From: an uncultured Nitrosomonadales bacterium
GTDB lineage: Bacteria > Pseudomonadota > Gammaproteobacteria > Burkholderiales > Gallionellaceae
Assembly (NCBI GenBank): GCA_903858965.1
Contig: CAIOKY010000155.1
Location: forward strand, 1 to 36,612
Direction: 5' to 3'
Length of the DNA: 36,612 nt
Program-made: the position numbers and the translations under genes
Shown here: piece by piece, positions 1-36,612 of the stretch
How positions within the stretch are numbered: position 1 is the stretch's first letter
How the letters are laid out: every line of letters begins with the position of its first letter
The notes under the pieces: model-generated
The model's input: the letters and a program-made list of their open reading frames with translations, nothing else
Told to the model about the DNA's origin: nothing
The model's database searches: none

Positions 1-13
1 AAAAATAAAAAAT

Positions 14-265
14 ATGGAGCAATCACTTTCAGGTTATCGAGCGCTGGAATATGACGTCGAGCAAATCGTTAACAAAATTCGGGCTGATAGGGTTCTTTCA
101 AAATCGAGTAAGAGTATGCTTGAAGATGCGCAACGGAAAAAGAAGTCGCTTGTGTGCAACCCACCTGAAAATAATCAAGACAAGAATTTAATTGAAAAAC
201 TCTACGTTGAAGTCAATAAGGAACTCCCTTCGGATTCCTTTTTTATACCGGAGAATGCAGAATGA
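14..265 (+). CDS. Hypothetical small protein, possibly 5'-truncated
   Basis: This is an unrecognised, charged, lysine- and glutamate-rich protein of about 83 residues with no membrane segment or signal peptide. The frame stays open to the first base of the window, so the ATG at 14 is only the first visible start and the gene may be longer. The local sequence is much more AT-rich than the malonate genes downstream, which fits accessory or transferred DNA. Its TGA overlaps the ATG of the next tiny ORF (ATGA at 262-265), a typical arrangement for translational coupling. No function can be assigned. Confidence 0.5.
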   Translation: MEQSLSGYRALEYDVEQIVNKIRADRVLSKSSKSMLEDAQRKKKSLVCNPPENNQDKNLIEKLYVEVNKELPSDSFFIPENAE

Positions 266-405
266 CCCAACCGCCGCAACCAAGCCAGCCAAAACCGCAA
301 CCTACACCGCAACCCAGGCCTAACCCCACACCCCAACCAAACACGCAAGTGCCGGGGCGTATTCGTGAGCATGTTGAACCACCACGTCCTTGGCCAAAAC
401 CATAG
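262..405 (+). CDS. Proline/glutamine-rich 47-residue small ORF
   Basis: This short frame begins at an ATG that overlaps the preceding stop codon (ATGA) and ends at TAG 403-405. The first 29 residues consist almost entirely of Pro, Gln, Thr, Lys and Asn in a P-Q-P-type repeat. The end is mildly basic with a PPRPWPKP-like tail. Such low-complexity tracts act as linkers or SH3-like ligands in some proteins, but nothing here shows a role. It could also be the frameshifted 3' end of the upstream gene. The overlap with the upstream stop is the main support that it is translated. Confidence 0.4.
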   Translation: MTQPPQPSQPKPQPTPQPRPNPTPQPNTQVPGRIREHVEPPRPWPKP

Positions 406-467
406 CAAGCTAATGGGGGTCAGTTTGGCAATTAGTTATCCAATAAAACTAAAAGGGGTAGCTTCGA

Positions 468-899
468 ATGGACATAGTCGATCAAATCAAAAAAATAGAA
501 GTATCTGATCTCATTAAAACGATAATAGGACTTGTCGGAGTTGTAACGCCTGGTCTGCTAACTATTTTCTTTTTTAAACGTGATCTCTTCATATCACTCG
601 ATTTATTGAAACTTGTTTTGCTTTCAATCTCACTATGTTTGCCTATCGTCCTCCTAAATTTTATGTTGATGTTTGCTCTCCCTACAGAAGGCAGGCCTCT
701 AAACATAAAAGCTAACATATCAGCAAATCTTATTGTGGCGACAAGTTCATCGGCATTGGTTTTTAACCTGCCTCTTGTTGCGTCGTACATTTTTGAGCTC
801 CATTTTCGTACCTTCGTGTGGGTGGTTTTGATATTAGAAGCGGTAATTTCTCTGTCAATGTTTATTGAAAACATTGTAGTCAGGCTCAAGAAGAAATAG
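468..899 (+). CDS. Hypothetical multi-pass membrane protein
   Basis: This 143-residue protein is not recognised. It has about four hydrophobic segments (roughly residues 19-36, 47-71, 85-107 and 113-137), an N-terminal amphipathic stretch, and a basic C-terminus ending in RLKKK, which suggests the tail is cytoplasmic. A purine-rich GGGG lies about 10 bases before the ATG and serves as ribosome binding site. Codon use is AT-rich, unlike mdcA, which starts only 32 bases after its stop. The gene therefore looks like an accessory neighbour and not part of the malonate pathway. It is unlikely to be the malonate carrier: MdcF, MadL and MadM are different proteins. Confidence 0.65.
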   Translation: MDIVDQIKKIEVSDLIKTIIGLVGVVTPGLLTIFFFKRDLFISLDLLKLVLLSISLCLPIVLLNFMLMFALPTEGRPLNIKANISANLIVATSSSALVFNLPLVASYIFELHFRTFVWVVLILEAVISLSMFIENIVVRLKKK

Positions 900-931
900 C
901 ATCGCATATCAGTCTTCCACAAAAAATAATC

Positions 932-2602
932 ATGCCCAGCCCCGCTGAAAAAATCTGGGATCGCGAACGCCAGCGACGCAACCGCAAGCTGGAGCGCGCA
1001 TCATCGGCGCTGGGCGCTTCGCTGCGTGACAAGGTGGTGAACGCCGATCTGGCGGTGCGCTTGCTCGAAGCGGTGATAGCACCGGGTGACCGCGTGTGCC
1101 TGGAGGGCAACAACCAGAAGCAGGCGGATTTTCTGGCGCAGGCATTGACACGTGTCGATCCCGCACGGGTGAATAAATTGCACATGCTGCAATCAGTGTT
1201 GGCGCTGCCCGAGCATCTCGACTTATATGAATTGGGCATCGCGGAGCAAGTGGACTTTTCTTTTTCCGGCCCGCAGGCCGCGCGGCTGGCGCGCATGGTG
1301 GGCAAGGGGCAAATTCGCATCGGCGCGATCCACACATATCTCGAATTGTTCAGCCGCTATTTCGTCGACCTCACGCCGCATGTCGCGCTGGTGGCCGCGC
1401 AATCCGCCGATGCACAGGGCAATCTTTACACCGGCCCGAACACCGAGGACACGCCCGCGATCGTCGAGGCCACCGCGTTCAAAAACGGCATCGTGATCGC
1501 GCAGGTGAACGAGCTGGTGGACAAGGTGCCGCGCGTGGATATCCCCGGCGACTGGGTGAACTTCGTGATTCCCAGTCCGCGCCCGCATTTCATCGAGCCG
1601 CTGTTTACCCGCGACCCGGCGCAGATCTCCGAGATACAGGTGCTGATGGCGATGATGGCGATCAAGGGCATCTACGCCGAGTATGGCGTGCAACGCCTGA
1701 ACCACGGCATCGGTTTCGACACCGCCGCGATCGAATTGCTGCTGCCCACTTATGCGGCGAGCCTCGTGCTGAAGGGCAAGATTTGCAGCCACTGGGCGCT
1801 CAATCCGCATCCCGCGATGATCCCGGCGATCGAGGCCGGATTCGTGAAGTCTATTCATTGTTTCGGTTCCGAACTCGGCATGGAGAATTACATCGCCGCG
1901 CGCCCCGATGTGTTCTTCACCGGGCCGGATGGAACGATGCGCTCGAACCGCGCATTCTCACAGGCGGCGGGCCACTATGCCTGCGACCTGTTCATCGGCT
2001 CGACGCTGCAAATTGATATGGCAGGCAACAGCTCGACCGCGACGCTGGATCGCATCTCGGGTTTCGGCGGTGCGTCTAACATGGGCGCGGATGCCGCAGG
2101 GCGGCGCCATGCCAGCCCTGCGTGGTTGCGTGCGGGTGAGCAGCGGCGAACACAACAACCCGGCATTCCGCGCGGCCGTAAGCTGGTGGTGCAGATGGTC
2201 GAGACTTTTCGTGAACACATGCAACCTGCCTTCGTTGCTGAACTCGATGCATGGAAGCTCGCAGAATTTGCGAACATGCCGATCCCGCCGGTGATGATCT
2301 ACGGCGACGACGTCACGCACATCCTCACCGAAGAGGGCATCGCCAACCTGCTGTTGTGCGCCAATGCAGAGGAACGCGAACAGGCGATACGCGGCGTCGC
2401 GGGATACACCGAAATGGGCCTGGGCCGCGACCTGCGCATGGTGGAGAATCTGCGCGACCGCGGCGTGATCCGGCGCGCGGAAGATTTTGGCATCAACAAG
2501 CGCGATGCGACGCGCGACCTGCTCGCCGCGCGCTCGATCAAGGATCTGGTAAGAGCATCGGGCGGGCTTTATCAGCCGCCGGTGCGGTTCAGGAATTGGT
2601 AA
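932..2602 (+). CDS. mdcA: Malonate decarboxylase alpha subunit (acetyl-ACP:malonate ACP transferase)
   Basis: MdcA exchanges the acetyl group on the MdcC acyl carrier protein for malonate, the first step of the malonate decarboxylase cycle, in the cytoplasm. The 556 residues match the usual length of about 550. Family segments are visible: a WDRERQRRNRKL-type N-terminus, the GFGGASNMG stretch near residue 377 and the GRKLVVQMVETF block near residue 415, all in one unbroken frame. The spacer between the last two blocks is slightly divergent and longer than usual. No clear Shine-Dalgarno precedes the ATG, and the 32-base gap to the upstream gene shows no convincing promoter. It heads the mdc gene series. 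The last codons (RFRNW-stop) overlap a 15-bp sequence repeated after the next gene. Confidence 0.95.
   Translation: MPSPAEKIWDRERQRRNRKLERASSALGASLRDKVVNADLAVRLLEAVIAPGDRVCLEGNNQKQADFLAQALTRVDPARVNKLHMLQSVLALPEHLDLYELGIAEQVDFSFSGPQAARLARMVGKGQIRIGAIHTYLELFSRYFVDLTPHVALVAAQSADAQGNLYTGPNTEDTPAIVEATAFKNGIVIAQVNELVDKVPRVDIPGDWVNFVIPSPRPHFIEPLFTRDPAQISEIQVLMAMMAIKGIYAEYGVQRLNHGIGFDTAAIELLLPTYAASLVLKGKICSHWALNPHPAMIPAIEAGFVKSIHCFGSELGMENYIAARPDVFFTGPDGTMRSNRAFSQAAGHYACDLFIGSTLQIDMAGNSSTATLDRISGFGGASNMGADAAGRRHASPAWLRAGEQRRTQQPGIPRGRKLVVQMVETFREHMQPAFVAELDAWKLAEFANMPIPPVMIYGDDVTHILTEEGIANLLLCANAEEREQAIRGVAGYTEMGLGRDLRMVENLRDRGVIRRAEDFGINKRDATRDLLAARSIKDLVRASGGLYQPPVRFRNW
2586..2600 (+). repeat. Direct repeat, left copy (3' end of mdcA)
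   Basis: The 15-bp sequence GGTTCAGGAATTGGT forms the end of mdcA and recurs exactly at 3046-3060. CGGTG precedes both copies, separated by one base here and two bases in the second copy. The pair brackets the DUF1398 gene. Confidence 0.8.
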
Positions 2603-2632
2603 GTTCATCATTGATATTAGAGAGGACTGTCT

Positions 2633-3046
2633 GTGAGCAAAGCAATTGAAAATCTCAAATCAGCCCAGCAACAGGCGATGGCGGGGCGTCCTAAGGTCGG
2701 CGGCTTCCCGTATCTCGCCGAGACACTGCGCCGGGAGGGCGTAACGCGCAATCTCTGGTCACTGCCCGCTTGCCAAAGTTTGTACCTGACCGAAGAGGGG
2801 CCGGTCATGATGCAAGGGACGCCTCTGGTCGTTGGCATGGTAGACGTACCGCGGTTCGATCACGATGCCCTGATCGTTGCGCTGCGGACTGACCAGGCTG
2901 GCGAAAGTACTTTCCCGGAGTTCTTGATGGCAGCGTGGAAGGCGGGTGTTGTAAGTTACGATGTGGATTTTGTTGCGCGCAACGTAACGTACTACGGAGC
3001 GGGCGGGGAGAGTTATGTTGAGTCGTATCCAGCTACAACGGTGTAG
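2633..3046 (+). CDS. DUF1398 family protein inserted in the mdc locus
   Basis: The 137-residue product resembles the DUF1398 family (YbcV-like small proteins of unknown function). Recognisable features are an N-terminal helix, the segment FPYLAETLRREGVTRN, and the C-terminal FPEFLMAAWKAGVVSYDVDF followed by YYGAGGESYVESYP. The start is the GTG at 2633, preceded by a strong AGAGAGGA ribosome site six bases upstream. The gene separates mdcA from mdcC, where the family has no known role in malonate metabolism. A 15-bp direct repeat of the mdcA end overlaps its stop region, which points to insertion into a formerly contiguous mdcA-mdcC pair. The family assignment rests on recalled motifs. Confidence 0.8.
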   Translation: MSKAIENLKSAQQQAMAGRPKVGGFPYLAETLRREGVTRNLWSLPACQSLYLTEEGPVMMQGTPLVVGMVDVPRFDHDALIVALRTDQAGESTFPEFLMAAWKAGVVSYDVDFVARNVTYYGAGGESYVESYPATTV

Positions 3047-3060
3047 GTTCAGGAATTGGT
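3046..3060 (+). repeat. Direct repeat, right copy (after DUF1398 gene)
   Basis: This is an exact copy of the 15-bp sequence at the end of mdcA (2586-2600). The first base is the last base of the TAG stop codon of the DUF1398 gene. The offset between copies is 460 bp. Confidence 0.8.
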
Positions 3061-3103
3061 GAGGCATTGGGACACATCAGTCATGACAGCAACCATACAA
3101 TTG

Positions 3104-3236
3104 CCGTCATTCCCGCGAAAGCGGGAATCCAGCTATTCAAAATTCCGCGTAGCGGACAAAGATGTTTTTAAAGTGTCGTCTCACTTCGTGAGAATTTCAT
3201 TAACGAACTGGATTCCCGCTTTCGCGGGAATGACGG
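3104..3236. repeat. MITE-like palindromic element, copy 1
   Basis: Perfect 29-bp terminal inverted repeats lie at 3104-3132 and 3208-3236. Each begins CCGTCATTCCCGCGAAAGCG and ends in AATCCAG, and each arm itself contains the hairpin CCCGC-GAAA-GCGGG. The centre holds smaller palindromes (CCGCGTAGCGG and TCTCACTTCGTGAGA). No transposase is encoded. The element fills the gap between the DUF1398 gene and mdcC. A second member of the family is at 4530-4654. In RNA it would fold strongly and could affect message stability or coupling; that is inferred. Confidence 0.85.
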
Positions 3237-3263
3237 TAGTTATAAAGTAAAGGTGCGCGCAAC

Positions 3264-3581
3264 ATGACCATCGAAAATCTTAAATACCGCTTTGACGGCG
3301 GCAAGCCGACGCAAGGTGTGACTACGATCGTCGGCGTGCTGGGCTCGGGTAATCTCGAAGTGATGGTGGAACCCGCCGCGCTCGGCGGTGCGTGCGAGAT
3401 CGAGGTGTCGACTGCAGCGCAAGGATTCGGCAAGACCTGGCAGGCGGTGATGAAAGATTTTTTTGCGCGCCATCGAGTCGGCGACATACGCATTTCGGTG
3501 AACGATGCGGGCGCGACGCCGGCCATCGTCAGTCTGCGCCTCGACCAGGCGATCGAAACCTACAAAGGTAAAGGCAAATAA
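3264..3581 (+). CDS. mdcC: Malonate decarboxylase delta subunit (acyl carrier protein)
   Basis: MdcC is the small acyl carrier protein of malonate decarboxylase. It carries the 2'-(5''-triphosphoribosyl)-3'-dephospho-CoA-derived thiol group to which acetyl and malonyl are bound. The 105-residue length is normal. The attachment serine is expected in the motif GVLGSGNLEVMVEP, which is Ser28 here. TAAAGG lies ten bases before the ATG. Its TAA shares a base with the ATG of mdcD (TAATG), so the two are probably translationally coupled. A palindromic element lies immediately upstream. Confidence 0.95.
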   Translation: MTIENLKYRFDGGKPTQGVTTIVGVLGSGNLEVMVEPAALGGACEIEVSTAAQGFGKTWQAVMKDFFARHRVGDIRISVNDAGATPAIVSLRLDQAIETYKGKGK

Positions 3582-4468
3582 TGTCACGCAGCTATTACGA
3601 GAGCAACGCACGTGCGCGCATCGCAGGTCTGCTGGATGCGAACAGCTTTCATGAGTGGTTGCCTGCCGAAGCACGTGTGACCAGTCCGCATCTGGCGACT
3701 TTAGAGCAGCCTGCCGCGTTCGACGATGGCGTGGTCATCGGGCAGGGCAGCATCGCGGGAAAAAATATTTTCATCGCCGCGCAGGAAGGCGGCTTCATGG
3801 GTGGTGCGGTGGGCGAGGTGCACGGCGCGAAGATCGTCGGCGTACTGGAACGCGCGGTGCGCGACCATCCCGCGGCGGTGTTGCTGTTGCTCGAGACCGG
3901 CGGGGTGCGCTTGCAGGAAGCCAATGCCGGGCTGATCGCCGTGTCGGAAGTGATGCGCGCAATTTTGTCGGCGCGTGCAGCGGGCGTGCCGGTTGTTGTT
4001 GTAATCGGTGGTCAATACGGATGCTTCGGTGGCATGGGCATCGCCGCGCGTTGCGCCAGCGCGATCATCATGAGCGAAGAGGGCAGGCTCGGTTTGTCCG
4101 GCCCGGAAGTGATCGAGACTGCGCGTGGCGTCGAAGAATACGATGCACGCGACCGCGCGCTGGTGTGGCGTACCGTGGGCGGCAAGCACCGCTATCTGAT
4201 CGGCGAATGCGATGCCATCGTGCCGGATAGCATGGAGGCATTCCAGCAGGCGATCATGACGTGCATAGAGAACGGCGACGACTGGTCGCTGGAGGCGCTG
4301 AAACAGGAACATCAGCTGCTCAATGAACGGGTGAAACGTTTCGGCACTTGCAAGGATGGCCGCGACATCTGGCGCGAGCTGGGCTGGGCCGATCCGATTT
4401 CGATCGCGATGATGGACAACGACGAGTTCGTCAAGGCCGCGCAGGGGCACAGGACAAAGAACAATTGA
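3581..4468 (+). CDS. mdcD: Malonate decarboxylase beta subunit
   Basis: MdcD pairs with MdcE to form the decarboxylase that converts malonyl-S-ACP to acetyl-S-ACP and CO2. The 295 residues start with SYYESNARARIAGLLD and contain the crotonase/carboxyltransferase-type core: GGFMGGAVGEVHGAK near residue 70, LETGGVRLQEANAG near 105, GGQYGCFGGMGIAA near 145 and GRLGLSGPEVIE near 170. The start overlaps the mdcC stop by one base. The gene is intact. Downstream the operon is interrupted by 233 bases that include palindromic element copy 2. Confidence 0.96.
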   Translation: MSRSYYESNARARIAGLLDANSFHEWLPAEARVTSPHLATLEQPAAFDDGVVIGQGSIAGKNIFIAAQEGGFMGGAVGEVHGAKIVGVLERAVRDHPAAVLLLLETGGVRLQEANAGLIAVSEVMRAILSARAAGVPVVVVIGGQYGCFGGMGIAARCASAIIMSEEGRLGLSGPEVIETARGVEEYDARDRALVWRTVGGKHRYLIGECDAIVPDSMEAFQQAIMTCIENGDDWSLEALKQEHQLLNERVKRFGTCKDGRDIWRELGWADPISIAMMDNDEFVKAAQGHRTKNN

Positions 4469-4529
4469 GTTTTACATAAATTAGAGCAATGCTCGAATCG
4501 AACGCAACGGTATGCAAAATTCACAACCT

Positions 4530-4654
4530 CGTCATTCCCGCGAAAGCGGGAATCCAGCAAGAATAAGCAATCCGCGAAGCGGGCAAGCGCGATGTTGTCC
4601 CACTACGTGGGGTTTTGTGAACTGACTGGATTCCCGCTTTCGCGGGAATGACGG
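4530..4654. repeat. MITE-like palindromic element, copy 2
   Basis: The arms at 4530-4557 and 4626-4654 are the same inverted repeat as in the element at 3104-3236, with one base changed at the outer left end. The interior differs but keeps the plan of small palindromes (CCGCGAAGCGG and CCCACTACGTGGG). The two elements therefore belong to one family and have diverged internally. Together they bracket mdcC-mdcD. Confidence 0.85.
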
Positions 4655-4673
4655 TAACTGAGAGGTATCTGTT

Positions 4674-4700
4674 ATGAAGTTCTTAAAGGTACATACTTAA
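4674..4700 (+). promoter_or_regulatory. Possible eight-codon leader ORF before mdcE
   Basis: An ATG at 4674 with a good GAGAGG ribosome site eight bases upstream opens an eight-codon frame (MKFLKVHT). It stops at TAA 4698-4700, one base before the mdcE ATG. Ribosomes ending here could restart at mdcE, whose own AAAGG lies about 12 bases upstream, inside this mini-ORF. It may equally be chance or the residue of an older junction. Confidence 0.3.
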
Positions 4701-4701
4701 C

Positions 4702-5403
4702 ATGGGATGGAAATCAGTCGTCGATCAGTCATTTTCTTCCGGCCATCAGGTGCGCCAGCAAGGCGATCTGTTGACAGGCGAAGGACGCTGCGGCAAACAA
4801 ACTGTTGCGGTGATCGGCACAACGAACCACGCCGAAGTCGGCGTCGAGCTTGCGCTCGCGATGGCGGCTGCGGTGCTCGACGTGATACGCAGTCATCCCG
4901 CCCGGCCTATTGTGTTTCTGGTCGATACCAGCGGGCAGCGCCTGCGCCATCGCGACGAGATGCTCGGCCTGAACGGCTACATGGCGCATCTGGCGAAGTG
5001 CGTGGAGATGGCGCGCCGGCGCGGCCACGCGATCATCAGCCTGGTGTACGAGCAGGCGCTCTCCGGCGGATTTCTCGCCAACGGCATGATGGCGGACGTG
5101 TGCGCCGCACTGCCCGAAGCAGAGATACGCGTGATGGGCCTGCCCGCGATGGCGCGCGTGACGCGCATCAGCGAGGAAAGGTTGACCGAACTCAGCATGT
5201 CTTCTCCAGTGTTCGCGCCGGGCGCGAAGAATTATCTGAAAATGGGTGGACTGGATGAGTTGTGGGAAGGCGATCTGTCGGCATGTTTGACGGATGCAAT
5301 GGAGCATATCGATGCGAGCGATCATCGCCGCAAAAACGGGTTTGAGCGGGGCGGGCGCATGCTGGCCGATGTTGTCGTAAAAAGAGTGTTGGCCAGCGCC
5401 TGA
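4702..5403 (+). CDS. mdcE: Malonate decarboxylase gamma subunit
   Basis: MdcE is the second half of the malonyl-S-ACP decarboxylase and works with MdcD. The 233-residue sequence has the family pattern: GWKSVVDQSF start, QTVAVIGTTNHAEVGVE near residue 34, DTSGQRLRHRDEMLGLNGYM near 76, YEQALSGGFLANGMMADVCA near 115 and the MGLPAMARVTRIS motif near 144. The start is placed at 4702 because the homologous region begins immediately there. The gene follows palindromic element copy 2 and a possible leader ORF, and precedes mdcG by four bases. Confidence 0.95.
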   Translation: MGWKSVVDQSFSSGHQVRQQGDLLTGEGRCGKQTVAVIGTTNHAEVGVELALAMAAAVLDVIRSHPARPIVFLVDTSGQRLRHRDEMLGLNGYMAHLAKCVEMARRRGHAIISLVYEQALSGGFLANGMMADVCAALPEAEIRVMGLPAMARVTRISEERLTELSMSSPVFAPGAKNYLKMGGLDELWEGDLSACLTDAMEHIDASDHRRKNGFERGGRMLADVVVKRVLASA

Positions 5404-5407
5404 GTCC

Positions 5408-6088
5408 ATGCAATTGTCCAGACATACCTTGGTGTGGATACGGCCGGAATGCCATGCGGCTGTGGCCGCGCAGGTTACCGATGATGCGATGCGCGTACCA
5501 GTTGCTGCATGGCTGGCAGCAGATCGTCCTTTGGTGGTCGCACGTCAATCTTGCGACGAAGTTTTATCAGACACAATCGCACCAAATACCATCGCAGTCG
5601 GCCTGGCACTGCCACCCGCGCAAGGCAAGTGCCGCATCGCGCTCAGTGTGTCCGCGAATGACATCGTTCGATACTCACCGCCGTTGCGCCTCACCGATGC
5701 GATAGCCCATGCGCCTGTCGCGTGGCAGCCTGCACTGGCTGAACTCGATGCTGCGGCGATGAATATCGATATTGAATTGCGCGTATTCGGCTCGCTGGCA
5801 TGGCAGGCGCTGAGCGGCATGCAATATCTGACGCCGCAATCGGACATCGACCTGCTCTGGCATCCGCAATCGAATGCGCAGTTGCAGCAGGGCATAGAGC
5901 TGCTGGAGCACTGGGAACAGTCCAGTGGTTTGCGCGCCGACGGTGAAGTGCTGTTCGGCGCGAGCAGCGCGGTGTCATGGCGCGAATGGGTGACGTTGAA
6001 ATCCGGTAATGACCAACGCGTTTTGGTAAAGCGTTCATCCAGCGCCGAACTGGTCGAAGCCCGCGAACTGCTGGAGTTGCTGGCATGA
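5408..6088 (+). CDS. mdcG: Malonate decarboxylase holo-ACP synthase (phosphoribosyl-dephospho-CoA transferase)
   Basis: MdcG transfers the triphosphoribosyl-dephospho-CoA precursor, made by MdcB, onto the serine of MdcC. The product of 226 residues shows the nucleotidyltransferase signature GS (residues 128-129) followed by DID at 146-148, which should bind the metal and nucleotide. The N-terminus (RHTLVWI) and the late segment WREWVTLKSG are typical of the family. The gene starts four bases after mdcE, and its TGA overlaps the upstream-most ATG of mdcB (ATGA), which supports co-translation. Confidence 0.93.
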   Translation: MQLSRHTLVWIRPECHAAVAAQVTDDAMRVPVAAWLAADRPLVVARQSCDEVLSDTIAPNTIAVGLALPPAQGKCRIALSVSANDIVRYSPPLRLTDAIAHAPVAWQPALAELDAAAMNIDIELRVFGSLAWQALSGMQYLTPQSDIDLLWHPQSNAQLQQGIELLEHWEQSSGLRADGEVLFGASSAVSWREWVTLKSGNDQRVLVKRSSSAELVEARELLELLA

Positions 6089-7116
6089 ATCAAAATCTAG
6101 CTGTTGCTAAAGGCAGACCCTTCGATACGCCCGCATCCCTCGATACGGCACATTGCGCCTACTCGGGACGAACGGATCGGATTTTCACCGAAGCAATTAC
6201 CACTCCGTTCGTCCTGAGTGCCGCGCGTAGCGCGGTGTATCGAAGGAGTGAACGGGAAATGTATCGAAGCATGGATAGAGCGCAAAGCGGCGCGCATCAC
6301 ATCGCGGGTATGGCTGTGCGCAGCCTGTACCAGGAGCTGGCACTTTACCCCAAGCCGGGTCTGGTCAGTTTTCGCGACAACGGCGCGCACCGCGACATGA
6401 ATGCCGCGACCTTTGTGCGCAGCCTGTTTTCGTTGCGCGGCTACTTTGTTGCCATTGCGGCCGCGGGGATGCGCGCAGCGAAATTCAATGAGCTGCAGCA
6501 ACTCGGTATCGCCGCCGAGTCGCGCATGCTGCGCGCCACGCGCGGCATCAACACGCACCGCGGCGCGATCTTCACGCACGGCATACTCGCCGCCGCTGCG
6601 GGCCGCGTAGCCGCACGCAACATCAAACCATCCGATGAGAATCTGCGCTCCATCGTGATGGAAAACTGGAGCCGCGATCTGCGTGCCATCGCCGTTGCAC
6701 ACGCCGCAGCACCTTCCCACGGACAGCTGATGGCTATGCGCCATGGCGTGACCGGCGCGCGCGGCGAAGCGCTGCAGGCATTTCCTTCCATATTCGAGAT
6801 TGCGTTGCCGGCTTTGCGCGATGCACTGGTGCGAGGTGCCGATACACAGCTTGCGTTGCTGCATGTTTTCTTCGTGTTGCTCGCCGAGACAGCCGACACC
6901 AACGTGCTGTTTCGCGGCGGCGTAGAGGGGTTGCAGTTCATCCAGACACAAGCCAAGGCATTTCTCGAGCGCGGAAGCGTGTTTGCGCCAGGCTGGCAGG
7001 AGCGCGCGGAATCATTGCATCGCCAGTGCTCGGAAAAAAATCTGTCGCCGGGCGGCTGTGCCGATCTGCTGGCGGCAGCGTGGTTTGTGCATCAGTTACA
7101 AATTAACCAACCATGA
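6085..7116 (+). CDS. mdcB: Triphosphoribosyl-dephospho-CoA synthase with repeat-derived N-terminal extension
   Basis: MdcB joins dephospho-CoA and ATP to form 2'-(5''-triphosphoribosyl)-3'-dephospho-CoA, the prosthetic-group precursor used by MdcG. Homology to the family starts near residue 70 with HHIAGMAVRSLYQELALYPKPGLVS and continues through AHRDM, INTHRGAIFTHG and the C-terminal helices. The ATG at 6085 overlaps the mdcG stop (ATGA), as expected for the ancestral start. Residues 12-54, however, are encoded by a palindromic repeat element (6118-6247) that keeps the frame open. Either the enzyme carries a 60-70 residue extension or translation restarts at ATG 6259 (MYRSMDR). The position of mdcB between mdcG and mdcH differs from the mdcAB order of Klebsiella and Pseudomonas. 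Its TGA overlaps the mdcH ATG. Confidence 0.92.
   Translation: MNQNLAVAKGRPFDTPASLDTAHCAYSGRTDRIFTEAITTPFVLSAARSAVYRRSEREMYRSMDRAQSGAHHIAGMAVRSLYQELALYPKPGLVSFRDNGAHRDMNAATFVRSLFSLRGYFVAIAAAGMRAAKFNELQQLGIAAESRMLRATRGINTHRGAIFTHGILAAAAGRVAARNIKPSDENLRSIVMENWSRDLRAIAVAHAAAPSHGQLMAMRHGVTGARGEALQAFPSIFEIALPALRDALVRGADTQLALLHVFFVLLAETADTNVLFRGGVEGLQFIQTQAKAFLERGSVFAPGWQERAESLHRQCSEKNLSPGGCADLLAAAWFVHQLQINQP
6118..6247. repeat. Palindromic repeat element in frame inside mdcB
   Basis: Outer arms CCCTTCGATACGC (6118-6130) and GTGTATCGAAGGA (6235-6247) are inverted, with 11 of 13 bases matching. Inner arms ACTCGGGACGAACGGA (6161-6176) and TCCGTTCGTCCTGAGT (6204-6219) are inverted with 15 of 16 matching. 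A small GCGCGTAGCGCG palindrome lies at 6223-6234. The sequence style (CCTTCGATAC, CGTTCGTCCTGAG) is that of dispersed intergenic repeats in proteobacteria. Here it is translated as part of mdcB without a stop. Confidence 0.8.
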
Positions 7117-8033
7117 GCTTGGCCATTCTGTGTTCCGGTCAGGGTGCGCAACATCCGGCGATGCTGGACATGATGGCGGATCATCCGTCTGCCGCCGAGG
7201 TTATCAAGAAAGGCGAAGCGGTTCTGGGTTTGAAGTTGCGCGATGTGCTGGCCCAACGTGACGAGATGTTCCGCAACGCGATCGCCCAACCGCTGATCTG
7301 TCTGACCCAGTTGGCGCTCTGGACAGCATTGCGCCCGGATGCACCGCAACCCGCGGCCTTCTGCGGATACAGTGTCGGTGAACTGGGTGCGTATGCCTGC
7401 GCGGGTGCGCTTGATGTTGTTGAGCTGGTGCGCATCACCGTCGCGCGCGCTGTACTGATGGATCAGGCTGCGGCCGCGACACATGGCGGGCTGATCGCAT
7501 TGCGGGGTTTGCGCCGCGACGCAATCGAAAACCTGTGTGTTGGTCATCGCGCCTGGGTCGCGATAGTGATTGGCGAAGAGGAATTCGTCATCGGCGGCGA
7601 AGACGGGGCGCTGGCAAAATTGGGCGCTGCATTCACGGAACACGGCGGCAAGCTGACCCGGCTCAAGGTGGGGCTGGCATCGCACACGCCGCTGCTCAGT
7701 GCTGCCGTACAACCATTTCGTGAGATGCTCAACGCGTCAGCGATGACATCGCCGCTTATACCTGTAGTCGCAGGCATCGACGCCGCATGGGTGATGCGCC
7801 GTGACACGGCGATCGACAAGCTGGCGTTGCAACTGGATCACACGGTCGAATGGGCTGCCTGTCTGGATATGTTGTACGAGCGCGGTTGCCGGGTGTTTCT
7901 GGAACTCGGGCCGGGACGCGCGCTGGCGCGCATGACGCAGGCGCGCTTTGGCGATGTCGATGCCAGATCGGTGGACGATTTCCGTACACTGGAGGGCGTG
8001 TCTTCGTGGTTGTCGAAGCATGCGGGTTCGTGA
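7113..8033 (+). CDS. mdcH: Malonate decarboxylase epsilon subunit (malonyl-CoA:ACP transferase)
   Basis: MdcH loads malonyl from malonyl-CoA onto the decarboxylase ACP to start the catalytic cycle. The 306-residue protein has the acyltransferase fold: the GQGAQ loop at residues 9-13, the nucleophile motif GYSVGE with Ser87, and the catalytic His191 in ASHTPLL. The C-terminal FLELGPGRALARM segment is also typical. It differs from FabD by its place at the end of the mdc series and by its ATGA overlap with mdcB. The cluster appears to end here, followed by a 22-base gap. Confidence 0.92.
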   Translation: MSLAILCSGQGAQHPAMLDMMADHPSAAEVIKKGEAVLGLKLRDVLAQRDEMFRNAIAQPLICLTQLALWTALRPDAPQPAAFCGYSVGELGAYACAGALDVVELVRITVARAVLMDQAAAATHGGLIALRGLRRDAIENLCVGHRAWVAIVIGEEEFVIGGEDGALAKLGAAFTEHGGKLTRLKVGLASHTPLLSAAVQPFREMLNASAMTSPLIPVVAGIDAAWVMRRDTAIDKLALQLDHTVEWAACLDMLYERGCRVFLELGPGRALARMTQARFGDVDARSVDDFRTLEGVSSWLSKHAGS

Positions 8034-8055
8034 AGTTATGGCACACTGAGACTAT

Positions 8056-9066
8056 ATGAGATCTGTCCATCTGGTCATTCCCGATCTATTTTTGCCGAAA
8101 GATTTTGCCGCCGAGGCAAGTCGCGGTTTGTCTTTGCCTGCCTTGCAAAAGATGCTTGGTCGCGGACACGGCGAATTGCTGGAGTCTGCTCTGCTGGAAA
8201 ATCTGTTGTGCGAATTATTCGGTGTGCCGTGCGCAGCCGAGGCGCCAATCGCGCCTGTTTCCGCCGCATTCGACGGACTCGCTGCCGGGTGCTGGTTGCG
8301 CGCCGACCCGGTGAATCTGACTCTGCAACGAGATCGCCTGCTGCTGGCTGGCGTGCAGGTCAGCAGCGATGAAGCGGCGGCATTGTGCGCGAGCCTGAAT
8401 GCGCATTTTGCCGGGCAGGGCATGGAATTTTTTGCGCCGCATCCGCAGCGCTGGTATGTGCGGCTGGACGCGTTGCCGCGCATGACGACCACGCCGCTGT
8501 CGCAAGTGATAGGCGGCGATGTGCGCAAAGTCTTGCCGTCCGGTGCAGACGCTTCGCGCTGGCATCAACTGTTCAACGAAATACAGATGTTGCTGCATGC
8601 GCATCCGCTCAATGAAGCCCGCGAAGCACGTGGCGAGGCGACTATCAACAGTGTGTGGTTTTGGGGGGCTAGTTGTGGTGAGGATACATCACCGCAAAAA
8701 AACTACGACGTTGTGTATTCGAATGATGTGCTGGCAGAGATGTTTGCATCTGTAACAGGTGTTCCATTTTTATCATGGCCGGAGCAATGGCGTGATGAGG
8801 CAAAGCACGACAAGCAATTGCTGGTATGGGCAGGTTTGCGTTCGGCCTTGCAGCGCGGCGACCTGGCCGCATGGCGAACCGCTTTGCAGGACTTTGAAAT
8901 CAATCATGCGCAGCCGTTGTGGCAGGCGTTGCGCACGGGAAAGATCGCGCAATTGCAGCTGGATGTCTTGGGTGGCGATAGCCTGCGCAGAGTGCGGCTG
9001 ACGCGCGGCGATACTTGGGCATTCTGGAGGCGCGCAAAGCGCTTGGCTGCATATTCATTGGTGTAG
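8056..9066 (+). CDS. RpfE-type/phosphoglycerate-mutase-like protein of unknown function
   Basis: This 336-residue soluble protein resembles the group annotated in betaproteobacteria and xanthomonads as RpfE-type regulatory protein or as a distant phosphoglycerate mutase of the alkaline phosphatase superfamily. Visible features are HLVIPDLFLP at the N-terminus, RADPVNLTLQRDRLLLAG near residue 80, a WYVRLD segment, and the block INSVWFWGAS near residue 196. The metal-binding residues of true cofactor-independent mutases are not obvious, so catalytic activity is doubtful. It follows mdcH by 22 bases but has no evident link to malonate. Family assignment is from recalled motifs. Confidence 0.75.
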   Translation: MRSVHLVIPDLFLPKDFAAEASRGLSLPALQKMLGRGHGELLESALLENLLCELFGVPCAAEAPIAPVSAAFDGLAAGCWLRADPVNLTLQRDRLLLAGVQVSSDEAAALCASLNAHFAGQGMEFFAPHPQRWYVRLDALPRMTTTPLSQVIGGDVRKVLPSGADASRWHQLFNEIQMLLHAHPLNEAREARGEATINSVWFWGASCGEDTSPQKNYDVVYSNDVLAEMFASVTGVPFLSWPEQWRDEAKHDKQLLVWAGLRSALQRGDLAAWRTALQDFEINHAQPLWQALRTGKIAQLQLDVLGGDSLRRVRLTRGDTWAFWRRAKRLAAYSLV

Positions 9067-9096
9067 AATGCGCAAACCAGAACGCAGGGAGTGACC

Positions 9097-10629
9097 GTGT
9101 CTTTTTTGGATTCCGTAATACATTATTTCTGGCGCGACGAATCTTTGGCGGTGCTGCTCATCGCGCTGTTCCTGGCGTTTTCGTTGCTTCCCTTTATCAG
9201 GGATAACCGCCGCAACGTCATCAATACACTCAACCTGTTTTTCGTTTGCCTGGCAGGCCAATTCATCAGCAGCCTGATTTATGCACTGCATTTCCTCACC
9301 GCGGCGAAGGTGATGTATGAGGCCTTCACAATTGGTTCCGGGATCGCGCTGATCCGGTTGTCCGGCCTGTTGTTATTCCGTGTCGTACTTCCCCGGGCAC
9401 GCATGATGCCGCCGCGCATTGCCGAGGATATCTTCGTCATCATTGCTTACATTGCCTGGGGCTTGATACGCATGCGCCTCGCCGGCCTGGACCTGGGCAG
9501 CATCGTGGCGACTTCGGCGATGATCACCGCGGTGGTGGCTTTCGCGATGCAGGACACCCTGGGCAATATGCTCGGCGGCCTGGCATTGCAAATGGATAAT
9601 TCCATCCAGATTGGCGACTGGATCAAGGTGGACGATATCACCGGGCGTGTGGTGGACATACGCTGGCGCTCTACCCTGATCGAGACGCGCAATTGGGAAA
9701 CGGTGGTGTTTCCCAACAGCCAGTTGATGAAAAACAAATTCATGGTGCTGGGACGGCGCAGTGACCAGCCGGTGCAGTGGCGACGCTGGATATGGTTCGG
9801 CGTAAGCCTGGACGTCACGCCGGCCAAGGTGGTCAGGGCAGTCGAGGATGCCATCCTGCAAGCCGAGATCGGCAATGTCGCGAAGACACCCGTGCCGAAT
9901 TGCGTGCTGATGGAAATCGACAAGGGCTATGCGCATTACGCACTGCGTTATTGGCTGGCCGATCTTGCAGCTGATGATGCGACCGACGGAGCCGTGCGCT
10001 GGCATGTGTATACCGCGCTGGAACGGGCCGGCATCAAGATTGCCGTGGAAGAGCAAATCGTCCGTTACATCAAGGGAAATGAGAATTTCGAAGAAGCGGT
10101 GCAGCAGCGCGACCTGTCGCGTCGGGTCAAAACGCTCAAGCGTGTCGAACTGTTCAAGCAGATGACCGACGAGGAGCTGCACAAGCTGGCGGCGCGTTTG
10201 AAGTACGCGCCATTTGCCAAGGGCAATGTGATCGTCAAGCAAGGCACGCCCGCGCAGCACTGGTTGTATGTCATCATCAACGGCGAAACCGAGGTGTACA
10301 TCGAGGCGCCGAATGGCGAGAAATGCAGGCTGAATATGTTGAACAAGGGCGACTTTTTCGGCGAGATGAGTCTGATGACCGGCGAGCCGCGCGTGGCTTC
10401 GGTGATGGCCAGCACCGATGTGGAATGCTACCGCCTCGACAAGGAAGCTTTCGAGGAGATCATCCTGGCGCGCCCGAGCATCGCCGAAGAGGTATCGCAC
10501 ATCCTGGTCGAGCGCCGCGCGCAACTGGAGCGCACCATGCAGAATCTGGGCGAGGAATCGCTGCACAGAGTGATCCCTCATCAGCACAACGAAGTGCTGG
10601 CAACGATTAAACGTTTCTTCGGTTTGTAG
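9097..10629 (+). CDS. MscS-family mechanosensitive channel with C-terminal cyclic-nucleotide-binding domain
   Basis: The predicted 510-residue inner-membrane protein combines an MscS-type pore with a cNMP-binding domain, like the bacterial cyclic-nucleotide-gated channels. About five hydrophobic segments lie in residues 15-150. The last is Ala/Gly-rich and runs into the MscS signature AMQDTLGNMLGG. The beta domain (GDWIKVDDITGRVVDIRWRS) follows near 173. The cNMP domain spans about 350-475 and includes GDFFGEMSLMTGEPR, the phosphate-binding-cassette pattern. The GTG at 9097 is preferred to the GTG at 9091 because AGGGAG (9086-9091) sits five bases before it. A possible -10 (TAGAAT, 9064-9069) overlaps the end of the previous gene. 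Which ligand binds is not visible. Confidence 0.92.
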   Translation: MSFLDSVIHYFWRDESLAVLLIALFLAFSLLPFIRDNRRNVINTLNLFFVCLAGQFISSLIYALHFLTAAKVMYEAFTIGSGIALIRLSGLLLFRVVLPRARMMPPRIAEDIFVIIAYIAWGLIRMRLAGLDLGSIVATSAMITAVVAFAMQDTLGNMLGGLALQMDNSIQIGDWIKVDDITGRVVDIRWRSTLIETRNWETVVFPNSQLMKNKFMVLGRRSDQPVQWRRWIWFGVSLDVTPAKVVRAVEDAILQAEIGNVAKTPVPNCVLMEIDKGYAHYALRYWLADLAADDATDGAVRWHVYTALERAGIKIAVEEQIVRYIKGNENFEEAVQQRDLSRRVKTLKRVELFKQMTDEELHKLAARLKYAPFAKGNVIVKQGTPAQHWLYVIINGETEVYIEAPNGEKCRLNMLNKGDFFGEMSLMTGEPRVASVMASTDVECYRLDKEAFEEIILARPSIAEEVSHILVERRAQLERTMQNLGEESLHRVIPHQHNEVLATIKRFFGL

Positions 10630-10635
10630 TAGAAT
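10607..10635 (+). promoter_or_regulatory. Candidate sigma-70 promoter for accA
   Basis: TTAAAC (10607-10612) and TAGAAT (10630-10635) are separated by 17 bases, placing transcription start near 10642, about 24 bases before accA. The -35 match is weak and the site overlaps the end of the channel gene. Confidence 0.35.
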
Positions 10636-10665
10636 TGCGACGAATTAAAAGGTGGGGAATAAAAC

Positions 10666-11634
10666 ATGAAAATATCATTTCTGGATTTTGAAAGTCCCAT
10701 AGCCGAACTGGAAGACAAGATCGACCAACTGCGCTATGTGCAGGACGATTCGGCCCTGGACATCGCGGACGAGATCTCGCGGCTGTCGAAGAAGAGCGAG
10801 GCGCTGACCAAGGATGTGTACAGCAAGCTTTCCCCCTGGCAGATATCGCAGGTATCGCGCCATCCGCAGCGCCCTTACACGCTGGATTATGTCGAGGCAT
10901 TGTTCACCGATTTCGAGGAGTTGCACGGCGACCGCTCGTTTGCCGACGACAAGGCGATCGTGGGCGGTCTGGCGCGTTTCAACGGACAGAGCGTGATGGT
11001 GATCGGGCATCAAAAGGGCCGCGATACCAAGGAAAAGATCATGCGCAACTTCGGCATGCCGCGCCCGGAAGGTTATCGCAAGGCGATGCGCCTGATGCGC
11101 CTGGCAGAAAAATTCAATATCCCCATCATGACCTTCATCGACACGCCCGGCGCATATCCCGGCGTGAACGCGGAAGAGCGCGGCCAGTCCGAGGCGATCG
11201 GGCGCAACCTTTACGAGATGAGCGAGCTGCGCGTGCCCATCATCTGCACCGTGATCGGCGAGGGCGGCTCCGGCGGCGCGCTGGCCATCGCGGTCGGCGA
11301 TGTGCTGTTGATGCTTCAATACAGTACCTACTCGGTGATCTCGCCGGAGGGCTGTGCATCGATCCTGTGGAAGAGCGCTGAGAAGGCGGCCGATGCCGCG
11401 GAAACGTTGGGCATCACTGCAACGCGTCTGAAGACGATGGGCCTGGTGGACAAGATCATCAGCGAACCGCTGGGCGGCGCGCACCGCGATTATCCGACAA
11501 CCATGCAGTCTGTAAAAAAAGCACTGCAGGAAGCGCTGAAGATCACCCAGAGCAAACCGACCGTCAACCTGATGCAGGACCGTTTCAACCGCCTGATGAG
11601 CTATGGCAAGTTCAAGGAAGTCACACTCCAATAA
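10666..11634 (+). CDS. accA: Acetyl-CoA carboxylase carboxyltransferase subunit alpha
   Basis: AccA with AccD transfers the carboxyl group from carboxybiotin to acetyl-CoA to give malonyl-CoA, the first committed step in fatty acid synthesis. The 322 residues have the normal length and landmarks: [18 protein letters not shown] at the N-terminus, [15 protein letters not shown] near 60, [20 protein letters not shown] near 161 and [15 protein letters not shown] near 199. An AAGGTGGGG ribosome site precedes the ATG. The gene order accA-tilS is common in proteobacteria. Confidence 0.98.
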
Positions 11635-11647
11635 GATTTTATTCACC

Positions 11648-11675
11648 CGTCATTCCGGACCTGCCCGGAATGACG
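11648..11675. repeat. REP-like hairpin between accA and tilS
   Basis: CGTCATTCCGG (11648-11658) and CCGGAATGACG (11665-11675) form a perfect 11-bp stem with a six-base loop. The outer part resembles the CGTCATTCC ends of the MITE-like elements in the mdc locus. No T-run follows, so it is more likely a repeat than an intrinsic terminator. Confidence 0.6.
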
Positions 11676-11691
11676 ATTCTCGGACTTGATC

Positions 11692-13146
11692 GTGGCTGAC
11701 AACAATCCTCTCGCTGAACGTGTGGCAGCGCAGATTGCGCCGCTGCTTCCCGCGCATAGTTCGATCCTGGTCGGGTTGAGCGGTGGCGTGGATTCGGTGG
11801 TACTGCTGCATCTGCTGCACAAACTTTCGGCACGTTTCTCCTGGCAGTTATCCGCACTGCATGTCCATCATGGCATCAGCCCGAATGCCGATATGTGGTC
11901 GGACTTCTGCACCGACTTGTGCGCCGGCCTGCACATTTCCCTGCATATCGAACGCGTCGACATTACGCCGTTGCGCGAGCACGGCATCGAAGCGGCGGCG
12001 CGCAAGCTGCGTCATGCGGCGTTTGCCGGGCAGTCCTGTGACTTCGTTGCACTGGCACACCATGCCGACGATCAGGCGGAGACGCTGCTGCTGCAATTGT
12101 TGCGCGGAGCCGGGGTGCGCGGTGCGAGCGCTATGCCTGTCCTGATGAAACCACTAGCCATTCGACCAGGCTATCAAGATACGATAGCTGGGTCGCTGGT
12201 TATGAGCTCGTCGAAGCGATCACAACTTGCCGAGCGATCCGGACTGGCCGGGAATACAGGCCCAGTCGCGCTGGTCAGGCCGCTGCTGCATTGTTCCCGC
12301 AGGGAGATAGTCGATTATGCCGCAGCACACCAGTTGCGCTGGATAGAGGATGAGAGCAATGCCGACGACAACTATCCGCGCAACTTCCTGCGCCATCGCG
12401 TGTTGCCGTTGCTGGGCGAAAGATTCCCGGCCTATCGCGACACGCTGGCGCGCAGCGCGCAGCATTTCGCCGAGGCGAGCAGCTTGCTGGATGATCTGGC
12501 ACAACAGGATGGCGCGCAGGCAATGGCAGGCGAAACGCTTGCCGTTGCTGCCTTGCAGTCACTCGGCCATGCGCGCGCAAAAAACCTGCTGCGCTATTTC
12601 CTGCATCATACCGGCGCGCCGATGCCGCAAATGGTGCAACTGGACGACATGCTGCACCAGTTATGCAGTGCACGGCAGGACGCTGCGGTGTGCGTAAGTT
12701 ACGGTGGCTGGCAGGTGCGCCGCTATCAGGACAAGGTGTACGCCTTGCGTGCCCTGGGCGATTTTGATCGGAGTCTTGTGCTGCGCTGGAACGGCGAGGC
12801 CGAACTGGACTGGCCGGCGCTGAATGCACGGCTGCGCTTTGTCCAATCCCGGAATCAGCATCAAGACCAAGCTCAGGGAAGCGGCATCAGCCTGGAGAAA
12901 TTGCGGCGCGCGCCAGTCACGTTGCGCCTGCGCAACGGCGGAGAAGCGTTGCGTCCCCATCCGGATGCCGCGACACGTTCCCTGAGAAACCTGCTGCAGG
13001 AACATCATGTTCCGCCATGGCGTCGCGACCGATTGCCTCTTTTATACTGCGGCGAAGATCTGATTTGCGTTCCCTGCGTGGCGATCGCTGCGGAGTATCA
13101 GGCTGTGGCGAGCGAGGCCGGAGTACAACTGGCGTACGAATTGTGA
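11692..13146 (+). CDS. tilS: tRNA(Ile)-lysidine synthetase
   Basis: TilS modifies cytidine 34 of the CAU-anticodon tRNA(Ile) to lysidine with ATP and lysine. The N-terminal PP-loop motif SGGVDS is at residues 30-35, the HVHHGI segment lies near 59, and ALAHHADDQAETLLLQLLRG lies near 120. The LRWIEDESN and RNFLRHRVLPLL motifs follow, then the TilS C-terminal domain ending in PPWRRDRLPLLYCGEDLI. I use the GTG at 11692; a TTG two codons upstream is also possible. About 30 extra residues lie between GASAMPV and VALVRPLL (about 12140-12270), where relatives have a short linker. Their DNA contains CTCGTCGAAGC-like repeat sequence. Confidence 0.94.
   Translation: MADNNPLAERVAAQIAPLLPAHSSILVGLSGGVDSVVLLHLLHKLSARFSWQLSALHVHHGISPNADMWSDFCTDLCAGLHISLHIERVDITPLREHGIEAAARKLRHAAFAGQSCDFVALAHHADDQAETLLLQLLRGAGVRGASAMPVLMKPLAIRPGYQDTIAGSLVMSSSKRSQLAERSGLAGNTGPVALVRPLLHCSRREIVDYAAAHQLRWIEDESNADDNYPRNFLRHRVLPLLGERFPAYRDTLARSAQHFAEASSLLDDLAQQDGAQAMAGETLAVAALQSLGHARAKNLLRYFLHHTGAPMPQMVQLDDMLHQLCSARQDAAVCVSYGGWQVRRYQDKVYALRALGDFDRSLVLRWNGEAELDWPALNARLRFVQSRNQHQDQAQGSGISLEKLRRAPVTLRLRNGGEALRPHPDAATRSLRNLLQEHHVPPWRRDRLPLLYCGEDLICVPCVAIAAEYQAVASEAGVQLAYEL
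12147..12265. other. In-frame insertion in tilS of possible repeat origin
   Basis: This segment encodes about 35 residues absent from the usual TilS linker before VRPLL. ATTCGACCAGGCTAT near its start and ATGAGCTCGTCGAAGC in its middle are partly inverted relative to each other, in the style of TTCGACnAGCTC dispersed repeats. GACTGG and CCAGTC form a further hairpin near the end. Boundaries are approximate and the repeat origin is inferred. Confidence 0.35.
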
Positions 13147-13174
13147 TTAAACAACAGGCATCGGGATGACAGGC

Positions 13175-15586
13175 ATGAAACCAGGCAGGAACGATCCGTG
13201 CAGTTGCGGCAGCGGAAAGAAATACAAGCACTGTTGCGAGGGGAAAGTTGCGTTTCAAACTCGGGCACCGTCATCCGCCGAATTGAATCAGCTTGGCGCC
13301 TTGTACAACACCGGACGGTATGCGGAACTGGAAAATCATGCGCTCTTTCTGATCAAGCAGTATCCGGATTCCGGGATTCCCTGGAGAGGATTGAGTCTGG
13401 CTCTTCAGATGCAAGGCAAAGATGCCCTGCATGCTTTGCAAAAGACAGCGGAACTTATTCCCGGCGATGCCAATGTGCACAGCAATCTTGGCCTGGCCTT
13501 GTTAGACCTCGGGCAAGCGGCTGCCGCCGCGTCCAGCTTTCGCCGCGCGTTGAAGATTAAACCGGATTTCGCGGAGGTGCACAGCAATCTGGGCTATGCC
13601 CTATATATACTCGGGCAATACGAAGACGCACGGGCAAGCTGCCGTCGCGCGCTGGAGCTCAAGCCGGATTTTGCCGAAGCGCATAACAACCTGGGCAATG
13701 CACTGAAAGCGCTCGGGTTACTCGACAATGCGATAGCCAGTTATCGCCATGCATTGAAAATCAAACCCGATTTCGCCATGGTGCACAACAATCTGGGTCT
13801 TGCCCTGCAAGCCCTTGAACAACCCGACGATGCGGAGGCGAGTTACCGCCGCGCATTGGAAGTCATGCCGGATTACGTGGATGCATTCAATAATCTGGCC
13901 GGCCTGTTGTTGGCTCGTGGTGAGAACATATCCGCACTGGATTTCATCCTCCGCTCGTTATTGATCGAGGACAGGCGAGAGACCAAGGACCTCTTTGTTG
14001 CTTCCGTCAAGCATTTGAAGTTCACCCATGCCGGGGATCCGGTCCGGGCTGCGATGATCCGCGCCCTGTCGGAACCTTGGTGCGAGCCGATAGAATTGGT
14101 AAGAGTCAGCAGCAGCATTGTCAAGCTCAACCGGACAGTTGGGCAGTGCATAGCGCGTGCGGTTGCGGCTTGGCCACAACGCTTGGCGGCACCTGAGTTG
14201 TATGGGACAGCGGGGATTGCTCCCGTATCGGAAGATGCGTTGTTATGCCGCATCCTTGAATCAGCGCCAGTCTGCGATCTAGAGATGGAGCGCTTCCTCA
14301 CGATGGTGCGATTCACACTGCTGGTTGCCGCTACCGGTGAAAATTTTTCGGGACACATGGAGGGTGGTGTTCCGGGTTTCTACAGCGCGTTGGCACAGCA
14401 GTGCTTCATCAACGAATATGTTTTTGCATGGACGGATAATGAGGCCACACAGGCATGCGGATTACGTGATGTGCTGGCCGCTGCCTTGGTGTCTGATACA
14501 CAAATTTCAGTCCTGCAACTGTTGGCGGTGGCATGTTACTTCCCACTGCATACCCTCCCGTCTGCTGCACGGTTGCTGAAGCGCTCATGGCCAAGGGCAG
14601 TGGAAGAATTATTGACGCAGCAGGTTCGCGAGCCTGAAGCTGAGGGGAAAAATCGCGCTGCCATGCCACAGTTGACCGCCATAGATGGCGAGGTATCGCT
14701 GCAGGTTCAAAACCAGTATGAGGAAAATCCCTATCCGCGCTGGATCAGGGCGGCGCCGACGAGGAGCCTGGGAAGCCTCGATGAGGCAATGCACCTAACC
14801 TTCCCTCAGTCATTGTTTCGGCCGCTGGGCAAGCACAGTACTCTCGACATCCTGATTGCGGGCTGCGGTACCGGCCAGCATCCGATCGATGTCGCGCATA
14901 AATTTTCCGATGCAAGACTGCTGGCCATCGATCTCAGCTTGACCAGCCTGGGCTATGCCGAGAGGAAATCCCAAGAGCTCGGCCTGACTTCGATCGAGTT
15001 TGCGCAGGCCGACATCATGAAGCTGGGATCACTGGGACGCAGTTTTGATGTCATAGAATCCATCGGCGTCTTGCACCATCTTGCCGATCCGCTGGCGGGG
15101 TGGCGGGTACTGCTATCCTTGCTGCGCCCGGGTGGGATCATGCGCCTTGGTTTTTACAGCGAGGCGGCGCGGCGCGGCGTTGTTCTGGCAAGAGAATTTA
15201 TCGCCGAGCATGGTTACGGTTCCACTGCCGAAGATATCCGGCGGTGTCGTCAGGAGCTGATGAATTCCAGCGAAAGTACCGGGTTCGGATTTGCGATCAA
15301 ATCTACCGATTTTTTCAGCACCAGCGCATGCCGGGATCTGCTGTTCCATGTTCAGGAGCATCGCATGACGCTTGCAGGCATTGATGCATTTCTCAGGGAA
15401 AATAATTTGCAATTTCTGGGGTTCGCAAACCAGTCTGATATTTTTCGTGGCTACAGGCAACGATTCCCGGATGATCCGGCAGCGACGAATCTGGCCAACT
15501 GGCAAATTTTCGAGAACGAGAACCCTGATACATTCGTTGGTATGTACCAATTCTGTATTCAGAAGCCAGGCCGAGTAAAAGGGTAA
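13175..15586 (+). CDS. SEC-C/TPR protein with C-terminal SAM-dependent methyltransferase domain
   Basis: This protein of about 803 residues has three parts. Residues 1-22 are a SEC-C zinc knuckle (MKPGRNDPCSCGSGKK, with Cys9, Cys11, Cys20, Cys21). Residues 66-269 hold about six TPRs with regular NLGxAL and YRRALxxxPDF motifs. A helical middle leads to a class I methyltransferase domain with the AdoMet-binding loop IAGCGTGQH at about 559-567 and IESIGVLHHL near 626-635. I start at the second ATG (13175) because the paralogues at 15592 and 29337 begin with the same MKPGRN and GGGA lies eight bases upstream. The substrate is unknown; TPRs and SEC-C suggest binding to proteins. Its stop overlaps an upstream ATG of the next paralogue (TAATG). 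Confidence 0.88.
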   Translation: MKPGRNDPCSCGSGKKYKHCCEGKVAFQTRAPSSAELNQLGALYNTGRYAELENHALFLIKQYPDSGIPWRGLSLALQMQGKDALHALQKTAELIPGDANVHSNLGLALLDLGQAAAAASSFRRALKIKPDFAEVHSNLGYALYILGQYEDARASCRRALELKPDFAEAHNNLGNALKALGLLDNAIASYRHALKIKPDFAMVHNNLGLALQALEQPDDAEASYRRALEVMPDYVDAFNNLAGLLLARGENISALDFILRSLLIEDRRETKDLFVASVKHLKFTHAGDPVRAAMIRALSEPWCEPIELVRVSSSIVKLNRTVGQCIARAVAAWPQRLAAPELYGTAGIAPVSEDALLCRILESAPVCDLEMERFLTMVRFTLLVAATGENFSGHMEGGVPGFYSALAQQCFINEYVFAWTDNEATQACGLRDVLAAALVSDTQISVLQLLAVACYFPLHTLPSAARLLKRSWPRAVEELLTQQVREPEAEGKNRAAMPQLTAIDGEVSLQVQNQYEENPYPRWIRAAPTRSLGSLDEAMHLTFPQSLFRPLGKHSTLDILIAGCGTGQHPIDVAHKFSDARLLAIDLSLTSLGYAERKSQELGLTSIEFAQADIMKLGSLGRSFDVIESIGVLHHLADPLAGWRVLLSLLRPGGIMRLGFYSEAARRGVVLAREFIAEHGYGSTAEDIRRCRQELMNSSESTGFGFAIKSTDFFSTSACRDLLFHVQEHRMTLAGIDAFLRENNLQFLGFANQSDIFRGYRQRFPDDPAATNLANWQIFENENPDTFVGMYQFCIQKPGRVKG

Positions 15587-15591
15587 TGTGC

Positions 15592-17571
15592 ATGAAGCCA
15601 GGAAGAAACGATCCATGCAGCTGCGGCAGCGGAAAGAAGTACAAAAATTGTTGTGAAGGGAAAGTTGCATCTTCCATGTCAGTGCCGTCGTCCGCCGAAA
15701 TCAATGCGCTGATCGTTCTGTACAACGCGGGGCGTTATGCGGAGGCAGAAAGCGGGGCACGCATGCTGGTTGGCCGACGCCCGAGCTTCGGCTTTGGCTG
15801 GAAACTGCTGGGCGGTGCACTTCAGATGCAGGGCAAGAATGCGCTGCCTGCCTTTCAAAAGACCGCGGAACTGATGCCCGGTGAAGCCAATGCGCACAGC
15901 AATCTGGGTGCCGTCCTGTATGGTCTTGGGAAGTATGACGAAGCGCTGTCGAGCTACCGCAAAGCGATGGAATTAAAACCCGCTTTTGCAGGGTCGCATT
16001 ACAACCTGGGCAAAATCCTGAGCGAATGCGGGAAGCTGGAAGAGGCCGTGGCGTGTTATCGCAGGGCAATTGATATCCAGCCCGACTTTGCCATGGCACA
16101 TTACAACCTGGGTAACGCACTTAAGGATTTGGGCCAGCCTGACGGAGCGGTGGCAAGCTACCGCAAGTCGTTGCAGATCGATCCCGGTTTTTTGCCGGCG
16201 TATGTCAATCTGGGCGTTGTTCTTCAGGGCCGGAGCCAGTTTTCCGAAGCAGCAAGCTGCTATCGCCGCGCGTTGGAGATCGAGCAAAATCTGGCTGATA
16301 TCCACAGCAATCTGGGCCATGTACTGAAACACCTCGGAGAATTTGACGCGGCTATGGCTAGCTATCGGCGCGCGATCGGAATCGATCCTGGTTGCATTGA
16401 AGCCACGCTGGGGGCGGGACTTTTGTGCATGGAAAATGGCGAGATGGAAGAGGCCGAAAGCTTGTTCCAACGAGCGTTGAAGATCAATGTCCGGGATATG
16501 GAAGCCCGTTATCTTCTGGCGCAGGTGAAAAAAGTAGATGCTGGTGACGAAAATTTTTCTACTCTGGTTGCGTTGGAAGAAAACGCGCGAAACAAAGCAT
16601 CATCCACGATCGAACCCCTATCCGACTCGGATGCGATCAAGCTGTATTTTGCGCTGGGTAAGTGTTGCGATGACGTAGGGGATCACGACCAGGCTTTCCG
16701 TCACTATATCAAGGGCTGCCAACTGAAGCGTGCCACGCTTGCCTATGACGCCGAGCGGACGGCGCAATATTTCAGCGACATCATCGGGTTTTTTGACCGG
16801 GCTACAATAGAACGCCTGCGTGGTGGAGGTGATCCATCACGGGTGCCTGTTTTTGTGCTGGGCATGCCGCGTTCCGGCACTACGTTGACCGAGCAGATCA
16901 TCGCCAGTCATCCGGATATTCGGGGTGCCGGAGAACTGCCCGATTTGCTGATGGCTATAAAACGCGGGGCAGCCAGAATAGGAGCCAGATTTCCGGATGA
17001 CATGTCTGCACTCGGTCTGAAAGATCTTGCCGTATGGGCTGAAGATTATGTTGCCGGTTTGCTTAAGCGGGCACCGGATGCAAAACGCATCACCGACAAA
17101 ATGCCGGAAAATTACCTGGCCGTAGGCTTGATACACTTGATGCTGCCGAACGCGAAGATCATCCACGTCAATCGCAACCCGGTGGATACCTGTCTTTCCT
17201 GCTTTACCAAATTGTTCAACAGCGGGGCCGAATATTCCTACGATCTGGCAGAGCTGGGCCGGTACTACGGCGGTTATGCGAGGTTGATGGCGCATTGGCG
17301 CAGCGTGTTGCCTGCCGGAGCCTTCCTGGACGTGCAGTACGAAGAGATTGTCGCTGACCAGGAAACGCAAGCCAGGCGCATGATAGCTTTCTGCGGTCTG
17401 GAGTGGAGCGATGCTTGCATCGACTTTCATCACGCCAAGAATGCAGTTCGCACCGCCAGTTTGACCCAGGTGCGCCAACCTATATACGGATCCTCGGTGA
17501 ATCGCTGGAAGCGGTATCAAAAACATCTGGCCCCATTGCTGGAAGCGCTTGGCGATTTGGTGCCGAAGTAA
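15592..17571 (+). CDS. SEC-C/TPR protein with C-terminal sulfotransferase domain
   Basis: The predicted 659-residue protein begins with the same SEC-C knuckle (Cys9, Cys11, Cys20, Cys21) as its neighbour. About seven or eight TPRs follow (residues 66-305). The C-terminal half is a sulfotransferase of the tyrosylprotein-sulfotransferase-like type. The PAPS 5'-phosphosulfate loop is VFVLGMPRSGTTLTEQIIAS at about 419-438, and the 3'-phosphate site is VNRNPVDTCLSCF near 525. It would move sulfate from PAPS to an unknown acceptor. AAAAGGG sits eight bases before the ATG at 15592, although an ATG two codons upstream overlaps the previous stop. It forms a pair with the methyltransferase paralogue and probably shares its transcript. 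Confidence 0.9.
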   Translation: MKPGRNDPCSCGSGKKYKNCCEGKVASSMSVPSSAEINALIVLYNAGRYAEAESGARMLVGRRPSFGFGWKLLGGALQMQGKNALPAFQKTAELMPGEANAHSNLGAVLYGLGKYDEALSSYRKAMELKPAFAGSHYNLGKILSECGKLEEAVACYRRAIDIQPDFAMAHYNLGNALKDLGQPDGAVASYRKSLQIDPGFLPAYVNLGVVLQGRSQFSEAASCYRRALEIEQNLADIHSNLGHVLKHLGEFDAAMASYRRAIGIDPGCIEATLGAGLLCMENGEMEEAESLFQRALKINVRDMEARYLLAQVKKVDAGDENFSTLVALEENARNKASSTIEPLSDSDAIKLYFALGKCCDDVGDHDQAFRHYIKGCQLKRATLAYDAERTAQYFSDIIGFFDRATIERLRGGGDPSRVPVFVLGMPRSGTTLTEQIIASHPDIRGAGELPDLLMAIKRGAARIGARFPDDMSALGLKDLAVWAEDYVAGLLKRAPDAKRITDKMPENYLAVGLIHLMLPNAKIIHVNRNPVDTCLSCFTKLFNSGAEYSYDLAELGRYYGGYARLMAHWRSVLPAGAFLDVQYEEIVADQETQARRMIAFCGLEWSDACIDFHHAKNAVRTASLTQVRQPIYGSSVNRWKRYQKHLAPLLEALGDLVPK

Positions 17572-17596
17572 GCTCGAGTTGTGCAGAACCTCGGCT

Positions 17597-17625
17597 GCGA
17601 CAGCCCAGGCAAAGCCTGATAGAAT
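17597..17625 (+). promoter_or_regulatory. Duplicated ndk promoter ahead of the third TPR gene
   Basis: GCGACA (17597-17602), a 17-base spacer and TAGAAT (17620-17625) repeat exactly the arrangement found before the intact ndk at 19263-19291. The surrounding block GGCAAAGCCTGATAGAATGC is shared. The -35 and -10 boxes are identical in the two copies while the spacer differs at a few bases, which supports a functional promoter. Confidence 0.6.
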
Positions 17626-17669
17626 GCCAAGCCATTTTATTGAATGCAAATCAAGTCTGGGGAAATGGC

Positions 17670-17807
17670 ATGGCCGTTGAGCGTACCCTGTCGAGTATCA
17701 AACTCCATGTAGTAATCAAGCAGCCATCAACCAGATTCACGCCAGGTTTGGATGTTATTGCGGCCAACATGCCGCAGCCCTTGGTGCTGAAGGCTGCATC
17801 AACCTGA
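17670..17807 (+). pseudogene. ndk: Decayed 5' fragment of ndk
   Basis: The frame starts [11 protein letters not shown], nearly the same as the real Ndk ([13 protein letters not shown]), and then loses similarity through frameshifts. A later stretch reads INQIHARF in another frame, matching IGQIYSRF of Ndk, and AANM matches AAQM. About 45 codons remain and no active-site region is present. Its TGA overlaps the ATG of the following TPR-sulfotransferase gene (TGATG, 17805-17809). It is part of a duplication that includes the ndk promoter. The intact gene lies about 1.67 kb downstream. The divergence implies an old copy or one from a related strain. Confidence 0.8.
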
Positions 17808-19081
17808 TGATGTCCCCCGATAAATCAACCACGAACATCAGCTCGGGAAGTGAGCCGAGCCCGCAGGAAGTCAATCTGTTGCTGGCCCTGTACAAAGAGG
17901 GGCGCTACGCTGAAACAAAAGCCCTTGCTAGTGAAATAACGGTACGGTTTCCTCGGCATAGTTTTGGCTGGAAGGCGATGGGAACCGTGCTCCTGCAGCA
18001 GGGGTACACTGAAGAAGCTTTGGTACCATTTCAGAATGCAGCCGAATTGTCACAGGAAGATGCTTCATTACATAACAGTCTGGGCAATACATTCGCGAAA
18101 TTAGGGAGGCTGTCTGAAGCAGAGGCCAGCTATTGGCGAGCCCTGACGCTTAATCCAAATTTCACCGAAGCTCAGCACAATTTGAACAATATACTCAGGC
18201 TGGCCCGGCTGTCCGAAGCGGAAAGGCTATCTCTGGGCATTGTACAAAAACAGCCAAGTCAACCTATTCCTGAGTTCGAAAAGTTTAATAACTATTTATT
18301 TATCGTCGGTGCACAAAAAGCAGGTACAACCTCGTTGTATAGTTATTTTGACCAAAGGCCCGAGGTGGTTGGCGGGGAGATCAAAGAAAAATCATTTTTT
18401 AGCCTGGATAGTTTTTTTGAGAAGGGCAATCGTTATTACCATTCCATGTTTCCGATTGGTTCACAGTACGCTTGCGGCATGGATGCAACGCCGGAATATC
18501 TTTACCACGGAGAATGCGCGGGCCGCATTCATACCTTTGATCCAGATGCAAAAATTGTTGTCCTGTTGCGTGAACCCGTATCAAGAGCTTTGTCTGCTTT
18601 CAATATGTACCATCAAATTATTCGGAATCGATCTTTCAGGGAATTAATCCGGCAGTGCAGTAAGCACACTCAAGATTTCTTTATGCCGATCATCGAAGGT
18701 AAAGTTGAACCTACCCTGGCTTATTTCCTTAATCGAGAGCTTCAGGTCATGGAGCAGGACAAGATGGTGGAAGAACCGTCATTAATCAGGCGCGGGTTGT
18801 ATGCCCCACAGTTGGAGCGCTATATCCGCCAGTTTGGTCGCAAGAACATATTGATCCTGTTTAGTGATGATTTGAAAACGGATACGCATAATACTGTCAA
18901 TAAGGTGTGTAACTTTATTGGACTGAAACCATTTGGTGACAGGGAATATCCCATGCAGAATGTCCTGGAATATAGGGTGGACCAGCGTGGTAAAGACTTA
19001 ATCGGCCAGCTTGCAAATGATTTATTTGCAAAAGACAAGCTGGAGCTGGCTCAGACTTACGGACTTATTGTTCCCTGGTAG
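17807..19081 (+). CDS. TPR protein with C-terminal sulfotransferase domain, lacking SEC-C
   Basis: The 424-residue product keeps the pre-TPR segment of its neighbours (PSPQEVNLLLALYKEGRYAE, compare PSSAEINALIVLYNAGRYAE) and two or three TPRs (to about residue 130). It has no SEC-C knuckle. The sulfotransferase domain is of the heparan-sulfate/NDST type, with PAPS loop IVGAQKAGTTSLYSYF at about 166-181 and LLREPVSRALSAFNMY near 250. It is thus a different family from the sulfotransferase upstream. The second half is visibly richer in A and T than neighbouring genes, suggesting transfer. The start sits at the junction with the ndk remnant, where the SEC-C part would be expected. Only a weak GAAGG precedes it, so expression may rely on coupling to the remnant. 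The ATG at 17810 is an alternative start. Confidence 0.88.
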   Translation: MMSPDKSTTNISSGSEPSPQEVNLLLALYKEGRYAETKALASEITVRFPRHSFGWKAMGTVLLQQGYTEEALVPFQNAAELSQEDASLHNSLGNTFAKLGRLSEAEASYWRALTLNPNFTEAQHNLNNILRLARLSEAERLSLGIVQKQPSQPIPEFEKFNNYLFIVGAQKAGTTSLYSYFDQRPEVVGGEIKEKSFFSLDSFFEKGNRYYHSMFPIGSQYACGMDATPEYLYHGECAGRIHTFDPDAKIVVLLREPVSRALSAFNMYHQIIRNRSFRELIRQCSKHTQDFFMPIIEGKVEPTLAYFLNRELQVMEQDKMVEEPSLIRRGLYAPQLERYIRQFGRKNILILFSDDLKTDTHNTVNKVCNFIGLKPFGDREYPMQNVLEYRVDQRGKDLIGQLANDLFAKDKLELAQTYGLIVPW

Positions 19082-19262
19082 AAGTGATGAATTAGCTAGA
19101 CTTAGGCCAAGCGGAACGGGAGACCCGGCCGCAGTGTACGATTCTGCCGGTTTTCAGCGGAACACCGACGGAGATACGCAAGCTTCCCGGCCACGCTTTA
19201 TAGTTATCGGATGCGCGGGATGATCTGGCCCGGGTGAGTGCAGGCGCAAGCGGGTAGCAGCT

Positions 19263-19291
19263 GCGACAGCGGGGGCAAAGCCTGATAGAAT
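19263..19291 (+). promoter_or_regulatory. Probable sigma-70 promoter of ndk
   Basis: GCGACA (19263-19268), 17 bases and TAGAAT (19286-19291) place transcription start near 19298. The same boxes and spacing are conserved in the duplicated copy at 17597-17625. The 180 bases between the upstream stop and this site show no gene. Confidence 0.6.
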
Positions 19292-19337
19292 GCCAAGCCG
19301 TTTTTATTAACCACTATTTATGTCTGGAGAAAGTAGC

Positions 19338-19763
19338 ATGGCTGTTGAACGTACCCTGTCGATTATCAAGCCCGATGCAGTTGCAAAGAATGTCATCGGC
19401 CAGATTTACTCGCGCTTTGAAAAAGCCGGCCTGAAGATTGTCGCCGCGCAAATGCGCCACCTGACGCGTGCCGAAGCGGAAGGTTTTTATGATGTGCATC
19501 GCGCCCGTCCGTTCTTCAAGGACTTGGTGGATTTCATGGTTTCCGGCCCGGTGATGATCCAGGTGCTGGAAGGCGACAACGCCGTTCTGAAGAATCGCGA
19601 CCTGATGGGTGCGACCGATCCGAAGAAGGCCGACAAGGGCACCATCCGCGCCGATTTCGCGGACAGCATCGATGCGAATGCGGTGCATGGTTCGGATTCC
19701 GCGGAAAATGCAGCCAATGAGATCGCTTATTTCTTCCCGAAGAAGAATATCCATCCACACTAA
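19338..19763 (+). CDS. ndk: Nucleoside diphosphate kinase
   Basis: Ndk moves the gamma phosphate of ATP to other nucleoside diphosphates through a phosphohistidine. The 141-residue protein starts [15 protein letters not shown] and contains the active-site motif NAVHGSDS with the catalytic histidine near residue 117, and the [17 protein letters not shown] segment before it. The ATG at 19338 is chosen over the in-frame ATG at 19320 because it matches the family start and has GGAG nine bases upstream. A decayed duplicate of its 5' end lies at 17670. It is followed by rlmN after nine bases. Confidence 0.97.
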
Positions 19764-19772
19764 GAGTTAAAG

Positions 19773-20855
19773 ATGCAGCAAAACCTCCTCGATTTTGATG
19801 CGCAGGCACTGGCCGGTTATTTCACGGAAATGGGCGAAAAACCGTTCCGTGCGCGCCAGCTGATGCGCTGGATGTACAAGGCCGGGGAGTCCGATTTCGC
19901 CGCGATGACTGATATTGCTGCAGCAACGCGCGACAGGTTGGCGCAATGTGCCAATATCACTGCGCCGAATGTGATGCGCGAGGAATTGTCCGACGATGGC
20001 ACGCGCAAGTGGTTGCTGAACGTGGGTACCGGGAATGCCGTGGAAGCGGTGTACATCCCCGAAGAAACGCGCGGTACATTATGCGTTTCCACTCAGGCCG
20101 GTTGTGCGCTGAATTGCTCGTTCTGCTCGACCGGCAAGCAGGGTTTCAACCGCAACCTGAGTGTTGCGGAGATCATCGGCCAGTTATGGTGGGCTAATCA
20201 TCAACTCGGCAAAGATGCCGACGGCAACTGGAAAATCAGCAATGTGGTGATGATGGGCATGGGCGAGCCGTTGTTGAATTTTGACAACACGGTGAGCGCG
20301 CTGCGCTTGATGCTGGATGACAACGCTTATGGATTGTCGCGCCGCCGCGTGACGGTCTCTACATCCGGCATCGTGCCGGCAATGGACCGGCTGCGCGAAG
20401 AATGTCCGGTGGCGCTAGCCGTCTCGTTGCATGCGCCGAATGACAAATTGCGCGACGAATTGGTGCCGATCAACCAGAAATATCCGCTCAAGGAATTGCT
20501 GGCCGCCTGCCGGCGTTATCTGGAGCGTGCGCCGCGCGATTTCATCACTTTCGAGTATGTGATGCTGGAAGGCGTGAATGATTCGGTGCAACAGGCTCGC
20601 GAGCTGGTGAAGCTGGTGCGAGATGTGCCTTGTAAATTCAACCTGATTCCGTTCAATCCGTTTCCCCAGACGCATTATCGGCGTTCGAGACCGGATGATA
20701 TCCAGCATTTTCGCGATGTGCTGATGCAGGCCGATATCGTGACTACTACGCGCAGGACACGTGGAGATGATATCGCGGCGGCCTGCGGCCAGCTGGCCGG
20801 CCAAGTGCAGGATAAGACCAAACGAACCCTGCGTCGTTCTGTCGGAGTGGTATAG
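19773..20855 (+). CDS. rlmN: Dual-specificity 23S rRNA/tRNA adenine-C2 methyltransferase RlmN
   Basis: RlmN is a radical-SAM enzyme that methylates A2503 of 23S rRNA and A37 of some tRNAs. The 360-residue protein shows the CxxxCxxC cluster motif with Cys111, Cys115 and Cys118 in [12 protein letters not shown], the [12 protein letters not shown] segment near 162, and the C-terminal methyl-carrying cysteine in IAAACGQL (Cys338). ndk-rlmN-pilF is the order expected in betaproteobacteria. Short spacing on both sides suggests a common transcript. Confidence 0.97.
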
Positions 20856-20874
20856 ATGAATTGCGAGGCACACC

Positions 20875-21612
20875 TTGAATAAATTGCTGTCTTTGGTGTT
20901 TCTAATGTCTGTATTGGCGGGTTGTAGCACGCCCGGCGGTTCGGGCGGTATCGCCAGCGCCAAGGTTCATACCGAGCTGGCGGGTTTGTATTTTGATCGC
21001 GCGCAGTTCGGCGTTGCGCTGGAGGAGATAGAGCATGCCTTGCGGTCGGATCAGGATTATGCGCCGGCATATTACATGCGGGGCCTGATTCACATGGAAC
21101 TGCGTGAGGATAAAGATGCTGAAGAGGACTTTAAACAAAGCATACGCCTCGACAAGGACGATCCCAAAGCGCATTACAACTATGGTTTATTCCTGTGTGA
21201 CCGGGCCAGGGAGAAAGAGTCCATTGCACAATTCATGGCGGCAGTGAAAAACCCCTTGTATGAAACACCCGGGCTGGCTTATCTCGGCGCCGGGCAATGC
21301 TCAAAAAAAGCAGGCAACAACAAGGATGCAGAAGAGTTCCTGCAAAAAGCCCTGAAGGTGCAACCTGATTTGACGCAAGCCATGTATGCCCTCGCGGAAT
21401 TGAATTTTGCCAATGCCGATTATTTTGCTGCCAGGAAATATTTTGCGAACTTTTCGCAAAGAAACGAAAACTTGACAGCGGCGCAACTCTGGCTGGGAGT
21501 GCGTATCAGCCGCAGGGTGGAAGATCGTAGTTCGGAGGCCAGCTATGCGACACAGTTGCGCAATCGCTTTCCCGACTCGCGTGAAACCCAATCGTTGACA
21601 CATGGTGAATGA
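20875..21612 (+). CDS. pilF: Type IV pilus biogenesis/stability lipoprotein (TPR)
   Basis: This outer-membrane lipoprotein helps assemble the PilQ secretin in systems where it has been studied (PilF in Pseudomonas, PilW in Neisseria). The 245-residue protein has a signal peptide with lipobox LAGC, giving lipidated Cys17, and about six TPR units typified by YYMRGLIHMELREDKDAEEDF and AHYNYGLFLC. The start is TTG at 20875 with GAGG about eight bases upstream; no better in-frame start lies near. The stop overlaps the rodZ start. No other pilus gene is in the window. Confidence 0.9.
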   Translation: MNKLLSLVFLMSVLAGCSTPGGSGGIASAKVHTELAGLYFDRAQFGVALEEIEHALRSDQDYAPAYYMRGLIHMELREDKDAEEDFKQSIRLDKDDPKAHYNYGLFLCDRAREKESIAQFMAAVKNPLYETPGLAYLGAGQCSKKAGNNKDAEEFLQKALKVQPDLTQAMYALAELNFANADYFAARKYFANFSQRNENLTAAQLWLGVRISRRVEDRSSEASYATQLRNRFPDSRETQSLTHGE

Positions 21613-22568
21613 TGGAAAATCTTCCTGATAACAATTCCGGACAAGGGGGTCGCACCAGCCCGGCACAGGCGACTTCCTTGGGAAGCATGCTGCGTGAGGG
21701 GCGCGAAAGACTCGGCTTGAGCGTGAGTGATGTGGCGGGCCAGATCAAGTTTGCTCCGCGCCAGATCGAGGCATTGGAAGCCGAGGATTTCAGGAGTCTT
21801 CCCGAGGCGGCATTCCTGCGCGGTTTTGTGCGCAGCTATGCCAAGATACTGCGTTTGGATGCGGATACATTATTGGCGAGTATGCCGCATACGAAAGCGA
21901 CTGTGGCGGAGTTGATCCCGGCTTCGGTCGGTGTGCCATTCCCGAATACGCAATCCGTGAAACAACAGAATGTGATCTGGTTGGGCGCGGCGTCATTGCT
22001 GGCGGTGATTGTTGCGGCATTTGCGATTTGGCATTTCAAGACCCCTATTAAGCAAGCAAAAGAACCGCTGAAAGTTACGCAGGTTGAAACGCCTATTATC
22101 TTGCCGACCGAAACAAAAATCACTTCCGAACCACTGGTGCTGAAACCGAGCACGATCGCGCCGACTGTCCATGCAGTAACCAAAGTGCATTCGTCGGCAG
22201 CGCAATCCTCGGTTCGGGACACGAAAACCTTGGCTTCGGTACGCGCGGCGAAACCGACGGCCGCCAAGGAGGCGCCGAAAGTTCAGGCAGCAGAGCCTGT
22301 GATTCCGCCGGGCGCGTTGCCGCAAATCACCGAATTGCGCCTGGTGTTCGGCGAAGAATCGTGGACAGAGATCAAGGGCAAGGACGGCAAGATCATATCA
22401 TCGCAAGTCAATCCGGCCGGCAGTGAATTGCGTGTCGAAGGCAATCCATCGTTCGCGATGCTGATCGGCCATGCCGCATCGGCAAGCTTGTATTACCAGG
22501 GCAAGCAGGTGAATTTGAAGCCTTACATCAATCAGTACAGCGAAGTCGCGCACTTGAAGTTGAAGTGA
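21609..22568 (+). CDS. rodZ: RodZ-like cell-shape protein (HTH, TM, DUF4115)
   Basis: RodZ links MreB filaments to the membrane in rod-shaped bacteria. The 319-residue protein has an N-terminal Cro/C1-type helix-turn-helix region (residues 24-95, with [21 protein letters not shown] and [13 protein letters not shown]). A transmembrane segment lies near 122-142, followed by a Pro/Thr/Ala/Lys-rich linker to about 235. A periplasmic DUF4115 domain contains [17 protein letters not shown]. Start ATGs are at 21609 and 21612; the first overlaps the pilF stop. It stands upstream of ispG, the usual arrangement. Confidence 0.92.
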
Positions 22569-22570
22569 GC

Positions 22571-23842
22571 ATGAGTGCAGCCATCATAAAACGCCGCCCG
22601 TCGCAACGGGTATTGGTTGGCAAGGTGATGCTGGGCGGCGGTGCGCCTATCGTGGTGCAGTCCATGACCAATACCGATACAGCCGATGCCGAAGCGACCA
22701 CAAAGCAGGTATTCGAGTTAGCCAAGGCCGGTTCCGAGCTGGTACGCATCACCGTCAACACTCCCGAGGCTGCCGCGCAAGTGGCCAACATACGCGCGCG
22801 TTTAGATGCAATGGGTTGCGATGTGCCGCTGGTGGGCGATTTCCATTACAACGGCCATCGCCTGCTGAATGACTTTCCGGATTGCGCACAGGCCTTGGCG
22901 AAATACCGCATCAACCCGGGCAACGTCGGGCGCATTCGCAAGGAAGATGATCCGTTCTCGATGATGATAGAAACGGCTATCCGTTATGACAAGCCGGTGC
23001 GCATCGGGGTGAATTGGGGCAGTCTGGACCAGAATCTGGTCGCGCGCATGATGGATGAGAATTCGCGCCTTGCCCAACCGAGAGAAGCAAATGAAGTGAC
23101 CCGTGCCGCGCTGATCGCTTCAGCTTTGGAAAGCGCGCAGCGCGCCGAGCAATTGGGTTTGGCGCATAACCGCATCGTGCTGTCATGCAAGGTCAGCGAT
23201 GTACAAGACCTGATCTCGGTATATCGCGCGCTGAGCAGGCAGTGTGACTATGCGCTGCACCTTGGGTTGACCGAAGCAGGCATGGGTTCCAAGGGTATCG
23301 TCGCTTCGACCGCGGCATTGTCGGTGCTGTTGCAGGAAGGTATAGGCGACACGATCCGTATTTCTTTGACCCCGGAGCCGGGCGGTGATCGCACCCAGGA
23401 AGTGCTGGTCGGCCAGGAGATATTGCAGACCATGGATTTGCGCGCGTTCGCACCGATGGTGACGGCGTGCCCGGGTTGTGGACGCACCACCAGCAGCTTC
23501 TTCCAGGAATTGGCGCAAAGCATCCAGACGCATCTGCGTGTGCAGATGCCGCTGTGGCGAAAACAATATGAAGGCGTGGAGAACATGACCGTTGCGGTGA
23601 TGGGTTGTGTGGTGAACGGACCGGGCGAAAGCAAGCTGGCCAACATCGGCATCAGCCTGCCGGGAACCGGCGAGAGTCCAGCCGCGCCGGTGTATATCGA
23701 CGGCGAAAAAACCGTGACTTTGCGCGGTGACAACATCGCCAAGGAGTTTACGGAGATCGTCGACAGCTACGTGGCACGTAAATATGCAGCGCGCAGCGAT
23801 GAGACAAAAATGTCACACAGCATACCGTTACACGCCGTTTAG
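22571..23842 (+). CDS. ispG: (E)-4-hydroxy-3-methylbut-2-enyl-diphosphate synthase
   Basis: IspG converts methylerythritol cyclodiphosphate to HMBPP in the MEP isoprenoid pathway with a 4Fe-4S cluster. The protein has [17 protein letters not shown] near residue 28, [12 protein letters not shown] near 88, and a cluster-binding region with [12 protein letters not shown] and [12 protein letters not shown]. The ATG at 22571 fits relatives starting [15 protein letters not shown] two codons upstream overlaps the rodZ stop (GTGA) and is also possible. The gene is intact and of normal length (423 residues). Confidence 0.97.
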
Positions 23843-23865
23843 AAAAATTGCCCGAAAGAATTATT

Positions 23866-25137
23866 GTGAGCAGTAACGAAACCCTGCAAGCCGTGCGCGG
23901 CATGAATGACATCCTGCCGGACGAAGCCGAGCTGTGGTTGTGGTTCGAGGAGGTGGTACGCGACTGGCTGCATAGCTATGGTTACCGCAACATCCGCATG
24001 CCGCTGGTCGAGCCGACTACTCTGTTCAAACGCGCTATTGGTGAAGTCACCGACATCGTCGAAAAAGAGATGTACAGTTTCGAGGACAGTCTCAATGGCG
24101 ATCAGCTCACGCTGCGTCCTGAGGGAACCGCTTCATGCGTGCGTGCCGTGCTGCAGCACAATCTGCTGTATAACGCGCCGCAGCGCCTGTATTACAGCGG
24201 ACAGATGTTCCGTCACGAGCGCCCGCAGAAAGGACGTTATCGCCAGTTTCACCAATTCGGTGTCGAAGCCCTGGGTTTTGCCGGGCCGGACATTGATGCC
24301 GAACATATCCTGATGTGCGCACGGCTATGGAAGAAATTGGGACTGCGCGATGTCGCGCTGCAATTGAATACTTTGGGGGATACCGATTCACGGCATCGCC
24401 ATCGTGCCAAGCTGATCACTTATTTCGAACAACACACAGGATTGCTGGATGCAGAGGCACAGCGGCGTTTACACAGCAATCCCTTGCGCATACTGGATAG
24501 CAAGAATCCGGCGATGCAGGAACTGATTGTTGGTGCGCCCAGACTGATGGATGAGCTGGATGAGGACGCGTTGCGCCATTTTGATGAGCTGCAAGCAATA
24601 CTCAAACAACACGAAGTGCCGTTTGAGATCAATCCGCGGCTGGTGCGCGGATTGGATTATTACAACCGTACCGTATTCGAATGGGTGACCACGCAACTCG
24701 GCGCGCAGGGCACCATCTGTGCGGGAGGGCGCTATGACGGGCTGGTCGAACAGATAGGCGGCAAGCCTGCTACGGCAATCGGTTTCGCGATGGGAGTGGA
24801 GCGATTGCTGGCGTTGTTGCTGGATGATGGCATGGCGCTGCCCAAGCCCGGGGTGGATGTGTATGTGGTGCATCAGGGCGAACCGGCGAGCCGATTGGCC
24901 AGCCGGGTGGCCGAGCAATTGCGCGATGGCAATCTGCGCGTGGTATTGCATTGCGGCGGCGGCAGTTTCAAGTCGCAAATGAAAAAGGCCGATGGCAGCG
25001 GCGCGCGCGTGGCGGTAGTGATCGGCGAAGATGAGGCGCAGGCGAACGAAGTCAGCGTGAAGCCGATGCAGGGCGGTGAACAGGTCAGGGTCGCTGTGCG
25101 GGAACTTAATGCGATCGTAAATAATTTAATCAAGTAG
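23866..25137 (+). CDS. hisS: Histidyl-tRNA synthetase
   Basis: HisRS charges tRNA(His) with histidine. The class II core is clear: [17 protein letters not shown] at the start, motif 2 with [19 protein letters not shown] near residue 107, the histidine motif [13 protein letters not shown] near 255 and motif 3 [13 protein letters not shown] near 305. A C-terminal anticodon domain starting DVYVVHQG follows. I choose the GTG at 23866 because relatives have few residues before QAVRGMND and GAAAG lies upstream. A TTG at 23848 would add six residues. The order ispG-hisS-yfgM-bamB-der is the canonical proteobacterial cluster. Confidence 0.97.
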
Positions 25138-25146
25138 GGGTATGAC

Positions 25147-25785
25147 ATGGCGGTGTTGGATTTGCAGGAACAGGAACAACTCGATGCGCTCAAGGCGTGG
25201 TGGAAAGACAACGGTAACTGGGTACTCGGTGTACTGCTTGTTGCCGTGACCGGAGTGAGCGGCTGGCGCGGCTGGCAGTATTACCAGTACCAGCAGGCAA
25301 GCGGAGCGGCATCCTTATACCAGCAAGTCGTCGAACAGGTCGACAGCCATGACGCCAAGCGCGTCAACGATGCCGCCGCCGCGGTGATGGACAAATTTTC
25401 TTCTACTCCCTACGCCGCGCGCGCTGCATTGTTGGCGGCACAAGTGAATGAGCAGGGCAAGGATGTGGCGCATGCCAAGGCGCAATTGCAATGGGTGATA
25501 GATCATGCAAGCGAAGATGCGCTCAAAGATGTGGCGCGATTGCGCCTGGCGGCAGTGCTGCTGGACGAGAAGAATTATGCGGATGCGCTGAAGCAATTGG
25601 AAGCCAGGCATGCGGAATCATTCGATGGTTTGTATGCCGACTTGAGAGGCGATGTATTGAGCGCACAGGGCAAGGCAGATGATGCGAGGAGCGCCTACAA
25701 ACTGGCTTACGAAAAAATCGACGCGCAAAGCATGTATCGCAATTTTATCCAGATGAAGATCGATGCACTAGGCGTGACTAAATGA
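25147..25785 (+). CDS. yfgM: YfgM-type TPR membrane protein
   Basis: YfgM is an inner-membrane protein with a periplasmic TPR-like domain that, in E. coli, associates with the SecYEG-PpiD translocon and periplasmic chaperones. The 212-residue protein has a cytoplasmic N-terminus (LDLQEQEQLDALKAWWKDN), one membrane segment at about 24-42, and helical repeats (AKAQLQWVIDHASEDALKDV, RLRLAAVLLDEKNYADALKQ). Its stop overlaps the bamB start (ATGA), in line with their shared role in envelope protein traffic. Confidence 0.93.
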   Translation: MAVLDLQEQEQLDALKAWWKDNGNWVLGVLLVAVTGVSGWRGWQYYQYQQASGAASLYQQVVEQVDSHDAKRVNDAAAAVMDKFSSTPYAARAALLAAQVNEQGKDVAHAKAQLQWVIDHASEDALKDVARLRLAAVLLDEKNYADALKQLEARHAESFDGLYADLRGDVLSAQGKADDARSAYKLAYEKIDAQSMYRNFIQMKIDALGVTK

Positions 25786-26933
25786 AATTGGCGGGCTCTT
25801 TGTTGCTGGCGTTGCTTGCACTGGGAGGCTGTGCATCTAGCGATGAGTCGATACCGGACTGGGCTGGCGTGAAGGGAGATTCCGACCCGACACCCCTGGT
25901 CGCATTTAGCGAGACAGCGAAGTTTGAAGTGCGCTGGCATAGCAATGTCGGCGCTTCTGGCGCGAATCCGCAGCAACCTGTGCTGACCAACAATGCGGTT
26001 TATGGCGTGTCCGGAAATGGCAGTTTGACGCGGTTGGATCGTGTTACCGGCAAGCAGGTATGGCGCATTGAGACCGGTATCGTCGTGAGCGGAGGTGTGG
26101 CCAGCGGGGAAGGCTTGCTCGTTGTCGGCGGAGACAAGGGTGATGTGCTGGCTTATGAAGAAGATGGCAAGCCGCGCTGGAAAAGCAAGATGTCCAGCGA
26201 AGTGTTGAGCGTCTCGGCGATCGTTGACGGCGTGGTGATTGTGCGTAGTGGCGACGGACGCATTGCCGGATTGAATGCGGCCGATGGTAAACGCATGTGG
26301 TTGTATGAGCGCAGCACGCCGGCGCTGGTGGTGCGCAGCCATGCCGGAGTCGCGATTCAGCGCGGTGTGGCATATGCCGGATTCGCGGGCGGGAAGATAG
26401 CCGCGATCAAAATCAAGGACGGCGAAGTACTATGGGAGAATTCCGTATCGCAGCCAAGCGGCAACACCGAGCTGGAACGTATCAGCGATGTTACCAGCGA
26501 TCCGGTTGTGGATGACGAACAGGTTTGTGCCATTGCGTTCCAGGGGCATGTGGCGTGTTTCGATCCGGCGCAAGGTGGCCCGCTATGGAACCGCGATATC
26601 TCCAGTGACAAGGGTATGATGTTATTGCGCAAATTCATCTATCTCACCGATGCGAAGGGAATCGTGATGGCACTGGATAAAGCCAGCGGCAGCACGGTAT
26701 GGAAGAACGACCAGCTGTTGCTGCGCAGCGTTACGACCCCTTACGCGTTGGGTGAGTTTGTCGTGGTTGGCGATTTTGAAGGATATCTGCACGGTTTGAA
26801 TCGCGAGGACGGGCATTTTGTTGCGCGCATCCAGCTCGATGGGGGTGCGGTAAGGACCGTGCCGCTTCAAATGGATGATGGCCTGCTGGTGGAGACACGA
26901 AGCGGTGAGCTGTATTCGTTGTCGCTAAAATGA
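25782..26933 (+). CDS. bamB: Outer membrane protein assembly factor BamB
   Basis: BamB is a lipoprotein of the BAM complex that supports insertion of beta-barrel proteins. The 383-residue protein has a signal peptide with lipobox LGGC (Cys17). An eight-bladed PQQ-type propeller follows, recognised by repeated blade motifs such as GKQVWRIETG, GKPRWKSKM, GKRMWLYER, GEVLWENSV and GPLWNRDISS. It is translationally coupled to yfgM. A 95-base gap with a perfect AT-rich palindrome separates it from der. Confidence 0.96.
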   Translation: MKLAGSLLLALLALGGCASSDESIPDWAGVKGDSDPTPLVAFSETAKFEVRWHSNVGASGANPQQPVLTNNAVYGVSGNGSLTRLDRVTGKQVWRIETGIVVSGGVASGEGLLVVGGDKGDVLAYEEDGKPRWKSKMSSEVLSVSAIVDGVVIVRSGDGRIAGLNAADGKRMWLYERSTPALVVRSHAGVAIQRGVAYAGFAGGKIAAIKIKDGEVLWENSVSQPSGNTELERISDVTSDPVVDDEQVCAIAFQGHVACFDPAQGGPLWNRDISSDKGMMLLRKFIYLTDAKGIVMALDKASGSTVWKNDQLLLRSVTTPYALGEFVVVGDFEGYLHGLNREDGHFVARIQLDGGAVRTVPLQMDDGLLVETRSGELYSLSLK

Positions 26934-26960
26934 TCTTTGGGGATTTTCACCCACAAAATA

Positions 26961-26981
26961 AATAACAATATTATTGTTATT
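26961..26981. promoter_or_regulatory. Perfect 21-bp AT-rich palindrome upstream of der
   Basis: AATAACAATA, a central T and TATTGTTATT form a perfect dyad between bamB and der. It lacks GC pairs and is not followed by a clear terminator T-run, so it is a poor terminator. The symmetry suits an operator for a dimeric regulator. No regulator is identified. Confidence 0.45.
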
Positions 26982-27028
26982 TCCGCGTTGTTCGTGGATA
27001 GGCAGTTTTCAGGAATAAAGGTTTTCAT

Positions 27029-28432
27029 ATGTTGCCCACAGTAGTATTGGTAGGTCGTCCGAACGTTGGCAAGTCCACCTTGTTCAATCGCCTCACGCGC
27101 AGCCGCGACGCACTGGTGGCCGATTTGCCGGGGCTGACACGCGACCGCCATTACGGGCGCGGCAGGGTGGGGGACAGGCCCTATCTGGTCGTGGATACCG
27201 GCGGACTGGAGCCAGTCGCCAAGGAGGGCATCCTGTTCGAGATGGCCAAGCAAAGCCGTCAGGCGGTGGATGAAGCCGATGTGGTGATGTTCCTGGTCGA
27301 TGGCCGTGCCGGCTGTACACCGCAGGATGCCATCATCGCCGAACAATTGCGCAAGACCGGCAAGCCCATCCTGTTGCTGGTCAACAAGGCCGAGGGCATG
27401 GCGCGCGCCAAGGTGACCGCCGATTTTTTTGAGCTGGGCCTGGGCGAACCGCTGCCGATCTCTTCGGCGCACGGTGACAACGTCAACGAAGTGATCGAGA
27501 TCGCGCTGGAGAATTTTCCACCGGAGGTCGAGGAAGAAACCAACCACGAACATCCGCCCAAGCTGGCCATAGTCGGCCGTCCCAATGTCGGCAAGTCCAC
27601 GCTGGTGAATGCCATTCTCGGCGAACAGCGCGTGATCGCGTTCGACCAGCCGGGCACCACGCGCGACAGTATCTACATCGATTTCGAGCGTGACGGCAAG
27701 CAATACACCATCATCGATACTGCGGGTGTGCGCCGTCGCGGCAAGGTGGACGAAGCAGTCGAAAAATTCTCCGTGATCAAAACCATGCAGGCGATCGAGG
27801 ATGCCAATGTGGTGGTGTTGGTGGTGGATGCCCGCGACCAGATCACCGAGCAGGACGCGCATGTCGCCGATTTCGTACTGCAGGCGGGACGAGCGCTGGT
27901 GCTGGCGGTCAACAAATGGGACGGACTGGATGAATATCACCGGGACCAGGTCAAGCGCGACATTGAGCGCAAGCTGCACTTCCTGAGTTTCGCCAAGCTG
28001 CATTTTATTTCCGCGCTGCACGCCAATGGCATTCCGGGCGTGTTGAAATCGGTGGATGAGGCTTATGCGGCGGCGATGGCAAAATTGTCCACACCGAAAC
28101 TCACCCGCGCCCTGATAGGTGCGCTGGAAAAACAGCAGCCGCCCAAGGGCGGACGCTTCATCCCGAAGATGCGTTATGCGCACCAGGGCGGCAGCAACCC
28201 GCCGCTGATCGTGATCCACGGCAGCGGTCTGGATGATGTGCCGGCGAGCTACAGCCGGTATCTGGAACGTACTTTTTGCGAGATATTCAAGCTGAAAGGT
28301 ACACCGCTGAAGATCCAATATAATTCCAGCAAGAATCCATTCGAGGGCTCGAAACCCAAGCCACTCACCGAAGGCGAACAACGCAGGGCGCATCGCGCGC
28401 GCATTCGCGGGCGTAAATTGTACGGGTCCTGA
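27029..28432 (+). CDS. der: Ribosome biogenesis GTPase Der (EngA)
   Basis: Der is a double GTPase needed for 50S subunit maturation. The 467-residue protein carries the first P-loop GRPNVGKST at residues 9-17 and a second ([20 protein letters not shown]) near 180-199. DTGGL and [10 protein letters not shown] switch motifs, two NK[AW]xG/D guanine motifs ([16 protein letters not shown]) and the KH-like C-terminal domain with [14 protein letters not shown] follow. AAAGG precedes the ATG. A long open frame on the opposite strand is a shadow of its high GC. The hfq-hflX genes that often follow are absent here. Confidence 0.98.
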
Positions 28433-28460
28433 TCGTATATTAAGTCCGGGAGAAACAACC

Positions 28461-29231
28461 ATGAGCACATTCGCCTTCTACCAAAAAGTCGTCGCACTCA
28501 ATTCCGACGTGCACCGCAATCTCAAATTCGCTGCCAGCGAGGTCAACTTTACCTTTGCGCGCGATACCACAGCGGTGCTGTTGGCCGGGGTGGAATTTGC
28601 CGAGGCTTCGCATGAATATCCCATCGTGTTCATACGCGGCCAGGACAAGCAGATACGCCCGGTCGTGCTGCTCGGTGTGCGCAACGGTGAAAACCTGTTC
28701 GTCGATGAGCAGGGGAAATGGGATGCGCGCTATATCCCGGCTTTTGTGCGCCGCTATCCGTTTGTGATGGCGGAGGGTGGTGCGGCAGGACAGTTGGTGG
28801 TGTGCATAGACGAAAGCTGTCCTGCGCTGAATTCTGCGCACGGTGAATTGCTGATCAACGCGGAAGGCAAGCTGCAGCCGCGCATGAACGAGGTGATGCA
28901 GTTTCTGCAAAATTTTCAGAACGAATTTGCGCGCACTGAACTGATTACCAAACAGCTCGATGAGCTGGGCTTGTTTATCCAACAGGGCGCGCGTTTCGAC
29001 ACCAATACCGGCGAGACTTTCCAGCTCAATGATTTTTACCTGATAGACGAAGCCAAATTCGGCCAGATCACTGATGAAAGATTGCCGCAATTATTTCGCA
29101 GCGGCGCATTGGGTTTGGTCTATTTGCACCTCGCTTCATTGGGAAATATGCGCAAATTGCTGGACAGAGTGGCAGTACGTTCGGCGGCGCAAAAACAAAA
29201 ATTGCCAACGACAAATATTCCGCCGCATTAG
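28461..29231 (+). CDS. SapC family protein
   Basis: The 256-residue product matches the SapC-like family named after a gene near an S-layer cluster. Its biochemical role is not established. Visible motifs are FYQKVVALNSDVHRNLKF at the start, FARDTTAVLLAGVEFAEAS near 34, YPIVFIRG, and WDARYIPAFVRRYPFVMAEG near 87. No signal peptide or membrane helix is seen, so a cytoplasmic place is likely. GGGAGA precedes the ATG. It stands just before a TPR-SPINDLY glycosyltransferase gene, which suggests but does not prove a link to surface or protein modification. Confidence 0.85.
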   Translation: MSTFAFYQKVVALNSDVHRNLKFAASEVNFTFARDTTAVLLAGVEFAEASHEYPIVFIRGQDKQIRPVVLLGVRNGENLFVDEQGKWDARYIPAFVRRYPFVMAEGGAAGQLVVCIDESCPALNSAHGELLINAEGKLQPRMNEVMQFLQNFQNEFARTELITKQLDELGLFIQQGARFDTNTGETFQLNDFYLIDEAKFGQITDERLPQLFRSGALGLVYLHLASLGNMRKLLDRVAVRSAAQKQKLPTTNIPPH

Positions 29232-29336
29232 TTGGCAGGCGCGCCCATATTAAACTGGCAACCATGACGTTCAGGCAGATCCAGAGCCGATTGCGGGCAG
29301 AATGTTGAACTGTTGTTACCGATACAGGGTGCATGC

Positions 29337-31091
29337 ATGAAGCCAGGAAGAAACGAACCGTGCTATTGCGGTAGCGGGAAAAAATTCAAGCACTGTTGCG
29401 AGGGCAAGGCCGCCCCCGTTCTCCCGATACCGCCGTCCGCCGAAATAAACCAGCACGTCGCGCTGTATAACGCAGGCCGCTATGTGGAGTTGGAAACCCG
29501 GGCGCGCCATCTGGTGGGGCAATATCCGGCATTCGGATTTGGCTGGCAGCTGTTGGGTGGTGCCCTGCAGATGCAGGGCAAGGATGCGTTGCCTGCCTTT
29601 CGCAAAGTGGCTGAACTGTTGCCCGGCGATGCCGATGCGCATTACAACCTGGGCGTTGCCCTGAAAAGTGCAGGACTGTTTGCTGACGCGGTTACAAGTT
29701 ACCGTCATGCATTGAAGATCAAACCCGATTATGCCGAGGCGCATTACAATCTGGGCAATGCCTTGAAACAGCTGGGCCAACACGGTGACGCCGTCGCGAG
29801 CTTTCGTCGTGCGCTGGAGCTCAAACCCGATTACATCGACGCGCAAAGCAACTTGCTATTCGCCCTGAACTTCATGGCGGGTCTCGCCTCCAGCCATTAT
29901 CTGGCAGAAGCTGAACAATACGGTCGGATGGCAGCCAGAAAAGTAGCTGCGCGATTTGCCACATGGGATTGCGTAGCCCAGCCGGAACGATTACGGGTAG
30001 GGTTGGTATCGGGCGATCTGTGCAATCATCCGGTGGGATATTTTCTGGAAAGCTTGCTGGCGCAGCTTCAGCACAGCCGTATTGAATTGATCGCTTATCC
30101 GAGCAACCCCGTGATGGACGAACTCACTGCCCGCATCAAACCTCATTTCGCCGGATGGAAGCCATTGTTTGGCCTGAACGATACATCTGCCGCGCGCTTG
30201 GTTCATGACGACGGTGTGCATGTCCTGATCGATCTTGCCGGTCATACCGGACATAATCGCCTGCCGATGTTCGCGTGGAAACCCGCGCCGGTACAAGTCA
30301 GCTGGCTTGGTTATTTTGCCACCACCGGTATCGCTGAAATGGATTATCTGCTGGCTGACAAGTATGTGGTTCCTGATGATGAAGAACATAACTTTACCGA
30401 AACGATCTGGCGTCTGCCGGAGAGTTATCTATGTTTTACGGCGCCGGGGTACGCCGTGGAAGTGTCTCCGCTTCCCGCGCTAACCAATGGCTATGTTACT
30501 TTCGGATGTTTTAACAACCTGGTCAAGATGAACGATGTCGTGGTAGCTTTATGGGCTCGCGTGCTCAATGCCGTCCCAGACTCGCGTTTGTTCCTCAAGA
30601 CCAAACAACTCAAGAATCCCATGATCTGTGATACCACCCGTCAGCGCTTTGTCGAACATGGCATTTCGCCCGAACGGATTGTGCTGGAAAGTGGCGCCCC
30701 CCGGCCTGAACTGCTGGCAACTTATCGCAATGTGGATATCGCGCTCGATCCCTTCCCTTATCCCGGTGGCACCACAAGTGTAGAAAGCCTCTGGATGGGC
30801 GTACCGGTCATCACCCGCTGTGGCGACCGGTTCCTCTCGCACATGGGGGAAACCTTTGCCCACAATGCCGGATTGGCAGACTGGATCGCCGCAGATGACG
30901 ATGACTATGTTGCCAAGGCTGTGCAACATACGGCGGACTTGCAACGTCTGGCGGCATTGCGGTCAGATTTGCGCCAACAGGTATTGACATCACCTATTTT
31001 TGATGCGCCGCGCTTTGCTGGAAATTTTGCAGCAGCACTGTGGGGGATGTGGCAAACTTGGTGTGATAAGCAAGTAAAGGGGAGTGCATGA
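29337..31091 (+). CDS. SEC-C/TPR SPINDLY-type (GT41) glycosyltransferase
   Basis: This 584-residue protein starts with a SEC-C knuckle ([16 protein letters not shown], Cys9, Cys11, Cys20, Cys21) and three or four TPRs (66-180). A C-terminal O-GlcNAc-transferase-like domain follows (about 218-575) with [55 protein letters not shown] and [22 protein letters not shown]41 enzymes transfer sugars from nucleotide donors to Ser/Thr of proteins. The ATG at 29337 is chosen because AGGG lies seven bases upstream and the paralogues share MKPGRN; a TTG at 29313 is unlikely. Its stop overlaps the start of a UDP-glucuronate decarboxylase gene, so UDP-xylose or a related sugar could be the donor; this is inference. 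Confidence 0.92.
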
Positions 31092-32026
31092 AATCGACAA
31101 CGTTGATAGCGGGCGGTGCAGGATTTATCGGATCGCACTTGAGTGAGCGGCTGGTAAACGAAGGCCATGAAGTATTGTGCGTGGATAATTTTTATACCGG
31201 CAACAAGGACAACATCCGGCATCTGCTGGAGAAGAAAAACTTCGAGCTGATCCGCCATGATATCTGGTTGCCTTTGTATGTTGAAGTCGATCGCATCTAC
31301 AACCTGGCTTGCCCTGCCAGCCCGGTGCATTATCAGAACGACCCGGTCGCTACCACCAAGACTTCGGTGCTCGGCGCGATCAATATGCTGGGTTTGGCCA
31401 AGCGCCGGCACGGGAGGATATTGCAGGCATCAACCTCTGAAGTTTATGGCGATCCGCTCGAGCATCCGCAAACCGAGGAGTATTGGGGGCACGTCAATCC
31501 GATCGGTCCGCGTGCCTGTTATGACGAAGGCAAGCGTTGCGCCGAAACTTTGTTTTTTGATTACCACCGGCAATTCAAGGTAGACATTCGAGTGGTACGT
31601 ATTTTCAATACCTATGGTCCGCGCATGCATCCGAGGGACGGGCGGGTGGTATCGAATTTCATCGTTCAGGCACTCAGTGGCGAACCTATTACGCTATACG
31701 GTGACGGCAACCAGACGCGCTCGTTTTGTTACATCGATGATCTGGTGGAAAGCATGATACGCATGATGAATCAGGACAAGGAAGTCGGCCCGATCAATCT
31801 GGGGAATCCGGTAGAATTCACCATACGCCAGTTGGCCGAAACGGTGCTGCGCCTCACGGGATCGAAAAGCCAGCTCGTTTTCCGTCCTTTGCCTCAAGAT
31901 GATCCTGTGCAACGCCAGCCGGACATCAGGAAAGCCAAGCGGCTGCTTGATTGGGAACCCAAGGTTGCACTCGAGGATGGGTTGAAGGAAACCATCGCGT
32001 ACTTCAGAAAAATCATCAAGGGATAA
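31088..32026 (+). CDS. UDP-glucuronate decarboxylase (UDP-xylose synthase) type epimerase/dehydratase
   Basis: This 312-residue short-chain dehydrogenase/reductase resembles UXS, which turns UDP-glucuronate into UDP-xylose with bound NAD. Visible features are the NAD loop GGAGFIG (residues 9-15), [20 protein letters not shown] near 75, the STSEVYGDP motif, the catalytic Tyr145 and Lys149 in ACYDEGKR, and [21 protein letters not shown] near 176. The TSEVYG and YDEGK pairing favours UXS over dTDP-glucose dehydratase, but the substrate is not proven. The start overlaps the glycosyltransferase stop (ATGA). Confidence 0.9.
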
Positions 32027-32029
32027 ACA

Positions 32030-32719
32030 ATGAGAGGACTTACCCGTTACAACATGAAGATCGTGGCAGAAGTCTTGTCCGGCGCGTCTTACAATTTTGA
32101 ACTGATGGATACGCTGGGCAACCGACCCGTGATCGTCGACTGCGGTGCCAACATCGGCAGCTTTTCACTGGTGTGCAAAACGCGCTACCCTGATTGCCAG
32201 ATCATTGCGGTGGAGCCTGACAAGGATCTGTTTGCCGCACTGCAAGAAAACCTGAGCCAGTATGAGTCGGTCATGCTCGTACAGGCGGCATTAACAGATA
32301 GGGACGGAACCATCACCCTCAAGGGTGGCAAGAACGACGGCGTAGCCAATTCCATTTTCAACGGCGAGATGGTATCGGAAGCCGCGCTATCGATCGTCGA
32401 AAGCAAAGCGACGCACAGCTTCCTTGTGGATATCAAGAAGCGATATAAAAGTATCGATGTGTTGAAAATGGATACCGAGGGCGCAGAGTGGTTCTTGCTC
32501 GAGGTTCCCGATGCAGTTTTGTCCGATATCGGCGTGATCTACATGGAATTCCATTCGGCTGATTTTTTCCCGCGCCTATGCAACAAGCTCAACGCGACCC
32601 ATGTGATCCATGAAGCAAAAATTCGTTTCCCTCACCGGGGCGAGGTCGCATGGATACGCAAGGATCTGCTTGCTGCGGAGCAAAAGATTTACGAGATCAG
32701 ACCTGCTAATATGGCTTGA
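32030..32719 (+). CDS. FkbM family methyltransferase
   Basis: The 229-residue protein is a class I SAM methyltransferase of the FkbM group, often found with glycan or polyketide genes, where it O-methylates hydroxyls. The AdoMet loop [14 protein letters not shown] lies near residue 34, [15 protein letters not shown] near 61, and the family motif [16 protein letters not shown] near 144. AAGGGA lies at the end of the upstream gene, and only three bases separate the two. Its TGA overlaps the ATG of the metal ATPase gene (TGATG). A methylated sugar substrate is plausible from context only. Confidence 0.9.
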
Positions 32720-35163
32720 TGGAAACAGATGTAAACATAGATCCAGTATGCGGCATGACGGTGTCGCCCGACACCAAACTGCGTCATGTTTACAGGGGCA
32801 AGGCATATTTGTTCTGCAATCCGAAGTGTCAGGCTAAGTTTTCGGCTGATCCCGAGAAATATCTACACCCTGCGCCGCCCACGCCTGCATCAGCCAGCAT
32901 CTCTGCCGGCGGCTACACCTGCCCGATGGATCCCGAAGTGCATCAGGCCACGCCCGGCTCATGTCCCAAGTGCGGTATGGCACTGGAGCCTGTAGATGCT
33001 CTGCCGAAACCAGATATCACCGAATACGTTTGCCCTATGCATCCTCAAATTGTGCGCAGCGAACCCGGCGATTGCCCGATCTGCGGCATGGCGCTGGAGC
33101 CGAGAACAGTAGCTGCCAAGGAAGACAATCCCGAGCTGGACAACATGACGCGGCGCTTGTGGATCAGCACGGCATTGGCTGTGCCGGTATTCGTGATGGC
33201 AATGGGTTCTGATATGACGATGCCCGCAGATATGTGGATGGGTTTAGCTCCGCAGATGATTTCAAATTCAAAATTGCAATTCATCGAGTTTTTGTTGGCG
33301 ACGCCGGTGGTGCTGTGGGGTGGCTGGCCGTTCTTCCAGCGCGGCTGGGCATCGCTGGTGAACTGGCATCTGAACATGTTCACGCTGATCTCGCTGGGCA
33401 TCGGTGTGGCCTGGACATACAGCGTGATCGGTACTTTCCTGCCGGATATTTTTCCGGCCACGCTGCGCCGTGCGGACGGTACGCTGCCCATTTATTTCGA
33501 GGCCGCAGCGATGATCACCGTATTGGTGTTGCTGGGACAGGTGTTGGAATTGCGCGCGCGCAGCCGCACCAACACCGCGATCAAACTGTTGCTGGGATTG
33601 TCTCCCAAGACTGCACGCATCGTGCATCAAGATGGAAAGGAAGAGGATATTCCGCTGGAACAGGTGCAGGTCGGCGATGTGCTGCGCGTGCGCCCCGGCG
33701 AAAAGATCCCGGTGGATGGCGTGGTTGTCGAGGGCAGCAGTGCGGTCGATGAATCCATGGTGACCGGTGAAGCGATAGCGGTGGAAAAGAATGCGGGCGA
33801 GCGCCTGATAGGCGCGACGATCAACGGCACCGGCGGTCTGCTGATGCGCGCGGAAAAAGTCGGCGCGGATACCTTGCTCGCGCAGATCGTCCGCATGGTC
33901 AGCGAAGCACAACGCAGCCGCGCACCGATACAACGGCTCGCCGATACGGTGTCCGGTTATTTCGTGCCCATCGTCGTATTCGTCGCGCTGTTGGCGTTTG
34001 GGATATGGATGGTGTGGGGGCCCGAACCAAGATTCGCGCATGCGATCGTCGCGGCAGTGTCGGTGCTGATCATCGCTTGTCCGTGCGCGCTGGGGTTGGC
34101 GACGCCGATCTCGATCATGGTCGGCACCGGGCGCGGCGCGACAGGAGGTGTGCTGATCAAGAACGCCGAAGCGCTGGAGATCATGGAAAAAGTGGACACG
34201 CTGGTGACCGACAAGACCGGCACGTTGACCGAAGGCAAACCTAAGTTGATGACAGTCGTGGCGCTGTCCAATTTTCAGGGGCAAAGTTTTCAGGACAACG
34301 ACATCTTGCAACTGGGCGCCAGCCTGGAACGCGCCAGTGAACATCCGCTGGCGGACGCCATCGTCAAGGGAGCTGAAGCGCGCAACCTGGCTTTGTTCGA
34401 AGTAAAAGGATTTCAATCTATCAGCGGCAAAGGTATTACTGGCATGGTGGCGAATCGTAAAGTTGCGATCGGCAATCAGAAATTATTTGAGGCATTGGGC
34501 ATGGCAATGGGTGAGTTGTTGCAACGTGCGGACGTGCTGCGCGCTGAAGGGCAGACCGTGATGTTAGTCGCAATCGATGGCAAGCCAGCGGGGCTGATCG
34601 GTGTGGCTGACCCGATTAAGGCATCCACGCTGGAAGCCGTGCGCGCCTTGCAGTCCGCCGGACTGGAGCTGGTGATGCTCACTGGCGACAGCCGCGCCAC
34701 CGCAGATGTGGTCGCGAAAAAACTGGGCATCAAACGCGTGGTGGCCGAAGTGTTGCCGGAGCAAAAAGTCGAGATCGTCAAACAACTGCAAGCCGAAGGA
34801 CGCATCGTCGCAATGGCGGGCGACGGCATCAACGACGCCCCGGCACTTGCGCAGGCACAGGTGGGCATCGCGATGGGAACGGGCACCGACGTCGCGATGC
34901 AAAGCGCCGGTGTGACGTTGGTCAAGGGCGATCTCAATGGAATCGTGCGCGCGCGTCGTCTGAGCCAGGCCACGATGCGCAACATCCGGCAGAATTTATT
35001 TTTCGCCTTCGTCTACAACATGCTGGGCGTGCCGGTCGCGGCGGGCCTGCTGTATCCGTTCTTCGGGATTTTACTTTCGCCCATCATCGCAGCAGCGGCG
35101 ATGAGTTTCAGCTCGGTGTCGGTGATTACGAATGCGTTGAGGTTGGGGCGGGCGAAACTTTGA
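32719..35163 (+). CDS. copA: Copper/silver-type P1B ATPase with YHS and paired heavy-metal-binding domains
   Basis: The 814-residue inner-membrane pump should export Cu(I) or Ag(I) with ATP. The N-terminus has a YHS domain (IDPVCGM, Cys11, Cys33, Cys37). Two heavy-metal-binding repeats follow, YTCPMDPEV...[10 protein letters not shown] (Cys68, Cys82, Cys85) and YVCPMHPQI...[10 protein letters not shown] (Cys105, Cys119, Cys122), in place of the usual GMTCxxC domains. The ATPase core shows the metal-site CPC at 454-456, DKTGT with the phosphorylated Asp498, an [13 protein letters not shown] nucleotide-domain motif and [10 protein letters not shown]. The ATG at 32719 overlaps the fkbM-type stop. 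It ends three bases before the convergent gene. No CueR-type promoter or regulator is visible, and transcription from the glycan genes is likely. Confidence 0.94.
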
Positions 35164-35166
35164 TCG

Positions 35167-35733
35167 TTATTCAACCACTAATTTTCTGTGAAGAATGGTA
35201 TATCGATCACGATTTTGTTTGCGACTCTCGAGCAGTAGTTTTTCCATGGTGCGAGATGCCTGAACTTCATCGTCAAGCAGTTTAAGAAATGTCCTTATTT
35301 CTTCTTTGCTCGGACGAAAGTTTTGAAACGAAATCATGAAGTCGAACTGTGAACCATGCCGGTATAGTCTACCGGGTAATGCATGTTCACCACGATTGCC
35401 GAGCATTACACCATAGCGTAGGTAAGGGTAGACGGAACGGTGTGCGGCAGCTTTGGTGCTGTATGTAATTGCATCGTGAGTTGTGACGTTCGTGATTTTT
35501 GCTTCAACGATTACGCGCGGCTTCCAGCTGCCATCCTCTTTTCGTTCAATGATAGCGAAATCAGTTTCGAAGGATGTCATTACTGGAATTGCTTTATCGT
35601 CTTGCTTATGAGTGGAAATTTCAAACCTGTACGCCAAGTCAAAACTTGTTTTGATTTCTAAATCGGTATTTCGGAACATTGGTTCGCCATGAAGACTTTC
35701 GGCCATTGATTCTACCCACTCACGTTCGTTCAT
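35167..35733 (-). CDS. Hypothetical protein with possible PD-(D/E)XK nuclease motif
   Basis: This 188-residue protein is not assigned to a named family. It contains the pattern SFETDFAIIERKE (Asp58) followed by RVIVEAKIT (Glu77-x-Lys79), the spacing and hydrophobic strands seen in PD-(D/E)XK nuclease-fold proteins. A charged helical C-terminus follows. The ATG at 35733 has AGGAGA eight bases upstream and is preferred to the GTG two codons earlier. The gene is AT-richer than copA, with which it converges. No methylase partner is present, so a restriction system is not supported. It could be an orphan nuclease or a non-catalytic relative. Confidence 0.65.
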   Translation of the reverse strand: MNEREWVESMAESLHGEPMFRNTDLEIKTSFDLAYRFEISTHKQDDKAIPVMTSFETDFAIIERKEDGSWKPRVIVEAKITNVTTHDAITYSTKAAAHRSVYPYLRYGVMLGNRGEHALPGRLYRHGSQFDFMISFQNFRPSKEEIRTFLKLLDDEVQASRTMEKLLLESRKQNRDRYTILHRKLVVE

Positions 35734-35782
35734 CGTCACAATCTCCTATTTTTATAAATGCTGTGGATGCTAACACGGCTGT

Positions 35783-35851
35783 CTACTCGTAAATCACATC
35801 CACACATTTCAACTCGCTCATCACCGCACCTTCCAGCGTGGCGGGGTAATC
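35783..35851 (-). pseudogene. Gene remnant A (C-terminal peptide), downstream of DUF3147 gene
   Basis: On the minus strand this frame reads DYPATLEGAVMSELKCVDV and stops at TAG. It is closely similar to remnant B at 36276-36356 (NYSVTLEGAAIGGLKCADI), with many differences at third codon positions. The match suggests both are 3' ends of one gene family. No start with a ribosome site is seen for either. The parent family is not recognised. Confidence 0.5.
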
Positions 35852-35894
35852 GTCCGCCAGAGCAGGTGTGGCAGAGTAACAGCGGCGAACTACA

Positions 35895-36245
35895 TCACAG
35901 CAACTCTATACCGAAGCGGCGTACCGCGAGTGCGAAGAGTCCGAAGCAAACGACGGTGATGACGATGCAGGCCAGCAGGGTAGGCCAGAATCCGAGGCGC
36001 GGCAGCAGCGCAGGAAATGCGAGGAACATCGGCAATGTCGGCACGACATACCAGAAGGTGTACCAGGCGTGGTTGGCGATCTTCTCTTGCGGCTGCTTTT
36101 CGACATAGAGCCAGATGAGCGCCAGAACGGTGACGAGCGGGAGCGCGGCAACGAAGCCGCCGAGTTTGTCACTGCGCTTGGCCAACTCAGAGACGAGCAC
36201 GACAACAGCGGCGGTCAGAAAATATTTCGTAATAATCCAGGCCAT
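35895..36245 (-). CDS. DUF3147 family membrane protein
   Basis: The 116-residue protein belongs by appearance to DUF3147, small inner-membrane proteins of unknown role. Four membrane segments are likely (4-20, 31-48, 62-81, 87-108). Characteristic stretches are SELAKRSDKLGGFVAALPLV, LIWLYVEKQPQEKIANHAWY and FWYVVPTLPMFLAFPALLPR. A strong AAGGAGA site lies just before the ATG. It sits between two related gene remnants on the same strand, which suggests a duplication or insertion at this spot. Confidence 0.88.
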   Translation of the reverse strand: MAWIITKYFLTAAVVVLVSELAKRSDKLGGFVAALPLVTVLALIWLYVEKQPQEKIANHAWYTFWYVVPTLPMFLAFPALLPRLGFWPTLLACIVITVVCFGLFALAVRRFGIELL

Positions 36246-36275
36246 GATTTCTCCTTGTGGATTGCACTGTAAGTT

Positions 36276-36356
36276 TCAGCGCATTGTAACAATATCAGCG
36301 CATTTCAATCCGCCGATAGCTGCACCTTCCAGTGTGACGGAATAATTACCAAGCAT
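36276..36356 (-). pseudogene. Gene remnant B, upstream of DUF3147 gene
   Basis: A 26-codon minus-strand frame starting at ATG 36354-36356 shares the peptide TLEGAxIxxLKCxDI with remnant A. An in-frame stop lies two codons before the ATG and no ribosome site precedes it, so it is more likely a remnant than a gene. Confidence 0.45.
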
Positions 36357-36375
36357 ATAAACTTATCGGAGCGCC

Positions 36376-36612
36376 CTACAATAAATTGGCCCTTATTAAA
36401 TGTGGATTCAGTCTCATTAGATTGGCCAGACGGGGAGGATAAAAATCAATGGGGCTGAAGGCCCACTCATGTCCGGGGCGATTCAAATAGTCGATCCCGA
36501 GATGGATGCATTTTTCCAGGTGCGACTTGTTGTTAATTTCGGGAGTATTTAATTCTTGATGAGAGAACGAATCGATTTTCAGGGAAATGTTATCGGCACC
36601 GCCAAGATAGGA
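36376..36612 (-). CDS. 3' end of an unrecognised gene running off the window
   Basis: The minus strand is open from the last base of the window to a TAG at 36376-36378, giving 78 C-terminal residues. They include HLEKCIHLGIDYLNRPGH, WAFSPIDFYPPRLANLM and a NPHLIRANLL end. The composition is protein-like, with mixed charged and aromatic residues and normal codons, and other frames are broken by stops. It lies upstream of remnant B and the DUF3147 gene on the same strand. No family is recognised. Confidence 0.5.
   Translation of the reverse strand, partial: SYLGGADNISLKIDSFSHQELNTPEINNKSHLEKCIHLGIDYLNRPGHEWAFSPIDFYPPRLANLMRLNPHLIRANLL

Follow-up and report, generated by a model that had tools for sequence, protein, structure and literature searches.

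The window analysed here is the whole of a 36,612-nucleotide stretch of DNA from an uncultured Nitrosomonadales bacterium (contig CAIOKY010000155.1, assembly GCA_903858965.1). Three of its genes open with a short SecA-type metal knuckle (SEC-C) and a run of TPR units, together termed the chassis, and end in unrelated catalytic heads; a fourth encodes a related TPR protein. The features discussed are as follows.

13175-15586, plus strand: MT gene, encoding SEC-C, TPRs, a middle region of ~270 residues and a class I methyltransferase (Pfam, structure match)
13175-13483, plus strand: chassis of the MT gene (SEC-C, linker and first TPR-like units), with SEC-C at 13187-13240
13925-15583, plus strand: MT head plus middle region, with Methyltransf_25 at residues 559-654
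15592-17571, plus strand: ST3 gene, encoding SEC-C, TPRs and a Sulfotransfer_3 (TPST-like) head (Pfam, structure match)
15592-15900, plus strand: chassis of the ST3 gene, with SEC-C at 15604-15657
16846-17412, plus strand: Sulfotransfer_3 head of the ST3 gene, residues 419-607 (Pfam, structure match)
17807-19081, plus strand: sulfotransferase gene without SEC-C, a looser relative, with a related TPR start at 17846-18073 and a different sulfotransferase head at 18257-19078
28461-29231, plus strand: gene of the SapC family, a possible partner, lying upstream of the GT41 gene
29337-31091, plus strand: GT41 gene, encoding SEC-C, TPRs and a GT41 (OGT/SPINDLY-like) head (Pfam, structure match)
29337-29645, plus strand: chassis of the GT41 gene, with SEC-C at 29349-29402
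29877-31088, plus strand: GT41 head (Pfam, structure match)
31088-32026, plus strand: NDP-sugar dehydratase/epimerase family gene, its start overlapping the GT41 stop

One N-terminal block, unrelated heads

Translation of the frames at 13175-15586, 15592-17571, 17807-19081 and 29337-31091 revealed no internal stops. Pfam places SEC-C (PF02810) at residues 5-22 of the MT, ST3 and GT41 proteins, with scores of 33.3, 30.8 and 34.2 bits for the three against a curated cut-off of 20.4, and finds TPRs in all four products. The heads are recognised as a methyltransferase (13175), Sulfotransfer_3 (15592), Sulfotransfer_1/3 (17807) and Glyco_transf_41 (29337), the last at 170 bits against a cut-off of 25 and preceded by the TPRs. 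UPF0149, the remaining part of YecA, is absent from the Pfam tables of the four proteins (the best 25 of 33 families in the case of ST3). The nearest solved structures are a protein lysine methyltransferase for the MT gene (8hkr, E 5e-23), a protein-tyrosine sulfotransferase for ST3 (8w5z, E 9e-12) and SPINDLY for GT41 (7y4i, whole-protein E 1.5e-110); the 17807 head lies nearest to 3rnl, a sulfotransferase for which no substrate is stated, and to sulfotransferases acting on heparan sulfate. The PRSGTT stretch of the ST3 protein (P426 to T431), which we take to be the PAPS-site motif, is invariant across 17 aligned proteins.

A first-pass annotation of this DNA had claimed that the genes at 13175, 15592 and 29337 share their SEC-C/TPR opening but carry unrelated heads, and had suggested aligning the first ~100 residues. 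The Pfam assignments and the alignment bear this out: over residues 1-108 the identities are 72/108 (MT/ST3), 70/108 (MT/GT41) and 75/108 (ST3/GT41), or 65-69%. The same annotation had counted the 17807 gene as a fourth member. Its related TPR start and its different type of sulfotransferase were confirmed, but the protein has no SEC-C and matches the three chassis proteins at 33, 38 and 33 of 93 positions (35-41%); it is a looser relative only. TPR starts of the 17807 type also occur in other Pseudomonadota, with at least 12 matches in one genome (G488) and 9 in another (G547) when up to 12 candidates were scored per genome.

For the segment that follows SEC-C, the six pairs of proteins gave local alignment scores of 100-260, while shuffled sequences (500 per pair) reached at most 54 and the other TPR blocks of these proteins at most 69; the likeness therefore exceeds generic TPR background. 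In the three window gene pairs, moreover, DNA similarity can be followed from 2-5 bases ahead of the start codon into the TPRs, where it fades. Generic TPR background is ruled out by these scores and tract boundaries.

Distribution of the chassis and its heads

The host, which sits in a genus group containing a MAG named Gallionella, carries seven genes with an N-terminal SEC-C chassis: two with MT, two with ST3 and three with GT41-type heads, one of the latter being cut off by a contig end and recognised from just 31 residues. Among the matches listed, 83 full chassis were found across 42 genomes of the family and order, bearing 43 GT41, 17 TPST-like and nine long methyltransferase heads. Less frequent are a PRMT-type head (nearest solved relative PRMT7), a B12-radical SAM head (nearest solved relatives small-molecule enzymes), a short methyltransferase and a weak GT9 match that falls under the Pfam cut-off (L270). 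A Pfam search of the heads in L266:3229-5121 and L275:5913-7922 returned no head domain; judged by sequence motifs, these are presumably SGNH-like and GT9-like. The survey of related genomes that the first-pass annotation had called for, with attached C-terminal domains listed, thus added further head types on the same chassis.

SEC-C frames are also found elsewhere in the order, in other families, where they carry a variety of heads and where the segment after the knuckle is more diverged. A scan of named genomes (80 of 513 loci kept) yielded three Gallionella loci (L015-L017) combining SEC-C with a chassis-type head. A draw of 398 genomes across the phylum gave matches at E 1e-10 in 11 of them (up to 12 candidates scored per genome); one match, in G796, extends into the SEC-C part (query 1-48), and SEC-C is absent from the two long G488 matches inspected. 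Within this coverage, spread outside the order was rejected. Twelve plasmid records match the chassis, none covering 80% of it, and the ten listed cover 18-33%. Our literature search found no description of such an enzyme family.

The neighbourhoods of chassis genes contain sugar-nucleotide, aminotransferase, FkbM and hexapeptide-transferase genes. In 6/43 cases the GT41 stop lies within the start of a sugar-nucleotide or DegT gene, and an APS kinase gene comes after ST3 in G018 and G105. The SapC gene is missing from the neighbour clusters that recur in at least two relatives' genomes, which rules it out as a constant partner.

Recombination between chassis and heads

The shared module is conserved and has been repeatedly recombined between heads. 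AU tests reject a single chassis origin for the MT heads (p 5.8e-9) and for the ST3 heads (p 2.7e-10; both on 69 rows and a quick tree), none of 200 bootstrap trees gives GT41, MT or ST3 one origin, and well supported branches force at least seven (GT41), five (MT) and two (ST3) head changes. One ancient fusion per head is ruled out by the AU tests and these branches. Chassis with different heads in one genome are 60.5% identical (67 pairs), compared with 53.0% for chassis with the same head across genomes (1143 pairs), and 0/1000 shuffles reached the observed within-genome identity. In G068 the DNA of an MT gene matches that of a gene with an unassigned head at 92% identity over 539 nt, a tract confined to the interval from the ATG to the head boundary. 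The six chassis nearest to that of the window ST3 gene all come from GT41 or MT genes.

The exchange has limits. The nearest chassis carries the same head in 42 of 78 cases, and head labels are more clustered than in 200 shuffles, so that some coupling of chassis and head persists; the trees indicate that their histories are partly separate. The well supported sisters of the window GT41 head (L125 and L269) also have SEC-C and its best BLAST matches are without it; at least 10 changes in SEC-C presence are seen on the GT41 head tree. SEC-C is absent from 19 of the 56 GT41 enzymes compared, and the knuckle is therefore not required for a GT41 head.

Chassis sharing with interchangeable heads, as proposed in the first-pass annotation, is strongly supported by the paralogs, the additional head types, tree incongruence, the AU tests and tracts that end at the head boundary. 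Neither outcome named beforehand as contrary to it, generic TPR background or independent ancient fusions, occurred.

A possible link to protein export

SEC-C is under the strongest constraint among the parts measured, with a dN/dS of 0.06 against 0.13 for the TPR start and 0.33 for the linker (54 non-independent pairs). The CxC...C(C/H) metal ligands are retained in 83/83 chassis (82 CC, 1 CH); the last ligand is C in 82/83, whereas it is H in 20/20 presumed SecA tails from relatives, and seven G068 copies have exchanged the SecA-like KKYK for KTFE or similar. A sequence match (E 2.7e-6) links the knuckle to the SecA tail peptide in 1ozb, an entry described as an MBD-SecB complex. SecB occurs in 59/61 genomes, the host included, but is equally common in relatives without the chassis, so its presence does not discriminate; the host draft genome yielded no SecA. 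By homology, docking of the chassis on SecB or ribosomes is plausible, and the recruitment of nascent or exported proteins that the first-pass annotation had suggested would fit the kinship of the knuckle with the SecA tail and of the heads with protein-modifying enzymes; as a whole, the interpretation given in that annotation is supported in part.

We propose, with confidence evenly divided, a family of protein-modifying enzymes built on one recruiting module. According to this model the enzymes, probably cytoplasmic, would consist of the SecA-type knuckle on a variable linker, a TPR superhelix and a head from one of at least four unrelated superfamilies (glycosyltransferases, PAPS sulfotransferases, class I methyltransferases and B12-radical SAM enzymes). 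The knuckle, judging by its homology, would dock on SecB or the ribosome, where export-bound proteins stay unfolded; the choice of client would fall to the TPR groove, much as FlmG selects flagellin through its TPR part, and the head would modify that client ahead of export, so that a single docking site could serve many kinds of modification. We infer that the common heads modify proteins, by O-glycosylation, tyrosine-type sulfation and lysine or arginine methylation, since their nearest solved relatives do so (SPINDLY/OGT, TPST, protein lysine methyltransferase and PRMT7). A bolder and on balance doubtful version is a Gallionella-type export-path toolkit, in which any head on a SecA-type chassis would modify SecB- or ribosome-held clients before translocation. 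Iron is reported as an in vivo ligand of SecA-like knuckles (work cited in the available text of PMC8076867), and recruitment in these iron oxidisers could therefore follow cellular iron.

It is unlikely that the TPR groove alone picks the substrate, as in OGT and FlmG, with SEC-C acting as an N-terminal cap, a dimer contact or an adaptor to something other than Sec or the ribosome. The repeated changes in SEC-C presence on the GT41 head tree would fit such a role, as would the two-hybrid binding of flagellin by the TPR part of FlmG by itself (PMC7591256, available text) and the position of YcgR/FliK genes upstream of GT41 chassis genes in G010, G028 and G170, with flagellin genes 6.5 kb (G028) and 7.7 kb (G010) away. 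However, a mere cap or adaptor sits poorly with the constraint on SEC-C and its retention of most of the SecA consensus, and a flagellin match is missing in 6/18 chassis genomes examined (G018, G023, G025, G026, G030 and G036; drafts, 79-99% complete), which argues against flagellin as the common client.

Quite improbable, in our judgement, is that the targets of the heads are surface polysaccharide, lipid or small molecules instead of proteins. The sugar-nucleotide, aminotransferase, FkbM and hexapeptide-transferase neighbours and the relatives of the 17807 head point that way, as do chassis with B12-radical SAM heads and with GT9-like heads, the latter not obviously protein modifiers. Protein glycosylation also uses sugar-nucleotide genes, however, and the GT41, TPST-like, lysine methyltransferase-like and PRMT-like heads have nearest solved relatives that act on proteins. 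Very unlikely, finally, is that the chassis resemble one another chiefly because TPR-coding repeats recombine homologously within a genome, with no common function under selection: the homology tracts do pass through the repeats, and copies within a genome are more alike, but the tracts start at the start codon and cover the non-repetitive, most constrained SEC-C, and other families of the order also have SEC-C frames joined to varied heads.

If the recruiting-module reading is correct, these bacteria possess a plug-in system that ties protein modification to the export route, in which a new modification arises when recombination joins another head to the existing recruiting module. The role of SecA-like knuckles outside SecA could then be tested directly, the natural junctions of chassis and head could be used in engineering, and there would be candidate enzymes for the tyrosine-type sulfation and arginine methylation of surface proteins in bacteria. 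With or without a link to Sec, the record of recombination stands as a clear example of how modifying enzymes evolve by modules.

Among known systems, the GT41 enzymes OGT, SPINDLY and XcOGT resemble the window GT41 enzyme in placing a TPR superhelix before the catalytic part. SPINDLY (7y4i) aligns with residues 103-580 of the window protein, the match beginning past the knuckle, and to our knowledge none of these enzymes includes a SecA-type knuckle. TPR enzymes without SEC-C in the relatives (L145, L168:12038-14272 and L128) have the same head classes and a related TPR start. FlmG of Caulobacter shares the architecture of TPR part and glycosyltransferase; its N-terminal TPR part binds the client, its C-terminal glycosyltransferase acts in the cytoplasm and both are needed, but it has one head and no alternative set, and the term SEC-C does not appear in the available text (PMC7591256). 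MSMEG_1285 shares SEC-C plus TPR with the chassis; HBHA, a surface protein, is bound by Rv0613c and needs the Rv0613c/MSMEG_1285 pair for its proper exposure. These proteins are actinobacterial, and the portion of PMC6032435 available discusses protease activity and describes no transferase head. YecA (AscA) and YchJ carry a SecA-like MBD whose metal knuckle is near-identical to that of the chassis; YecA is said to interact with SecB (preprint cited in PMC8076867), and the available text describes both as a chaperone or proteins of unknown function, with no mention of a modifying head (PMC8076867). The chassis proteins likewise place a SecA-like MBD on non-SecA proteins, as in a Sec accessory protein of the YecA/AscA type.

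Chassis genes of the window and of the host genome

Three proteins of the window combine an N-terminal SEC-C knuckle of the SecA type, a linker and a first set of TPR-like units (together, the chassis) with different C-terminal catalytic heads. The first-pass annotation had described their starts as almost the same, and they are indeed 65-69% identical over the first 108 residues. It had also named a fourth member, and here the relationship stands (35-41% over 93 aligned residues against the other three) but the SEC-C domain is absent.

Genes named in this section (starts are window positions; domains of the four window genes by Pfam)
13175, member of a co-directional trio: SEC-C, TPR and methyltransferase (MT)
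15592, member of the trio, starting 5 bases past the preceding stop: SEC-C, TPR and Sulfotransfer_3 (ST3)
17807, third gene of the trio, co-directional: TPR and Sulfotransfer_1/3, without SEC-C
29337, apart from the trio: SEC-C, TPR and GT41
L011: second MT chassis gene of the host
L012: second ST3 chassis gene of the host
L013: divergent GT41 chassis gene of the host
L014: host chassis gene truncated by the contig end, its GT41 label coming from 31 residues only
L010:2449-3726, + strand, host contig C142: eighth host SEC-C protein, in the order DUF5672 - SEC-C - TPR
L128: GT9-like enzyme carrying the TPR start, without SEC-C

Ordinary genes flank both the trio and the 29337 gene. A SapC family gene (28461-29231) lies just upstream of the latter, and a malonate decarboxylase cluster occupies 932-9066 (mdcA by NCBIfam, the remainder by position and reading). 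Since the knuckle opens each of the three SEC-C proteins and reading shows no signal sequence, they should be cytoplasmic.

The draft genome to which the window belongs (contig C155) measures 2.2 Mb, and a SEC-C search of it gave nine matches, eight of them above the cut-off. Seven have the N-terminal knuckle and the same TPR start, namely the three window genes and L011-L014. The eighth, L010, has counterparts in two relatives (L159 and L160, head 80-82%), and by domain order these proteins are a second kind of SEC-C/TPR fusion.

Heads attached to the chassis in related genomes

The closest named matches to the chassis come from Gallionella MAGs. A search profile, A2, was built from the seven host chassis and run against 61 genomes (host and relatives) and against 158 genomes at the level of the family, 300 at that of the order and 398 at that of the phylum. 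At E 1e-10 it matched 101 of the 158, 43 of the 300 and 11 of the 398, with at most 31, 16 and 12 candidates scored per genome, respectively, and with a good part of the matches covering the TPR start alone or SEC-C alone. The 98 stretches taken around the better matches among those listed, one of them from the host, are a sample and not a census. Together with the host loci they hold at least 83 full SEC-C chassis, spread over 42 genomes, and the idea that one module carries many kinds of C-terminal domain was borne out: the heads are GT41 (43, several labels at contig ends resting on a short stretch), ST3 (17), MT (9), divergent GT41 (2), short MT (2), PRMT (1), B12-binding/radical SAM (1) and, weakly, GT9-like (1), while two have no Pfam assignment and five chassis are truncated ahead of the head. 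In a single genome, G068, ten chassis bear six or more types of head.

Unusual architectures
L245:200-1846, + strand, G068: SEC-C/TPR chassis with a PRMT7/9-like head, a bacterial arginine methyltransferase
L254:1960-5088, - strand, G068: SEC-C chassis with B12-binding radical SAM domains and TPRs on either side
L279:344-3250, + strand, genome G387: SEC-C/TPR and GT41, then a weakly GT2-like second domain

Twenty further stretches from 18 genomes (1 of the genus, 2 of the family, 14 of the order and 1 of the phylum) contain three matched frames without SEC-C and 19 with it, of which ten are GT41-type, two MT, one ST3 and one GT9-like. Five have no assigned head, and one of these (L325) showed no TPR in a Pfam scan that covered some frames only. 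Fusions of SEC-C to several kinds of head thus extend further through the order than does the chassis variant of Gallionella. Separately, a 162-residue SEC-C frame (L217, genome G369) has eight equal-score matches in one genome; the copy that was read adjoins what appear by reading to be transposase-like frames, and the SEC-C frame may be carried along by an insertion element.

Exchange of chassis and heads

That the heads are interchangeable is strongly supported, by AU tests, label changes on the chassis tree, chassis identities and DNA tracts among others. On a quick tree of 69 rows, grouping all MT chassis together was rejected (p-AU 5.8e-9), as was grouping all ST3 chassis (p-AU 2.7e-10). 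A 78-row chassis tree, built on few columns and with its bootstrap not settled, needs 17 label changes for GT41, nine for ST3 and six for MT, of which well supported branches alone force seven, two and five, and a single origin of any of these labels occurred in none of 200 bootstrap trees. The labels nevertheless cluster beyond all 200 shuffles, so that swapping has recurred without being constant.

Within a genome, chassis with different heads are on average 60.5% identical (67 pairs) and those with the same head 59.0% (20 pairs); across genomes the mean is 53.0% for the same head (1143 pairs) and 52.4% for different heads (1773 pairs). None of 1000 genome-label shuffles reached the 60.5% value, nor did any of 500 without G068, and the head of the nearest chassis agrees in 42 of 78 cases and differs in 36. 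The MT gene of G068 matches a gene whose head has no Pfam assignment (92.0% DNA identity over 539 nt) and a GT41 gene (87.5% over 546 nt); relative to the start codon the first tract begins at 0 and the second at -7, and both stop at 539 in the MT gene, the end of its TPRs. Two GT41 genes of genome G017 are 91.3% identical along 1005 nt spanning later TPRs and the head, but 72.9% at the chassis end, about the same as their identity to the adjoining ST3 chassis (73.0% and 70.1%).

For the window ST3 gene, the six nearest chassis belong to GT41 or MT genes, whereas its chassis is just 55-61% identical to those of the six genes whose heads are nearest. For the window MT and GT41 genes, the best BLAST heads are on proteins without SEC-C. 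Unlike these, the starred sisters of the window GT41 head bear SEC-C in a GT41 head tree made by a quick method (56 rows, 37 with SEC-C and 19 without), on whose starred branches SEC-C presence changes at least ten times.

Knuckle, heads and a common account

The knuckle is the most constrained part of the chassis, with dN/dS at 0.06 in SEC-C, 0.13 in the first TPRs and 0.33 in the linker (54 non-independent pairs). All four metal ligands are present in all 83 chassis, commonly in the form GRNDPCPCGSGKKYK, which the presumed SecA tails of relatives (20 read) share; the two groups differ at the last ligand, with C in 82 of 83 chassis but H in all 20 tails. Among solved structures, the higher-scoring matches are designed TPR proteins aligned to the TPR part, and the knuckle itself matches YchJ and SecA tail peptides including 1ozb. 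The latter is described as the complex of SecB with the SecA metal-binding domain (MBD), which is reported to be required for SecB binding and to interact with ribosomes (PMC6620043); YecA and YchJ are reported to bear nearly identical MBDs (PMC8076867). By its knuckle, the chassis may dock on SecB or ribosomes. SecB was found in 59 of the 61 genomes, including the host, with or without chassis, which permits SecB docking and lends it no support. The host draft, in which SecB is present, yielded no SecA (SecA_DEAD), probably through an assembly gap.

The heads point to protein substrates in several cases. The nearest solved relatives are SPINDLY and OGT for the GT41 window protein, protein-tyrosine sulfotransferases for the ST3 head, PRMT7 and PRMT9 for the PRMT head and, for the MT head, 8hkr, a protein lysine methyltransferase (E 5e-23), with small-molecule methyltransferases next. 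Not all heads point to proteins, because those nearest to the radical SAM head are an apramycin-pathway enzyme and the methyltransferase TokK, and those nearest to the 17807 head are 3rnl and heparan-sulfate sulfotransferases.

Neighbouring genes, identified by Pfam on one member per neighbour cluster, fit the head chemistry. An APS kinase gene, also present in the host, follows ST3 in genomes G018 and G105 (2 of 17); in the window and in five relatives a sugar-nucleotide or DegT gene overlaps the stop of GT41 (6 of 43). YcgR and FliK genes lie ahead of GT41 in G010, G028 and G170, and flagellin genes lie 6.5 kb (G028) and 7.7 kb (G010) from a chassis gene; of the 18 chassis genomes searched for flagellin, however, 6 gave no match. 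The clients are probably not the same in every genome.

Module sharing, constraint and swapping are shown at the level of sequence, and the best single account of the family is one of protein-modifying enzymes with a common recruiting module, in which the knuckle would provide docking, the TPR groove would choose the client and the head would supply the chemistry. Its component parts are known; as one swappable set, with varied modifying heads on SEC-C/TPR proteins, they were described by title or abstract in none of the open-access papers that the searches listed. FlmG shows how a fused glycosyltransferase can have its exported client selected by a TPR part, and from Rv0613c/MSMEG_1285 it appears that SEC-C/TPR proteins can assist surface-protein display. 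The accounts consulted mention exchangeable heads for neither of these two systems.
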